64,000 nucleotides of DNA, from the NCBI RefSeq assembly GCF_000186865.1, contig NW_008705564.1, forward strand, positions 274,483 to 338,482, written 5' to 3'. Each line of letters begins with the position of its first letter. Within the stretch, counting starts at the first letter, position 1. The notes under the pieces were generated by a model. It had not been told where the DNA came from, ran no database searches, and saw nothing but the letters and a program-made list of their open reading frames with translations. Shown piece after piece: positions 1-64,000 of this stretch. This DNA comes from Aureococcus anophagefferens. Its lineage: Eukaryota > Sar > Pelagophyceae > Pelagomonadales > Pelagomonadaceae. A program made the translations under genes and the position numbers.

Positions 1-1
1 C

Positions 2-232
2 TCCAAAGCGATCGACGCGACCGTGGCGGGCGCCGCGACCTCCCGGCCCTGCAGCTTCCAGGAAGAGATGCCGAAGCCGGCGTCCGTCGGAGCGCACTCG
101 GTGTCGTGGACACCGCATAACGGCGTGTGGAAGTTCCAGCCCATGTTGGCAGCAGGGCCCCCGACTAAGCAGTTGCACGACATCTCTGGTGGCGACGACG
201 AGGACAAGAGAAGGACTGTGGACACGTATTAG
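2..232 (+). CDS. 3' end of an unknown protein (5' truncated by window edge)
   Basis: An open frame enters from the left edge and stops at TAG 230-232, giving about 76 C-terminal residues. The piece contains SVSWTPHNGVWKFQP and ends in a charged GGDDEDKRR tail. I do not recognise a family. It is open from the edge and has normal rather than Arg/Ala-biased composition, which favours a real exon over a chance frame. It converges with the AlkB-like gene, whose stop lies 5 bp downstream on the other strand; that spacing is typical of this window. Confidence 0.45.
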   Translation, partial: SKAIDATVAGAATSRPCSFQEEMPKPASVGAHSVSWTPHNGVWKFQPMLAAGPPTKQLHDISGGDDEDKRRTVDTY

Positions 233-237
233 TCACC

Positions 238-1143
238 TCAGGCGGCCGCACACCCCAGCACCAGGGAGATGCGCTCCTTCCCGGCCGCGTCCGGGTGGGG
301 CATCGCGCGGTGGACCCAGTCCCACCGCGCGGGCCCCGAGAGCAAAACGAGCGTGCCGGGGCGCACCACCACCCTCGTTGGCCGGTCCGCCGCGCTCAGG
401 TCCGCGTGCGGCGCGAAATCCAATATTGCGGGCGCGAGCAGCGTCGAGATGCACGTGATCTCGCCGTTCGCCGCGAGGTCCGTATGCCACGGAAACAAAG
501 CGCCGCCGGCCTCCGCGAGCGCGCCGTCGTCGGCGCCGCGCGCCTTGTAGTCGTTCAAAGTGAGCTTCCAGGTCAATTCATCGCCCAGCGCCTTGACCAC
601 GTCGAGGTCCTCGAGCGCGGCGACGACGGGCGCGCAGGCCGCGGGGATGTTGTCGGTGCCCCGGAAATACGTCAAAGCGTGGTGCCGGCTGCCGTACTCG
701 GCGAAGTGCTCGCAGCGCAGGGTCTTGTCGCCCGCCGGGTCGGCGACGCGCAGGGCGTGGAACGCGCGCTCCTCGGCGAGGTTGTGCGCGCGCGAGACGC
801 GACCTTTTTCGGGCTGCGGGATGCCCGCGACGCGCGGGTCCGCGTCGTCGCCGAGAGCCCGCGCGGCCGCGTCCACGGCCGCGATCAATTCGCGCGCGCC
901 CAACACCACTTTGCTGGCCACCTCTTGTGTTGGCGTGCCGAAGTTCTCGAAGACGTGCAGCCCTGGAGGCCAGCCGGCGGTGCCGGTCGTAGAGTCCGTG
1001 GGCGCCGCAGCGACGGCTGCGGTAGCTACGGCGCGAGAACCAGCGGATGCAAGGGCTCCGGCGCGAGAACCAGCAGCTCCGGCGCGGGCCGCATGGGCTG
1101 CATGGGCTGCCCCGATCAGCATCATCGTTCCCAGCGTGTGCAT
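238..1143 (-). CDS. AlkB-like 2-oxoglutarate/Fe(II) dioxygenase
   Basis: 301 aa, intronless. The first ~60 residues are Ala-rich and mildly hydrophobic (MHTLGTMMLIGAAHAAHAARAG) and look like a targeting or signal region; Met7 is an alternative start. The C-terminal half carries the jelly-roll iron site: H-x-D in PWHTDL, a second His in RWDWVHRAMP, and the 2-oxoglutarate Arg in ERISLVLG. The order GTLVLLSGPARWDWVHR...RISL matches AlkB-homologue proteins (family pattern G-x-A-R-Y-x-W-x-H-x-I). Family members oxidatively demethylate nucleic acids or proteins. The substrate here cannot be told; the N-terminal ~110 residues are not recognised. Iron-binding residues appear intact, so it should be active. 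Confidence 0.72.
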   Translation of the reverse strand: MHTLGTMMLIGAAHAAHAARAGAAGSRAGALASAGSRAVATAAVAAAPTDSTTGTAGWPPGLHVFENFGTPTQEVASKVVLGARELIAAVDAAARALGDDADPRVAGIPQPEKGRVSRAHNLAEERAFHALRVADPAGDKTLRCEHFAEYGSRHHALTYFRGTDNIPAACAPVVAALEDLDVVKALGDELTWKLTLNDYKARGADDGALAEAGGALFPWHTDLAANGEITCISTLLAPAILDFAPHADLSAADRPTRVVVRPGTLVLLSGPARWDWVHRAMPHPDAAGKERISLVLGCAAA

Positions 1144-1228
1144 CCGAGTCCAGAACTCGACCGTTGCGGCGTCCGTTGGCCCCGGACCGGCCGCGCCTAC
1201 GTATACACTGTGACTTGCGCCTCCCGCC

Positions 1229-2293
1229 TTAGTCCCCGCCCTCCTCGCGCTCGTCCTCGTCGGAATCGGCCCGGGGCCGGGGCAGGGACCGGCACGTGTG
1301 CGTGAGCGCGGCCCTGTTCCGCTCGATGGACGCGGCCACCGCGGGCGGCACGTCGACCTCCGCGAGCCCCCAGAGCGCCTGGGACGCGCAGTTCTGGCCG
1401 TGGCTCACGTGGACGAAGAGGCCGCGGTCGTCGTCGAGCTCGTGGCACTTGAACCAGCGCACGAAGGCGCCCTCCTCGCCGACGTTGAGCTTCGGGTACT
1501 TGGCGCGCGCCCCGTAGCGCGGCTCGAGGCGCCTCGGGTGGAGGTGGACCATGGTCTCGCCCCGGCTGTTGCCCCGGTTCCCCTCGATGCGGAAGACCTT
1601 CTGCGAGATGGCGTGGAGCTCGAGCCAGCCCTTGAGCGCCACGAGGCCCGCGCCGGAGTCGAACAGGTGGCGCACCATCGTCGTCACGTAGTTCGGGTGG
1701 TAGATGTTGTCGTCGTCCATGAGCACGCAGACGTCGCCCGTGCACCTGTCCGTGACGACCTGGCGCTTCTCGCCGAGGCTCAGCACGCAGTCCGCCGCGT
1801 AGGTGTAGTCGCAGCCCGACGCCTCCAGCACCTCGCTCGGGCCGCCCGGGCCCGTGTCGTACACCACCAGCTCCACCTCGCCGTCGTAGTCCTGGACGCG
1901 CCAGTTGTCCACGAGCAGCCCGTGGAACTTGCGCCGCTTCGGCGTCGTCGGGCAGAGGATGGACACCTTCCACTTGGGCGGGTCGCGCGTCCGCGGGTCC
2001 GCGCCGGCGCCGCAGCCCGCGCGGCACCGCTCTGACGTCCGGCAGTTGACGCGGCTCGCGCGCTTCTCGAAGGCGTCCTGCTCGGCGAGCACGCACTTCA
2101 GGGTCGGGTCGCCGTCGGACTGGACGTGCTCGTAGGGCGGCGGCCGCGGCCGCGCGGACGGCTTGACGGTCGTCGCCGGCGCGGCGCTGGGGGCCATCCA
2201 GGGCGCCGGCCGCTCGCCGGCGACCATGAGCGCCTTGTCCGTCGCCGTCGTGTTGTTGTGCTTCTGCCGCATGAAGTCGCGGAACGACGCCAT
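1229..2293 (-). CDS. GT-A fold glycosyltransferase (family 2-like)
   Basis: 354 aa, intronless. Residues ~1-105 are a low-complexity Pro/Ala region and a Cys-rich segment (NCRTSERCRAGCGAG). A nucleotide-sugar transferase core follows: KVSILCPTTPKRRKF forms the first beta strand, ELVVYDTGPGG the next, and CVLMDDDNIYHPNYV holds the metal-binding DDD motif of GT-A enzymes. After it come a GLVALKGWLELH strand and an acidic tail (DSDEDEREEGGD). No clear signal anchor is visible, so Golgi localisation is not shown. The donor and acceptor are unknown. The start is the first ATG after an upstream stop. About 85 bp separate its stop from the AlkB-like gene's ATG, both on the minus strand. Confidence 0.65.
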   Translation of the reverse strand: MASFRDFMRQKHNNTTATDKALMVAGERPAPWMAPSAAPATTVKPSARPRPPPYEHVQSDGDPTLKCVLAEQDAFEKRASRVNCRTSERCRAGCGAGADPRTRDPPKWKVSILCPTTPKRRKFHGLLVDNWRVQDYDGEVELVVYDTGPGGPSEVLEASGCDYTYAADCVLSLGEKRQVVTDRCTGDVCVLMDDDNIYHPNYVTTMVRHLFDSGAGLVALKGWLELHAISQKVFRIEGNRGNSRGETMVHLHPRRLEPRYGARAKYPKLNVGEEGAFVRWFKCHELDDDRGLFVHVSHGQNCASQALWGLAEVDVPPAVAASIERNRAALTHTCRSLPRPRADSDEDEREEGGD

Positions 2294-2471
2294 GCTGCTT
2301 GGGGTCGGCTTCAGGGATCGATGGCCATCGCGGCCGGAGACGTCCTGAGAGCAGCCCTCACTCCAACATCAAGGCGCCGTTCCGTTACATTCGGCGAGTT
2401 TTTAAAATTTCCGAAGTGCACACGGCGATGATTATGCGGTCTATGTCCAGCGGCCAAAAGCGCCCCTCTCT

Positions 2472-3221
2472 CTACAGGTTCTCGGGGATGCCGTCCGTGG
2501 CGAAGTGGTCCTGGAGGCGCTTGTTGCACTTCCGGAGCGCGCCGAGGAAGGACGTGAGCTCGTCCTTGAGCGCGCGCTTCCACTCCTTTCTGTCGCTCCC
2601 CGACGTGCCGAAGGCGACGAAGAAGCGCTCGCGGTGGGGGATGAAGCTGAGGACGCCCCGGGCGATCTTGCGGACGAGGAAGTTGTGCTGCGGAGCGTAG
2701 ACCGCGTCGTACGCGCGCTGCGCCGAGTCGCGGATGACGGCGTTCGCGCCGTCGTCCCGGGCCACGTCCGGGTCGAAGGCCGCGTCGCCCTGCTCCTCGA
2801 CGCCCCGGAGCAGCCGCTCGAAGAAGTCGAGGAAGAGGTAGGACCAGTACGCGCTCGTCGCGACGACGGAATCGCGCTCGCCCGAGATCTGCCGCTCCCG
2901 GGCGACGAGGCCCTCGAGATCCACGATGTCCCGCGACGTCGCCGCCCGCTGCAGGTTGCCCGAGTCCTTGCGCAGGGGCTTGGCGACGAACGACGCGAGC
3001 ACGTCGACGACGGGCATGAGGGCTTCGACGGACCGCGCCAGTTCGACGACGTCCATGGACGTCGAGTAGTTCACGGCGCTCTCGAGGTGCCGCTGGCTCT
3101 CGCGCAGGATCGACGACGGGAAGGGGCACTCCGGGGCGACGCAGGTCCGCGGGGGCTCGGCGAGGGCCACGTTGGCCGCGGCGGCGAGGGCCTGGCTCGC
3201 GACGAGGAACCGCCGGAGCAT
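2472..3221 (-). CDS. GLTP-like (glycolipid transfer protein) domain protein with signal peptide
   Basis: 249 aa from the ATG at 3221; the frame stays open further upstream, but MLRRFLVASQALAAAANVALA is a good signal peptide and marks the start. The body is helical and fits the GLTP fold order: a D-S-G-N-L-Q-R segment where the family has D-x-x-G-N-x-x-K/R, then a LEGLVARER helix, then YWSYLFLDFFERLL (family W-L-x-R-x-L-x-F), and AYDAVYAPQHNFLVRKIA carrying the His that contacts the lipid headgroup. GLTP and ACD11-like proteins move glycolipids or ceramide-phosphate between membranes. A secretory signal is unusual, since most family members are cytosolic. The assignment rests on motif order only. 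Confidence 0.55.
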   Translation of the reverse strand: MLRRFLVASQALAAAANVALAEPPRTCVAPECPFPSSILRESQRHLESAVNYSTSMDVVELARSVEALMPVVDVLASFVAKPLRKDSGNLQRAATSRDIVDLEGLVARERQISGERDSVVATSAYWSYLFLDFFERLLRGVEEQGDAAFDPDVARDDGANAVIRDSAQRAYDAVYAPQHNFLVRKIARGVLSFIPHRERFFVAFGTSGSDRKEWKRALKDELTSFLGALRKCNKRLQDHFATDGIPENL

Positions 3222-3625
3222 TGTTTTCGGGGCGCGTGACCGTGGGCCGGCGGCGGCGGGGCGCGGGCGGCGTGTCGGCGCCCCGGGGGGTGTATCAGGT
3301 CGAACCGAGCAGGGGTAACTCGAGAACTCGATGCGTAAGGCGGACAGCTGAGTTGGCGCTTGGACCGGCTGCGAGCGCGTCCCTTTCCTCTGCAACACCG
3401 ACTTGAAGCAGCCACCACAGCCTTCCAACCTGCCTCCCGCACCCAGCCGCCGCCGTGCTGTGCGTGGGAAGCTTCTTACGGCGTCACAACACCCCCGAGC
3501 GAGGGAAATCCGCGAGCGCGCGCGCGCGGCGCGCGGTCCCGAAGCGGAAGCGGAAGCGCGACCCGCCGGCCGCCGAAAAAGAGCAGCTCCGCGAAACGAC
3601 AGCCCGCCGACCGCGCCGCGTCCCC
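3222..3625. other. intergenic stretch upstream of the GLTP-like gene
   Basis: About 400 bp between the GLTP-like start (minus) and the stop of the small gene at 3626 (minus). It is locally less GC-rich around 3290-3430 and contains alternating purine/GC runs near 3520-3560. Frames that cross it are Arg/Pro-rich and look like antisense noise. It probably holds the GLTP-like 5' leader and promoter; no specific motif can be named. Confidence 0.4.
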
Positions 3626-4066
3626 CTAGACGCCCGGGCCGACCCAGACGTCCATGGCCGCGGGCTCGGCGACGTGGACCCAGGGCTCGTCGCGCGCCGG
3701 GTCGGCGGCGGCGGCCGCCGCCTCGAGGAGGCCGCCGCCGCGCTCGTCCTCGAAGGTGACGCGCTTCGCGGCGCGCTCCTCCATCTTGTGGGGCCGGGGC
3801 GGCAGGTGGATGGTGCAGGCGGGGATGAAGGTGTAGCAGTGCCAGGCCTCGGCCGCGATGGCCTCGTCCAGGTCGCCGGCGCACTCCGCGAGGCGCGCGG
3901 CTTGTGCGTGGAGTCGCACCACGGCGTGGGGACCGAGGCACGAGTAGGCGAGCTGGCGCGCCAGCTTCACGGGCTTCTGCGAGGGCTGCGACGGCATCGC
4001 GAGGGCTGCTGCGGAACGCGAACGAGACCCGAAAGACTCTTCAACGAGGCGGTTGAAAGTCAACAT
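3626..4066 (-). CDS. small hypothetical protein
   Basis: 146 aa from ATG 4066, or 123 aa from the in-frame ATG at 3997 (MPSQPSQKPVKLARQ). The middle looks like real protein: AYSCLGPHAVVRLHAQAARLAECAGDLDEAIAAEAWHC is an amphipathic helical hairpin, followed by YTFIPACTIHLPPRPHKM and a variable, negatively charged C-terminus. No family recognised. It is transcribed away from the STRA6-like gene, whose ATG is 69 bp upstream on the other strand, so the two probably share a promoter. Confidence 0.45.
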   Translation of the reverse strand: MLTFNRLVEESFGSRSRSAAALAMPSQPSQKPVKLARQLAYSCLGPHAVVRLHAQAARLAECAGDLDEAIAAEAWHCYTFIPACTIHLPPRPHKMEERAAKRVTFEDERGGGLLEAAAAAADPARDEPWVHVAEPAAMDVWVGPGV

Positions 4067-4135
4067 TGTTCCACCGTCCCGCGAGAAGAAAGCTATGGAC
4101 GTCCTGCCCCGCTAAGGCTGCCCAGCCCACCAGCC

Positions 4136-7100
4136 ATGGCCGCCGTCCGGTCCCGCGGCGCGTCCGTGGAGAAGCCCGTCGAGTCCATAGAAGAAGCGCC
4201 GCGCGTCGTGGAGAAGCCGACCACAACCATCCCCGACGCCGAGGAGCCCTCGTCGCTCGTCAAGTTTATCATCTTCGTGCACCGCTCGGCCATCTCCTTA
4301 AATTCGCTCCTGGGCCACTTCCGCTTCTGGGAGGTGCGGAGCGACAAGCACCTCTTCGACGGCCTCACCTGCGGCATCTTCATCCGGTCCCTGCTGCGCG
4401 TCGTCACGTACCTCCTCGTCGTTTCCGAGTGCGCGGAGAACGAGGTCAAGGGCAACGGCCTCCTCGGCCGCGACTGCGCGCACTACCACCGGCTCCAGCG
4501 CTGGTTCCATCTCGACGAGGAGGGCGAGAGCTTCTCCGTGAACGTCGCCTTCTACAATTTCGTGATCCTGTGCTTCCAGGAGGCGCTGATCTCCATGTTC
4601 CTCTTCAAGGCGAACTGCGGCGCGATCCGCGGCGGCGGCACGCTCCACCTCTCCGGCGCGGGCTACGCGCGGCTCGAGTTCGCCCTCCGGCGCTACTCCC
4701 GCTGCGCCTGGGTATGCATCGGCTTCGCCATCGCGTGCTACAACGTCGCGCGCGACGCGACGCTGACGGAGTACGACTTCAGCGACGTCATGTGGGACGA
4801 GCGCAATGTTATTTTACTCATCACGCGGCTCCTCATGTTCTGCTTCAACGTCTACATCATCGCGTGCCTGGCCGTCGCGGTCCTCGCGCTGCCCATGGAC
4901 GCGGTGCGCCTCTCGCGCGAGGACCTCTGGCGCCGCTGGGGCGGCCGGCCCTTCGCGACGGCGAAGCGCCACGAGAGGCAGGCGGCCTTCGTGCGCGAGC
5001 TCCTGACGCCGCGCTGCGCGTCCTCGGAGTACGACGCCAAGGTCGCGTCGGAGTCGCAGGACCGGTCCGGCGAGGGCGGCGCGTGGTCGAGGCGGACGGG
5101 CGCGAAGGCCTTCTACAAGATGCCCACGCGCGTGCGCCTCGCGCTCTCCCTGTCGCTCATCATGACGGTCATCATTGTCGCCGCGGGGTCCTACGGCTTC
5201 GTCGTCGTCGACAAACTCGTCACGCGGCAGATGGGCAAGGTCGGCGGCTACGTCGACGACATGCGCGAGGTCATGGACCTGACCAACGAGCGGTTGGCGA
5301 ACTCCATGGACGTGATCCAGGCCTGGGACGCGTCGCCGATCTTCGACGGCGTCGACCGCCTCGTCGCGGACCACACGGACGGCGTCGTCGACGGCGACTT
5401 CGCGAACGCGACGGCGCAGTTGGTTTTTGAATCCATGCAGGACATCCTGGAGGACTACGAGGACGCCTTCGAGTACGCCTTCGACACCGCGGAGTTCGTG
5501 CTCAAGTTCTTCGAGAAGTGCTCGAAGTTCGTCATGCCGTCGATGTACCTGTCGTCGCACGTGACCTTCGCGACGACGTGCTACTCGCTCTGGACCTTCA
5601 AGGCGTCCTACGAGTCGAAGACGCTGCAGTTCCGGGCCACGGACGGCACGGTCAACGGCGAGGCGCTCCTCGGCCGCGGCGACGGCGAGGTGCTGCTGCT
5701 CGTCCGCGCGTCCAAGGCCGTGTCGCTCGTGGGCCTGCTCTGCAGCAACAGCATGATCCTGTGCCTCTCCATGCTCCTCACGACGCTGTCGACGGCCTTC
5801 TCCGTGCAGCTCGCGCTCTCCTTCGGCTGGGTCCCGCGCATGTCGCTGCGCTACGTCTGGACGCAGTTCGGCATCTGGATCACGGGCACGTTCCTCGAGG
5901 CGGTCATCATCGACGGCATCCTCACGGAGAGCGCGCACGTCGTCCACCACGCGGCCTTCGACTTCTTCGACTTCCTTTTTTGTTATTGGAACGTCGTCTA
6001 CGGCTACATCCAGGGCCTCGTGCGCCTCCTGCTCATCGGCGGCGTGGCCATGAGCCACTTCGTGCGCATGGACAAGCGCGTCATCCACGGCACCTACAGC
6101 AAGTGGCTCGACCCGGGCTACAACGCCTTCACGTCGACGGTCGTCCTCCACGAGACGCAGTGCAACCCCGTGCTCGAGGAGGCGTGCCGGCTGCTCCTGG
6201 GGAACCACGCCGCGACGGCGGCGAACGCGCCGGGCCTGGCCCACATGGCGGACCCGCCGTCGCCGGCGCCCAACACGGTCGCGTCGCTCCTCGACGGGCC
6301 GCCGGGCGAGGCGGCCGGCGCGGCGCGCGCGCGCGCGCGCGCCGTCGACGCGTGGCGGCGGCTGCAGCTCGTCGTCGCGATGACCGTGAGCCCGCCGCCG
6401 CCCGGCGGGTCGACGGAGCCCTTCGCGCTCCGCAGCTGGAACGCCGTCGAGCTCGGCCGGCGGCCCCTGCCGTCGAAGGCGCGCCAGCTCCTCGCGGAGG
6501 ACGGCGTCTTCGGGCCGCGCGCGCGCGACGGCGACGACGTCGAGGCCGGCGCGTCCCTGCTGCCCGTCTTCCAGCGCGGCAACCTGCTGACGGCCTTCAA
6601 GCTCATGGACCGCAGCAACACGAACCTCGTCGACGCGGGCGACGTCGCCGTGCTCTTCCAGTCGCGGGGCGTCGCGCTGACGCCGGCCCAGGCGTCGAGC
6701 CTCGTGCGCGACGTCGCGCTGAGCCGCAAGGGCTACTTCGAGCACGCCGTCGTCGACCGCCGCGACGACGACTACGACGACGCCCGGGAGGCCGCGCGGT
6801 CGCCCAAGGACGCGAGGACCCTCGGCCGCGAGGCGAGCGCGTTCTTCGCACCGGACCCAATCGTCGCGCCGCGGCGGCGCGGGTCCGCGGCGCGGTCCCG
6901 GGGGCCATCCGCGTCGCCGCGGCTCGACAGCGCCATCCGCGACGGCACGCGCGAGGCCGCGCGGCTCGCGTCCTACGCCAAGGCCGAGGACCGGCCGGGC
7001 GCCGCGCTCGCGGCGACGCTGAACTCGAACCACGACAGCGGCGTGCTCGACCAGGTCTGGGACGTGCGCGCCGAGCCGTCCTTCGACTTCCCCGAGTTCG

Positions 7101-8129
7101 TCGCGTTCCTCACCTGGCGCCTCGCGGACCTCGCGGCGCCGGACGACGCCGCGCCGGCGACGACGGCGAACCCCATGCGCGCGGACGTCGAGCTCGCGAG
7201 CGTGGCCCCGCGCGCGCCGGCGCCGCCGGCGGAGCCGCCGACGCCGCGACGCTCCTTCGACGCGGCCCTGGACGCGGGCCGGCGGTCGCTCTCGGCGACG
7301 CGCGCGACGCTCGGCCGCGCGAGCGAGACACTGCGGAAGGAGTGGCAGAAAATACCGGAGACGGGCATGCTCAGGTGGTCGCGGGCCGTGGGCTCGGCGC
7401 TCGTCGCGGCGGCGGCGGCCTTCCTGTCGCGGCGCTTCGCGGACGCGCGGCCGCCGGCGCGCGCGAGCCTCCACTACGACCAGACGCCCGAGGCTGTGTG
7501 GAAATCAAATCTTCAACCCGACTTCAATGTGAGTATATGCGACCGTTTTGACGCAAGCTCTTCGGCTGTGCTTCGAGAACTCGACGAGAGCAATCGATTC
7601 GTCCAAAAATCAGCCGAATCGACTTCGATTTGACCGAGCTAGAGAGGTTTGAAGTTTTTGCTGGACCGGGCGTTCCACTGGTTGATTTCCACGCAGGCCC
7701 GAGGACGTCGCCGCGCGCGTCTACCTGCGGCTGCTGGGCGTCAGCGACGCCGAGGCCCACATCGACCTGGGCGTCGTCGCGGCGGCGCGGCGGACGACGC
7801 TCGACTTCGACGGGTTCGCGCGCCACGTCCGCCGCCTCGGGCTCAGCGTGGGCCACTCGTTCTGGACGCCCGGCGACGTCCGCGACATGTGGGACTGCAT
7901 GGCCTTCGTCGCCGCCGGCGCCGACGGCGCCGACGGCCTCCCCTTCGACGACTTCGCGGCGCTCTACGAGACGCGGCTGAGCCTCGACGGCGCCGCCGCG
8001 CGGCCCGCGACGCCCACGGCCGCGTCGCTCCGCGCGTTCGTCGACGCCAGGCTCGCCCGCGCCGCGCCCGGGAAGGCCCACGACCGGGCCCTCAGCAAGA
8101 AGGCGCGCAAGAAGGCCGCCGTCGTCTAG
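4136..8129 (+). CDS. STRA6-like multi-pass membrane protein with EF-hand tail
   Basis: 1,264 aa in two exons, 4136-7497 and 7697-8129, joined across an introner. The first ~680 residues hold about nine hydrophobic segments, for example around residues 110-125, 155-170, 190-205, 220-250, 340-365, 470-490, 540-560, 580-600 and 630-650. The last is followed by DPGYNAFTSTVVLHETQCNPVLEEACRLLL, which resembles the conserved C-terminal N-P-V-L block of STRA6-type retinoid channels. The cytoplasmic tail has an EF-hand-like loop (DRSNTNLVDAGD, ~residue 823), Ala/Pro-rich linkers and a second helical domain after the intron. The start is the ATG in CAGCCATGGCC. STRA6 identity rests on topology and one motif; calcium sensing is inferred from one loop. 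Confidence 0.55.
7494..7696 (+). mobile_element. introner element A1 (203 bp), spliced intron 7498-7696
   Basis: AT-richer block inside the STRA6-like gene. TIRs are CTGTGTGGAAATCAA at the left and TTGATTTCCACGCAG at the right. The 8-bp TSD GCCCGAGG occurs at 7486-7493 and 7697-7704. The intron starts at GTGGAA (7498), four bases inside the element, and ends at CAG 7696. The splice reads T-P-E-A-V-P-E-D-V, so the insertion added A-V-P-E and kept the frame. Forward orientation (core TCCAAAAATCAGCC on the coding strand). Confidence 0.9.
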
Positions 8130-8306
8130 GGGCCGGCCGCCACTTTTAAAACTGCTGCTTAACTACAACATGCGTTGCATTTTTTTTTTCACCAAGCTCT
8201 GCGCCAGCGATGCGGCGCCTCTTACTGCTGCTTATTAACTTCAACAAGACATTCACCCTGCAGCGTGCAGTCTCGGTGCACGTGCAGGCTGCGCTCCGCG
8301 CCATCG

Positions 8307-9668
8307 ATGCTGCGCAACTTAGCCCCAGCATTGCTCCTCGCTCGCTTGCCGGCGACCGCGCTGCGACCGCAGCAGATGGCGTCGCTCGCGACGCGTCGGA
8401 GCGACGCCGTCGAGGCCATGGAGGTGATGATCGCCATGAGCCCCGAGGACTACGCGGCCGGCGGCGGCGAGAAGGGCCTCGGCTTCGCCTACGCCGGGTC
8501 CTACGCCGGGCGCAACATCGAGAAGATCTACGCCGCGGGCGGGCTCCGGGGCTCCCTCGAGCGCTGCGTGGCGCGGGCGCTCGACTGCGACCACGCGCTC
8601 GTCGCGTCGGGCTTCTTCGTGCTCCACGACCGCGGCGGCCACGACGGGACCGCGCGGGGCCTCGCGGCGGGTTCGTGCGAGACCGACGGCCCGCTGGGCG
8701 CCCTCGCCGTCCTGCGCGCCTTCGCCGCCCGGGGCAAGCGCGCGTCGCTCTACTGCGACGCGCACAACGGGCCCGTGCTTCGCGCGGGGTTCGCCGCGAT
8801 GGTCGCGTTCTACGACGGCGCGGAGCCGGCCATGGCGGCGGCGCTGCGCGCGTGGGCGCGCTGCGTCGACGCGGCGCCGGCGTCGGGCGCCGAGGCGACG
8901 GCGGCGGCGGCGGCGCGGGCCGTCGCGGCCGCGTGGGCTCCCGAGACGCCGCCGCGCGTCGACTGCCTCTTCGCCGTCGAGCGCCTCGGGTTCCCCTACC
9001 GCAACATCCGGGGCGTCGACATCTCGGAACACACGGAGCCCATCGACGCGCTCTGGCCCGCGGCCCCCGACGCCGAGGCGGCACCGGCCGGCGACGTCGC
9101 CGCGCTCCGAGAGCTCGCGGGCGTCGCGCCGGGCGCGCTCAGCGTCGGCGTCGGCGACGGCGGCAACGAGGTCGGCATGGGCGCGGTGGTGCACCGGCCC
9201 GAGCTCCGAGGCCTCGCGCCGGAGGGCTTCGCGGCGCTCTCGGAGAACGGCTGCGCGCGCGCCGCCGACGTGCTCCTCGCGGCGACGGTGTCCAACTGGG
9301 GCGGCACGGCCTTCGAGGCCGCGGCCGCCGTCCTCGACCCGCCGCGCGTCGCCTACGGCCACCACGTCGCCGTCGAGGAGGCCGTCTTGGACGCGATCAT
9401 GGCGCCGCCGGCGTGCGCCGTCGACGGCAAGCACCCCGCCCTCCCCAAGTCCGTCGACGGCATGGCCTGGGACCCCTACCACGCCGCCTTCTACGGCGCG
9501 CTCTGGGACATCGCGGAGCGCTTTAGCACACCATCCCGCCGGCGGGATATGGTACAGCCGACGGCGCGACCGAGCTCGCGGAGCGCGCGCGCGCGGGTCG
9601 CGCCCCAGCGGGTCGCGACGCCCAGGTCGCCAAGGTGCCCGTCGCCGTCCCCGTCGAGGCGCCCGTGA
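8307..9668 (+). CDS. D-glutamate cyclase-like (DUF4392) protein, organelle-targeted
   Basis: 453 aa as read. ATG 8307 begins a basic/hydrophobic presequence (MLRNLAPALLLARLPATALRP) consistent with mitochondrial import; an earlier ATG at 8175 would add a Cys-rich, unlikely leader. The core is the family D-glutamate cyclase uses to convert D-glutamate to 5-oxo-D-proline: GFFVLHDRGGHDGTARG, ETDGPLGALAVLRAF, VERLGFPYRN and the signature GVGDGGNEVGMG (~residue 285), then SNWGGTAFEAAAAV. The C-terminus is odd. After ALWDIAER a 26-nt stretch with a palindrome (9522-9547) intervenes, and the downstream frame that looks natural (YGTADGATELAERARAG) is shifted, so the last ~45 residues as read may be wrong. 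Confidence 0.68.
   Translation: MLRNLAPALLLARLPATALRPQQMASLATRRSDAVEAMEVMIAMSPEDYAAGGGEKGLGFAYAGSYAGRNIEKIYAAGGLRGSLERCVARALDCDHALVASGFFVLHDRGGHDGTARGLAAGSCETDGPLGALAVLRAFAARGKRASLYCDAHNGPVLRAGFAAMVAFYDGAEPAMAAALRAWARCVDAAPASGAEATAAAAARAVAAAWAPETPPRVDCLFAVERLGFPYRNIRGVDISEHTEPIDALWPAAPDAEAAPAGDVAALRELAGVAPGALSVGVGDGGNEVGMGAVVHRPELRGLAPEGFAALSENGCARAADVLLAATVSNWGGTAFEAAAAVLDPPRVAYGHHVAVEEAVLDAIMAPPACAVDGKHPALPKSVDGMAWDPYHAAFYGALWDIAERFSTPSRRRDMVQPTARPSSRSARARVAPQRVATPRSPRCPSPSPSRRP
9522..9552. repeat. palindromic insertion at the end of the D-glutamate cyclase-like gene
   Basis: 9533-9548 reads ATCCCGCCGGCGGGAT, a perfect 16-bp palindrome, inside a 22-nt imperfect hairpin (CCAT...ATGG). Removing 26 nt (9522-9547) would join GAGCGC to TATGGTACAGCC and open a more protein-like frame. 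No GT/GC...AG intron fits. Confidence 0.45.
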
Positions 9669-9784
9669 TCTGGGGCGCTCGAGGTCAGGTGGCGAGGTCG
9701 TCGCTGTCCACTGATAATGTTGCAGTCAATAACTGCCGCTGAACTTCGACAACAGCGACATTTGTCGATTGAGTCGATATTGAG

Positions 9785-12700
9785 ATGATGATCTCCGCGC
9801 GAGGCTGCCTGAGCCTCGTCGCGGCCTGCCTCGCGGCGACGAGCCGCGCCACGGCGACTTTGGTCGCGTACTACTCCTTCGACGACGGCACGGCCGCCGA
9901 GGACAGCGACAGCAGCCTCGACGGCACCATCAGCGGCGCGTGGGCGTCGACGGGCCCCGACGGCAGCGGCGCGCTGTCCTTCGACGGCGGCGAGAGCTAC
10001 GTGCAGTTCCCGGACGCGCTGACGTCGGGCATCCTCGGGAGCAACGCGCGGACCGTGTGCCTCTGGGCGGCCATCTCGTCCTTCAACGACGCGGCGCTCT
10101 TCACGTTCGGAGACTACGCGGACGGCGAAGAGTTCGCGCTGATGACGGCGGCCAGCGCGGGAGAGTTCATCGTGCAGTTCTACGGGGGCGACTACGACAC
10201 CGACGTGTCAGTGAGCGAGTGGTCCGACGACGACGGCTGGCACCACTACTGCCTCGTCTACGACGGCGCGGACTGGTCGTTGTACGTCGACGGCGCGGTC
10301 GCTCACACGGCGACGGCATCGCTCAACACGGGCAGCGAGAACCCGCTCACGATCGGAGTGCGAGACAACGAATCGTACCTCGGCGGCTCCGTCGACGAGC
10401 TCTACGTCTACTCGAGCGCTCTGTCGGAGAGCGAGATCCAGACGCTCTACGTCGGGGACACGCTGATCGCACACTACTCCTTCGACGACGGCACGGCCGC
10501 CGAGGACAGCGACAGCAGCCTCGACGGGACGATCAGCGGCGCGACGGCGACGACGGGGCAGTACGGGATCGGCGGCGCGCTGTCCTTCGACGGGAGCGAC
10601 GACTACGTCGAGTTTCCTTCGGCCGTGACGGCGGACATCCTCGGGAGCGCCGCGCGCACCGTGTGCCTGTGGGCGGTGATCAACGCGTTCGACGGCGGCT
10701 CGCTCTTTTCCTACGGGTCGGAGAGCGACGGGCGACAGTTTACCCTCCGCCTGTTGTCGGACCCGGGAGCATTCCGGATGCAGTTCTTCTACGACGACAA
10801 CGACGTGACGTTGCCCGGGGTGGACACGGGCGAGTGGCACCACTACTGCCTCGCGTACGACGGCGCGACATGCGCGCTGTACGTCGACGGCGCCGAAGCC
10901 GAATCGAGTTCCTATTCCGTGACCGGGAATACCGGGTCCGAGTACCCGCTCACGCTGGGACTTCGCGGCGGCAACAATGGCTACTTTGACGGCTCCATCG
11001 ACGAGGTCTACGTCTACTCGAGCGCGCTCGACGCGGCCTCGATCCAGGTCCTCTACGACGCCGTCACCACTGCGCCGACGGTGACGCCGCTGCCGACGCA
11101 CGTGTCCCACTCCACGCTGATCGCGCACTACTCCTTCGACGACGGCACGGCCGCCGAGGACAGCGACAGCAGCCTCGACGGCACCATCAGCGGCGCGACG
11201 GCGACGACGGGGCAGTACGGGATCGGCGGCGCGCTGTCCTTCGACGGGAGCGACGACCACGTCGAGTTCCCGGACGCGGTGACGGCGGACATCCTCGGGA
11301 GCAGCGCGCGGACCGTGTGCTTGTGGGCGGTGATCGGCGCCTTCGACAAGGGGACGCTCTTCTCGTACGATTCGAACTCTGCCGGGCAACGGTTCAGCTC
11401 CCTGACGGGAACAACGACTGGCGAGATCTCTTTGTCCGGATGGGGCACTAGCTACGGGTTCGACGTCGCCGTGTCCGGGTCCGACGACGGCGACTGGCAC
11501 CACTACTGCCACACGTACGACGGAACGGACTGGCTGCTGTACTTCGACGGGACGCTGGCTCGCACGGAGACCGTGGCCCTGGACACCGGCTCCGACAACC
11601 CGCTGACGCTCGGAGTGCGCTACTCGGGAGGCTACACCGGCTACTTCTCCGGCTCCATCGACGAGGTCTACGTCTACTCGAGCGCGCTTGACGCGGCCTC
11701 GATCCAGGTCCTCTACGACGCCGTCACGGTCGCGCCGACGGTGACGCCGCTGCCGACGTCGAACTTCTTCCAGGCCACGCTGGTCGCGCACTACTCTTTC
11801 GACGACGGCACGGCCGCCGAGGACAGCGACGGCAGCCTCGACGGGACGATCAGCGGCGCGACGGCGACGACGGGCCGCGACGGGAGCGGCGCGCTGTCCT
11901 TCGACGGGAGCGACGACTACGTCGAGTTCCCGGACGCGGTGACGGTGGACATCCTCGGGAGCAGCGCGCGGAGCATCTGCTTATGGGCTGTCGTCGACGT
12001 TTGGGACGGGCAGGGCATGCTGTTCTCGTACGATTCGAATGTCGCATCGCAACGATTCAGCTTCATGGTTGAGTCCACAGCCGGGGAGTTCGGGCTACTC
12101 GGGTTCACGTCGGACTACGACTCCCGAAACATCGAAGCATCCGGCTCCGACGACGGCGACTGGCACCACTACTGCCTCACGTACGACGGAACGGACTGGC
12201 TGCTGTACTTCGACGGGACGCTGCTTCACACCGAGACCGTGGCCCTGGACACCGGCTCCGACAACCCGCTGACGCTCGGAGTGCGCTACACGGGAGGCTA
12301 CACCGGCTACTTCGACGGCTCCATCGACGAGGTCTACGTCTACGCGAGCGCGCTCGACGCGGCCTCGATCCAGGTCCTCTACGCCGCCGTCACCACCGCG
12401 CCGACGGTGACGCCGCTGCCGACGCACGTGTCCCACTCCACGCTGGTCGCGCACTACTCTTTCGACGACGGCACGGCCGCCGAGGACAGCGACAGCAGCC
12501 TCGACGGCACCATCAGCGGCGCGACGGCGACGACGGGGCAGTACGGGATCGGCGGCGCGCTGTCCTTCGACGGGAGCGACGACTACGTCGAGTTCCCGGA
12601 CGCGGTGACGGTGGACATCCTCGGGAGCAGCGCGCGCACGATCTGCCTCTGGGCAGTGATCGGCGCCTTCGACAAGGGGACGATCTTCTCGTACGATTCG

Positions 12701-15700
12701 AACTCTGCCGGGCAACGGTTCAGCTCCCTGACGGGAACAACGACTGGCGAGACCTTTTTGTCCGGGTGGGGCACTACCAGCTACGAGTTCGACGTCGCCG
12801 TGTCCGGGTCCGACGACGGCGACTGGCACCACTACTGCCACACGTACGACGGAACGGACTGGCTGCTGTACTACGACGGGACGCTGGTTCACACCGAGAC
12901 CGTGGCCCTGGACACCGGCTCCGACAACCCGCTGACGCTCGGAGTGCGCTACTCGGGAGGCTACACCGGCTACTTCTCCGGCGCCATCGACGAGGTCTAC
13001 GTCTACTCGAGCGCGCTCGACGCGGCCTCGATCCAGGTCCTCTACGACGCCGTCACCACCGCGCCGACGGTGACGCCGCTGCCGACGCACGTGTCCCACT
13101 CCACGCTGATCGCGCACTACTCCTTCGACGATGGCGAAGCCGAGGATGACTACGGCGGCCTCGACGGGACGATCCACGGCGCGACGCCGACGACGGGCCA
13201 CGACGGGAGCGGCGCGCTAGCTTTCGACGGGACGAACGACTACGTCGAGTTCCCCTCGGCTGTGACCGCGGACATCCTCGGGAGCAGCGCGCGGACCGTG
13301 TGCTTGTGGGCGGCGGTCGACGCGTTCGACGAGGGCGGCTTCTTCCAGTACGGGAGCATCAACAGCGCATACGCGAGCTACGCCCTGCGATCGAGCCCCA
13401 CCGCCGGATCGGTGGCAGCCCAGTTCTGGGGCGGCGACACGTCAGCCGCGATCGGGGGGGATGACGACGGCGGCTGGCACCACTATTGCCTGACCTACGA
13501 CGGATCGGATTGGGTCCTCTACATCGACGGGTCCCAGGCCGCGACGGCCGCGCTCGCGCTGGATACGGGCTCCGACACTTCCTTTGAGCTCGGCGTGTGG
13601 AGCGGCAACTTCTTCTCCGGCTCCATCGACGAGGTCTACGTCTACTCGAGCGCGCTCGACGCGGCCTCGATCGAGGTCCTCTACAACGCCGTCACGGCCG
13701 CGCCGACGGTGACGCCGCTGCCGACGTCGCACTTCTTCCAGGGCACGCTCGTCGCGTACTACTCCTTCGACGACGGCACGGCCGCCGACGATCACGGGAG
13801 CCTCGACGGGACGATCAACGGCCCGACGGCGACGACGGGCCGCGACGGGAGCGGCGCGCTGTCCTTCGACGGGAGCGACGACTACGTCGCATTCCCGGCG
13901 GGAGTGACGGCGGACATCCTCGGCAGCAGCGCGCGGACCGTGTGCTTGTGGGCGGCGATCGACGCGTTCGACGAGGGCGGCTTCTTCCAGTACGGGAGCA
14001 TCAACAGCGCATACGCGAGCTACGCCCTGCGATCGAGCCCCACCGCCGGATCGGTGTGCAGCCCAGTTCTGGGGCGGCGACACGTCAGCCGCGATCGGGG
14101 GGGATGACGACGGCGGCTGGCACCACTATTGCCTGACCTACGACGGATCGGATTGGGTCCTCTACATCGACGGGTCCCAGGCCGCGACGGCCACGCTCGC
14201 GCTGGATACGGGCTCCGACACTTCCTTTGAGCTCGGCGTGTGGAGCGGCAACTTCTTCTCCGGCTCCATCGACGAGGTCTACGTCTACTCGAGCGCGCTC
14301 GACGCGGCGTCCATCCAGGTGGTCTACGGGTCGACGCTCGCGCCAACGCTGACCCCGACCGCGACACCCTCAGCCACGCCGTCCGCGACTCCGTCCTCTT
14401 TTCCGAGCTCCTCCCCGAGCTCGACGCCGTCCGCCGCGCCGTCGACCTCTCCGAGCGCGGCGCCCTCCTCCTCCCCGAGCTCGACGCCGTCCGCCGCGCC
14501 GTCGACCTCTCCGAGCGCGGCGCCCTCCTCGTCCCCGAGCTCGACGCCGTCCGCCGCGCCGTCGACCTCTCCGAGCGCGGCGCCCTCCTCGTCCCCGAGC
14601 TCGACGCCGTCCGCCGTGCCGTCGCCCTCGCCGAGCGCGGCGCCGTCCGCCGCGCCGTCCTCTGCTCCGAGCGCGAGCCCGTCCTCTACTCCGAGCGCGA
14701 CCCCGTCCGCACCGCCGTCGCCGTCTCCGAGCGCTCTTCCGACGAGCGTGCCCACGGCCTCGTTCTTGCAAATCTCAAGCATTGGCACGGGTTCGACGTG
14801 CGTCGCGCACGTCGACTGCGAGATCCGCTGGGTCTACCGCGGCGACCCGAGCGCCTGCGAGACGGTGGACATCCAGCTCGTCGAAACCGGGGAGGACGAG
14901 GTCCTCAACGCCCAGACGACGGAAAACGACGGCGAAGTATCGAAGACCGTCCCGGGCGACGCCGAGGTCAACGAGTACACGGTGACGGTCGCGTGCTCTG
15001 ACGACGCGACGATCTCGGACTCGTACGATTTCCAGGTGTCATACACGCCCGCGCCCACGTTCCTGCCCTCGTCCGCACCGAGCGCGACGCCGTCGTCGGC
15101 GCCCAGCGCGGCGCCGTCCTCCGCTCCCAGCGCGGCTCCGTCCGCCGCGCCGTCGTCGTCGCCGAGCGCGGCGCCGTCCCCTTCTCCGAGCGCGGCGCCT
15201 TCTTCGAGTCCTTCTGCGACGCCGAGCGCGGCTCCGTCCGCGGCGCCGTCGTCCTCGCCGACGGCCGCGCCCTCCGCCGCGCCCTCGCCGTCCCCGAGCG
15301 CGAGCCCTTCGAGCAGCCCTTCTTCGGCGCCCTCCGCGGCGCCGTCGTCGACGCCTTCCGGCGCTCCGTCGAGCAGCCCCTCTTCGTCTCCGAGCGCTCT
15401 TCCGACCATCGCGCCGACGGCTTCGTTCGTGCAAATCACGAGCGTCGGCACGGAATCGACGTGCGTCCACGGCGTCGAGTGCGACGTCTTCTGGACGTAC
15501 CGCGGCGGCGACGGATGCGCGACGGTCGACATCGTCATACGGGAGTCCTGTATTTTGTCGTGGTTGACATCAACCTTCATGCCTGGTAGGTCACGGTCGA
15601 TCTCGACGGAAACGCGGTCGACAGCGAGACCGTCGACAACGACGGCGAGGACGTAGCTCTCCGGCGTTTTGCCTTCCCCACCCAACAATCACGCTTCACT

Positions 15701-18700
15701 TGATCAGGCGCGGGTCATTCCCGGCGACGCCGAGGTCAACGAGTACACGATGACGGTCGCGTGCTCGGACGACTCGCTCGTCGCGGATTCGATCGATTTC
15801 TACGTCTCGTACACGCCAGCGCCGACGGCGACGCCGACGACGGCGGCGCCTTCGACGGCCGTTCCGACCACGGGATCACCGACGACGGCGTCGCCCTCGA
15901 CGCTCGCGCCGTCGACGGGCGCGCCCACGACGGGCCTTCCGACGACGGCCGCGCCGACGACGGCCGCGCCCTCGACCGCGGCGCCCTCGACCGCGGCGCC
16001 GACGACAGGTCTTCCGACGACGGCCAAGCCATCGTCGGCCCCCACGTTTCGACCGACGCCTAGAAAGGGAGATCCGACGGCGCATCCGACGACCGCGCCG
16101 CCTTCGTCGAGCCCTTCGTCCGAGCCTTCGGAGAAGCCGTCCTCGGAGCCGTTTTCTTCAAAGCCGAGCGCGCTTCCGACGATCGCCCCGACGGCTTCGT
16201 TCGTGCAAATCACGAGCGTCGGCACGGAATCGACGTGCGTCCACGGCGTCGAGTGCGACGTCTTCTGGACGTACCGCGGCGGCGACGGATGCGCGACGGT
16301 CGACATCGTCATACGGGAGTCCTGTACTTTGTCGTGATTGGCATCAACCTCATGCCTGGTAGGTTACGGTCGATCTCGACGGAAACACGGTGGACAGCGA
16401 GACCGTCGACAACGACGGCGAGGACGTAGCTCTCCGGCGTTTTGCCTTCCCCACCCAACAATCACGCTTCACTTTATCAGGCGCGGGTCATTCCCGGCGG
16501 CGCCGAGGTCAACGAGTACACGATGACGGTCGCGTGCTCGGACGACTCGCTCGTCGCGGATTCGATCGAATTCTACGTCTCCTATTCGCCGGCGCCCACG
16601 GCGGCGCCTTCGACGGCGGCGCCTTCGACGGCGGCGCCTTCGACGGCGGCGCCTTCGACGGCGGCGCCTTCGACGGCGGCGCCTTCGACGACCACGCCTT
16701 CGACGACCACGCCTTCGACGACCACGCCTTCGACGGCGGCGCCGTCGACGTTCCTGCCGACGACGTCGGGACCGATTCCGAGTCCGACGAGACCGTTGTC
16801 GACGCCGTCCCCGACGCCCGCGCCGTCGCCGCGGCCGGGAAATCCCACCGGAAATCCAGTGACCGCGAGCCCGAGCGTCGTACCGACGGTGATGTCCTGC
16901 GAGGCGCTCGCCGCGCTCGGCGGCGTCGACGAGCCGCCGCGGCTCTCGAGCGCGGCCTTTACGACGACGGGCGCCGAGCTCGTCGTGTTCTTTGACGCGT
17001 CGACGGATCGGGCGGCGGCGGCGACGGGCAGCTACTTTTCGTGTGCTGATATCTTGAGCTTCTCGGGAGCCGACGTCTCTTTGTGTTACTGGGTCGACGA
17101 GTCGCAGATCAACGCCGACGTGAGCGAAAGCGGGCTCGTCCCGGACTCGAACGTCACGCTGCTCTCGGGCGTCGTCAAAAGACCTTGTGAAGAGCGTTGC
17201 GACTGCGACCGCGCCGCCAACTCGTCGTCCGTCTCCGTGGCGGCGCCGGACCCGCCGCTCGTGCCGATAGCGCTGCTCGACGGACCGACGACGGCGGCCG
17301 CGTGCGAAGGTTTCGTCGTCGGGTCCTCGCAGTCCACCGGGAGCGCCGGCCGGGATCTTCTCTATTTCTGGACCGCGTCGGTCGTCGACGTGAACGCGAG
17401 TGGGAACGCGACGACTGTTCTCGAGGCCGTGGTCGGCGCGGCCAATCTCGGGGACGGGAAGGCGTCCCTCGAGATGACGTCCGCGCAGCTCGAGTCCATG
17501 GCCGCGGGCGGCGCGAGTCGCGTCGAGATCGTGCTGGTGCTGACGAATTTCCTCGGAGGCGTCAGCGCGCCGTCCGCGCCGTTTCCGGTGAGCGTTCGCA
17601 CTGACCAGCGTCGCGAGCGTTTTTTCGAGTGTTTTTTCTCGTAACGCGAAGAAATCCGTAGGCACGGACGCGCCTCCCAACGTCGAAATCGTCGGCGGCA
17701 TCGTCCAATCGACGATGCGGAACAAGGAGCTGTCCGTGCGCGCAGACGGGATCGCGACGTCGTGCGACGGGCGCGCCCAGGAGGATCGCGCCGTGACTAT
17801 TATTTTCTTTTTGAGCCCGAACGGAGGCTTGACGTCGACTTCGAGCGACCAGCGCTACTTCAAACTCCCCCCGTACTCGCTGGACGCGGCGACGGAGTAC
17901 GAGCTCGCGGTGACGGCCGTCGACGTCGAGGCGGGCACGAACGCGACGTCGACCGTGACTTTGACGGTGAACCGCGCGGACGTCGTCGCCATCATCGCCG
18001 GCGGCAGCCGCGTCGTGCCGCTCGGAGCTTTGGAGCTTTCCGCGGCGGACTCCTACGACGAGGACGACCCCGATGGAGCGTTGTTATTTTCCTGGTCTCT
18101 TCTGGGCGAGGCTTTTGCCGGAGAGGTCTTGGAGCTCGACGGTCTGGCCGTCGGCGAGTACGTCTTTCAACTCAACGCGACGTCCGCGGACGGCCGATTT
18201 GGGAGCACCTCGGCGACCATCGAGCTCGTGGACGATGACCCGCCGGCCGTCGCCGTCGCGTTTGATTTTTATCGTGTTGCCGCCACGGACAAAGTCGTGC
18301 TGTACGGCGACGCGGCGCCGTCGTCTTCCGGGGACGTGTCGACCTGGAAGACGTTCAACACGACGTGGATCGTGACCGAGGGCGGCCTGGAAGGCAACGA
18401 AGGACTGGAGGCGTGGGCGCGGACGGACGTCGCGATTTCTGGTTCGGCCCGAGACCGCGAGCACGACCTCGTCCTGGCCTCGGGCGCGCTGGTCGCGGGA
18501 GCGACCTACGCCTTCCGGCTCGAGGCGACGCTGGCAGGCCGCGCGGCCATTGGCGCAGCGTCCGTGAGCTTTTACGTCGCGCGGCCGCCGTCGTCGGGCA
18601 AGCTCGAGGTCCTGCCCGCGGCCGGCTTCGCGCTCGAGACGACCTTTGCGCTCGCGACGTATTCCTGGGTCACGGAGGACGCGCCGCTCCAGTACGCTTT

Positions 18701-21700
18701 CAAGACGCGCGTGAACGGCAGCGAGAGCACCCTGCAGGTGGCGACCCGGCAGCCGTCGCTCGAGAACGTCGTCTTGCCCGAGGGGTCGCCGAACGTGACC
18801 GTTGTGGTGGTCGCGACCGACGCGCTCGGCGGCGAGGCCGAAGCGGCGGCGGGAGTGCGCGTGTCGCCGACGGAGCTCGACGGCGTCGCGCTGGCGAACT
18901 TGACGACGAGTCTGCTGGATTCGGCCTTTGCGCTCGGCAACACGGAGGGCGTCTGCCAGACCGTCGTGGCGGCGGCCGGCGCCGCGGACGCGGCGCTCAC
19001 GGCGACGCTCATCGACGCCGTCGCCGCGATCGCGAGCGACATCGACGCCGACGAGTCGTTGATCGAGCAGACGGCGTCGGCCCTCGTGTCCGTCGCGGCG
19101 AACGGCACGGGCATCGCCGCTGCTGCCGCGTCTTCTGCTTTAGACTCCGTCGGGATCCTGGCCAACATCTCCGTGGGCATCACGGCCGTGGCCGCGGCGA
19201 GCTTGGGCGACGCGCTCTCGGGCGTGCTCGAGAGCGAACTGTTCGCGGCTTACACGTCTCCGAACGCGTCGAACTCGTCGTCGAGGCGCCTGGCGGAGAG
19301 CGCGGGCGATACGTTGGGCCTCGCGCTGGACGGCATCGCGCGCGCGCAGCTCAACGGCGCCGTCGAGGGCGAGTTCGCGAGCGAGGTCAAGTCGACGAAG
19401 CTGCGCATGTCGTCGCAGAAGCTGTCGACGCTCGGGGAGGAGGCGACCGTGCTGGAAGCGGAGGACTCGAGCGTGTCGTTGGGGGTGGCTTTGACGGGCG
19501 ACGCGACGTTTGCCCAGTTCGACGTCAACCAATACGCCGCGGAGCCGGGCGGGTCCGAGGCGACGACGAAGCTGGTGCGCTTCGGGTTGGTGCAATCCAG
19601 CAGACGGCGACGTCTGGGGCAAGACGACTGTGAACTTCTCGATGGCCGGCGACGACGTGGGCGACGGCTGTTAAAAGTTCTCGACGGCAGGCGTCTCCAA
19701 GGCAACGGCTCGAAAGTGTCGCTCGCGCTCGGCGCGTCGTCTGTTTCGGCGTCGAACCAGACCGGCGGCAACGCGACGTGTCCGCCCGGCGGCGGCGGGA
19801 ACGTGAGCTTTGCGTGCGCGGATGGCTCCGTGTTGTCGGCGCCGTGCCCCGCGACGGGCGTGCGCGAGGCCACCGTCGTGAGCTTCACGTGTCCTTTCAC
19901 CGAGGCCGGCTGCGCCTTCTGGGACGGGAGCGCTTGGAGCGCGCCGCCGGACTGCGAGACGGTCGTCGACGGCGGCGACGTTACTTGCGTGTGTGCTGTC
20001 GTTGACGATGCCTTGGACTTTTCGGCGACGTCGAACTCCGTCCTCGGAACGTACGCGTCCGCGTTCACGTCGCTGAGCGGGCGCGACCTCGTCAGTTCGC
20101 CGCTGCTGTACTGGACCGTGTTCACCATGGCCCTCGGGTGTTTTGTTGTTGGGGTTATTGGGTTGTTCTTGGACCGGCGCGACGCGGCAAAGAAGCTCTC
20201 CGAGGGTGGTGCGAAAGAGGACCATGGGCGTTTATCGCTCGAACAGCTCGTCGCCGAGAGCATGCCGGGCTTCGTCGAGGAGCTCGGCCACCCCTTCGCC
20301 TGGACGCGCCGCATGCTCTGGAAGAATCACTCGTGGTGCAAGATCCTGAGCACGCACATGCCGGCGAACCCGAGGCCGCGGCGCTGCGTGACGCTCTTCT
20401 TCTCGCTGCTGATGATCATGTTCGGCCAGGCCGTCGCCTTTTGGTTCGCGTACCCCGTCGGCTTCTGTGACGGCGCCGAGTTCCAGAGGAACTGCGAGGC
20501 GAAGAAGACGCTCTACGCCGAGTGAGTTTGCGGAGTGAACTTTTTTGATGTCTTTTGAACTCTCTTTTCGTAGGTTCATCGCGGGCCTCACGGGCGAGGA
20601 GGTCGTGCGCGACGCTTGCGTGTGGTACGTGTTGGAGTTTGCGACGCACTTTTTCACCGTGCGTTTTAGGTACGACGTGCCGCCCGAGGGCACGACCGAG
20701 TTTTGCCAGCTCCGCGCGCCCGAGGCCCAGGACGTTGGCTTCAAGAGGTTGCTGCTGATCTTTTTGGGCGTGATCTTGGCGATCCCCTTCACGGAGATCT
20801 TCGACGCGACGTTCGTCAAGTACGTCTGCGCGCCGCTCAAGTCGTGCGGCTACGTGCACGTGCTGACGGGCGTCGCGAAGCGCGACGCCATCGCGGCCTT
20901 TGCCCGCTTCGATACCGACGGATCCGGGGCCATCGAATCCTACGAGCTCGTGTGCGCCATGGAAGCGATGGGCCTGCCGAAGCCGTCGAACAAGGACGTG
21001 TCGAGGATGATGGGCGGCGCGGAGGAGCTGGATCGAGATCAATTTCTGGCGATGATGGCCCAGCATCCAAAGATGATGGCGAGAGCGGCGGCTCTGGGGG
21101 CGAACGTCGTCGACGTCGAGGGCGGCGGCGAGGACGTCGCGTACCACGACGAGGACGTGGGGGCGAATCACGAGCATCTCGCGAGCCGGCCGCACGTCGT
21201 GGGCCAGAATCTCTGGATGAATTTGGGCATCGTCGGGCCGTCGATCACCTGCGAGGAGCTCCCGCCTGAGTCCTACTACGCGCTCCGCGCCGTTCTGCCC
21301 GTCATGATCCGGGTGCTGAAGCAGCGGGCGGAACTCGTCGACGCCTACGCGGAGTGCCGCGACGCGAACCGCCGCGCGGCCGTCGGCGGCATCCAGGCCT
21401 CCTTCGACCGCTACTGGGGCATCGGCCAGTCGGAGATCGCGGAGACGGCGACGACGTTTGGTGAAAGAGTGAAAGCACAACTCACGTTCGCGACCGCGCA
21501 GACGTTCGCGGAGCGCGTCTTCCATCGCTTGGTCGAGTCGCAAAAGGTCGCGGTCGCCTACGGCAGGCGGGCCCGGTCCGTCGGCGACGACCGCCGCGCC
21601 GCCAGGGTCATCATCAACATGATGAGGCGGGAGTTTTTTAGCGCGACGGAGGTCAAGATCTTCGAGCAGCAGCTCGCGCCCACGTTCCGCCGGGACGAGG

Positions 21701-23479
21701 GCGAACCGGAGCGGCTGCCGCCCGTGTCGCTGTCTGCCAAGATCGTCGCGACGATGCTTTGTCTCGGGGCGTTTTTAGGGCCCATGTTGTTTTTGTCCAT
21801 TTTCGCTTCTGCTGTTGGGAACGCGATGACGCGCGCCTGGTACGTACTTTTCGAACCAGGGTGACGTTATGGAGTTTCGGTTTAGGTACTTTTCCACGGT
21901 CTTCTTCGTGTTCATCGCCGTCTTCATCGTCGAGCCCTTTTCCGTTTTCGTGTTGAAGGTCGCCGTGCCCGCGTCGATCTACGAGAAGCTCCGCTGGATG
22001 CAGGACCCGACGGCGGTCACGCGGCACCACCGCTGCCCTTTGTTCGTGTCGCCCATCGAGATCCTGCCCGACGACGTCGCTGGTTGTTTCTCAAGATTGG
22101 GCGTCGATCCACCGGCGAGGCTCGTCGACGTCATGAAGGTGTCGCGGCAGGGTGCTCTGGACCCGCCGGACAAGGGCACGAGGTGCTTAGGCCACGCCCT
22201 CGCGCGAGTTCGGCACCTCGACAAGCCCGTGCACCTCACGCAGAAGGACGTCGAGTCCGCGCTTTTGAGCGAGACCGTCAAGAGTTTCCTGGCGGCCGAG
22301 GCGAAGCTGTGGGGCACGCGGGAGTTGGCGCGCGAGGAGAACGACGTGTGGTGGAAATCCGGGGAGGGGGCTTCCCTGCGAGATTGGCACGACCGCACGC
22401 TCTTCAAGGAGCCGCCCTACTATCTCATCTCGCTCGTTTCAGTGGCTTGTATTCTATTTTTGAATCCGGCGGTCCGCGGCTGCATCATCAAGCAGAGCAT
22501 GATCATGCTGGGCCTCGTGGTCTGCGGCTTCCCGACGCCGAGCACCGTGGAGGCCGTCTTGCTCAAGATGAACGACCACGTGCCGGGGATCATGCCCGTC
22601 TTGCTCGCCTGGTTCCTTGTGGTGTTGACCACGCTCATCACCATCGCGGCCTTCAAGGTCCGGTCCTGGCTCACGTTCGTCCGGCGGACGGCCGGGGAGG
22701 CGTCGCAACAGGTGGTGAAGACGGCCGGGGAGGCGTCGCAACACGTGGTGAAGCGCCTGAGTGCTTCCGGGAGTTCTGCTGGCGTCTCGTTGTTCACGGA
22801 CGATGACGGCAAGCACGACGCTCGCTCCGCGGCCGACCGGGACGAGGAGGCGAAATTCCCGAGCGTCGTTCTCCAGTTCGACGAACCGGAGCTCGGCCCG
22901 CCTCCGCCGCTCGTGCCCTGCCCGCCGCCCGGCGGCCGCGACGAGCCGGAGGTGGAGCACTTCTCGAAGTCCGACGAGGCCAAATCAGCTTCGGAGGAGG
23001 CTTTGACGGACGGAGACGGGTTGGAAATCGACCGCACGGGCGACGCCACGGACGAGGTCGGCGCGTTCGTCGTCAAGGACGAAGAGAACGTGGCCGCGGT
23101 GCTCGAGAAGGTTTTCGACGACGGCACGGTCGAGGAAGTGGAAGACATTGGAGCCCTGCGGTTGCGCCAGACGCTGTCGACGCATCGCTCTGTCTCGAGC
23201 TTGACTTTGGCCCACGACTGTGCGAACGACGAGGAGGAACACCGCGACGAGCTGACGTTGGTGAAGCGGTGCCTGGGAATGGTGGAGAAGCCCAAGATCA
23301 CGGCGGCGTTGGTATACGCGAAGCCCGGCCAGTTCGACAGGGAAGGTCCGTCGTCTCCGGCGGGTTTGGCCGCCGGGTCGCCGAAGTCGAGTCGGATGCA
23401 GAGCCGCTTGACGTCGAGCGCGAAGGGGCAGTGGTCCAAGGCGATGGGCGAGTTTCGCAAGATCCTCTTTCCCCAGTAG
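9785..23479 (+). CDS. giant LamG/REJ/GPS polycystin-like membrane receptor
   Basis: Eight exons by my reading: 9785-15533, 15590-15652, 15708-16307, 16363-16425, 16481-17587, 17652-20521, 20574-21839, 21886-23479. Corrected for one extra base at 14057 the joined length is 4,437 codons. Order: signal peptide (1-22); seven concanavalin/LamG-type repeats (~24-1515); Ser/Pro/Thr mucin-like linkers with three beta-sandwich modules (VNEYT-V-ACSDD); a long beta-rich REJ/PKD-like region (~1900-3250); a Cys-patterned GPS-like motif (TCVCAVVDDALDFS, ~3300); TM1 (LLYWTVFTMALGCFVVGVIG); EF-hand DTDGSGAIESYE (~3595); and further membrane segments in exons 7-8 with an acidic tail. Polycystin-1-type proteins are adhesion/mechanosensory receptors; I see no PLAT domain. 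Introns are 46-64 bp, GT-AG. The 17588 donor is my least certain. Confidence 0.7.
9857..14330 (+). repeat. seven tandem LamG-type repeats (about 600-660 bp each)
   Basis: Units begin near 9857, 10459, 11113, 11776, 12438, 13101 and 13744, each opening with L-[VI]-A-[YH]-Y-S-F-D-D-G and closing with SIDEVYVYSSALDAASIQVLY. WHHYC and the SFDGSDDYVEFP block recur in each. Units 3 and 5, and 6 and 7, are close to identical at the DNA level over long stretches, so the array has expanded or been homogenised recently. Confidence 0.85.
14051..14060 (+). other. single-base frameshift in LamG repeat 7
   Basis: Unit 6 reads GGATCGGTGGCAGCCCAG at 13406-13423; the matching place in unit 7 reads GGATCGGTGTGCAGCCCAG, with one extra T at 14057. 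The upstream frame then stops at 14105-14107, while the LamG frame resumes one base out of phase and runs on to 15533. This is either a sequencing/assembly error or a real inactivating change. Confidence 0.8.
14400..14640 (+). repeat. 60-bp minisatellite coding a Ser/Pro/Ala linker
   Basis: Four 60-bp units in register, each starting with a form of GAGCTCGACGCCGTCCGCCG and coding a 20-aa Ser/Pro/Ala/Thr block (SSTPSAAPSTSPSAAPSSSP). They form a mucin-like stalk between LamG repeat 7 and the first beta-sandwich module. A similar but less regular S-A-P-S region follows at 15060-15410. Confidence 0.85.
15391..16582 (+). repeat. duplicated exon-intron-exon-intron-exon module
   Basis: Copy 1 (about 15391-15812) and copy 2 (about 16165-16582) are nearly identical through coding and intron sequence. 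Each codes SVGTESTCVHGVECDVFW...GDAEVNEYT and contains two small introns (15534-15589 and 15653-15707; 16308-16362 and 16426-16480) around a 63-nt exon. Intron sequences differ by only a few bases, so the duplication carried the introns along. An older intron-free relative of the module lies at 14765-15045. Confidence 0.85.
16600..16745 (+). repeat. 15-bp minisatellite (A-P-S-T-A/T)
   Basis: Back-to-back GGCGCCTTCGACGGC units, six or so, then three ACCACGCCTTCGACG-type variants, coding A-P-S-T-A and T-P-S-T-T pentapeptides. This is an O-glycosylation-type Thr/Pro stalk in the receptor gene. Confidence 0.85.
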
Positions 23480-23598
23480 GATGGCTATTATTATTGTTGT
23501 ATTTTGGTTATCCGGAGACGCATCATTGCGGTGCGCTTGAGCTTCAACGTGAACCCCGGGCAAAGACGCAGGCTATGGACCGCTCGCACAGGGAAAAT

Positions 23599-23646
23599 GC
23601 TGCACTAAACTGCCGGTGAAACGCTGCGCTCAACTGCCGGTGAACG
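23599..23646 (+). repeat. 24-bp tandem duplication immediately before the XRN start codon
   Basis: Two units, 23599-23622 (GCTGCACTAAACTGCCGGTG...) and 23623-23646 (GCTGCGCTCAACTGCCGGTG...), differ at a few positions and end directly at ATG 23647, so they form the 5' leader or proximal promoter of the exonuclease gene. Confidence 0.7.
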
Positions 23647-25875
23647 ATGGGCATCAGCAACTTCCACACGTGGGTCGACGCGCGCTTCGACGCCGCGCAG
23701 GCCGTGGATCCCAAGGCCGTCATCGCCACGGACCACTTGCTCATCGACCTCAACTCGCTCGTCCACGGCGCGGCGCGCAAGGCCAAGAACGACCGCGAGG
23801 CCGTGAAGCGCTGCGTGCAGAAGCTCGACGGCCTGCTGCACCCCGCGCGGCCCGGCGCGACGTTCCGGCCGCGGCTGTCCGTCGGCCTGTTCAGCGATGG
23901 GCCCGCGCCGCTCGCGAAGCTCGTCACGCAGCGGAAGCGGCGCCTCGCGGGCCGCTGCGCGGCGCGGGCCGACGGCTGCGACGACGCGCCGCCCGGCGGC
24001 TTCGACTCGCTCGCGATCTCGCCGGGCACGGCGTTCCAGAGGGATCTCGCGGCCGCTTTAAAGGCGTGGGCGCGGAAGCGCGCGTCGTCGGCCGCCGGGT
24101 TCCCGGTGCGCGTCGTCGTGAGCGACAGCGACGTCGTCGGCGAGGGGGAGCTGAAGGCCATGGAGTACGTCGACGCGCTCGGGCCCGACGCGGACGTCGT
24201 CGTCTACGGCGGCGACGCGGACCTCGTGGCCATGGCCCTGTGCCGCCCGCCGCTCCGCGGCCGCCTGACGGTCGTCGACGAGGGCGGCCGCGCCGTCGAC
24301 GCCGCGCGGCTCGCGGCGCGCCTGTCGCGCGACGGCGGCGACGACGCGCCGCTGGATTTCGTCGTCCTGGCCATCGCCGCGGGCGGCAACGACTACCTCC
24401 CGCCGCTCGCCGTCTCGGCGGACGCGCTCTGGCGCGCGCGGTCGACGCGGCGGCGGCCGCTCTTCGCCGACGGCCGCGTCGACCGGCGCGCCCTCGGCGC
24501 CGCCGTCGCCGCCGCGGCGGCGGGCGGCGGCACGGGCGGCAAGGGCCGGGGGCGCGGGCGCGGCGGCAAGGGCCGCGGCGGCGGGACCGCGGCGCGGCGC
24601 GAGGAGGCGCTCGTCGAGGACCACCTCCTCGACGTCCGCGGCGACGACGGGTCGCCGGCGGCGCCGCGGAGCGTCCAGGCGTCGCTCGCGGACGTCGCCG
24701 ACGGCGTCGTCGTTCGCGTCTTCCCGCCGCGCGACTTCGGGGACGTCGCGTCGGGAGCCGAGGCGCTCCGCTACCGCGTCGCCGTCAAGGACGGCGCGCG
24801 CTGGGTCGTCGCCGAGGCCTACGCCGACGGCGCGCCCTTGGCGGACGTGCCCCTCGCGGCGCTCTCGGCGAAGGCGGGCGTCCTCGTTCGCGCCGGCGCC
24901 GGCGCCGGCGACGTCGCCGTGCGCGCCGACTGCCGCCGCGACGCACCGGACGCGCCCTGGGGCCGCGGGCGGATCGCCAAGGTCCGCCGCGACAAGGCGT
25001 ACTTGTTGGAGATGTGCCCGAAGGGCGCCGCCTGCCCGAAGAAGCGCGACTGCCCGCACGCGCACGACCCGGCGGAGCTCGCGAGGCACATGGCCGACGA
25101 CGGCGACGGCTGCCCGGTCGTCGTCGAGGACGTCGCCGCGGGGCCGCGGCGCGCGGCGCCGGGCACGCTCGACGCGGCCTGCGCCTGGGACGCGCACGAG
25201 TGGCTCGCGACGCTGGAGTGGGTCGTGTCCATGTACCGACGAGGCCGCTGCGTGGACTTTCGCCTGCGCTACGCCGGCCTCGCGGCGCCGCCGCCGGACG
25301 TGCTCGTGGCCGCGTGCGCCGACGGGGACGCCGCGGTCTCGGAGCCCGCGCGGCGGCCGTCGCTCGCGCCGCACGCGTGCCTGGCCGCCCTGCTCCCGGG
25401 CCGGAGCGCCGCGCGGCTGCTGCCCGAGCCGCTGCGGACCATGCTCGACGACGGCTCTCCCGTCGCGCGCCAGTGGTGGGGCTGCCCGCCCGTCGTCGAC
25501 GTCGACGCCATCGAGGCGGAGATCGCGCGGAGGCGCGGCGGCGCGCCGCCGCAGCGCGTCGCGCTCTTCGACCGCGGCGGCGAGGAGCGCGTGCTGGCCA
25601 TGGCCGACGGCGCGGTCCTCTACCCGGCCGAGCCCGCGCGCGGCAAGGCCGGCGGCGCGACCGTCGGCGGCCGCGCCGCGGGCGCGTTCCAGCCGGAGCG
25701 GCGCCTCGACGCGCGCGCGCGGACCTTCCGGCCCGCCGCCGCGGACCGGCCGCCGCCGGCGCCGTCGGCCGGTCGCGGCAAGGGCAAGGGCAAGGGCGGC
25801 AAAGGCCGCGGGCGAGGCCGGGGCGGCCGGGGCCGCGGCGCCCGAGGCGCGAGCCCCCCGAAACCGCCGGGCTAA
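23647..25875 (+). CDS. compact XRN-family 5'-3' exoribonuclease with inserted CCCH zinc finger
   Basis: 742 aa, intronless. The N-terminus MGISNFHTWVDARF is the XRN start. Acidic catalytic motifs follow: DLNSLVHG (~36), SDSDVVGEGELKAMEY (~160, family E-V-P-G-E-G-E-H-K), VVYGGDADLVAMAL (~185) and AGGNDYLPPL (~245). The XRN C-terminal core is present (LEWVVSMYRRG, LAALLPGRSAARLLP, DDGSPVARQWWG). Between them lie a Gly/Arg/Lys linker, a basic beta region and a C-x5-C-x5-C-x3-H finger (CPKGAACPKKRDCPHAH, ~459), not part of standard XRN1/XRN2. The tail is RGG/KG-rich. XRN enzymes degrade decapped RNA processively. It converges with the MFS gene; stops are 6 bp apart. Confidence 0.82.
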   Translation: MGISNFHTWVDARFDAAQAVDPKAVIATDHLLIDLNSLVHGAARKAKNDREAVKRCVQKLDGLLHPARPGATFRPRLSVGLFSDGPAPLAKLVTQRKRRLAGRCAARADGCDDAPPGGFDSLAISPGTAFQRDLAAALKAWARKRASSAAGFPVRVVVSDSDVVGEGELKAMEYVDALGPDADVVVYGGDADLVAMALCRPPLRGRLTVVDEGGRAVDAARLAARLSRDGGDDAPLDFVVLAIAAGGNDYLPPLAVSADALWRARSTRRRPLFADGRVDRRALGAAVAAAAAGGGTGGKGRGRGRGGKGRGGGTAARREEALVEDHLLDVRGDDGSPAAPRSVQASLADVADGVVVRVFPPRDFGDVASGAEALRYRVAVKDGARWVVAEAYADGAPLADVPLAALSAKAGVLVRAGAGAGDVAVRADCRRDAPDAPWGRGRIAKVRRDKAYLLEMCPKGAACPKKRDCPHAHDPAELARHMADDGDGCPVVVEDVAAGPRRAAPGTLDAACAWDAHEWLATLEWVVSMYRRGRCVDFRLRYAGLAAPPPDVLVAACADGDAAVSEPARRPSLAPHACLAALLPGRSAARLLPEPLRTMLDDGSPVARQWWGCPPVVDVDAIEAEIARRRGGAPPQRVALFDRGGEERVLAMADGAVLYPAEPARGKAGGATVGGRAAGAFQPERRLDARARTFRPAAADRPPPAPSAGRGKGKGKGGKGRGRGRGGRGRGARGASPPKPPG

Positions 25876-25881
25876 CACGAC

Positions 25882-27321
25882 TTAGCGACGGTCGTCGGTC
25901 TCGAGGACCGCGGACGCGATCCGCGGCGCCTCGTCCAGCGCGTCGAGGAGCGGGTCGGCCAGGGACGACGCGCGGTCGATGCTCTTCCGCGGGGCGATGT
26001 CCGCGCCGTAAAACGTGTACACGAACGCCGCGGCCGCGGGCGAGACGACGACGAGGCCGATGCCGAAGACGGCGACCCAGCCCGAGTGCGTGCTGAAGCG
26101 GCGGAGGAGCGCCGCCGCGGCGATGGGCACCACGATGCCGGGCACGGTCGCGAGCATGTTCGACACGGCGTAGAACAGCCCCGGGTCCGCGTTCGCGAGC
26201 TCGAGGAAGATCGCGCAGACGCCGAGGCCCACGCCGACGTAGCACAGGGCGCCCAGGTTCAGGCAGGCGATGGCGACGCCCGGCGCCGCGGGCGCGAGGA
26301 GCGCGGCGAGGAAGAGGAACGTCGCCGAGACGACGCTGCCGACGACCTGGCAGACGACGCGGACGTCGGCGCGCCGGTGGCCCCGGGCGATGGCGGCGTC
26401 GCAGGCCCGGCCGCCGACGAGCAGGCCGAGGCCGATGAGCACGTAGGGCGTCGCGACGACGAGCGACGCCTTGGCGCCCTCGAGGCCCAGCGCCTCTTCC
26501 GCGAACGTCGGCAGCTCCGTCAAGAGCAGGTACGAGAGCCAGGCGGACGCCGCGTGGTTGCAGTAGATGACGAGCTGCACGCGCCCGAAGAGGAGGGACC
26601 GCCAGTCGACGGGCGCGGCCGCCGCGGCCGACGCGCTCGAGGCCGCCCGGTCCCGGGCCGCCGCCGGCGCCGCGGGCACGAGCGCCACAAACAGGAGGGA
26701 CCAGGCGAGCCCCGCGAGCGCGGGCAGGAAGAAGACGAGCTGGACGCCGCCGACGCGGAGTTTGGGACCGAGGGGGAGCCGCGCCCGCAGGATCAGCTCC
26801 GAGCCGGCGAGGCCGAGCAGCGCGCCGCCGTTCTCGCCGATGGACTTGGCGACGCCGATCGCGCGCGAGATCTCCGCGGGCTCCGCCCACTGGTTCACGA
26901 GCGCGTAGGTGCAGGGGAAGGTCGCGGCCTGCGCGAAGCCCGTGGCGACGCGGAAGGCGCAGACCGCGGCCCCGGACCGCAGGCTGCAGCCGACGGCGAG
27001 CGTCGCCGCGGACGAGATCGCGACGGAGGACGCGAGCGCGGACCGCGGCGAGATCCTCGACGCGAGGCGGCTCCAGGGGACCTGGCACGGCATGTAGCCC
27101 ACGAAGAACGCCGACAGGCTCAGGGCCGCCCAGGGCCCGCGCCAGTCGTAGCGCTCCGGGGCGAGCGTCACGGCGACGCTGATGGACGCGCGGATCCAGT
27201 ACTGGACGGCGATGCCGCAGCCCACGAGCGCGAAGACCCGGTAGCGCGCCGCCCGGGACGGCACGTCCTTGCGGTCGTCGCCGTTCAGGGCCAGCCCGGG
27301 TGCCATTTCGGGGCAGCACAT
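25882..27321 (-). CDS. MFS transporter, SLC17/organic-anion type
   Basis: 479 aa from ATG 27321 (MAPGLA, five codons in, is equally good). About twelve hydrophobic helices. The segment SAFFVGYMPCQVPWSRLASRISPRSAL matches the SLC17/ACS pattern (F-x-x-G-Y-x-x-x-Q-x-P-x-G-x-L-A), and FRVATGFAQAATFPCTYALVNQWAEPAEISRAIGVAKSIGENGGAL matches the helix-4/5 region of sialin, vesicular glutamate and plant ANTR phosphate carriers. Substrates of the family are organic anions or phosphate; which applies here, and which membrane, cannot be told. The C-terminus is a short hydrophilic tail (SLADPLLDALDEAPR). Confidence 0.8.
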   Translation of the reverse strand: MCCPEMAPGLALNGDDRKDVPSRAARYRVFALVGCGIAVQYWIRASISVAVTLAPERYDWRGPWAALSLSAFFVGYMPCQVPWSRLASRISPRSALASSVAISSAATLAVGCSLRSGAAVCAFRVATGFAQAATFPCTYALVNQWAEPAEISRAIGVAKSIGENGGALLGLAGSELILRARLPLGPKLRVGGVQLVFFLPALAGLAWSLLFVALVPAAPAAARDRAASSASAAAAAPVDWRSLLFGRVQLVIYCNHAASAWLSYLLLTELPTFAEEALGLEGAKASLVVATPYVLIGLGLLVGGRACDAAIARGHRRADVRVVCQVVGSVVSATFLFLAALLAPAAPGVAIACLNLGALCYVGVGLGVCAIFLELANADPGLFYAVSNMLATVPGIVVPIAAAALLRRFSTHSGWVAVFGIGLVVVSPAAAAFVYTFYGADIAPRKSIDRASSLADPLLDALDEAPRIASAVLETDDRR

Positions 27322-27423
27322 CGCGCTCCGAGAGCTTCAACGAGAAGATAACGAGATTCGAAACGCTCGTGTTTGAAGTCCGCGATGGCGAGGCAGCCCG
27401 CGAGGTGACGACGCTCCGCTGCG

Positions 27424-29202
27424 ATGGAGCCCGTCTTCGCTCCGGCGCGCGACGCCGAGTCGCCGCGGATCATCGACCTCAGCGACGATTTGAAGCGCGC
27501 CGCCGCGGGTTCGCCCGGCGTCGAGCGGAAGATTTTGCTCCAGTGCGACGACACGGCCGAGGCGGCGCTCCTCGCCGCGGAGCTCGAGGCCATCGAGGCG
27601 GAGCGCCGCGCGTCGTTCCACGACTACTCGAGCCTCCTCGCGGAGGGCACGGTCCGCGAGGGCGAGTGGTACAGCGACGGCCTCGTCCGGGGCCCGCGGC
27701 TGCGCGGGCGCGACGCGACGACGCTGCCCATGGCCGAGCTCTTCAACAGCGTCGCCTTCGCCAACGCCTTCTCCGTGTCCAAGGTCGCCTACTACCTCGT
27801 CGTCGAGCGCGACGTCGTCCAGTACCTCCTCTACTTCTCCGCCTTCTGGACCGCGTGGACGCTGAGCGCCGAGCGCGCGGCGGCGTCCACCCACGAGCGA
27901 CGCCGGCCGGGCCATGGATGCAGCGTTTTGTAGGTACGCGGCGCGCTACAACGACACGGATCTGGTCCACAAAGCGTTCTGGGCCGCGTACGGCGCCCTG
28001 CAGTGTCTGAGAGTGCATCTTGTCGCCGTATTTGAGTTATGTTAATTCGAGCAGGCGCGTGCGTCGTCGGCATGCTCATGCACACGGGCGGCGGCGTCCG
28101 CGGGCCGAACGCGGGCTGGTTCTGCGGCTGCAACGCCGCCATCGCGCTGCTCGTCTGCGCCATGCACGCGCGCGTCTTCGCCAGCTTCGTGCACCGGCGC
28201 CTCCGCGCGGCGGCGACGGGCGACGCGGCGGCGCGCCGCGAGGCGACGACCGTCGCGCGGTCCGCGGCGTTCCACGGCGCCGTCTACGTCGCGATGGCCG
28301 CGGCCTGGGCGACGGCCGCGCGGAGCGAGCGCGCGCGCGTCGCGGCCTGGACGCTGGCCGTGCTCCTCGAGCCCGTCGGCGAGGTCGCCTACGCGTGGGC
28401 CGCGGGCGGCGACGGCCTCGTGCCCGTGTCCGAGCGCTACCTCGTGCACAAGTTCGAGTCCATCTTGGTCATGCAGCTCTCCGTCAACATCATCACGGCC
28501 GCCGCGGCCGTCGACCCGTCGAAATTTCCCGCGCGGCAGCGGACCACGCTCCGCGTCGCGGCGCTGGCGTCGTACGCGCACTTCGTCAACTTCAAGCTCC
28601 TCGGCGTCGACGTCGACTCCGGCGCGCGCCTGCGGGACCCGTTCCTTTTCCGCCAGTCGCCGAGCCGCATCCTCTACCGGCTCCAGCAGCCCGTCTTGAT
28701 CTGCTTCATCAACGCGGCCGCGGCGGGCATGGCGCGGCTCGTCGCGAGGCCCGTCGCCAAGGTCCCCGACGCGGACCTGCTGTTCGCGCGGCGCGTGGCC
28801 TGCGTCGCGTCCGCGGCGTTCTACGTCGGCCTGCTCGTCCAGCGCGCGCTCCAGGAGAAGCACGACGGGCCCTGGAGCCTCGAGTCGCTCGCGTCGATGA
28901 AGGCCGGCGTCCGCCGGGGCCAGGCCGTCGTCACGGGCGTCGTCGCGGGCTGCACGGCGTTCCTGCCGGACCTCATCGTCCTCGGGTGTTCCGGGCGCGA
29001 CCTGCGTGCCTACAAGGCGGCGCGGACCATCTCCTGGCTCGCGGGCCTGTCGTCGGTCCTCGTCGCGACGCATCTCGCGGACATCGCGCTGGAGGCGCGC
29101 CACGTCGCCAAGCACAAGCGGCGGGTCGAGCAGCTCGACCGCCGCCAGAGCTCCCTGACCGCGTCGTCGTCGTCGGTGGGCACGCCGCCGGGCCTCGGCT
29201 AA
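27424..29202 (+). CDS. LtrA-like multi-pass membrane protein
   Basis: 549 aa in three exons: 27424-27854, 27934-28004, 28055-29202. The introns are 79 bp (GTGGAC...TAG) and 50 bp (GTCTGA...CAG), and the exon lengths sum to exactly 550 codons. LtrA family order is visible: MAELFNSVAFANAFSVSK (family E-L-F-F-D-L-V-F-V), FWTAYAARYNDTDLVHKAFW across the first intron (family W-x-Y-A-x-R-x-D-T-D), then ERYLVHKFESILVMQLSVNIIT (family E-R-x-x-L-x-I-I-x-L-G-E). Eight or more hydrophobic segments. LtrA was named for bacterial low-temperature growth; biochemical function is unknown. The tail is basic then Ser-rich. Confidence 0.65.
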
Positions 29203-29210
29203 GCGCGCTT

Positions 29211-30704
29211 TTACGGGCCCGCCTCCAGGGCGAGGAGCGCGGCGAGGACCGCCGCGGGCGTCGCGCGCGCGGCGACGTCCGGCGCGAGCGCGGCGTCGGC
29301 GACGGCGAGGAGCCGTCGCTTCGTCGCCGCGTCGCCGACGACGCGCGTGCCGAGCTCGGCGATGAGCACGCCGAGCGCGCGCGCCTCGACCTTGGCGAAG
29401 AGGTCGCGGCGCTCCTTCTCTACGTGGCCGTAGAAGAAGGACGCGCCGAAGTCGCCGAGCTTCACGAGGCGCGACGCGTCGTGGACGAGCGTGTTGTGGC
29501 CGTAGACGTCGCCGTGGGCGACGCCGCGGTCGTGGAGGTACGCTACGGCGCGCGACACGGACACGGCGACGTTCAAAGCAAAGGCCGCGGAGAAGCGCTC
29601 GCCCGGCGCGTAGCGGTCGCGCGTGACCTCGACGATCGTCGGCGGCTGCGCGAGATCCCGCGCGCCGGCGGGGAGCCGCTCCATGAGCACCGCGGGCGGG
29701 TCCCTCACGAGCGCGAGCGCGCGGATGAGCGACGCCGGCTGCGCCGCCGCGCCGCCGAGCGCCGCGTGCACGCCGAGCTCGTCCTCGGCCCGGCCGTCGC
29801 TCGATTTGAGCGCGAGCCGCTTGAGCGCGCCGGGCGCGCCGCGCCAGGTCACGGCGGACACCTCGCCCGACGCGCCTTTTCCGAGCACCTCGGCGCCGGC
29901 GACGTCGACGTCGGCCAGGGAGATCGCGGGCGCGGCGGCCGCGTCCACGGGCGGCGCGCCGAGCAGGCGCGCGTTCCCCGCCAGCGCGATCCACGCGAGG
30001 GACGGCAGCGACAGCACGGCCGCGGGCAGCGCCGCCAGATCGTTGTTCGCGAGGCGCAGCAACTCGAGCGCCGCGAGGTTCTTCGCCGGCGTCGTCCCGC
30101 CCGTGAATTCGACGAGCCGGTTGTTCGCGAGCATGAGCTTGCGGACGGTACCGAACTTGGCGTAGGCCGCGTCGTCGATGGCCGCGATCGCGTTGTCCGT
30201 GAAGATGACGTGCACGAGGTTCGGCGGGAGCCGCGCGCCCTCGAGCGCGAGCAGGCCGTTCGATCGAAGCCCCAACCGCGTGAGCGACGGCACCTTGGCG
30301 AGCACGGCGGGCACCCGGGTCATGCGCCGCGACCCCAGGATGAAGAGGATCTCGAGCCTGTCGAGCTCGGCGACGGACCGCGGCAGATCGACGAGGTCGT
30401 TCCGCGCGAGGTCGAGCTTCTCCAGGGAGACGCACGCGCCGATGGCCTCCGGGAGCGCCGTGAGGCCGCAGCCCGCGAGCGACAGCTCGCGCAGCGTCGA
30501 GAGGCGCGGCGCCCAGGCCGGATTGGTCAGCACGTCGCAGGGCGGCTTGTCGTCGGCCGTGGACGTCGCGGCGCCCGCGGGGCGCCGCGTCGTGCGGTAG
30601 GCGATGTAGGCCAGCGTCAAGCAGGCTCCCACAGCTTTCGCGAGCAGGCCGTGCTTCAGGTAGAGCACGCGCAGGCGCGTGAGGAGTCCCGGGCGCGCCA
30701 TCAT
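29211..30704 (-). CDS. leucine-rich-repeat protein kinase with N-terminal membrane anchor
   Basis: 497 aa. Residues ~20-40 are hydrophobic (AVGACLTLAYIAY). Residues ~65-270 hold about eight LRRs (L-x-E-L-x-L-x-x-C-x-L-x-x-L-P, then L-x-K-L-D-L-x-x-N-x-L). The kinase-like domain (~275-495) has GKGASGEVSAV (P-loop), an A-L-K-R-L lysine region, YLHDRGVAHGDVYGHNTLV (catalytic loop with Asp and Asn kept but HRD changed to HGD), and KLGDFGAS (metal-binding DFG). So it is an RD-minus kinase with plausible activity. No signal peptide precedes the TM segment. Convergent with the LtrA-like gene (8 bp apart) and divergent from TMEM65 (ATGs 23 bp apart). Confidence 0.75.
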   Translation of the reverse strand: MMARPGLLTRLRVLYLKHGLLAKAVGACLTLAYIAYRTTRRPAGAATSTADDKPPCDVLTNPAWAPRLSTLRELSLAGCGLTALPEAIGACVSLEKLDLARNDLVDLPRSVAELDRLEILFILGSRRMTRVPAVLAKVPSLTRLGLRSNGLLALEGARLPPNLVHVIFTDNAIAAIDDAAYAKFGTVRKLMLANNRLVEFTGGTTPAKNLAALELLRLANNDLAALPAAVLSLPSLAWIALAGNARLLGAPPVDAAAAPAISLADVDVAGAEVLGKGASGEVSAVTWRGAPGALKRLALKSSDGRAEDELGVHAALGGAAAQPASLIRALALVRDPPAVLMERLPAGARDLAQPPTIVEVTRDRYAPGERFSAAFALNVAVSVSRAVAYLHDRGVAHGDVYGHNTLVHDASRLVKLGDFGASFFYGHVEKERRDLFAKVEARALGVLIAELGTRVVGDAATKRRLLAVADAALAPDVAARATPAAVLAALLALEAGP

Positions 30705-30727
30705 GCTCAGTGGCAGATCGGTTGCCG

Positions 30728-31450
30728 ATGGCCCTCCAGAGCGCCCTCCGCTGCGCGCCGATGGCCCTCCTTGGCCGCCGCGCGCCGTCGGCGCTGCGCC
30801 GACGGCTCGGCACGCACTGCGGCGACACGAAGACGGCCGACCGCTACGTCGACGGCCTCGCGCCCAAGGAGTTCAAGCGCCTCGCGGCCTCCGTGGGCCG
30901 GCGGCTCCAGAAGGAGCACCCCATGAGCTCGCGCGCCATCGCCAAGGAGGCCGACGCGAATTCGGACGGCGTCGTGACGCGAGAAGAGCTGCAGCAGTGG
31001 TGGAAGCGGCGCGCGCCGACGCTCCTGGCCGTGTCCGCGGCCGCCGCGACAGGCCCGCCGACGCGCGACCAGCTGATGAAGCTGGGACTGGTGGCGGCCG
31101 TGCCCTGTTTTACCTTCGGATTCCTCGACAACGCGATCATGCTCGTGTGCGGCGAGGCCATCGAGGGCTCGCTCGGCGTCAAGTTCGGGCTCTCGGCGAT
31201 GGCGTGCGCGGCGATGGGCAACGTCGTCGCGGACACGACGGGCCAGGTCTCGGGCGGGACCGTGGACACCATGCTGCGGCCCGTGCTCCCGGCGCCGCGC
31301 CTGTCCGAGGCCCAGCGCGCGAGCCGCGCCGCGAGCCTCACGCACGCGGTCGGCGGCGCGGTCGGCATCTTCGTCGGCTGCGTCTTCGGCTCCTTCCCCC
31401 TGTTGTTCTACGAGGAGCGGCAGGACGACGACGACGGTGGCGTGGCCTAG
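30728..31450 (+). CDS. TMEM65: TMEM65 family mitochondrial inner-membrane protein with EF-hand
   Basis: 240 aa from ATG 30728; the frame's first codon at 30710 is GTG. MALQSALRCAPMALLGRRAPSALRRRLG is a typical mitochondrial presequence. An EF-hand loop follows (DANSDGVVTREE, ~residue 78). The TMEM65 core is FGFLDNAIMLVCGEAIEGSLGVKFGLSAMACAAMGNVVADTTGQVSGGTVD, a D-N-x-I-M-I-x-x-G and A-L-G-N-x-x-S-D pattern, with a third hydrophobic segment near the C-terminus. Animal TMEM65 is linked to mitochondrial Na+/Ca2+ exchange. A built-in EF-hand ahead of the TMEM65 domain would give direct Ca2+ control; that is inference. Confidence 0.82.
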   Translation: MALQSALRCAPMALLGRRAPSALRRRLGTHCGDTKTADRYVDGLAPKEFKRLAASVGRRLQKEHPMSSRAIAKEADANSDGVVTREELQQWWKRRAPTLLAVSAAAATGPPTRDQLMKLGLVAAVPCFTFGFLDNAIMLVCGEAIEGSLGVKFGLSAMACAAMGNVVADTTGQVSGGTVDTMLRPVLPAPRLSEAQRASRAASLTHAVGGAVGIFVGCVFGSFPLLFYEERQDDDDGGVA

Positions 31451-31549
31451 GGACGGCCTCGTTAGGTGTCGGGGAAGCGCCGTCGCAGGTGCTTTCGATG
31501 GGCCAACATGGGCTGCAACTTTGGTTCAAGGTACCTGGTAAGCCTCGAG

Positions 31550-32596
31550 ATGATGCTCGCTCGACGCGCCAGCCATGCGCTTCGCTCTGCGTCGATCGCC
31601 GCCCAGGCGTGCCGCCGCCCTACGACGACTCGCCACCTGAGCGCCGCGCCGTCAACCTTCATCTACGACGTGACCTCCGGTGACTTCGCGCCCAAGGTGC
31701 TGCAGGCCCAGGTCCCGGTCATCTTGGACTGCCACGCCGACTGGTGCGGCCCCTGCAAGACCTTGGGCCCGCTCCTCCAGAAGCACGTGACCGCGTTGAA
31801 CGGCGCCGTCGCGCTCGCCATGTTGGACGTCGACGCGGAGCAGGACCTGAGCGCGCAGCTCAACGTGAAATCGCTTCCCACCGTCTTCGGCGTGTGGCAG
31901 GGCGGCGTCCAGGACCACTTCGTCGGCGCGAAGAGCGACGCGGAGGTCGAGGCCTTCGTGGCGAAGATGGCCGCGCTCGCCGGCGGCGCCGCGCCCGCGG
32001 AGCCCGCGGGGGACTCGATCCGGCGGCGGGCGTTCGCGGCGCTCATCGAGGACGGCGACGTCGCGGGCGCGGCGCACGCCTTCAAGTCCGAGTACGAGCG
32101 GCTCCGGGCCCTGGACGACGACAACGTCGCCGAGGGCGCGAAGCGGAAGAAGTCCTTCACGCCCGTGGAGTTCGACGCCGAGCGGCCGGCGGCGGCGGAG
32201 ATGGCGTGGTGCCTCCTGGGCCTCGCGCGCTGCGCGGTGGCCAACGACCCGCCGGAGCCCGACGCCGCGGCCCACCTCCTGGGCACGCTGCGGGACCCGA
32301 AGCGCGCGGGCGTGCTCGACGGCGACGCGGAGCTCAAGGCCGCGGTGAGCCACCTCGCTCTCGCGCTCGACGGCGCCGCGGCGGACGCGGCGTCGCCCCT
32401 CGCCGCGGCGCGGGAGGCCTTCGCCGCGGGCGACGCCGAGGGGGGCCTGGACCTCGCGCTCGCCGCCGTGAGGGACAGCGACGACGCGGACGCCAAGGAG
32501 GACGCGCGCGCGCTCGTGCTCACGTTCATCGACGCGCTCGGCGCCGTGCCCGCGGCGACGAAGGCGCGCCGGAAGCTCGCCATGTACCTCTTCTAA
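31550..32596 (+). CDS. thioredoxin-TPR protein (CnoX/YbbN-like), mitochondrial
   Basis: 348 aa from ATG 31550 (ATG 31553 is equivalent). The N-terminus MMLARRASHALRSASIAAQACRRPTTTRHLSAAP is a mitochondrial presequence. The thioredoxin domain has the WCGPCK active site (CHADWCGPCKTLGPLLQ, ~residue 68) and the cis-Pro in KSLPTVFGVWQGG. From ~155 on, a helical domain with tetratricopeptide-like pairs resembles the C-terminal part of bacterial CnoX/YbbN co-chaperones (FAALIEDGDVAGAAHAF; AREAFAAGDAEGGLDLALAAV). Such proteins hold oxidised clients for Hsp60. CxxC is kept, unlike E. coli YbbN. Confidence 0.78.
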   Translation: MMLARRASHALRSASIAAQACRRPTTTRHLSAAPSTFIYDVTSGDFAPKVLQAQVPVILDCHADWCGPCKTLGPLLQKHVTALNGAVALAMLDVDAEQDLSAQLNVKSLPTVFGVWQGGVQDHFVGAKSDAEVEAFVAKMAALAGGAAPAEPAGDSIRRRAFAALIEDGDVAGAAHAFKSEYERLRALDDDNVAEGAKRKKSFTPVEFDAERPAAAEMAWCLLGLARCAVANDPPEPDAAAHLLGTLRDPKRAGVLDGDAELKAAVSHLALALDGAAADAASPLAAAREAFAAGDAEGGLDLALAAVRDSDDADAKEDARALVLTFIDALGAVPAATKARRKLAMYLF

Positions 32597-32712
32597 TTGA
32601 TCTGGCACTAGAATCTGGCACGGTGTCGCGCGCGCGCTCCGTGCGTCTTGCGCACTTCAGCGAATTTCTGGCCTACTTCAAGGTTGCAGCACAACGACTC
32701 GATTCTAGGACT

Positions 32713-34386
32713 ATGGCTCGCGGAATTCAACTTACGACGATGCGCCCTTGCACTCTGCTCGCGGCCTTGGCGCTGTCCGTGTCGTCGGCGCCAGACGCGC
32801 CGCTCTTGACCTGCGGCCTCAACGACGCCGTGCTCACGCCGAGTTCATTCGGCGACGTCGCCGACCAGCTCGCCGGCAGTCTCCTCGCGGGCCTCTGCGG
32901 CAAGAACCGGGGCATCTTCGTCACGGCGCCCGGCGACGGCCACGTCTACGGGTGCGGCAAGTTCCCCGACGCCTGGGCCAACAAGAAGGTGCGCCGGTCC
33001 GGCGCGCCCTGGGACGCGAACGCGGTAGTGACGCAGTACCAGGCGGGCAACCTCACGGCGAAGGAGGCCTGGGCCGCCTACGACGCCTACGCCGCGCTGT
33101 CCTACACGTCCGGCGCGGGCTACGCCGACGACGTCCACGCCTGCGACGCCGGGGGGTTGGTACGGCTGCGGTGCGGCCGCTACGGCGACGACGCGCGCGG
33201 CCCCGTCCGCGCGGCGACGCTCAACGGCCTCTACGTCGACGACGACCTCTTCGGCGCCGTCGCCTACGGCGCCGAGGACTTCCGGGCCATGGCCGCCCTC
33301 GGCCTCAACGCCGCGCGCGTGCCCGTGCCCGCGGCCTTCTTCGCGACTCCCACGTCTGTCTGGGCCGAGACGCTCTACTCGACGCTCCAGGACTGCGCGA
33401 ACGCGGGCGTCCGCGGCTTCGTGCTGGCGCTCCACGGCGCCCACGGGAGCGACGGCGTGAAGCACGCCGTCGCCTTCGCGCAGACGGTCGCCGGCCAGTT
33501 CGCCGGCGAGGTCGTCGGCGTCGAGGTCGACCGCTCCGCGGTCATCGACGCGGACGTCGCCGCGGCGGCGAAGGCGCAGCGCATCCGCCTCGCGCGGCGC
33601 GTCGCCGACGAGGCGGAGCTGGCGGACCTGGGCGACGGCGAGGACGCCGTCGCGATGGCGTTCCTCCGGTCGACGACGGCCGTCGACGTCGCGTCCTCCG
33701 ACCCGGCCGAGGACCGGGGCAAGCTCGTCTACCACGAGGCCCTCGCCTGCGGCGCCGCGGCGCCCCTGGGCTTCGCGGCCTGCGCCCGGGGCGCGCCCGT
33801 CTTCGCCAACGGCTTCGACCTGTCCGTCGACGACTGCGCGTCCATGGGCGACGACTACGGCCAGTGCGACAACCTCGACGACCGGCTCGCGTCGCCCTGG
33901 TGGCGGCGCCACTACTGGTCCCTGTCCATGCGGTCCATCGCCGCCTTCGAGGCGTCGGGCCTCGGCTGGGCCTGGCACCGGTGGAAGGTGCCGGAGGCGG
34001 CGCAGGTGCACGCCGCCGTCGCGGGCGCGCTGGGGCTCCGCGAGGCCGCGGCGCTGTCCTGGGTGCCCGAGGACCTCTCGGCCGTGCCCGCCGCGACCTG
34101 CCTCCGCGGGCCGGACCAGGACGCGGCGCTCGGCGACGCGACTCTCGCGCCGACCGCGCGCGCGACGCCCGCGCCGGGGCCCGCGTCCGACTCGCCCCTC
34201 GTCGCGCGCAGCGCCTGCGACCCGCCCCTCCACGACAAGGTCGCCTACGGCACCTACGGCGCCGCCGCGCTCCTCGCGGCCCTCGCGACGACCGCGGTCG
34301 TCCAGAAGCGCGCGGCCGCCGCGCCCTACTCGCCCGTGGACACGACCGCGACGTCGGGCACGACGGAGCTCTCGGGCCTCGCCTAG
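32713..34386 (+). CDS. membrane-anchored GH5-like (exo-1,3-beta-glucanase fold) protein, probably non-catalytic
   Basis: 557 aa: signal peptide (TLLAALALSVSSA), ectodomain, TM near 510 (YGAAALLAALATTAVV) and a short cytosolic tail. The ectodomain follows fungal exo-1,3-beta-glucanase order: MAALGLNAARVPVPAAFF, VLALHGAHGSDG (family L-H-G-A-P-G-S-Q-N-G), VVGVEVDRS where active enzymes have I-E-L-L-N-E-P, ANGFDLSVDDCASM where they have A-G-E-W-S-x-A-x-T-D-C-A, and RHYWSLSMRSIAAFEASGLGWAWHRWK (family R-x-x-x-x-A-Q-x-x-A-F-E-x-x-G-W-x-F-W-x-W-K). Both catalytic glutamates thus appear replaced. A cell-surface glucan-binding role is inferred. Early N-x-C/S sites and many Cys fit a secreted fold. Confidence 0.6.
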   Translation: MARGIQLTTMRPCTLLAALALSVSSAPDAPLLTCGLNDAVLTPSSFGDVADQLAGSLLAGLCGKNRGIFVTAPGDGHVYGCGKFPDAWANKKVRRSGAPWDANAVVTQYQAGNLTAKEAWAAYDAYAALSYTSGAGYADDVHACDAGGLVRLRCGRYGDDARGPVRAATLNGLYVDDDLFGAVAYGAEDFRAMAALGLNAARVPVPAAFFATPTSVWAETLYSTLQDCANAGVRGFVLALHGAHGSDGVKHAVAFAQTVAGQFAGEVVGVEVDRSAVIDADVAAAAKAQRIRLARRVADEAELADLGDGEDAVAMAFLRSTTAVDVASSDPAEDRGKLVYHEALACGAAAPLGFAACARGAPVFANGFDLSVDDCASMGDDYGQCDNLDDRLASPWWRRHYWSLSMRSIAAFEASGLGWAWHRWKVPEAAQVHAAVAGALGLREAAALSWVPEDLSAVPAATCLRGPDQDAALGDATLAPTARATPAPGPASDSPLVARSACDPPLHDKVAYGTYGAAALLAALATTAVVQKRAAAAPYSPVDTTATSGTTELSGLA

Positions 34387-34512
34387 GCCCCACGCGGCCC
34401 CTAAGATCAAGCACGATGGTCCGCCGCCGGGAAAGCACTCCACCCGTTCGATTCAACGTTGAGCGGCTCACCAAGGTGCACCGATCATGCACCAATTCAT
34501 GCACCGCGTCTT

Positions 34513-35827
34513 ATGGCGCGTGCATGTTCGCAGTGTTTGCTCCTCTGCGTGATCCGCGCCGCGTCCTTCGCGCCGCCGCGACCGCTTCGATGCGGTCTCA
34601 GCTGCGCAGCCAGTCACGGTGAGCAGGAGCTGTCGTCGCTGCGCACGGACGTGGCGGCGTGGGAGCAAAAGGTCGCCGGCTTGGAGGTCGAGCTCGAGGC
34701 GAGCCGCGCCTCGCTCGATTTGGCGCGCGCGGCGCTGCGGACCGCGGAGCCGCCGGAGCCCGCGGCGAAGAAGACGCGGGCCGGGGATCCGCTCGAGAAA
34801 GCCGCCGCCGCCGAGCCGGACGAGCCGCTCTCCGAGGCGTGCGCCGCCGAGGAGACGCTCTCCGAGGAGTGCGCGGCCGAGGCGCGCTTCCGGCGGTCCG
34901 CGGCGGCGCGGCGCGAGCTCGAGGCCGACGCGGCGCTGCGCTCCGCGGCGCGGCGCGAGGCCCGCGGCGGCACGCACTACGAGGTCCTCGGCGTCGCGCG
35001 GGACGCGACGGACGACGGCATCCGCGCCGCCTACCGCGCCGCGGCCGCCGCGTCCCACCCGGACGCGGCGACCGCGGACGCCGCGCGCTTCGCGGCCGCG
35101 CGCGCCGCCTACGACGTCCTCAAGGACCCGAAGCGAAGAGCGGACTACGACGGCGAGCTCGGCTTGGAGGATCTCGTGGACGGGACGGTGTCGTTCGTCC
35201 GCGACGCGGCCGTGCCCTTCGTGCGCGACGCGGCCGGAAGCATCGCGAACGTCACGAGTTCGTTCTTCGCGGACGACGCGGACGAGCGGGACGCGCGGGG
35301 GCGCTGGGCGCGCGCGCTGCGGCGGGCGACGCGCGCGGAGCACATGATCACGCCGTCCCCGGGAAAGCGCCTCGCGGTCGACCGCAACGGCACGGGCCTC
35401 GCGATGGTCGGGGCCGGCCTCGGCCGCCTGCTCGCCCGGGACGAGGCGACCGTCCGCCGGATCGAGTCGCTGAAGACCGCGGCCGTCGACGGGCCGACGC
35501 TGACGCTGGCCTTCGCCGACGACGAGCCGCTGGCGCTCCTCTTCGTCGACGACGGCGCCGCCGCGGACGCGGAGGCCGCGCTCCGCGATACCGTGCGCGA
35601 GCTCGCGGCGATCCGCGAAGCCGACGCGTCCGCGGCGCGGACCAAGGCCGTCACCGACGGCCTGGGGGGGCTCGCCGTCGCCGGCGCGGGCGCGCTCGTC
35701 GTCGCGGGCATCGTCGAGGCCGAGACGGCCATCGCCGCGGGCACCGCGGCGGCCGCGGTCCTCGGCACCGTCGCCTCCGTCGCGTTCGGGCCCCGCCGCC
35801 AAAGGCGACGCGAAGGAGGAGGGATAG
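34513..35827 (+). CDS. plastid-targeted DnaJ (J-domain) protein
   Basis: ATG 34513 starts a heterokont bipartite plastid presequence: signal peptide MARACSQCLLLCVIRA then A-S-F-A-P-P, an ASAFAP-like cleavage motif with the required Phe. A Glu/Ala coiled coil (~35-150) precedes the J-domain, HYEVLGVARDATDDGIRAAYRAAAAASHPDAA...YDVLKDPKRRADYD, with the HPD tripeptide. A two-helix hydrophobic hairpin (GGLAVAGAGALVVAGIVEAETAIAAGTAAAAVLGTVASVAF) lies near the end. As read, the frame does not stop here but continues into the next gene. A one-base shift near 35800 would give a natural ending K-G-D-A-K-E-E-G-stop at 35827. I take that as the likely end, so the 3' limit is uncertain. Confidence 0.62.
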
Positions 35828-35934
35828 CTTTTAATGTTCATGAAGTGGAACCCTCGGCGAGGGCCTCGGCAGTGCACGTCGCTCCGGACGCCAACGTCGT
35901 GGCAACGAGGGCTTCACCAAAAGGGAGATCGAGC

Positions 35935-36486
35935 ATGGCTCTTCTCCTCAAGCACATCGCCGCGGCGATCCTGCTCGCGCAAAGCGCGGCGCCCTTCGGC
36001 CTCGCGCCGCTTGCGCGCGCGCCGCTTGCGCGCGCGCCGCGGTCCGTGGCGCTGCGCTCGACGCCCGTGGACGTCACCGACGCGGCGGTGAAGCAGATCG
36101 AGGCCTTCAGGCTGTCGCACGCCGGCCACGAGCCGGCGGAGCTCGGCGCGCTCGAGCAGGCCGTGGCGGCCAAGGCCGAGCCCCAGGCGGTCGGCGCGGC
36201 CATGTACGAGCTGCTCTGCACGTCGATGCTCGACTACGACCGCGACGTCGACGACGAGGAGAAGCTCGTCGTCTCCGCGACCGTCGGCCAGACGCTGCCC
36301 AAGGACGCGCCGGGCCTCTCCGAGGTCATGACGAACCTCTACGTCTACGGCCTGCGCATGATCCCCTCCGGGTTGATCTCCGTCGACGACTGCAAGCGCA
36401 TCGTCGAGGACCGCATCGCGAAGCGCGTCGGCCTCACGGGCGAGGAGCTCGACCAGTGGCTCGACGTCCCGGACATGGGGCTCTAG
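35935..36486 (+). CDS. conserved plastid protein of unknown function
   Basis: 183 aa from ATG 35935. MALLLKHIAAAILLAQSAAPFGLAP is a signal peptide followed by an A-P-F-G-L plastid motif; an Ala/Arg/Pro transit-like stretch with a duplicated L-A-R-A-P unit follows. The mature part is helical: VTDAAVKQIEAFRLSHAG, AAMYELLCTSMLDYDRDVDDEEKLVVSATVGQ, LSEVMTNLYVYGLRMIPSGLISVDDCKRIVEDRI, LTGEELDQWLDVPDMGL. No family recognised. It is in frame with the DnaJ gene upstream, so a fused product cannot be excluded, but its own targeting signal argues for a separate gene. Confidence 0.6.
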   Translation: MALLLKHIAAAILLAQSAAPFGLAPLARAPLARAPRSVALRSTPVDVTDAAVKQIEAFRLSHAGHEPAELGALEQAVAAKAEPQAVGAAMYELLCTSMLDYDRDVDDEEKLVVSATVGQTLPKDAPGLSEVMTNLYVYGLRMIPSGLISVDDCKRIVEDRIAKRVGLTGEELDQWLDVPDMGL

Positions 36487-36541
36487 GCGTCCGGGGCTCG
36501 TAGCAGGGGGCTCGAGTAGACTCGCGGGGACCCGGCGGAGC

Positions 36542-37468
36542 TCACGCGCGGCCGCGACGCAGGAGCGCGTAGGCGGCGACGCCGATGGCCGAGTTCCGCG
36601 CGACGATGGCGAACAGGTCCGTCGCCATGGTCGACGAGAGCCCCCGGCCGTAGACGAGCGCGAGGCGGTTCGCCGCGTGGCTCGCGAGCACGTCGCCGCG
36701 GGACGCGCGGCGCCGGCTCCCGGCCCGCGGGACCGGCGCCGCGGGGCCCTCGGCGTCGTCCTCGCCGTCGAAGACGCCCCCCCGCTCCGGCGGCGCGGCG
36801 ACGTCGTGGACCGACGCGCACGTCGCGAAGAGGCCGTGGACGGCCGCGGCCGCGTTGTCGAGGCCCGGCACGGCGACGCCTCTCGCGCCCGCGACGTCGA
36901 CCAAACCGACGAGCGCGTAGCGCGCGCCGGAGACGACGGGAGCGGCCCGGTGGAGGAGGCGGCTCGGAAAGAGGACGGCGTCGCCCGCGTCCTCCGCGAG
37001 TGTTTCGTCGAGCAGCGCGAACTCGAGGCCGCCGCCGCCGTAGCCGCCGTTGAGCGCGACGGAGAACGACAGCGCGGACGCGTCGACGTGCGTGGCGAGG
37101 CCCGGCGATGACGCGTCGTAGCGCACGACGTAGAGGTCGCGGAGTGCGAGCGTCGATGCGGCGACGCCGTAGTGCCGCGCGAGCGCGGGGAAGATTCGGG
37201 ACGTCGCGGCGTACGTCGCCGAGACTCGCGCCCCGGGCGGCAGCTCCTCGACGAGAATTTCCGTCGTCGGCAGGTACTCCTGGGATTCCTCTATAGCGTC
37301 CCATTTGTTCGTCGCCTCCGCCGCGTCGATGAGCGCGGCGCAGTCCTCAGGCGAAAAGAGGCCCTTCTGGACGTAGATTTTCGCTTCGCTGCGATGCGTC
37401 TCGAATTGATAATGGACAGCGAGCAACGCCGCGAAGATGGTGGTTGCTAAAGCGACCAGCGTCCTCAT
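36542..37468 (-). CDS. prolyl 4-hydroxylase-like 2-oxoglutarate/Fe(II) oxygenase
   Basis: 308 aa. N-terminal signal anchor (MRTLVALATTIFAALLAVHYQF), so an ER/Golgi luminal type II protein is likely. The catalytic core is P4H-like: DLYVVRYDASSPGLATHVDASALSFSVALN gives H-x-D, GGGLEF is the family strand, and GDAVLFPSRLLHRAAPVVSGARYALVGLVDV gives the distal His and the 2-oxoglutarate-binding Arg (R instead of the usual Lys of collagen P4H). A disordered acidic/basic segment (~225-265) and a hydrophobic C-terminal helix follow. Likely substrates are Pro-rich cell-surface proteins such as the Ser/Pro stalks in the receptor gene; that link is speculation. Iron and cosubstrate ligands are all present. 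Confidence 0.72.
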   Translation of the reverse strand: MRTLVALATTIFAALLAVHYQFETHRSEAKIYVQKGLFSPEDCAALIDAAEATNKWDAIEESQEYLPTTEILVEELPPGARVSATYAATSRIFPALARHYGVAASTLALRDLYVVRYDASSPGLATHVDASALSFSVALNGGYGGGGLEFALLDETLAEDAGDAVLFPSRLLHRAAPVVSGARYALVGLVDVAGARGVAVPGLDNAAAAVHGLFATCASVHDVAAPPERGGVFDGEDDAEGPAAPVPRAGSRRRASRGDVLASHAANRLALVYGRGLSSTMATDLFAIVARNSAIGVAAYALLRRGRA

Positions 37469-37621
37469 CGTTTGCGTAGACGCGTCTCTATCGTTGCGTA
37501 GATGCGATTACGAACCCGAGCTCGATCACGACACTGTGGATAAAAATCGGCGAGTTTTTAGCAAATTTGAGGCAGATAGGCATCGAAGGACCGGCCGCCG
37601 CGGCTCTCGCGAAAGAGTAGA

Positions 37622-39014
37622 ATGGCCACCTACACCGCGGAACGCAAGGCCGAGTTCGCGTCCCTCTCCCGGGGCGTGCCGTACGCGGAACAAGCCAAGC
37701 GCTTCCTGAACGTCTTCTGGACCCACAAGGACATCGACTTCGCGAAGAAGCCCGACGCCCGCGAGGCCGTGTGGAACTACACGAAGCAGTTCGTCGCGCT
37801 CGATACGACGAAGAAGGACTCCGGCACGGAGCTTGATGAATTTCAGGCGCACCGGCGCGGCGCGGCGTCCGACGGCCGCGGCGCGCGTTCGAAGTCTCCG
37901 CCGAAACCGTTTCGACGGACGCGGCGCGGTCGCGAGCGTTCGGCCGAAACCGTTCCGCAGATGATGACCTCCCCTTAGGTTCCTCGAGAAGGAGGTCAAG
38001 GCGATGACGATCAAGGACCTGCGCGTGCAGCTCGCGGAGATCGAGATCGACGACAACAACCGGATGTCGCTCCTCGAGTTCCTCGTGTTCCATTACGGCG
38101 GCGCGAGCTGGGACGCGCTCCTCGACTGGGAGCCGTCGGCGTCGCCGCGGGCCGTCGCGCGGCTCAAGGCCGCGGAGGAGGAGATGGCCAAGGCCCAGGC
38201 CGCGCTCGCGTCCGCGACCGAGGCCGCCGCGTCCGCGCAGGCGGCCGCGGCCGGCGCGGCCGGCGCGGCCGAGACCGCGGCGAAGGAGGCCGCGGCGTCC
38301 GAGGCCGCGGCGCGGGAGGCGCTCGTCGCCAAGGAGGCCCTCGAGGCCCAGGAGCGGGCCAAGGAGGACACGCTCAAGGACTGGGAGGCGAAGGCGGCCG
38401 ACGTCACGCTCTGTGTGGAAATCAACCACTGGTTTGGGGGGTCCCCACCAAACTTCAGAACGAAGTCGATTCGGCTGATTTTTGGACGAATCGATTGATC
38501 TCGTCAAGTTCTCGAAGCACGGCAGAAGAGCGTGCGTCGAAACCGTCGCATACGCTCACATTGAACTCGGGTTGAAGATTTGATTTCCACACAGGTCACG
38601 CTGTCGGCGATGAAGCAGGCGCGCGCCAAGGCCATGGTCTCCGTCTGCAAGAGCGAGGACTCGCAGCCCCTCCGCACCGCGCGCATCACGGCGGGCGCGA
38701 CGGCGCGCACGGCCGCCAAGGCCGCCAGGGCCGCGGAGACGTCGCGCGTCGCCGCCGTCGCGGCGATCGACGCCAAGGCCGCGGCCGCGGCCGCGGCGGC
38801 CGAGTCCCTCGAGGCCGCGGACGACGCCGTCGCGAGCCTCAGCGTCAAGATCGAGCAGGCGGCCGCCGACTGCGCGGGCAAGGGCGGCAGCGACGGCTCC
38901 CTCTGGTGGCTCGACCGCGAGTTCGACGAGGCGAAGAAGTACATGGGCCCGAAGCAGCTCGCCAAGGCCGAGAAGGCCCGCGCGGACGCGAAGCTCGCCG
39001 AGGAGGCGGCCTAG
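37622..39014 (+). CDS. 34-kDa actin-bundling protein (p34/abpB) homologue with Ala-rich coiled coil
   Basis: 362 aa in exons 37622-37854, 37979-38414 and 38595-39014 (exactly 363 codons with the stop). Residues 1-135 match the Dictyostelium 34-kDa Ca2+-regulated actin-bundling protein layout: PYAEQAKRFLNVFW, then LDEFQAHRFLEKEVKAMTIKDLR read across intron 1, then IEIDDNNRMSLLEFLVFHYG with an EF-hand-like D-D-N-N-R-M-S-L-L-E. The rest is a long Ala/Glu/Lys coiled coil. Intron 1 is best read with a GC donor at 37855 (124 bp); a GT donor at 37867 also keeps frame but inserts R-G-A-A before F-L-E-K. Intron 2 is an introner. Likely cytoplasmic, cross-linking F-actin. Tail convergent with TOP2 (139 bp between stops). 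Confidence 0.68.
38411..38594 (+). mobile_element. introner element A2 (184 bp), spliced intron 38415-38594
   Basis: TIRs CTGTGTGGAAATCAA and TTGATTTCCACACAG... (left CTGTGTGG, right CCACACAG, exactly complementary for 12+ bp except one position). TSD GTCACGCT at 38403-38410 and 38595-38602. Intron starts GTGGAA, ends CAG. Protein reads A-D-V-T-L-C-V-T-L-S-A: four residues added. Reverse orientation relative to the gene (coding strand reads GGCTGATTTTTGGACG). About 19 bp shorter than the other A elements because of an internal deletion after the G-T-T-T-G-G hairpin. Confidence 0.9.
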
Positions 39015-39153
39015 GCCGCCCCTCGCCCCTCGAAGCCCCGGGAGGTGCGCGGCCGGGTCTCTTAGATCTTGGGGGATGGGTCGTGTGGCCGGGGATCGCG
39101 CGCGCGCCGCCGGGACGCGGTCCCGCGTCGCCGCTGCGCGTCCTTCTGCTTCT

Positions 39154-42100
39154 TCAGTCGTCCTCGTCGAACTCGGACTCGGAGTCCTCGCCGTCGTCCC
39201 AATCGTCCTCGTCGTCCTCGTCGTCGTCGCTGTCCGCGTAGACGACGGCCTTGCGCGCGCGCGCGGGCTTGGGCGTCTTCGCCTTGAGGGGCGCGGGCTC
39301 GTCGTCGTCGTCGTCGCTCGGCACGACGATGGGCTCGTCCTTCTTCGCGCCGGCCTTCTTCGCCTTCTTGACGACGAGGGGCGACGCCTTGACGGGCGAG
39401 AAGAAGTCGCCGTCGTCGTCGTCGTCGGGCTTCTTGGGCGCGCGCTTCTTGCTCGCGGCGGCCTTCTTGGGCGCGGCGGCCTTCTTGGGCGCGGCGGCCT
39501 TCTTGGGCGCGGCGGCGGCCTTCTTGGGCGCGGCGGCGGCCTTCTTGGGCGCCGGCGCCTTCTTCTTGGGCTTGGCGCCGAAGTCGTCGTCGTCGTCGTC
39601 GTCGCCGCCGAGGTCGAAGTCGTCGTCGCTCTCGACGGCGACGGGCTTCTTCTTCGGCGCGGCCTTCTTCTTCGCCGGCGCCTTCTTGGCCGGCGCGGGC
39701 TCCTCCTTGGACTCCTCGAAGGCGAACTCCGCGTCGCCCTCGGCCGCGTCGCCCATGACGACGTCCGCCGACGGCGNNNNNNNNNNNNNNNNNNNNNNNN
39801 NNNNNNNNNNNNNNNNNNNNNNNNNNCGAAGGCGTCGGACTCGTCGTCGTCGTCGTCCGAGTCGACGTAGACGGGCTTCTTCTTGGGCTTGGGCGCGGCC
39901 TTGGCCTTGGGCGCGGCCGCGGCGGCCTTGGCCTTGGCCTTGGGCGCGGGCGCGGCGGGCGCGGGCGCGGGCGCGGCGGGCGCGGGCGCGGGCGGCTTCG
40001 GCGCGGCCTTCTTCGGCGCGGCCTTCTTCTTGGGCTTGGCCTCGAAGTCGGAGTCGTCCTCGTCGGAGGAGAAGGCCATGGCGTCGGAGTCGTCGGAGTC
40101 GTAGGCCTGCTTCTTGCGCGCGTTCTTCTTTGGCTTCTTCGCCGGCTTCTTCTTCTGGCACGCCTTGGCCTTCTTCGCCGCGTCGGCCTCCTCCGCGTCG
40201 CGGGCGGCGTCGCGGTCGTCGAGCTCGGCCTCGAGGTCCGCGAGGTCGTCGAGCCAGATGGCCGTCTCGGGCTTGGCGACGAGCGCGACGAGCTCCGCGT
40301 CCTCGTCCTTGAGCTCGGCGCGGAGCGCGTCGACGCGCTCCATGGTCAGGCTCCAGATCTTCATGGACAGGAGGTAGTCGTAGCCCTTGGCGAGCTGGGC
40401 GTCCGAGCTGCCCGCCGCGGCGCCAGCGCCGTCGTCGTCGCCGTCGGAGCCCGACGCGTCGCCGTCGTCGTCGGCCTTCGCCGGCGTCTTCTTCTTCGCC
40501 GCGGCGTTATACACGGCGTCGTAGCCGTCGTCCACGAGCTGGGCCAGCAGCTCCGCGCGCTTGCGGTTCTGCACCACGAGGTCGCCGCTGAGCACGGAGA
40601 GGACGAAGCGCACCTTGTTGCGCAGCAGGCTCACGCGCGCGCGCTTCGCCTTGACGAGGTGCGCCTTCCGCTTCGCGTACGTCGCCACCCGCACCTTGTA
40701 GAAGGCCTTGATGACGTCGAAGGGCGCGTCGTACTTGTCGATGACCAGGCCCGTGTCGTCGAAGAAGTTCATGTTCGACGTCGCCAGGGACCCCTCGAGC
40801 TTGAACTTCTTCTCCAGACCGCCGAGCGCCGCCTCCGCGTCGTCCAAATCCTCGCCCTTGGTCACCGTCACCGTGAACGACACGCGCGTGTCCGTGTGGT
40901 TCTCCTTGAAGTCCTTGACCCAGGCCTTGGTCTTGTCGTCGCCGCTGAGCTGGACTTCGAGCCACTGCTTGTAGTCGTGCGTCCACTTGCGCACGGGCCT
41001 GGGCAGGACAAGAGTGCGAAATTCCCAACTTCAAAGGCTCCGATCTCGGCCATTTTCCACTCGTTTCGGCTGATTTTTGGACGAGCGATCATCTCTCGGA
41101 ACGGTCTCGAAGCGTGGATGCTTTTTCCGGAACGCGCGCGCGCGGAACACTCACGTTGAAGCGACGTTGAATCACCCTTGTCCTGCCCTGGCACGGGCAG
41201 CTCGTCGACGAGCACGGTGACGTCGTCGAGCCGCGTCGCGCGGCCGAGGACCGCGAAGGCGCCCGCGTTCTTGCCGCCCTTGGCCACGATGTCGCCGCCG
41301 AAGCCCCGGTAGTGGGGCGCGAGGTCCGCCGCGCCCACGTCCTCCGCGGCGCAGTCCGCGAGCGGGCCGACGTCGTCGTCGACGTCGTCGCCGACGGCGT
41401 CGATCATGCGCCGGAGCACGCCGATGAGCGCGCGCGGCGCGTAGTTGGGCACGGACGTCGCCCAGCCCGTGCCGATGCCGTCGGCGCCGTTGCAGAGCGC
41501 GAAGGGCAGGACGGGCACGTAGTACGTCGGCTCGATGGACTGGCCGTCGTCCTCGAGGTAGTCGAGGACGAAGTCGTCGTCCGGGTGGAAGACCTTGCGC
41601 GCGACGGCCTCGAGCTTCGTGAAGATGTAGCGCGAGCTCGCGGCGTCCTTGCCGCCCATGATGCGCGTGCCGAACTGGCCCGCGGGCGTCAGCAGGTTCA
41701 CGTTGTTCGAGCCCACAAAGTCCTGCGCCATGCCGACGATCGTGCCCGTGAGGCTCATCTCGCCGTGGTGGTAGGCCGCGTGCTCCGACACGTAGCCCGC
41801 GAGCTGGGCGACCTTGATCTCCTTCTTGAGCTTGCGCTTGAAGCAGGCGAAGAGCACCTTGCGCTGCGACGGCTTCAGCCCGTCGACGACGGACGGGATC
41901 GACCGCTGGTTGTCCGCGACGGAGAAGAGGATGAGCTCCTTGTTCACGAAGTCGCCGTAGGACATGGCGTCGACGGCGTAGTCGACGAAGGTCCCCGGCT
42001 CGAGGTTGCGCAGCCAGGTCTTGCGGTCCTCGACGCGCTTCTTCGAGAACGCCATGTCGATGAGGTCGCCCTCGCGCGCGGATTCGTCGAGCGTCGCGTA

Positions 42101-44102
42101 GTCGAGCTGGTGCGTGTCGAGCTCCCCGAAGTACTCCTTGGCCTCCTTGGCCGTCGACGTGCCCAGCCCCTTGTAGTACTTGATCGCGTGGCCGTGGAGG
42201 CCGCCGCGCGCCTCCTTCCAGGCCTCGTACTCGGGCAGCGTGAAGAAGACCTCCGCGGGCTTCGACTTCGCCGCCGGCGTCGCCTTGACGATGGGCGTGA
42301 TGAAGCAGCGCAGGAAGCCCGGGATCTGGAGCAGCGACGGCCAGAAGTGGTGGAGGCAGTTGATGAGCAGGCCCTTGATGTGGGACCCGTCGTGGTCCTG
42401 GTCCGTCATGATCATGAGGTGGCCGTAGCGGAGCGTCTTGAGGTTCGCCTCGTCGTAGGTCACGCCGAAGCGCAGGCCCAGGATCTTGACGACGTTCTGC
42501 ACCTCCTCGTTCTTCATGATCGCCGCGTGGCTCGCCTCGCGGACGTTGAGCGGCTTGCCCTTGAGCGGGAAGACGCCGTAGAGGTCGCGGCCGACGACGC
42601 CGAGGCCCGACACGGCGAGCGCCTTGGCGGAGTCGCCCTCCGTGAGGATGAGCGTGCAGTCCTTGCCGCGCGCGCCGCCCGCGGCGTTCGCGTCGTCCAA
42701 CTTCGTGATGCCCGTGAGCCGCGTCTTCTTCGAGCCGCCCTTGCGCTTGAGCTGCTCGTCCTGCTTGAACTTGGTCCAGGCGAGGACGCGGTCGACGACG
42801 CCGGACTTCTCGATGGCCTTGAGGAACTTGTCCGGCAGGACGCACTTGGAGCCGAAGGCCTTCTCCTTCGTCGTGAGCGTCTCCTTGGTCTGCGAGTCGA
42901 AGGCCGGGTTGACGATCATGGCGTCGACGTAGACGCAGAGGTGGGCCTTGATGAAGGCGGGCTTGACCTCCTGGCCCTTGTTCTTCTTCTTGACGGCCGC
43001 CGCGAGCTTGGCCGTGATCTGGTCCGCGACGTAGTTGACGTGGCTGCCGCCCTTGGACGTGCAGATGGAGTTGACGAAGGAGAGGTGCTGGAAGGTGCCG
43101 TCGGAGGGCGCGACGCCGACGGTCCAGCGGTCGTCGACCCGCTCGAGGGCCGCCGGGGGCTCGAGGCCGTCGTGGAGCGCGACGTACTGCGCGAACGACT
43201 TCACGGGCACGCGCTCGCCGTTGAGCTCGACCTTGAGGGACGAGCCGTGGCAGGACGCGGAGGCCGCGACGTCGTAGGCGCGCTTCGAGAGGAGCGCGAC
43301 GATGTCGTCGTCCAACCGGTCCATCTTGAAGCGCGCGAGGTCCGGCTCGAAGGTCACGCGCGTGAAGTCCTTCTTGTTCTTGTGCGGCGAGATCTTCGCG
43401 GGGCCCTGCGTGCCGGACATGTTGTGCTCCCAGGTCTGGGACAGCTTGCGGCCGGACTTGGAGTCCGCCGTCTCGACCGTGAACTTTTTCGAGAAGATGT
43501 TCGCGAGCTTGGCGCCGTAGCCGTTGCGGCCGCCCGTCGTCTTCTTCTCGTTGTCGTCGAAGTTCGACCCCGTGAGCAGGTGGCCGAAGATGAGCTCGGG
43601 CACGTAGCAGCCGTGCTCGCCGTGCATCTCCACGGGGATGCCCTTGCCGTCGTTGCCCACGGAGATGGAGTTGGCCGCCACGTCGATGTCGACCTTGATC
43701 GTCGTCATCGACGGGTCGCGCTGCTTGTTGTCGGCCGCGTTGACCATGATCTCGTCGAAGATCTTGAAGAGGCCGGGCACCTGGTTGGAGGGTCGCGTGG
43801 GCGCGTCGGTTTCCGATACGAGAGGGACGCCGCGGCGCGCGTAGGTCACGTTGCGCCGCACGATGCGCTTCGTGTCGGGGTTGAGCACCCACATCGGCTG
43901 CGTGCTCATCTCGATGGACCCGACTGCGCGCGCGGGGGGAGCCGCGTCGGGGACGTCGCGCGGTCTCGGGCGCCGCGGGCGCGCTGTAGGTGTCGGGGCG
44001 CAGCAGGATGTGCTCGAGCTGCGTCTTCTTCTGGTACGTCTCCTCGATGGTCTTCGACTTCTTGCCCGGCGCCTTCTTCGGCGCCGCGTTCGTCGTCTCC
44101 AT
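39154..44102 (-). CDS. TOP2: DNA topoisomerase II
   Basis: Three exons: 43985-44102, 41187-43923, and 39154-40998, which contains the N gap. About 1,560 aa. Order: ATPase (NAADNK, GNDGKGIPVEMH, GGRNGYGAKLANIFS), transducer with the K-loop region, TOPRIM (LTEGDSAKALA; DQDHDGSHIKGL with the metal-binding Asp triad), WHD with the catalytic Tyr in DAASSRYIFT, tower and C-gate, then a long Lys/Ala/Asp tail (KKAAPKK, DSDDDDD) for nuclear localisation and chromatin binding. Intron 1 (61 bp, 43924-43984) must use a GC donor: only then is the invariant R-P-D-T-Y-I-G-S block restored. Intron 2 is an introner restoring E-L-P-V-(P-G-P-V)-R-K-W-T. The frame differs across the gap, so the gap length is not 50. 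Divergent from adenylate kinase. Confidence 0.95.
39777..39826. other. assembly gap (50 N) in the TOP2 C-terminal tail
   Basis: Fifty Ns inside the Asp/Lys-rich coding tail. The reading frames on either side differ by a number not divisible by three, so the true gap is 50 plus or minus a non-multiple of three. Flanking DNA is simple GAC/AAG-type repeat, a likely cause of the break. Confidence 0.98.
40999..41190 (-). mobile_element. introner element B1 (192 bp), spliced intron 41186-40999
   Basis: In the TOP2 gene sense it begins CAGGGCAGGACAAGGGTG and ends CACTCTTGTCCTGCCCAG. TSD (gene sense) GCCCGTGC at 41198-41191 and 40998-40991. Fitting the TOP2 frame needs a cut after CAGG, i.e. a GC donor (GCAGGA), and acceptor CAG. 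The restored protein is E-L-P-V-P-G-P-V-R-K-W-T, four residues more than the family E-L-P-V-x-x-W-T. Forward orientation relative to the gene. Confidence 0.88.
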
Positions 44103-44829
44103 CTGCGGCGCGGGTCGGGCTCGGGCTCGGGCGGGCGCGCGCGGGGCTTTGGGAGTGGGTGTGGCTGGTCAACGCGCGCAGGGGCGCCCCGGCGGGCGGC
44201 GAGGCGCCTCGGAACGTTTCGCGCGCTCGGCGCTCGCGAATCCGCGGGCCCGCGCCGCGCAGCAGCGCGTTTTTTCCGGCGCGCGCGTGCGAGGGCGTCG
44301 TGCGCGTGTTCGCGTGGACGCTGCGGTGTGCGAGAGCGGCCATGGTCTTCGAGCTCCTCGCGTGCCGGGGACTCGACGACGCGCAGAGCTACACCTCGGC
44401 AGGCGCTCGAGTGCCAAATTGCAACCGTGTTTTTTTTGTTGAACTAAAATTTGCCGTATCGAAGAGCTGCTCGACGAGGACAAAGACGCGGACAAACGAT
44501 GACAGAAGAGAGGTCGACGAGCCTCGCGAGGGCAGGCGGCGACGTCGCAAATCAGGTCTGGGTCTCGAGCGCGCGCCGCGCGGCCAAGGACGACGACGAG
44601 GTCCGCGGAGCCGACGACGCGTCGATCCACAACACGCCCGTACTGCGCAACGACCCTCACCCGTCCGCACGCGTGTTCGACGCCGACGCCGCAGTCCCGC
44701 CGCAGCAGCCAATCGCGTCGGTCGCCGAGGCCAGCGATGCCGTCGATCCAGCTCGAGCCCTCCACGTCTCGAAGCAATCGCGAGTCGCGTCGCGTCGCAC
44801 CGCTCCGCCCACCGCACCCACACGCAAGC
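44103..44829. other. 727-bp intergenic region between divergent TOP2 and adenylate kinase genes
   Basis: Holds the 5' flanks of both genes. Around 44425-44475 there is an AT-rich island (T8 tract at 44431-44438, then GAACTAAAATTTG), the only strong drop in GC here and a candidate core promoter. Frames crossing the region are Arg/Ala-rich and not convincing genes. Part of 44500-44829 probably is the adenylate kinase 5' leader. Confidence 0.5.
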
Positions 44830-45543
44830 ATGCTCAAGGCGGGCGCCGGCGCGCTCCTCGCGGGCGGCGCGGCCTACGGCGTGTACCAGTACACGCAGCC
44901 GAAGAAGGATGCCCTGAAGATGATCATCTCCGGCGGCCCCGGCAGCGGCAAGGGCACGCAGTGCGACCTGCTCGTGACCAAGTACGGCGTCAAGCACATC
45001 TCGACGGGCGACGCGCTGCGGCACCACGTGAAGACGGGCACGGACCTCGGCAAGGAGGCCAAGGCCTACATGGAGCGCGGCGACCTCGTGCCGGACAGCC
45101 TCGTCATCGGCATCTGCAAGGCGGAGATGGAGACGAGCGAGGCCAAGACCAACGGCTGGCTCCTCGACGGCATGCCGCGCACCAAGGCCCAGTGCGACGC
45201 CCTCGAGACCATGGGCCTCGTGCCCAACCTCTTCCTCCGCCTCGACGTGCCCGACGAGGTCATGATGGAGCGCGCGTGCGGCCGACGACAGGACCCCGTC
45301 ACGCGCCAGATCTACCACATCAAGTACAAGAAGGCCCCGACGGAGGAGATCGAGAAGCGCCTCATCATCCGCTCCGACGACACCGTCGAGAAGATGACGA
45401 ACCGCATCGCGCAGTACCACAAGAACATGTCCGCCGTCTCCGGCTCCTACACGGAGAAGCTCGTCGTCGTCGACGGCAACAGGAAGCCCACGGACGTCTT
45501 CCCGGTGGTCTGCGACGCCATCGACAAGGCGCTGGCCAAGTAG
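44830..45543 (+). CDS. adenylate kinase
   Basis: 237 aa from ATG 44830. N-terminal hydrophobic stretch LKAGAGALLAGGAAYGVYQYTQ looks like a membrane anchor or organelle signal rather than the usual cytosolic start. Then the nucleoside monophosphate kinase core: GGPGSGKGTQC (P-loop), KHISTGDALRHHV (AMP site), LLDGMPRTKAQ (family D-G-F-P-R-T, Met in place of Phe), RLDVPDEVMMERACGRR, a LID segment DPVTRQIYHIKY, and RSDDTVEKMTNRIAQYHKN. It converts ATP + AMP to 2 ADP. The LID lacks the four-Cys zinc site of bacterial forms, as usual in eukaryotes. A UMP/CMP kinase is less likely because a LID is present. Confidence 0.88.
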   Translation: MLKAGAGALLAGGAAYGVYQYTQPKKDALKMIISGGPGSGKGTQCDLLVTKYGVKHISTGDALRHHVKTGTDLGKEAKAYMERGDLVPDSLVIGICKAEMETSEAKTNGWLLDGMPRTKAQCDALETMGLVPNLFLRLDVPDEVMMERACGRRQDPVTRQIYHIKYKKAPTEEIEKRLIIRSDDTVEKMTNRIAQYHKNMSAVSGSYTEKLVVVDGNRKPTDVFPVVCDAIDKALAK

Positions 45544-45811
45544 GCGCATAGGGCCGCCGCCCCGCGCGCGCGCGCGGCGCGCCGGCGCCCGCCGGCGCCG
45601 CTCCCGCCGCGCGCGTCCTCCCCGCCCGACCGGGCCCCCGCGCGGCCCCCGCGCCGAGCTAGGTGCCAGTGGATCTCGCCGCGTCGATCGGCGCGGGCCT
45701 TCCGGGTCGGGCGCGGGCCGCGAGGCGGGCGGCCGCCGGCCGCGCGCGACCCTCCGCGAGCCCCGCGAACGCCCCCACGCGCCCTACCCACGCGCGTCGT
45801 CCACCCGAATC

Positions 45812-46348
45812 TTAACAATCGAAGTCGAAGAGGTCGACGCCCTCGTTCTGGAAGTAGTAGATGGCGCACGCGTAGGCGATGATCACGAGGAGCATGAGCA
45901 CCATCAGATAGAGGCAGAGGAACAGGAAGCTCCAGAACTCGCGGATGCCCCGGGGCCGGCCCGAGAGCGTCTGGAAGCGGTTGATCCAGGTCAGCGTCGG
46001 GGGGAAGGCCGCGGACGCGTCCGCGTTGTACCAGATCGCGAGGAGCCCGGCGGCCTCGAGCGTGAGCAGGAGCACCGCGAACAGCCCCTTTCCGGCCTTC
46101 GTGCACGCGTCGTGGTAGTAGTCCACCAGGTACTGGACGCAGTACTGGATGAGGAGCGTGAAAATCGGCCGCGCCACGCAGTCGGCCGTGTCGAAGCCGA
46201 AGGCGACGGGCTTCACGGGAAAGAGGTAGCAGCAGGAGTCCATGCCCAGCACGTCGCCGTCCGGCCCGAGCAGGGGCGTCGTCGCGTCCGGGTCCGAGTT
46301 GGGCCGCCCGAGGCCGACGGCCGCGGGCTTCGAGTCCGTCGCGCCCAT
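45812..46348 (-). CDS. small multi-pass membrane protein, paralogue of 47253-47843
   Basis: 178 aa from ATG 46348 (MGATDSKP); the frame allows an ATG at 46459 adding a His-rich leader. Layout: hydrophilic N-terminus with TTPLLGPDGD, a Cys pair (MDSCCYLFPVKP), FGFDTADCVARP, then four hydrophobic segments (IFTLLIQYCVQYLV; GLFAVLLLTLEAAGLLAIWYNA; FWSFLFLCLYLMVLMLLVIIAYACAIYYF). The shared signature with its neighbour is AFPPTLTWINR and a C-terminal D-C. No family known to me. Both paralogues face the same way and flank the phosphatase gene. Confidence 0.68.
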   Translation of the reverse strand: MGATDSKPAAVGLGRPNSDPDATTPLLGPDGDVLGMDSCCYLFPVKPVAFGFDTADCVARPIFTLLIQYCVQYLVDYYHDACTKAGKGLFAVLLLTLEAAGLLAIWYNADASAAFPPTLTWINRFQTLSGRPRGIREFWSFLFLCLYLMVLMLLVIIAYACAIYYFQNEGVDLFDFDC

Positions 46349-46560
46349 CGCGCGCGTCGATCGGGCAGCCCGGGGAACTTCGATGATTCCATGGTGATGC
46401 TGGATACGCTCGAGCTTCATCTCCGGCTCCGTGCGTGAGTTCTCTCGCTGTAGTACCATTCCTTCGGCACCGCGTGCTGCCCCTCTGAGCTCAGCGCCGC
46501 TCGTCGAGTCGGAGCGCGTCGCTGCCGTCGGTTCGAAAGGGCTGCCCCTCGCGCACGAGC

Positions 46561-47247
46561 ATGCCGGCGGGCGCAGCGTTGGAGTTCGTCGAGCTCTGCC
46601 GGCGCAAGCGCATCCTCTTCGTCGTCTTCGTGCGCCACGCCAACGCCGCGCCCCTGCGCGAGGGCGCCGCGAGCCGCGCGGACAAGCCGCACGATTGGAA
46701 GGAGGACGACCAGATGCGGGTCCTCACGGAGTTCGGCCGCGCGCAGTGCAACGACGCGAGCGCCTGGTTCTCCCAGCTCGACGTGCGCGCGGCGCTGAGC
46801 TCGCCCGCGCGCCGCGCGGCGGACACGGCCGTGCGCATGACGGCGGCGACGGAGACGGCCGAGAGCAAGCGCGACGCCGTCTACCTGCGCGTCGTCGCGG
46901 GCGTGCACCCCGCGGGCATGAGCGAGCCCTGCGAGGCGCTCTTCGACGGCATGGGCTACGGCCCGCTCCGCGGCTTCTTCGACGCGCCGGGCGGCGAGGA
47001 GGCCTTCCTCGCCTACGCGGACGACGTCTGCGGCGAGCTCGCGGCCGTGACGGCGGCCGTCGACGGCGGCGGCGGCGGCGTCGCCGTCTTCGGCCACGCG
47101 GTCTTCCTCAACGCCATCGCCTACAAGGTCGCCGTCGCCGCGGGCTGCGACGAGGAGACGAAGGACGCCCTGCTCGACATGGACCTCAAGGAGACCCAGG
47201 CGATCCACGTGACCCTCGAGGGCGGGACCGTCGCCCAGCTGCCCTAA
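46561..47247 (+). CDS. histidine phosphatase (phosphoglycerate mutase superfamily)
   Basis: 228 aa from ATG 46561. VVFVRHANAAP is the R-H-x catalytic motif (R-H-G in most members), SSPARRAADTA the second phosphate-binding block, and VFGHAVFLNAI the second catalytic His. Compact, no targeting signal. These enzymes use a phospho-His intermediate; SixA-like members dephosphorylate phosphohistidine proteins, others sugar phosphates. The very short size resembles SixA/PGAM5-type phosphatases rather than glycolytic mutase. Stop is 5 bp from the convergent paralogue gene's stop. Confidence 0.78.
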   Translation: MPAGAALEFVELCRRKRILFVVFVRHANAAPLREGAASRADKPHDWKEDDQMRVLTEFGRAQCNDASAWFSQLDVRAALSSPARRAADTAVRMTAATETAESKRDAVYLRVVAGVHPAGMSEPCEALFDGMGYGPLRGFFDAPGGEEAFLAYADDVCGELAAVTAAVDGGGGGVAVFGHAVFLNAIAYKVAVAAGCDEETKDALLDMDLKETQAIHVTLEGGTVAQLP

Positions 47248-47252
47248 TTTTA

Positions 47253-47843
47253 TCAGCAGTCGGACTTGAACAGGTCCTTCGCGGCGGCCTCCGAGTCGCT
47301 CGCGACGTAGAAGACCGTGACGACGTAGGCGACGAGCGCGAAGGACAGCACGCTCAGGAGGTAGAGCATGAGGAAGAGCAGGCTCCAGAATTCGCGCGCG
47401 TAGCGCGGCCGCGTCGCCGACGACTGCGCGCGGTTGATCCACGTCAGCGTCGGCGGGAACGCGGATGCGACGTTATACCAGACCGCCGAGAGGCCCGCGA
47501 CCTCGAGCGTCACGGCCAGGACGACGTACATGGTCTCGCCGAAGCTCGTGCACGAATCGCGCGCGTAGTCGTAGAGGTACACGAAGCCGTAGTTGATCGC
47601 GGCCGTCGCGAGCGGCCGCACGACGAGGTCGACCGTGTCGAAGCCGAGGCACGCGGGTTTGACGGGGAGGCCGCAGCAGTCGTCCATGCCGCTCTCGGCG
47701 CGGCCGAGCAGCGGCTCGGCCTCCGGCGCGGGCGAGCGCGGCTCCCCGAAGAAGTCGAAGAACTTGTTGAGTTGTTCCCCCATGGTCGACGCATCGTCGC
47801 TCCCGCGCTTGAGCTTCGGGGGGGCGGGCGCGTCCGAGGCCAT
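47253..47843 (-). CDS. small multi-pass membrane protein, paralogue of 45812-46348
   Basis: 196 aa. N-terminal hydrophilic region with an amphipathic helix (EQLNKFFDFFGEP), PLLGRAESGMDDCCGLPVKPACLGFDTVDLVVRP as in the paralogue, four hydrophobic segments, the shared ASAFPPTLTWINRAQ, and a C-terminal KSDC (the other ends DFDC). The di-Cys before the first membrane segment and the conserved terminal Cys are striking; lipidation or a metal/disulfide role is possible but not shown. Function unknown. Confidence 0.7.
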   Translation of the reverse strand: MASDAPAPPKLKRGSDDASTMGEQLNKFFDFFGEPRSPAPEAEPLLGRAESGMDDCCGLPVKPACLGFDTVDLVVRPLATAAINYGFVYLYDYARDSCTSFGETMYVVLAVTLEVAGLSAVWYNVASAFPPTLTWINRAQSSATRPRYAREFWSLLFLMLYLLSVLSFALVAYVVTVFYVASDSEAAAKDLFKSDC

Positions 47844-48088
47844 CGCCGGAGCGCTCGAGGGGCGTAGGAGTGATCGAGACGATCGATCTCGGCGAATTCG
47901 AGGCCGTTGGAGACGCCGCGAAGATCAGGGGCGGTCCCGACGATTGGAGTCGAGACAAGGAGGAGCCAGAAGCGGTGAAAGAGGGAGGAGACGGGGGCGA
48001 GAGATCGTGATCAAGACAGGTTTGGAAACTTGTCGAAAACCGAGGCGACCGCGACAACGTTGCAGTGCACCGAAGCGCGAACAACGGG

Positions 48089-48784
48089 ATGGCGCTGCCC
48101 TGTTCGCCTGTTTCGTCGTCGATCGAGGATCACTACGACCGGACCATCGCGCTGGAGGTCGGCCCCGGGAGCCCGCGCGCGCCGGTCCCGGGGGACGACG
48201 TCTACGAGCGCACCGTCGCGCTGGAGGTCGGGCGCGGCAGCCCCTTCTCGCCGCTGCGCTGCGGCCTGAGCGACGACGAGAGCGCCGCGGACGACGACGG
48301 CTGCTCGACGGCCTCGAGTCGCAAATCAACGCAGCAGCACACGCCCAAGTCGCAGCGACGGCCGACATCCCCCCAGCGGCGAACGCCCAAGTCGCCCCGG
48401 CGGCAGACGCCGAGGCGGCCGCTCGAGTCGTCGCGGCGCCCGTCGACGCCGCTCGAGCGCTTCGGCGCGCACGTCGTCGGCGGCGCGCTCTGCGCCGCCG
48501 CGGCGCTGCTCCCGTCGCCCAAGGCGGCGCCCGCGCGGCGCGCGCAGGGCCTGTCGCCCGTCGAGTTCCGCCCCGAGGACCCGCCGCTGCGGACGGTCCT
48601 GGCGGACCTGTCGCGCAAGCTCAACATCAGCGCGGGCCCCATGGCGGACAAGCTCGAGCGCCTCGGCGCCAAGACCCTGACGGACATGGACTACCTCACG
48701 GACGGCGAGTTCGGCGAGCTCGGCCTCTCGCCGGACAAGGAGGCCGTCGTCCGCGGCCACCTCCGGGGCCTCGCGCGGCGTTAA
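48089..48784 (+). CDS. Ser/Pro/Arg-rich protein with C-terminal SAM-like helical domain
   Basis: 231 aa from ATG 48089; the frame's earlier start codon is GTG. N-terminus carries an internal repeat: D-H-Y-D-R-T-I-A-L-E-V-G-P-G-S-P and D-V-Y-E-R-T-V-A-L-E-V-G-R-G-S-P. The middle is basic and Ser/Pro-rich (TPKSQRRPTSPQRRTPKSPRRQTPRRP), SR/kinase-substrate-like. The last ~65 residues (LSRKLNISAGPMADKLERLGAKTLTDMDYLTDGEFGELGLS) have the length and spacing of a sterile-alpha-motif domain, used for protein or RNA binding. No other family seen. Confidence 0.55.
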   Translation: MALPCSPVSSSIEDHYDRTIALEVGPGSPRAPVPGDDVYERTVALEVGRGSPFSPLRCGLSDDESAADDDGCSTASSRKSTQQHTPKSQRRPTSPQRRTPKSPRRQTPRRPLESSRRPSTPLERFGAHVVGGALCAAAALLPSPKAAPARRAQGLSPVEFRPEDPPLRTVLADLSRKLNISAGPMADKLERLGAKTLTDMDYLTDGEFGELGLSPDKEAVVRGHLRGLARR

Positions 48785-48798
48785 ACCGGTGGTCTTCA

Positions 48799-49803
48799 TT
48801 AGGGCGGCGCGGGCGCGGCGAGGAGCGCGGCGATGGCGTCCTTGTACGCGGGCCGCGCGTCGTAGGTCGCGACGGTCGCGTCGGACGTGCGGCCCTGGGC
48901 GACGAGCTGCCAGGGCTCGGGGTAGACGCGCCAGAGCCAGCCCGCCTTGCCCTTGTCGCCGATGGGCTTGAGGTAGACGAGGGTCTCCGCGTCCAGCACG
49001 AAGCGGTCGACGGCGTCCGCGAGCTTCGGGAAGAGGAGCCGGGGGTAGGCGCCGCCCTTGAGCTTGTCGAAGGCGCCGTTCAGGCTCACGAGGAGCGAGC
49101 CGTCGGCCTGGCACCGCTCCAGGTTCAGCCAGTCCTCGAGCGGCCCGCCGTCGCCCGGCTGCACCGCGAAGACGACCGCCGGCGGCGGCGCGGACGCCGT
49201 GTCGGGCTTCGCGCCGAGCTGCGACGACCCGACGAGCGCCTCGGCCTTGCGCGCGAAGGCCGCGCCCCAGGCCTGGTCGCTCGCGCCGCTCAGGCAGTCC
49301 GCGGCGTCCTCGAGCGTCGTCAGCGTCGCCGCCGAGTAGGCCGCGCCGGGCCACTCCGCCCGCGCGAGTTCGAGCTCCTTGCGGTCCGGGAAGGCGAGCC
49401 AGAGCGCCGCCTTGAGATCGCCGGCCAGGGGCTGAAGGCATCGCATGGCCCAGTCGCGGTTCGCGTCGAGGATCTGCACGTTGTCGACGTCGTCGAACTG
49501 CGTCTTCTCCCCCAAGAGCGGCGGGAACTCGACCTCGCCGACGCGCACGCCGGCGGCCCGGGCCGCCTCGACGGCCCTGAGCGCGACGGGCTGCAGCGCC
49601 TCGAGCGGCCGCGACCGCACGCCGGCGCTCACCTCGTAGGTGTTGATGCCGCTGGGTAAGGGCGTGAGTTTCGGCGGCGCGTCGGCTTCCGCGGTTTCCG
49701 CCGTTTCCGCGGCGCGCAGGTGTGTCGTAGTGCGAGCGCCTGTATGGCGAAAGCCATCGGCGGGCCGCGCGACGGCCAGCAGGAGCGCCGCGATCCGCCA
49801 CAT
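48799..49803 (-). CDS. plastid-targeted DUF1995 protein
   Basis: 334 aa from ATG 49803. MWRIAALLLAVARPADGFRH is a signal peptide with A-D-G-F at the cleavage point, the Phe-containing heterokont plastid motif. The body matches DUF1995, an algal/plant plastid domain: AVEAARAAGVRVGEVEFPPLLGEK (family E-x-x-x-P), ILDANRDWAMRC, LWLAFPDRKELELA, VFAVQPGDGGPLEDW, LVSLNGAFDKLKGGAYPRLLFPKL, and VYLKPIGDKGKAGWLWRVYPEPWQL. Plant members are implicated in photosystem assembly (LPA3 type). It is divergent from the sulfotransferase with only 29 bp between the ATGs. Confidence 0.75.
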   Translation of the reverse strand: MWRIAALLLAVARPADGFRHTGARTTTHLRAAETAETAEADAPPKLTPLPSGINTYEVSAGVRSRPLEALQPVALRAVEAARAAGVRVGEVEFPPLLGEKTQFDDVDNVQILDANRDWAMRCLQPLAGDLKAALWLAFPDRKELELARAEWPGAAYSAATLTTLEDAADCLSGASDQAWGAAFARKAEALVGSSQLGAKPDTASAPPPAVVFAVQPGDGGPLEDWLNLERCQADGSLLVSLNGAFDKLKGGAYPRLLFPKLADAVDRFVLDAETLVYLKPIGDKGKAGWLWRVYPEPWQLVAQGRTSDATVATYDARPAYKDAIAALLAAPAPP

Positions 49804-49832
49804 CGCTGCGCTGACCTGCTGTGGCAAGAGGC

Positions 49833-51291
49833 ATGGGCGCCTCGCGCACGACGCAGCGACGCCTGCGCCCGCGGACGGTGGCCTGCGGCGTCGCGAGCAT
49901 TCTCGTCGTCGCCTACGTCGCTTTGGTCAGCGACCTGTCGCCGCCGCGCGTCGACCGGAGCGCGCCGGCGCGCGACCTGGGCCGCTGCCCCGCGGCGCGG
50001 CCCGCGAACCTGCAGCGGCGCGGCGTCGTCGTCGCCGGCGGGCGGCCCGTGCTCGCCGGCGACCCCTGCGCCGCCGCCGTCGACGCCGTCGACGCGGGCT
50101 ACTGCTTCGGCGAGCGGCGGCTCCGCTGCCTGCCGTCGTTCGTCGTCGCGGGAGCGCAAAAGGCCGCGACGGGCTGGCTCCGCCAGTGGCTCGCGCGGCA
50201 CCCGCAGCTCGCCCAGGGCGGCGGCAAGGAGGTGCACTACTTCGACAAGCTCGGCGCCGGCGAGCTCGAGGCGACCTGGCGCGGGCGGTACCTCGACGAG
50301 TTCCGCACCGACGACCTGAGCACGTACGCGTACGAGAAGACGCCCGACTACCTGCCCAACGCGACGGCCATGGCGTCGCTGCGCCGTTTACTGCCGTCGG
50401 TCAGGCTCGTCTTCATGCTGCGGGCGCCGACGGGCCGCGCCTACAGCGCCTACCAGCACCACTGCCGCAAGGGCCGGTTCTTCCGACCCGCGGACGCGGG
50501 CGCGCCGCTCCTCTCTTTGGAAGCGACGGCGGCGCAGCTCGACGGTGCGACACCACTACAAGCGCCCTGCGCGCCGGACGACTTCCACGCCTTCGTCGTC
50601 GCCGGCTCGGACGGCGGCGCGGCCGTCGGGACGAACGGCGCGAGCCGCGTGCTCTCCTGGGGCCTCTACCTGTGTGGAAATCAAATCTTCAACCCGACTT
50701 CAATGTGCGCATATGCGACCGTTTCGACGCAAGCTCTTCGGCTGGGCTTCGAGAACTCGACGAGAGCGATCGATCCGTCCAAAAATCAGCCGAATCGACT
50801 TCGATTTGATCGAGATAGAGAGGTTTGAAGTTTTTGCTGGACAGGGCGTTCCACTGGTTGATGTCCACGCAGGCCTCTACGCGGAGCAGCTCGCCGTCGT
50901 GCGGAACCTGGGCTTCGCGGACGACCAGCTGCTCGTCATCCTCTCGGAGACGGCCATGAAGCAGACGACGAAGACGCTCGACTTCGTCGTCGCGTGGCTA
51001 GGTTTGGAACCGTTCGACTTTTCCGCGCTCGCGACGTTCGAGGACGCGCTGGGCATGGAGCGGCTCCGCGAGCCGGGGTTGTTCGGCTACTTCAAGGACC
51101 TGTACGCGCGGCACAACTACCTCATGGTGCGGCGCCACGCGGCCGAGCCCCTCGCGCCGGAGACGACGGCGCTGCTGGACGCGTGGTACGCGCCCGCGAA
51201 CGCGCGGCTCGAGGCGCTCCTCGCGGCGTCGGACGCCGCCGTCTACCCGCGCGCGGAGGGGGGGCGCCTCCTCCCGCCGAACTGGTCCTAA
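49833..51291 (+). CDS. Golgi carbohydrate sulfotransferase (heparan sulfate NST/3-OST type)
   Basis: 419 aa in exons 49833-50673 and 50873-51291 (420 codons). Type II membrane topology: TVACGVASILVVAYVALVS is the signal anchor. PAPS sites are clear: FVVAGAQKAATGWLRQWL (5'-phosphosulfate loop) and VRLVFMLRAPTGRAYSAYQHH (3'-phosphate region). KEVHYFDK and YEKTPDYL follow the family order (catalytic Glu; K-T-P-x-Y). SWGLYAEQLAVV, broken by an introner, is the G-x-Y-x-x-x-L block. It transfers sulfate from PAPS to a polysaccharide; the polymer is unknown. Its stop overlaps that of the methyltransferase gene. Confidence 0.8.
50670..50872 (+). mobile_element. introner element A3 (203 bp), spliced intron 50674-50872
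   Basis: TIRs CTGTGTGGAAATCAA and TTGATGTCCACGCAG. TSD GCCTCTAC at 50662-50669 and 50873-50880. Donor GTGGAA, acceptor CAG. Protein reads W-G-L-Y-L-C-L-Y-A-E-Q-L, i.e. L-C-L-Y added to W-G-L-Y-A-E-Q-L. Forward orientation; very similar to A1 along its length (A1 and A3 differ at scattered bases). Confidence 0.9.
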
Positions 51292-52193
51292 TAGGCCGCG
51301 GCCTTGGCGCGCTGGAGCTCGCGCGCGCGCTTCCGGGCCTTGGGGTTCGGCCGCTTCTTGAGCGGGTCCGTGACGTCGCGGTACTGCGCCGCGACGGCCT
51401 CGACGGCGTCGAAGACGTCGACGCGGGCCGAGAAGGCCGGCCGCGCGCGGGGCAGCCAGCAGAACCAGGCCGTGTGGAACGGCGCCGTCGTCTCCGGCGC
51501 GGACGCGTCCCGGCGCGCCCAGGCCGGCGGCAGGTAGCCGTAGCGCCTGTGCGGGCAGACGTAGAACGGCGCGGGGTCGAGTCGCGCCGCCGCGGCGCGC
51601 CAGTACGCGCGGCCGAGGACGTAGGTCGGCACGAGCAGCGCGAAGGGCTCGCGCGTCTCGGAGACGTGCGCGACCAGGCGCTCGACGTGGTCCGCGCTGT
51701 AGGGCGGGTTCGTGACGAGCGCGTCGTGGGACGGCAGGTTCCCGGTCCGCAGGTCCTCGTAGAAGTCGCGGTTGCGGTTGATGACGTTCGCGAAGCCGAG
51801 CGCGCCGAGGCGCCGCGCGACGCCGCCGTCCGCGTAGTAGGGATCGTAGATCGTCGGAGCATCGCCGACGGCCTCGAGGAACGGCCGCAGGTCCTCGTAG
51901 GCGGCGGCGGGCGTCTCCGCGTGGTCGCTCACGGCCGTGACGACGAAGGGGTGGCGCGCCGTCGCGTCGGCCCAGGCGCCGCTCATCTTGCCGACCTTCT
52001 TTTTCGTCTGTTTTTGCGTCTGTTGTTGTGGTTGGGGTTTCGATGCCGCCTGCGCCTGTTGTTGTTGTGGCTGCGCGGCTGCCTGCTTCTGCTTCTGCTT
52101 CTTCTTCTTTCCGCCGCGCTTCAGCTTCTTCTGCGACGATTCGTCGCGTCCGCGCTTCTTTGAAGGTCGGGTCGTGGCTTGCGCCGCCTCCAT
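51288..52193 (-). CDS. class I SAM methyltransferase with NPPY motif
   Basis: 301 aa from ATG 52193; the frame's earlier start is TTG. The first ~70 residues are Lys- then Gln/Ala-rich (KKRGRDES, KKKKQKQKQ), a probable nuclear localisation region. The core has TIYDPYYADGGVARRLGALGF (motif I variant, D-P-Y-Y in place of D-x-G-x-G), FYEDL and DALVTNPPYS (motif IV, N-P-P-Y, as in enzymes modifying the exocyclic amine of adenine or Gln side chains), then AFWCWLPRAR and a basic C-terminus (LKKRPNPKARKRARELQR). Substrate unknown: DNA/RNA N6-adenine or protein Gln are the options. Stop codon TAG shares bases with the sulfotransferase stop TAA at CTAA 51288-51291. Confidence 0.65.
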   Translation of the reverse strand: MEAAQATTRPSKKRGRDESSQKKLKRGGKKKKQKQKQAAAQPQQQQAQAASKPQPQQQTQKQTKKKVGKMSGAWADATARHPFVVTAVSDHAETPAAAYEDLRPFLEAVGDAPTIYDPYYADGGVARRLGALGFANVINRNRDFYEDLRTGNLPSHDALVTNPPYSADHVERLVAHVSETREPFALLVPTYVLGRAYWRAAAARLDPAPFYVCPHRRYGYLPPAWARRDASAPETTAPFHTAWFCWLPRARPAFSARVDVFDAVEAVAAQYRDVTDPLKKRPNPKARKRARELQRAKAAAY

Positions 52194-52265
52194 GCTCGAG
52201 CTCTCTGTGGCAAAAGCGCGACAGCGAGCATTCACCTTCGACTGCAACCACTGCGCTCAAGCACG

Positions 52266-53234
52266 ATGGGCGCACGTACGCGCTGTTTTACGCGCTGTTT
52301 TGCGACGCGAATTGCGTGCATCGCTGCGCTCTGCATCGCGCCTGCAACGGCGCTGCCGCAAATCGCGCGCGTCGCACTCGTCGCGAGCGCATTCACACGC
52401 ACAACCGCATTGCCGCCCCTCGCGAAAAACCTCGCGCGCGGCGCGGCGCTCAAGTGCTCCGCGGACGTCGCCGGCGGCCTGCCCTTTGAGGTCTGGAAGA
52501 GCAACGTCGTGCTCGAGTCGCGCAAGGCGCGGCACGAGCGCCGCGACGACCTGCGCGTCCTCGCGGACCTCGTGTCCGCGAGAGGCGTCCTCGCTCTGTG
52601 GTCGGGCCTGCCCGCGCGCCTCGCGGACGGCCTGTTCAGCGGCTCCGTGCTCCTCGCCGCGAAGGATTCGATCCGCGCGCTCGGCTTCCGCGCGGGCCTG
52701 CCCGCGACGGCCGTCGCCTTCGCCGCGGGCGCGTGCGGCGGCGCCGCGCAGGCGATCACGATGGGCCCGTGCGCGTTGCTCGTGACGCGGACGACGGCGA
52801 CGGGCGGCACCGTGGCGCAGACGCTGCGGGAGACGCTCGACCGCGGCGGCTTCCTCGAGCTCTACACGGGCAGCGGCGCCATCGCGCTGCGCCAGGCGAC
52901 GAACTGGGCGAGTAGGCAGGGCCTCACGGAGCTCGTGCGGCCGCTGTGCCCCGCAAGCCGCCGCGGCGAGGTCCTCGCGGCGATCGTCGGCGGCTGCTTA
53001 TCCTGCTGGAACACGCCCTTCGACATCGCGCGCATCGAGGCCCAGTGCCAGGCCGTCGAGGGCGAGAAACCGTCGAACGCGCTGCGGACGCTGTGGGACA
53101 TCGCGTCGGATCCCGCGCGCGGGCCCGGCGCGCTCTTCGCCGGCGTGGTGCCGCGCATGGGCCAGGCGTCCTTCCAGACCGTGTTCCTCGTGTGCGTGCC
53201 GCGGCTGCTGGGGTCCGATAAATGGGTATGTTGA
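52266..53234 (+). CDS. mitochondrial carrier family (SLC25) protein
   Basis: 322 aa from ATG 52266. Long N-terminal extension rich in Arg, Cys and Ala (TRCFTRCFATRIACIAALCIAPATA), possibly a targeting region. Three-repeat carrier plan: LPFEVWKSNVVLE (first P-x-[DE]-x-x-[KR] motif, E for D), ITMGPCALLVTRT (degenerate second), NTPFDIARIEAQ (third), each followed by R-G-V-L-A-L-W-S-G-L-P-A-R or G-A-L-F-A-G-V-V-P-R-M type sequence. The degenerate second motif resembles tricarboxylate/sulfate-type carriers with unusual repeats; substrate not assignable. It may serve mitochondria or plastid envelope. Confidence 0.72.
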   Translation: MGARTRCFTRCFATRIACIAALCIAPATALPQIARVALVASAFTRTTALPPLAKNLARGAALKCSADVAGGLPFEVWKSNVVLESRKARHERRDDLRVLADLVSARGVLALWSGLPARLADGLFSGSVLLAAKDSIRALGFRAGLPATAVAFAAGACGGAAQAITMGPCALLVTRTTATGGTVAQTLRETLDRGGFLELYTGSGAIALRQATNWASRQGLTELVRPLCPASRRGEVLAAIVGGCLSCWNTPFDIARIEAQCQAVEGEKPSNALRTLWDIASDPARGPGALFAGVVPRMGQASFQTVFLVCVPRLLGSDKWVC

Positions 53235-53280
53235 ACGGCAACACATTAAGATTGAAGCCTTGTTTACCAAGAGAGAGACG

Positions 53281-53886
53281 ATGATGACGAGGTCGATCCT
53301 CCTTACGATGGCGTTCCTGCGCCTCGACGCCTTCGCGCCGCCGTCACTGCGGCGGCGGGTCGCACCGCGAGCACAAACCGCGGACGACGAGAGCGAGGAC
53401 GAGCTCCTCGAGCGCATCATCGCCGAGGGCAGCGCGCGCAAGGCCCTCGAGGGCTCCCGGCCCGTCGACGCGGCCGCGCCGCCGCCGAAGCACCGGGACC
53501 CCGTGGCGAACTCGGGCGCGCTGACGGACCGCTTCGTCATGGCCGCGCGCGCGCTGCGCGGCGAGTACGACCCGGCCGAGGCGGCCGCGGACACGGAGGA
53601 GGAGTCGAAGCTGCTGGGAGCGCTCGTCGACGCGTACCCCGCGCCCTACTCCTTCACGGCCGTCGGCAAGCCGAAAACGCCCGGCGACTACCGCGACCTC
53701 GCCGACGGCCTCGTGCGCACCGTGTCCGCGGCCTGCGACGGCGCGTTCGTCGAGTACGCGGTCACGCCGCGCCTCGGCGGGAAATTCGCGTCCGTGAAGC
53801 TCGACACGACGGTGCTGAGCCCCGAGATGGTCGCCGCCGTCGTCGCCGCGCTCAAGGCCGACGACCGCGTGACCATGGCGTTTTAA
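53281..53886 (+). CDS. plastid-targeted DUF493 (YbeD-like) protein
   Basis: 201 aa from ATG 53281. MMTRSILLTMAFLRLDAFAPPSLRRR is a signal peptide with a textbook D-A-F-A-P-P plastid cleavage motif. An acidic linker follows, then the ferredoxin-like DUF493 domain at the C-terminus: YPAPYSFTAVGKPKTPGDYRDLADGLV, VEYAVTPRLGGKFASVKLDTTVLSPEMVAAVVAALKADDRVTMAF, matching YbeD order (Y-P-x-x-x-x-x-K-V-x-G; S-x-x-G-K-Y-x-S-x-T; L-x-x-x-x-x-V-x-M-x-L). Bacterial YbeD links to lipoylation/secretion; plastid role unknown. Confidence 0.75.
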   Translation: MMTRSILLTMAFLRLDAFAPPSLRRRVAPRAQTADDESEDELLERIIAEGSARKALEGSRPVDAAAPPPKHRDPVANSGALTDRFVMAARALRGEYDPAEAAADTEEESKLLGALVDAYPAPYSFTAVGKPKTPGDYRDLADGLVRTVSAACDGAFVEYAVTPRLGGKFASVKLDTTVLSPEMVAAVVAALKADDRVTMAF

Positions 53887-53928
53887 CACCCGCGGGTGTG
53901 GCGTCGCGGGGGAACGCGCGGCGGCGGC

Positions 53929-55060
53929 CTACCGGCCGGCGAGGGGCGACGCGGACCGGGTCACGAGGGGCCGCTCCGACGTCACGGTCCGGTGGACCTC
54001 GACGAGGCCCGGCACGGACGCGCCGTACGTGGAGCGGCCGACGGCCTCGGCCTCCGCGCGCGTCCGGGGCAGGCGGCCGCAGTCGAGGACGCGGACCGGC
54101 GCGGCGACCTGTGCCGAATTCAACCACTGGTTTGGGTGGTCCTGACCAAACTTGAGAATTCTCTAGCTCGGTCAAATCGAAGTCGATTCGGCTGATTTTT
54201 GGACGGATCGATCGCTCTCGTCGAGTTCTCGAAGCCCAGCCGAAGAGCTTGTGTCAACACATTCGAATACGCTCACATTGAAGTCGGGTTGAAGATTTGG
54301 TTTCGGCACAGGCGGCGACGCGGCCCGTCCGCGAGCCCGCGGCCTCGACGGCCCTGACCGCGTCGAAGCCGTCGACGACGCAGCCGAAGACGACGTGCTT
54401 GCCGTCGAGGTGGGGCGTCGCCCGGAGCGTGACGAAGAACTGGCTGCTGTTCGTGTCCGGGCCCCGGTTCGCCATCGACAGCGTCCCCGCGCCCGCGTGG
54501 CGCAGGTCGAAGTTCTCGTCGGGGAACGTGCCGCCGTAGATGGACGTGCCGCCCGTGCCGTCGCCGCGCGTGAAGTCGCCGCCCTGGATCATGAACTTGG
54601 GGATGACGCGGTGGAACTTGGAGTTGCGGTAGCCCAGCACCGCGTTCGAGGACCCGCACAATTCCGCAAAGTTCTCGGCCGTCCGCGGCGCGACGGACCC
54701 GTAGAGGCCGAAGACGACGCGCCGCGGCGGGGCGTCGCCGACGGCCACGTCCATGAAGACGCGCTCCGTGACGTCCGCCTGCGGCGGCGCGGCGTCGAGA
54801 GCCTCCGGCTCGTCGGCCGCGAGCGGCGCGGGCAGCAGCCCGTTGGCGACGAGCAGCGCGTAGCCGCCGCCGACGACGCCGACGTAGGCGCCGAGGCGCG
54901 CGAGCTTCGTCGCCGTCGACGCCTCGGGCGACGGCGCGGGCGGCGGCGCGACGGGCTCCGGCCGCGCGCCCGGCGGCGCCTTGGACTTGGACGCGAAGCT
55001 CCGCCGCGGCGCGCGCGCCGCGGCGCGGCTCGCGCAGCGGGCGGCAGCGCAGGCGAGCAT
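53929..55060 (-). CDS. organelle cyclophilin (peptidyl-prolyl isomerase)
   Basis: 310 aa in exons 54308-55060 and 53929-54108. [27 protein letters not shown] is a mitochondrial-type presequence; a TM helix ([21 protein letters not shown]) suggests anchoring. The cyclophilin domain has [15 protein letters not shown] (catalytic Arg), [34 protein letters not shown] and LDGKHVVFG, all active-site residues kept (W121 position is His, as in many eukaryotic paralogues). After the introner the family end ([11 protein letters not shown]) resumes, then ~45 extra residues of unknown role. The C-terminus lies 42 bp from the DUF493 stop. Confidence 0.88.
54109..54311 (-). mobile_element. introner element A4 (203 bp, variant termini), spliced intron 54307-54109
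   Basis: In gene sense it begins CTGTGCCGAAACCAAATC and ends GGTTGAATTCGGCACAG. Both ends changed together from the TGTGG of A1-A3 to TGCCG. TSD (gene sense) GTCGCCGC at 54319-54312 and 54108-54101. The same cut after CTGT now gives a GC donor (GCCGAA). Cyclophilin reads G-R-V-A-A-C-V-A-A-P-V-R: four residues added. Forward orientation. Confidence 0.88.
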
Positions 55061-55371
55061 GGGTGCTGCTGCTGCTGGGTGCTGCTCTGCTGCTGCTGCT
55101 GGGTGCTGCGGGCACGGCTGCACACGGCCAGCAGAACGCGACGGCTGGTCTTCGACCTCGAAGAGATCGTAAGCAGTTTCAATGGCAGCGCACATGCTCG
55201 CAAAACCTTGGCGATGTCAACCAAATCCGGTGCAGGTGTTTTTGCATGTAGGTCGGGGCGAGAGGATGGATGCGCAGCCCGAAAATCGACGATGAGCGCG
55301 CTCTCCGGGACGCTCGGCTCGGCGACCGTCGCGCGCTGATCGTCGCCGGACCGTAACCCGCAGCAACACCG
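55061..55371. other. 311-bp intergenic region between divergent cyclophilin and ABCC genes
   Basis: Contains a CTG-rich microsatellite (CTGCTGCTG, GGGTGCTGCTC) at 55064-55110 next to the cyclophilin start, then a less GC-rich stretch (55180-55260) which may hold the promoter of one or both genes. Nothing else recognised. Confidence 0.5.
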
Positions 55372-58300
55372 ATGAGCGCCGCCGGCAGCCCCGCGGGCAG
55401 CCCCAGGCAGCAAAACAATTCAAACACCGGCGGCAGCCCCGCGGGCAGCCCGCGGCAGCCGAGCAGCCCCATGGAGACCAAGTGGGAGAAGGCGCGCGCC
55501 GACTCGCCGGAGCTCTTCAAGCGGTCGCTGAGCCTCGAGGAGGCGGCGCAGCGCACGGCGAGCCCCTGGGACGAGGCGTCGGGCCTCGCGCGGCTGAGCT
55601 TCTGGTTCGTGCGGCCCCTGCTCTGCGCGTGGAGCCGGCGGGAGCCGTCGGCCGACGACCTGCCGAGCGTGCCCTGCCGCGACGAGCCGGCGGTCGTCGC
55701 CAAGCGCGTCGCGCGCGCCTGGCGCCGCGAGGTCGCGCGCGCGCGGAAGCGCCGCGAGGACCGGTCGCGCGCGGCGCACGCCAGGGCAGGAAAAGGGTGA
55801 TTCAACGTCGCTTCAACGTGAGTGTCCCGCGCGCGCACGTTTCGGAAACAGCACCCACGCTTCGAGAGCGCTCCGAGAGATGATCGCTCGTCCAAAAATC
55901 AGCCAAAACGAGCGGAAAACGACCGAGATAGGAGCCTTTGAAGTTGGGAATTTCGCACCCTTTTCCTGCCCAGGCGCACGCGGGCGCGGACGAGAACCGG
56001 CCCGAGGAGGACGCGAGCCTGCTGCGGGCGCTCGGCGCGTGCTTCGCGCCGGAGCTCGCGGACCTGGGCTGGTGGATGGCCCTCGAGTACGGCTGCCTCT
56101 TCGCCCAGGCCGCGCTCGGGGCGGCACGAGAGAGCGACGTTCCCGACGTCAAAGGCTCCGATCTCGGCCACGTTCCACTCGTTTCGGCTGATTTTTGGAC
56201 GAGCGATCATCTCTCGGAACGGTCTCGAAGCGTGGATGTTTTCTTTCGTAACGCGCGCGCGCGGAACACTCACGTTGAAGCGACGTTGAATCACTCTTGT
56301 GCTGTGCCCAGGCCGCGCTCGTCGGTCCGCTCGTCGAGTGGCTCGCGCGGACGCACCGGCCGACCTACGAGGGCGTCGTCCTGGGCGCGGCGCTCGCGCT
56401 CACGTCCCTCCTCCAGGGCGTGAGCCACCACGCCGCCTTCTACGTGGGCATGCGCGGCGGCTGGAACGCGCGCATGGGCGTCGTCCGCCGCGCGGAAATC
56501 AACCGCCGGTTCGGGACGTCCCGACCAAACTTTGAAATGCTCTAGCTCGGTCAAATCGAAGTCGATTCGGCTGATTCTTGGACGAATCGATTGCTTTTGT
56601 CGATTTCTCGAAGCACAGTTGAAGAGGCTGGTCCGAACCGTTCGATTACGCGCACATTGAAGTCGGGTTGAAGATTTCATTTCCACGCAGGTCATCCGCG
56701 TGCTCCACGACAAGCTCCTGAAGGCGTCGTCGGCCGAGGTGCGACGCCTGGGCGCGGGCTACGTCGTCTCGCTCGTCGCGTCGGACGTCATGCGCTTCGA
56801 CGCCGTGTCGACGTTCCTGTGGGCGCCGGTGTTGAGCGTCGTCGCCGTCGCCGCCGTCGTCGCCATGGTCGCGGCGGCCGTCGGGCCGCTCGCCGCGATC
56901 GCGGGGTGTTTCGTCGTGTTGGCGAGCGTCGCCGTGCAGATCCGCCTCGGCGGCGAGCTCAAGCACGTGCGGAAGCGCGCGGCGGCGCGCACGGACGCGC
57001 GCGTGCGCCTCGTCAACGAGCTCCTGGGCGGCGTCGTCGCCGTGAAGGCGAGCTGCTGGGAGCGGCCCTTCGCCAGGGTCGTCGGCGGGCTGCGGAAGCT
57101 CGAGGCCGTCGAGATCTACGCGTCGCAGCGGTTGAAGGCCGTGAACAGCGCCCTCTTCTTCTCGACGACGGCGCTCGCGGGCCTCGCGACCTTTGGGGTC
57201 TACGTGTTCGGGCCGAACGTCGGACGAGACGAAGGCCTCACCGTCGGCGCGGCGTCGACGGTCGTCGCCTCGTTGGCCGTGCTGCGCCTCATCGTCGGCA
57301 AGCACCTCGCGCGCTTCACATCGTTAGCCCCCGAGGCCTACGTGGCCGTGCGGCGCATGGAGGCCTTCCTCAAGTGCCGCGTCGTCGTGCACAAGAGCGG
57401 GTGGCGCCGCGGCGGCTTCGCGCTCGCGGAGACGGGCGACCGGCGCAAGCCCTGGGGCGAGGTCGACCGGCGGAAGCGCGGCGAGGGCGACTTCAGCGAC
57501 GAGATCAACATCCTCGTGCACCTGGACCACGCGGCCTTCGTGCGGCCGTCGGAGGCCGCGCGCGCGGAGCACTCGAAGATCGCGGCGACGATCGAGAACC
57601 GGACGCGGTCGCGGCGCGACACGGACGACGACCTCGAGATGCTCGAGGCGGAGCTCGAGCACGAGCGGCTCCGGGAGACGCAGAACCTCTACTGGACGCC
57701 CGAGAGCGCCGCGGTGTCGAACCTGACGCTCGACGTGCGCCGCTTCGAGGTGTTGATGCTCTCCGGGCCCGTGGGCTGCGGCAAGAGCTCGTTCCTCGAA
57801 GCGCTGCTCGGCGAGCTCGACCTCGTCCACGGCACGGCCACGGCGAAGGCCGGCGCGCTCGTCGCCTACGCGCCCCAGACGCCGACGATCCTCGCCGCGA
57901 CGCTCCGCGAGAACGTGCTCTTCGGCGAGCGCTTCGAGGAGCGGGCCTACGTCGACGCGCTGCGCGCGGCGGACCTCGAGCTCGACGTGGACCAGCTGCC
58001 CCGCGGCGACCAGACCCTGCTGGGCGAGCGCGGCGTCAACCTGAGCGGCGGGCAGATGGCGCGCGTGAACTTGGCGCGCGCGGTCTACGTCGCGCGCTTC
58101 GCGTGTTTCCACATGAAGAACGCCTACGGCCAGCCGCCGCCCGTCGTCGTCTTGCTCGACGACGTGTTAGCCGCCGTCGACGCCAGGGTGCAGCGCACGC
58201 TCGTCGCGAACTTGAAGGGGCTCGCGGTCGAGTGCGGTTGCGGCGTCGTCCTCGCGACGCACCAGAAGCAGCTCCTGGGGTCCGCGGACCGCGTCGTCTA

Positions 58301-60702
58301 CCTGAACGCCAACGGCCGGAGCCCCGACGCCCACGAGCTCTACGTCGGGTCCCAGGACCACTACCCCGAGGCGTCGCGCCGCGCGTCGGAGGCGCAGGCG
58401 CTCGAGGACGCGCTCGTGCTCGCGCGGGGCACGTACACGTGCAGCGGCGTCGCCTGCGGCCCCGACGGCCGCGTCGCGCTGGACGGCGACGCGCTGGAGC
58501 AGATCTCCTGCGGGTCCGGGCCCGGCGCGCTCCGCGACTACGACGACCTCGCGCAGGTCGCGTGCGTGGGGCAGCTGAGCCCGGCGTCCGCGTACCGGAC
58601 CATCCGCGACGTCAAGATCGAGATCGTCACGGACGTCGGCCTCACGGACGCCCTCGAGGAGGCCGGCGACGACGACGGCAGCGTCGACAGCCACGCGTCG
58701 AAGCACGAGGCGTCCGATTTGGTCGTCGCCGAGGACCAGCGGGCGGGCCGCGTGCGGACGTCGACGTGGCGCGTCTACGCGGGCGCCGCGGGCGCGCCGG
58801 CCGTCGCGGGCGTCGCGGTGCTCTTCGTCGTCGCCCAGGTCGCCCTCATGGCCGCGGACTACGCCGTGCTGCGCTGGGCCGAGGCGGACCGCGACGACCA
58901 GCGGGAGACGACGCACGTCGCGTCCTACGGCGCCGCGACGGCGGTGGTCGTGACGGCGTCCCTGGTCGGGGCCGTGGCCTTCTTCCGCAGCACGTCGCGC
59001 GCGTCGACGCGGCTCCACGACGGCGCGCTGCAGGGCAGCAAAAGAGAGCGAAATTCCCAACTTCAAAGGCTCCTTTCTCGGCCGTTTTCCACTCGTTTTG
59101 GCTGATTTTTGGACGAGCGATCGTCTCTCGGAACGGTCTCGAAGCGTGGATGCTTTTTCCGGAACGCGCGCGCGCGGAACACTCACGTCGAAGCGACGTT
59201 TAATCTCTCTTTTGCTGCCCAGGCGCGCTGGCCGCGCTCTTCGACGCGCCGCTCTGGTTCTTCCACGCGAACCCCGTCGGCCGCATCCTGAACCGCTTCT
59301 CCGCGGACGTCGCGCAGGTCGACGAGCAGCTCGCCGTCGCTCTTTTCGACTTCGCGCAGTACGGGCTCATGATGGTCGGCGCGGTCGCGGCCGCGGTCGC
59401 CGCGGCGCCGTTCGTCCTCGCGGTCGCGCCCGCGGTCTACCTCGCGTTCCGGGCCGTCAAGGCGGAGGTCGTCACGTCGATGACGGTGCTGAAGCGCCTG
59501 GACGGCGTGTGCAAGTCGCCCGTGTTCTCCGCGTTCTCCGGGACGCTGCACGGGCTCGTGACGACCAGGGCCTACCCGCACGCGGGCAAGCGCGCCGCGG
59601 AGGAGCTCGACGCGGCGCTGGCGACGTCGGCGCGGGCCTGGTACTGGTGGCTCATCTGCAACCGCTACCTGGGCTTCCACCTCGACTTCCTCTGCTCCCT
59701 GTTCCTCGCCGCGGTCGTGGTGTTGGCCGTGCTCCTGCGGCGGTCCGTCGCGCCGGAGCTTTTGGCGCTCGCGCTGCTCTACGGCGTCCAGCTCAGCGGC
59801 AACTTCCAGTACATGATCCGCCAGCACGCCCTCGCCGAGACCTACATGACGTCCGTGGAGCGCCTGGCCCACTACCGCGACGGCCTCGACAGCGAGGTCC
59901 GCGACGGGCCGCGGTCGTTCAACGACGACGACGACGACCCCTGGCCGCGGACGGGCGCCGTCGTCTTCGAGAACGTGTCCTGCCGCTACCGCCACGACCT
60001 GCCCCTCGTGCTGTCCCAGGTGAACGTCCGGCTCGACGCGGGCTCCAAGGTCGGGGTGGTGGGGCGCACGGGCAGCGGCAAGAGCTCGTTCCTGCTCGCG
60101 ATCCCGCGGCTCAACGAGGTCTCGGAGGGCCGCGTGCTCGTCGACGGCGTCGACGCGGCGTCCGTGCCCCTCCACGTGCTCCGGCGGGCCATGGCCATCA
60201 TCCCCCAGGAGCCGACGCTCTTCAGCGGGACGACGCGCTTCAACCTCGACCCGTTCGACGAGGCGTCCGAGGACGCGTGCTACGCGGCGCTGCGCAAGGC
60301 GCGGCTGCTGACGGCGAAGCACGACCCCCTCGACGTGCTCCGGCGGCCCGTGGGCGAGGGCGGCGGCGACTGGTCCGTGGGCGAGCGCCAGCTCCTCTGC
60401 CTCGCGCGCGCGCTCCTCCTCAAGCGGCGCATCGTGTCCATCGACGAGGCGACGGCGAACGTGGATTTGGACACGGACCGCGTCATCCAGACGACGCTCA
60501 AGACGGCCTTCCCGGGGTCCACGGTCATCGTCGTCGCGCACCGCCTCCAGACGGTCCAGGACTCAGACGTGCTGCTCGTCCATCCTCGTGTCCCGCGGTT
60601 TTTGTCGGGGCCTGTATCGCCACGCCCGCGCCCTCGCAGGTCTTCGACCAAGGCCGTCTTATCGAGACGGGCCGGCCCGACCGTTTGCGGAAGCTTCAAT
60701 AA
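55372..60702 (+). CDS. ABCC/MRP-type full ABC transporter
   Basis: 1,500 aa from six exons: 55372-55785, 55974-56120, 56312-56491, 56691-59034, 59223-60577, 60640-60702; lengths sum to exactly 1,501 codons. N-terminal Ser/Pro/Gln region; TMD1 across exons 2-4; NBD1 with Walker A GPVGCGKSS (~607), signature NLSGGQMARVNLARA (~697) and Walker B VVLLDDV (~733); linker; TMD2 (FFHANPVGRILNRFSADVAQVDEQL is the family block after TM7); NBD2 with GRTGSGKSS (~1309), signature WSVGERQLLCLARALL (~1412, degenerate as in ABCC), Walker B IVSIDEAT (~1431) with catalytic Glu. NBD1 has Asp instead of Glu after Walker B, an ABCC trait. Exports glutathione conjugates or organic anions, probably vacuolar/plasma membrane. 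Four introns are introners; the last (60578-60639, GTCCAT...CAG) is ordinary. Confidence 0.92.
55782..55973 (+). mobile_element. introner element B2 (192 bp), spliced intron 55786-55973
   Basis: Begins CAGGGCAGGAAAAGGGTG and ends CACCCTTTTCCTGCCCAG: a near-perfect 17-bp TIR. TSD GCGCACGC at 55774-55781 and 55974-55981. Donor GC (GCAGGA) after CAGG; reading past it hits an in-frame TGA at 55798, so a downstream GT donor is excluded. Protein R-A-A-H-A-R-A-H-A-G-A. Forward orientation. Confidence 0.9.
56117..56311 (+). mobile_element. introner element B3 (195 bp), spliced intron 56121-56311
   Basis: TSD GCCGCGCT at 56109-56116 and 56312-56319. Ends are CGGGGCGGCACGAGAGAG and CACTCTTGTGCTGTGCCCAG; the inverted repeat is imperfect. 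Donor GC (GCGGCA) after CGGG, acceptor CAG. Protein A-Q-A-A-L-G-A-A-L-V-G. Reverse orientation. The exon between B2 and B3 is 147 bp. Confidence 0.87.
56488..56690 (+). mobile_element. introner element A5 (203 bp), spliced intron 56492-56690
   Basis: Ends are CCGCGCGGAAATCAACC and CATTTCCACGCAG. TSD GTCGTCCG at 56480-56487 versus GTCATCCG at 56691-56698 (one mismatch, so probably the oldest copy here). Donor GC (GCGGAA) after CCGC, acceptor CAG. Protein G-V-V-R-R-V-I-R-V-L-H. Reverse orientation. Confidence 0.85.
59031..59222 (+). mobile_element. introner element B4 (192 bp), spliced intron 59035-59222
   Basis: Begins CAGGGCAGCAAAAGAGAG and ends CTCTCTTTTGCTGCCCAG: TIR complementary over 18 bp except one position. 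TSD GCGCGCTG at 59023-59030 and 59223-59230. Donor GC (GCAGCA) after CAGG. Protein D-G-A-L-Q-G-A-L-A-A-L-F-D. Reverse orientation. Confidence 0.9.
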
Positions 60703-60923
60703 CTCGTTGCAGAGCTGCGGGCCCGTAGTCTAGAAGCCGGTCGGTAGGTCAGCGGGCCATGTCGATGTCAAGGTGAATTCACACATCGGCCTGCGCCGCC
60801 CGCCGTCGCGCGGGTCTGTCGGCGCGGGCCCCCTGGCTAAGTTTTGCCGTGGCGTCTTTGGCGAGCCCACGTCGAGCCACATCGAGCCGGACGACGGCGT
60901 CGCCTTGCGTGAGACAAAACATC

Positions 60924-62314
60924 ATGCGATGGCCCGTCGCCTTGTGGCTCGTGACGTTTGTGGCAACAGATGACCTCGCGCAACAGATGCAAACCTACGT
61001 GGACGCCTGGCGAACGCCGAGTGCAGCACGATGCGGCGAGCTACCACATTGCGAATGGATGGCCGACTTCGGGCCCATCGACGTCGGATGCGTTCGCGGC
61101 GCCGCGTCCCGGGGAGCGACACAAGCGGTGACGCCGAAGCCTCGCAGGTCTTCTCGATCGCTCGCCGCGGCCTCGACGATTCGCCCGCGGCGCCTCCCGC
61201 GATCGCGTTCCGTCTCGCGGACGGTTCGCGCTTCACCGTCGAAGCGGGCGACGAGGCGGCGTACGCGCGCTTCGTCGAGCGGCCCGTGCTCTGCGAGTAC
61301 GCGGGCGGCGTGGACTCGGACCTCGCGTCCCTCGCGACGACGAACAGCGCTCGCTACCTCTTCCGCCTCTGGCCCCAGATTTTGAACCGGCTCCTCTACT
61401 TTACGGAGGTCGGCGTCCGGAATTTCCTGTGGATCGGCGAGCTTCCGCCGTCGCTCGGCCGCGCGACGTCGCCCGAGTGCCTCGCGAGCCGGTCGATGCG
61501 GCTCTTCCAAAGCCGCCAGCCCCGGCGGCGCCTCGGCATCACCGCGTCCTTCTACGACGGCGAAAATCGGTCGCCGGCGAGGAACGCGACGGGCGTCGAC
61601 GTCTCGCGCGTCTCGAACCACATGCTCAAGGTTCCCGCGGCGCTCGCGACGCTCCGGCATCCGACGGTCGCCGGCGTCGCGCTCCTCGACCTCGACGCCA
61701 TCGCGCCGGTGCCCTGGTCCGCGCCGGACGACCTGCGGGCGGCGCACCGCGGCGCCTTCGACGTCGTCTTTCCGTCGTCGAAGCGGCTCGGCCCGTCGTT
61801 CCCGTGCTGGCGCGTCAAGTCGAGCCACTTCTACGCGCGCGACGCGCCCTTTTCGCTCGCCTTCTTCTCGACCTGGTTCGCGAACCGCTGCTCCTTCAAG
61901 GACCAGTACAGCCTCTGGCACACGCTCCTCTCGGCGGCGGCGGCCGCGGGCTGCGTGCCCTACGACGGCGACATCTACGAATCCTACGAGTACTGGGAGG
62001 CCGTCTACGTCGAGAAGCGCTACGGCGACGGCGCCTATCCCGCGGGCCTCAACCTCACCTGCGAACGCATCCGCCGATTCTGCCCGACGTTTCCCGTCGA
62101 TCTCGGCGCGCGCGCCTGCGCGCCGACGGGGCTCCTCGCCGCGTTCCACCACCACACCGTCGACGCCGTGCGGCGCTTCCCGCTCGCGGGCGGCGCCGAC
62201 CTCGTCGTCGTCGACCCGAGGATCCCCGGCGTCGACAAGCGGACGCGCCTGAGCAACCGCGACTTCCTCGCGCGCCTCGGCGTCCTCGGCCGCGACGACT
62301 GGCCCGCGGTCTAG
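60924..62314 (+). CDS. putative secretory-pathway glycosyltransferase
   Basis: About 444 aa, two exons. Exon 1 from ATG 60924: signal peptide MRWPVALWLVTFVATDDLAQQ and a short ectodomain start. Exon 2 from 61148 to 62314. The donor is at 61083 or 61092 (both GT, both phase 0), the acceptor CTCGCAG 61147. The frame must shift between exons, so an intron is needed. Exon 2 has an alpha/beta core: RNFLWIGELPPSLGR, HPTVAGVALLDLDAIAPVPW (D-L-D, a D-x-D metal site), AFDVVFPSSKR, FYARDAPFSLAFFSTWF and CSFKDQYSLWHTLL, the D-Q-x-x-L type block of GT-A enzymes such as GT34/GT77-like families. Donor and acceptor unknown. N-x-S/T sites near the D-x-D. Confidence 0.55.
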
Positions 62315-62377
62315 AGTAGGTCTACGTCGCGGCGGAGGGACGACTCGCCGGCCCGGCCGCCTGCGAAGCCACTAAAT

Positions 62378-64000
62378 TCAACCGGTCTTTAGACCGAGCG
62401 CGGCCTGGAGCGCCGTCGCCCAAGAGAGCAGCTCGTCGACGGACGCCGCGCGGAACTCGACGTCGCGCGACCCGGGGAGCCGCAGCACGAAGAGGTTCTC
62501 CGCGCCGCCCTCGACGACGCGCGCGACGTCTTCGGCGGCGACGGTCCCCGCGGCCGCGTAGGCGCCGTGGACCGTGCAGGCGACGGGCGCCGACGCGGCC
62601 GTGACGACGACGTACGCGGGTGGGGCGAGGCGGAGCACGTTGAGCCGCGCGCCGTCCGGCGACCGCCGCCACTCCAGCGCCCAGCCGCCGCCGGGCCGCG
62701 CGTCGAGGACGAAGTAGCGCCTCTGGTAGAAGCGGTGCGCCGCGGGCGACCGCTTCTCGAGCCAGCCGGCCAGGGGCGCGGCGGGCGGCGGCGCTGCGGC
62801 GTCCGCCACGGGCTGCGCCTCAGCGGGCCGGTCCGGCTCGGCGGGCCGGTCCGCCGCGGGCGACACGACGACCGACGACGGCCGCCGGCGCGGCGTCTCC
62901 GGCGGCGGCGTCTCCGGCGGCGGCGGCGTCTCCGGCGGCGGCCGGTCGGTGACGCCGGGGATGTGATCGAATCGCAGGTCGGCGGGGTGCGCCGACCGCC
63001 TCGCGAGCATGCGGTCGACGCGCGCGTCGCAGTGGCGCCGGAGCTCCTCCGCCTCCCGCTCGCGCTCCTCCGCCGTCGGCTCCGGGGGCGACGGCGCGGG
63101 CGCGTCCTCGACCGCCGCCTCGACCGCGGGCGTCTCCGCCTCCACCGCGGCCGTCTCCTCCTTGACCGCGGGCGCCGCGTCGACGCGCGCCGGGGGCGGG
63201 TCGCCCCCGTGGCCGTAGTCCGGGATCGCGTCGGCCGGGTCCGCGTTCGCCGCTCGCAGGAACGCCGCGAGCCCGTTGGCCCAGCGGAGCAGGTCGTCGA
63301 GCGTCGGGAAATTCAGCTCCAGGTCCGACGCCGCGTCCTTGGCGCGCCGGTCCGGGTTGTAGCGCGACTGGACGACGAGCGTGAGTTCGCCGGAGACGTC
63401 CGCGACGAAGCGGCCCTTGCGCTTCCGCTCGGCCTTGCGCGTCGCCGCGAGGTCCCCGCGCACGACGGCGCGCGTCGGCCGGCCCAGGAAGGGCGCGAGG
63501 TCGACGGTCAGCGCGCCCATGGGCGTCGGCGCGGCCAAATCGTCCCAGTCCTCGCACGTCGCGACGAGCGCCCTTGGCAGCGGCGCCGCGAGCGGCAGCG
63601 AAAAGGTCTCGCGCCACCGCGGCGCCGTCGTCCCCTTGGCGACCGCGGACTCGGCGCGGCGCCGGCCGCCCGCGGCCGCGCGGCCGCCGGATTCGAGCGC
63701 GAGGGCCACGCGGGGGTCCGGCGGCGTCGACGCCGCGGACGAGAAGCGGCCCCGGCGCGCGGCGAGGCCCTCGCCCCCGACGACGGCGACGCGGAGCTCG
63801 TTCGGCGCCGCGTCGGGGTACTCGTCGTCCGTGAGGAAGAAGGCCTCGTCGTCGCGCGCGCGCGCCGCGGAGCCGCGCCGCGGCGACTCGGGACGCGGCG
63901 CGACGAACGCCGCGTGGCGCAGGTAGAGCGCGTTCGTCTTGCCCCGGTCCTCGGGCCCGTCGCGGTCGTAGCGCCCCGTCGCGTCGTCGCGGCGCAGGGG
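62378..64000 (-). CDS. C2-PH domain protein (5' end beyond window)
   Basis: At least 541 codons; open to the right edge, so the N-terminus is missing. Near 63830-63370 is a C2 domain: DEYPDAAPNELRVAVVGGEGLAAR (first strand), DPRVALALESGG, TAPRWRETFSLPL (family P-x-W-x-E-x-F), VATCEDWDDL (family V-x-D-x-D) and GALTVDLAPFLG. A second conserved block (FPTLDDLLRWANGLAAFL) and an acidic Pro-rich linker follow. At the C-terminus is a PH domain: LAGWLEKRSPAAHRFYQRRYFVLDARPGGGWALEWRR...FRAASVDELLSWATALQAAL, with the invariant Trp. Such proteins bind phospholipid and regulate traffic or small GTPases. No start codon should be inferred at 63709 (it is GTG within the C2 domain). Confidence 0.75.
   Translation of the reverse strand, partial: PLRRDDATGRYDRDGPEDRGKTNALYLRHAAFVAPRPESPRRGSAARARDDEAFFLTDDEYPDAAPNELRVAVVGGEGLAARRGRFSSAASTPPDPRVALALESGGRAAAGGRRRAESAVAKGTTAPRWRETFSLPLAAPLPRALVATCEDWDDLAAPTPMGALTVDLAPFLGRPTRAVVRGDLAATRKAERKRKGRFVADVSGELTLVVQSRYNPDRRAKDAASDLELNFPTLDDLLRWANGLAAFLRAANADPADAIPDYGHGGDPPPARVDAAPAVKEETAAVEAETPAVEAAVEDAPAPSPPEPTAEEREREAEELRRHCDARVDRMLARRSAHPADLRFDHIPGVTDRPPPETPPPPETPPPETPRRRPSSVVVSPAADRPAEPDRPAEAQPVADAAAPPPAAPLAGWLEKRSPAAHRFYQRRYFVLDARPGGGWALEWRRSPDGARLNVLRLAPPAYVVVTAASAPVACTVHGAYAAAGTVAAEDVARVVEGGAENLFVLRLPGSRDVEFRAASVDELLSWATALQAALGLKTG

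Follow-up and report, generated by a model that had tools for sequence, protein, structure and literature searches.

The nine elements found in the window, as we call the whole 64-kb stretch of DNA that was analysed, are very probably introners, with Aureococcus anophagefferens as their host and with splice sites supplied by the target site duplication (TSD) and by a terminal CAG. They would belong to two related families (A and B) of small, non-autonomous DNA transposons that duplicate 8 bp of target upon insertion; one element end would contribute the 3' splice site (CAG), and the GC or GT with which the duplicated target begins would act as the 5' splice site. We infer that the spliceosome excises one target copy together with the element, restoring the original message. 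Transposition would depend on a transposase encoded elsewhere, and selection would explain the near-exclusive survival of spliceable copies. The introner interpretation put forward in the original prediction is supported by what can be read from the sequence, namely the anatomy of the elements, the GC/GT rule, the agreement of strand and reading frame, and the proteins of relatives that lack the element. Many similar introns occupy unrelated gene positions, with one splice site borne by the element and the other by the target, and the encoded protein would be left unchanged.

All nine elements were recovered with inverted ends, at the predicted starts and within the predicted range of 184-203 bp: those at 7494, 50670, 54109 and 56488 measure 203 bp, those at 40999, 55782 and 59031 measure 192 bp, and those at 56117 and 38411 measure 195 and 184 bp, respectively. 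The 8-bp TSDs were likewise as described, perfect at eight of the nine elements and with a single mismatch at 56488, and the count of six host genes was right, four elements lying in the frame 55357-60730 (+) and one in each of five others. The claim that every element is exactly removed as an intron had to be reworded: it appears to hold if the intron comprises the element plus one TSD copy, the other copy being exonic. The source of the 5' splice site, which had been left unnamed, would be the GC or GT that opens the duplicated target, outside the element. A high-GC3 reading frame carries on over each of the nine emptied junctions. When up to 3 mismatches are allowed, the 16-bp core shared by the elements matches the window nine times (eight times exactly), where shuffled sequences predict 0.29. 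The genome-wide search that had been proposed as a check gave 2504 exact core matches in the 49.05-Mb genome and 0 for the reversed control, and the family-A end gave 859 exact matches (control, 0). The eight exact cores of the window compare with 3.3 per 64 kb predicted from the genome average (P ~0.02), so that the density here is only mildly above that average.

On the forward strand, intron 1 (family A, 7486..7696) opens with the TSD GCCCGAGG (donor GC, 7486-7493), continues through the element (7494-7696, acceptor CAG) and is followed by the second TSD copy at 7697-7704; its host, on +, encodes an RBP_receptor-like protein. Intron 2 (family A, 38403..38594, +, with the core on -) consists of the TSD GTCACGCT (donor GT, 38403-38410) and the element 38411-38594, within a + strand gene whose alanine-rich product matches F_actin_bund_C weakly; + is the sole direction that obeys the splice rule, because the - reading would open with AG. 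Intron 3 (family B, 40999..41198, -), made up of the TSD GCCCGTGC (donor GC, 41198-41191) and the element 41190-40999, interrupts a DNA topoisomerase II gene on - (39827..44443, limits approximate). The stop-to-stop frame of this gene extends to 37491 across a 50-N gap (39777-39826), beyond which it ceases to resemble the same protein. The junction of intron 3, DELPVRKWTHDYK, is ungapped in the alignment to topoisomerase 2-beta. Intron 4 (family A, 50662..50872, +) combines the TSD GCCTCTAC (donor GC) with the element 50670-50872 in a sulfotransferase-like gene on +, whose Pfam match is barely over the cut-off. Intron 5 (family A, 54109..54319, -), with the TSD GTCGCCGC (donor GT, 54319-54312) and the element 54311-54109, satisfies the splice rule in both directions; the cyclophilin (peptidyl-prolyl isomerase) that hosts it is coded on - (53932..55216), as a 358-codon stop-to-stop frame once the introner is subtracted.

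The remaining four introns share an ABCC-type transporter gene (55357..60730, +), which forms a 1520-codon stop-to-stop frame without its four introners. The first of them, intron 6 (family B, 55774..55973, +), carries the TSD GCGCACGC (donor GC) and the element 55782-55973. Intron 7 (family B, 56109..56311, +) has the TSD GCCGCGCT (donor GC) and the element 56117-56311, whose ends are irregular, with terminal inverted repeat matches at 7/15. In intron 8 (family A, 56480..56690, + with the core on -), the TSD GTCGTCCG (donor GT) precedes the element 56488-56690, and the second TSD copy, GTCATCCG, differs by one mismatch. Intron 9 (family B, 59023..59222, + with the core on -), composed of the TSD GCGCGCTG (donor GC) and the element 59031-59222, has a junction that is ungapped in the alignment to ABCC4. 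Alignments to solved proteins had zero gaps at all three junctions examined (topoisomerase II, cyclophilin and ABCC-type), and the topoisomerase II and the cyclophilin are intact conserved proteins once the element is removed.

The splice rule was evaluated in a sample of 78 bounded copies whose cores had at most 2 mismatches, taken from the window, from 190 kb and a further 5 kb of C1, and from 60 short stretches of C1, each centred on an exact core; by construction, the sample is free of strongly decayed or core-less copies. Another 18 core matches were dropped for want of definable boundaries, some of them representing worn TSDs, locus edges or chance matches. TSDs were perfect in 66/78 copies, the introns were mostly 200 and 211 bp long (192-211 bp overall), and the median identity to the nearest neighbour was 0.92 in family A and 0.97 in family B (39 copies each). 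In 77 of the 78 copies, a GC or GT opens a TSD copy and an AG stands at the opposite end in the same direction, and both families fit splicing in both orientations. Coding was scored for 77 copies; eight lacked a strong coding signal around them, leaving 69 with confidently coding flanks. All 62 copies that fit in one direction only did so on the coding strand, whereas for the other seven, which fit in both, strand agreement is automatic. Reading frames were concordant across the emptied site in 71/77 copies. The single exception to the rule is L053, which lacks a usable donor; the frames on its two sides conflict, and both flanks show their best coding signal on the strand opposite to that of the acceptor.

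The two sides of the elements behave differently. GC or GT was present on the used side in 69/69 copies and on the other side in 22/69; among donors GT was in excess (31/76, vs 22% by chance; P = 2e-4). With the side called solely from the coding strand, CTG (read as CAG) stood at the used end in all 69 copies, while at the unused end CTG was retained in 24/33 family-A copies (P = 0.002) and in 0/36 of family B. Clearly, the unused end decays and the used end does not. Genome-wide, GC or GT came next to the family-B acceptor end in 1471 of 1501 cases, against a background in which 20% of coding-strand positions begin with either dinucleotide; some of the 30 ends without it may be chance matches, as the reversed control gives 7.

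Public proteins point to positions that are specific to lineages. Among the nine proteins aligned, near-identical ones cross three of the nine sites without the element: P0126 (97% identical) at 54109, P0122 and P0123 at 55782, and P0002 (98% identical) at 59031. P0130 and P0133 also lack the element at 54109. The empty sites that the original prediction hoped to find in relatives are matched at the protein level, the underlying contigs being DNA or transcript; those of P0002 and P0126 are possibly transcripts, in which case they would show splicing rather than empty sites. P0140, a protein bearing the name Aureococcus anophagefferens, extends into the element at 54109 (14/14 residues, 12 of them inside the element), and P0122 and P0123 still read into the neighbouring element at 56117. 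Judging from these alignments, the set of occupied sites seems to vary between close relatives. The introns at 56117 and 56488 are absent from the distant orthologues P0124 and P0125.

The introner mechanism in Aureococcus anophagefferens is already known from Huff, Zilberman and Roy 2016 (cited in PMC9860276, PMC9481584, PMC10228655, PMC7789003 and PMC9612004). As those citing works describe them, the introners of that study resemble ours in their inverted ends, target duplications and insertion in both orientations; they too bring one splice site and borrow the other from the neighbouring gene sequence, and they have a typical length of about 210 bp, our introns measuring 192-211 bp. On present evidence the species is the same. 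Introner family 4 of an Aureococcus sp. (Gozashti et al. 2022, PMC9860276) shares the genus and the 8-bp TSD, but it is described there as carrying both splice sites and adding 12 nt to the message, whereas in our elements one site is co-opted and message length is unchanged. The same source depicts Symbiodinium microadriaticum introners with the 3' splice site in the element and the 5' site from the TSD, as here, although their TSD is 4-bp instead of 8-bp.

In agreement with the original prediction, no transposase gene was found in the window, as none of the 28 window frames scanned contained such a domain. Its suggestion of a hAT transposase as the mobiliser is tentative. The 8-bp duplications and the CAGGG-type ends of family B argue for it, CAGGG being usual at one end of this family and CTGGG standing at the other; the CTGTG ends of family A speak against it. 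By consensus, hAT elements have CAGGG-kind ends at both ends, and their target duplications carry an A at position 7. Searches of the genome for hAT (two models), KDZ, Mutator and P transposases gave a match for the P-element type only: the hAT models PF05699 and PF14372 were not found genome-wide, control genomes being equally silent; KDZ (PF18758) was not found in the genome, its control also being silent; and Mutator (PF10551) was not found in the genome, with its control matching in 3/14.

A P-element-type (TNP/THAP9-like) transposase, instead of hAT, is an equally tentative alternative for the mobiliser. The A at position 7 expected of hAT is missing from most TSDs (present in 13/76), and both hAT searches came back empty, although their silent controls weaken this point and the superfamilies with 8-bp duplications were covered in part. 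The genome contains two identical 563-aa frames with RNaseH_N, GTP-binding and RNaseH_C matches in order, weak and all under Pfam cut-offs, as well as one decayed copy above the Pfam cut-off. P elements are described as generating 8-bp target duplications (PMC7776569), and a distantly related homologue of the P type has been published for A. anophagefferens (PMC3985635). Against this, the sequences around the identical frames match over at least 3.4 kb (99.94%), with the copy on C11 lying ~1.9 kb from its contig end, so that the two frames may reflect a segmental duplication. In the 6.2 kb around the C11 copy, with the contig end nearby, there is no introner-like end pair; one CAGGGCAG octamer occurs upstream of it, and this octamer (with CTGGGCAG) has 9 occurrences in the window, introner ends included. 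The core within the decayed copy, at C25, had been considered as a sign of a parent element; this was rejected, as the frame continues on either side of the introner-like stretch, and the locus looks more like a transposase gene in decay that was struck by an introner. Compared with P-element and THAP9 transposons as described in PMC7776569, the TSD length agrees and such a transposase is present in this genome, but the introners encode no transposase. So far, nothing ties the P-type transposase to the introner ends.

Two further candidates were discarded. The ends found 745 bp apart on C1 (locus L017), which could have bounded a long autonomous family-A partner, belong to two separate introners, and the core pattern in 8 viral contigs, considered as viral carriage, had no introner sequence in the 100 bases on each side and is taken to reflect chance matches.

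It is conceivable, albeit unlikely, that insertion itself is tied to splicing and that selection alone is insufficient for the pattern. We considered this because about one third of random positions look noncoding and would need no donor (in the 190-kb stretch, chosen regardless of elements, 1987/3000 positions look coding and 1013/3000 do not), yet only the 30 family-B ends mentioned above lack GC/GT. The machinery may recognise GC/GT beside just one of the two ends, which are distinguished mainly by a single base and swap sides between subfamilies; or it may act only on transcribed, splice-competent DNA. Among candidate enzymes would be a transposase of the P type. The same near-exclusive occurrence of competent introns (77/78 copies and 1471/1501 family-B ends), when more unspliceable copies would be expected of a DNA transposon that took no account of splicing, could be invoked for a spread as RNA, by reverse splicing into transcripts that are then copied back, a route described in PMC9860276 as a proposal for fungal introners. 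Reverse splicing, however, predicts neither the 8-bp TSDs nor the inverted ends nor splicing in both orientations, which makes this route very improbable. Even less credible are ordinary miniature transposons that stay unspliced and damage their carrier genes, for although L053 fits neither direction and intron removal was deduced from the letters, the 62/62 strand agreement, the GC/GT rule, the loss of CTG confined to the unused end and the intact topoisomerase II and cyclophilin all stand against them.

Introners are a leading answer to the bulk origin of new introns, and this genome offers a very clean case, in which a one-base end difference goes with intron direction. The near-absence of copies at unspliceable places and the identity of the mobilising transposase are two questions that the public genomes of several strains of one species make testable. 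Three aspects may be new: many family-A copies look spliceable either way, family B seems to switch direction through one end base, and the P type alone was found among the transposase families searched. Scans of the window yielded zero Rfam families at gathering thresholds and no tRNA, and overall the observation of nine introner-like elements is confirmed. In the 55-57 kb cluster, three neighbouring elements are set apart by 143 and 176 bp of exon, lengths that fit insertion between nucleosomes and say nothing beyond that.

Matching 8-bp direct repeats to inverted ends re-derived from the window all nine introners of the original prediction (9/9 starts), with perfect repeats in eight and a single mismatch in one. 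The 16-bp core common to families A and B occurred nine times in the window (70.5% GC) vs. 0.29 expected. The genome-wide search for this core that had been proposed covered 49.05 Mb in 86 contigs and returned 2504 exact occurrences vs. none for the reversed sequence, and the family-A end was found 859 times (control, 0). The introner observation is thus real and extends genome-wide.

With the elements taken out, element 7494 lay in a gene for an RBP_receptor-like protein, 38411 in that of an alanine-rich protein whose F-actin-bundling match is weak, 40999 in the DNA topoisomerase II gene, 50670 in that of a sulfotransferase-like protein and 54109 in the cyclophilin gene, while 55782, 56117, 56488 and 59031 shared an ABCC-type transporter gene. 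The three junctions examined against solved proteins (topoisomerase II, the transporter at 59031 and cyclophilin) were gap-free. The topoisomerase II gene has a run of 50 N (39777-39826) on its 3' side, and the frame past this run looks different. Elsewhere in the window, a plus-strand frame of 1440 codons (9785-14104) contains six laminin-G-like (PF13385) stretches, and a frame that has a PT disordered-repeat match holds tandem arrays at 14408-14734, one of which (14408-14648) shows a 60-bp unit and 97% matches.

In the proposed mechanism, the intron would comprise one target copy (one of the two flanking 8-bp duplications) plus the element; a GC or GT opening the target copy would provide the donor, and the CAG closing the element the acceptor. 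The rule was applied to 78 bounded copies, taken from the window, from 195 kb of contig C1 and from 60 short C1 loci, whose bounding imposed neither a second end base nor a donor, and which left outside a further 18 core matches that could not be bounded. It held in at least one direction for 77 of the 78. The coding strand was scored by codon usage trained on seven long window frames, and 69 of 77 scorable copies had confidently coding surroundings; 62 of these 69 fitted the rule one way only, in every case that of the coding strand (62/62), and the remaining seven satisfied it both ways. After element removal, the best flanking frames were concordant in 71 of 77 copies. The sole bounded element fitting no splicing direction, at G000:C1:858600-859600, has flanking frames that disagree.

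All 69 coding copies had GC or GT on the used side, and 22 had it on the opposite side. Across the genome, exact matches to the family-B acceptor end numbered 1501 (reversed control, 7), of which 1471 were directly followed by GC or GT, against a background of 8283 of 41331 coding-strand flank positions (20%) that start with either dinucleotide. GT donors accounted for 31 of 76 target copies; among the GC/GT-starting words of the same flanks, GT made up 22%.

Both ends of family A are usually CTG, so that a CAG closes the element in either orientation; relative to the core, the rule ran along in 14 copies, against in 17 and both ways in eight. When the used end was assigned from the coding strand alone, CTG was kept at 33/33 used vs. 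24/33 unused ends (P = 0.002), a loss that looks like the footprint of post-insertion selection on splicing. The family-A direction label required eight changes on its tree, a count that has no shuffled control alongside. In family B the rule ran along the core in 13 copies, against it in 25 and in neither direction in one; CTG stood at 36/36 used ends, and the unused ends comprised 31 CAG and five CGG. On a tree that omitted the outermost eight columns of each element end, the family-B label required four changes (4-5 over bootstrap trees), compared with 11.0 changes for shuffled labels, which were as low as four in 0/500 shuffles. Direction is thus a trait of subfamilies, which apparently flipped on a few occasions via one end base; the number is rough because support is weak across most of the tree, the well-supported branches forcing just one change.

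Public proteins gave evidence of filled and possibly empty sites. The last 14 residues of P0140, a cyclophilin match assigned by its source to Aureococcus anophagefferens, equal the window translation running into element 54109, 12 of them inside it, implying that the named species has this element at the same site. The search for empty sites in relatives found 55782, 59031 and 54109 crossed element-free. P0122 (99% identity over 149 residues) and P0123 (97% over 182) cross 55782 without the element and continue into translated element 56117, so their source looks like genomic DNA with 55782 empty and the next site filled, even though an incompletely spliced transcript may also account for them. 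For P0002, spanning 59031, and P0126, P0130 and P0133, spanning 54109, no neighbouring element marks the contig as DNA. As for introns shared with distant orthologues, P0124 and P0125 (~50% identical) were continuous at the places of 56117 and 56488, in agreement with the original prediction. On the class scale the insertions are thus recent, and at least some appear to vary among close relatives.

Introners were described in this species by Huff, Zilberman and Roy (2016); according to later papers that cite this work, the element brings a single splice site and co-opts its partner, both orientations occur, insertion sites lie between nucleosomes and the characteristic length is near 210 bp, compared with 192-211 bp for the window introns. 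We recognised no report of a P-type driver or of the present end details in a literature covered in part, with few subscription journals. With the mechanism in that description, the finding is already known, and certain details may be new.

Regarding the mobilising enzyme, the window was predicted to lack a transposase gene, and a scan of 28 additional frames of the window detected no transposase domain. In the genome, the hAT families PF05699 and PF14372 and the KDZ family were not found (search controls silent), nor was Mutator (control not silent). A P-type transposase was detected at three places, and a distant P-type homologue has already been published for this species (PMC3985635). P elements generate 8-bp duplications (PMC7776569). 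We give equal weight to a P-type and a hAT transposase as the candidate driver of the introners. Two of the copies, identical 563-aa frames on C2 (3448188-3449876, minus strand) and C11 (1393826-1395514, plus strand), were found via the third and show RNaseH_N, GTP-binding and RNaseH_C matches in order, all under cut-offs. They sit in duplicated segments of at least 3.4 kb, 99.94% identical; the C11 copy stops ~1.9 kb from the contig end, and no introner-like paired ends were found in the 6.2 kb around it.

The third copy, on C25 (1063-2840), is a decayed gene whose RNaseH_N match is above the curated cut-off. Over the 409 codons of its GC-rich 5' part, TAG occurs in frame seven times and TAA and TGA never; TGA, TAA and TAG are all present in its AT-rich 3' part. 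At ~2285-2455 the gene is interrupted by a diverged introner with the exact core and different ends, which may represent an older third family.
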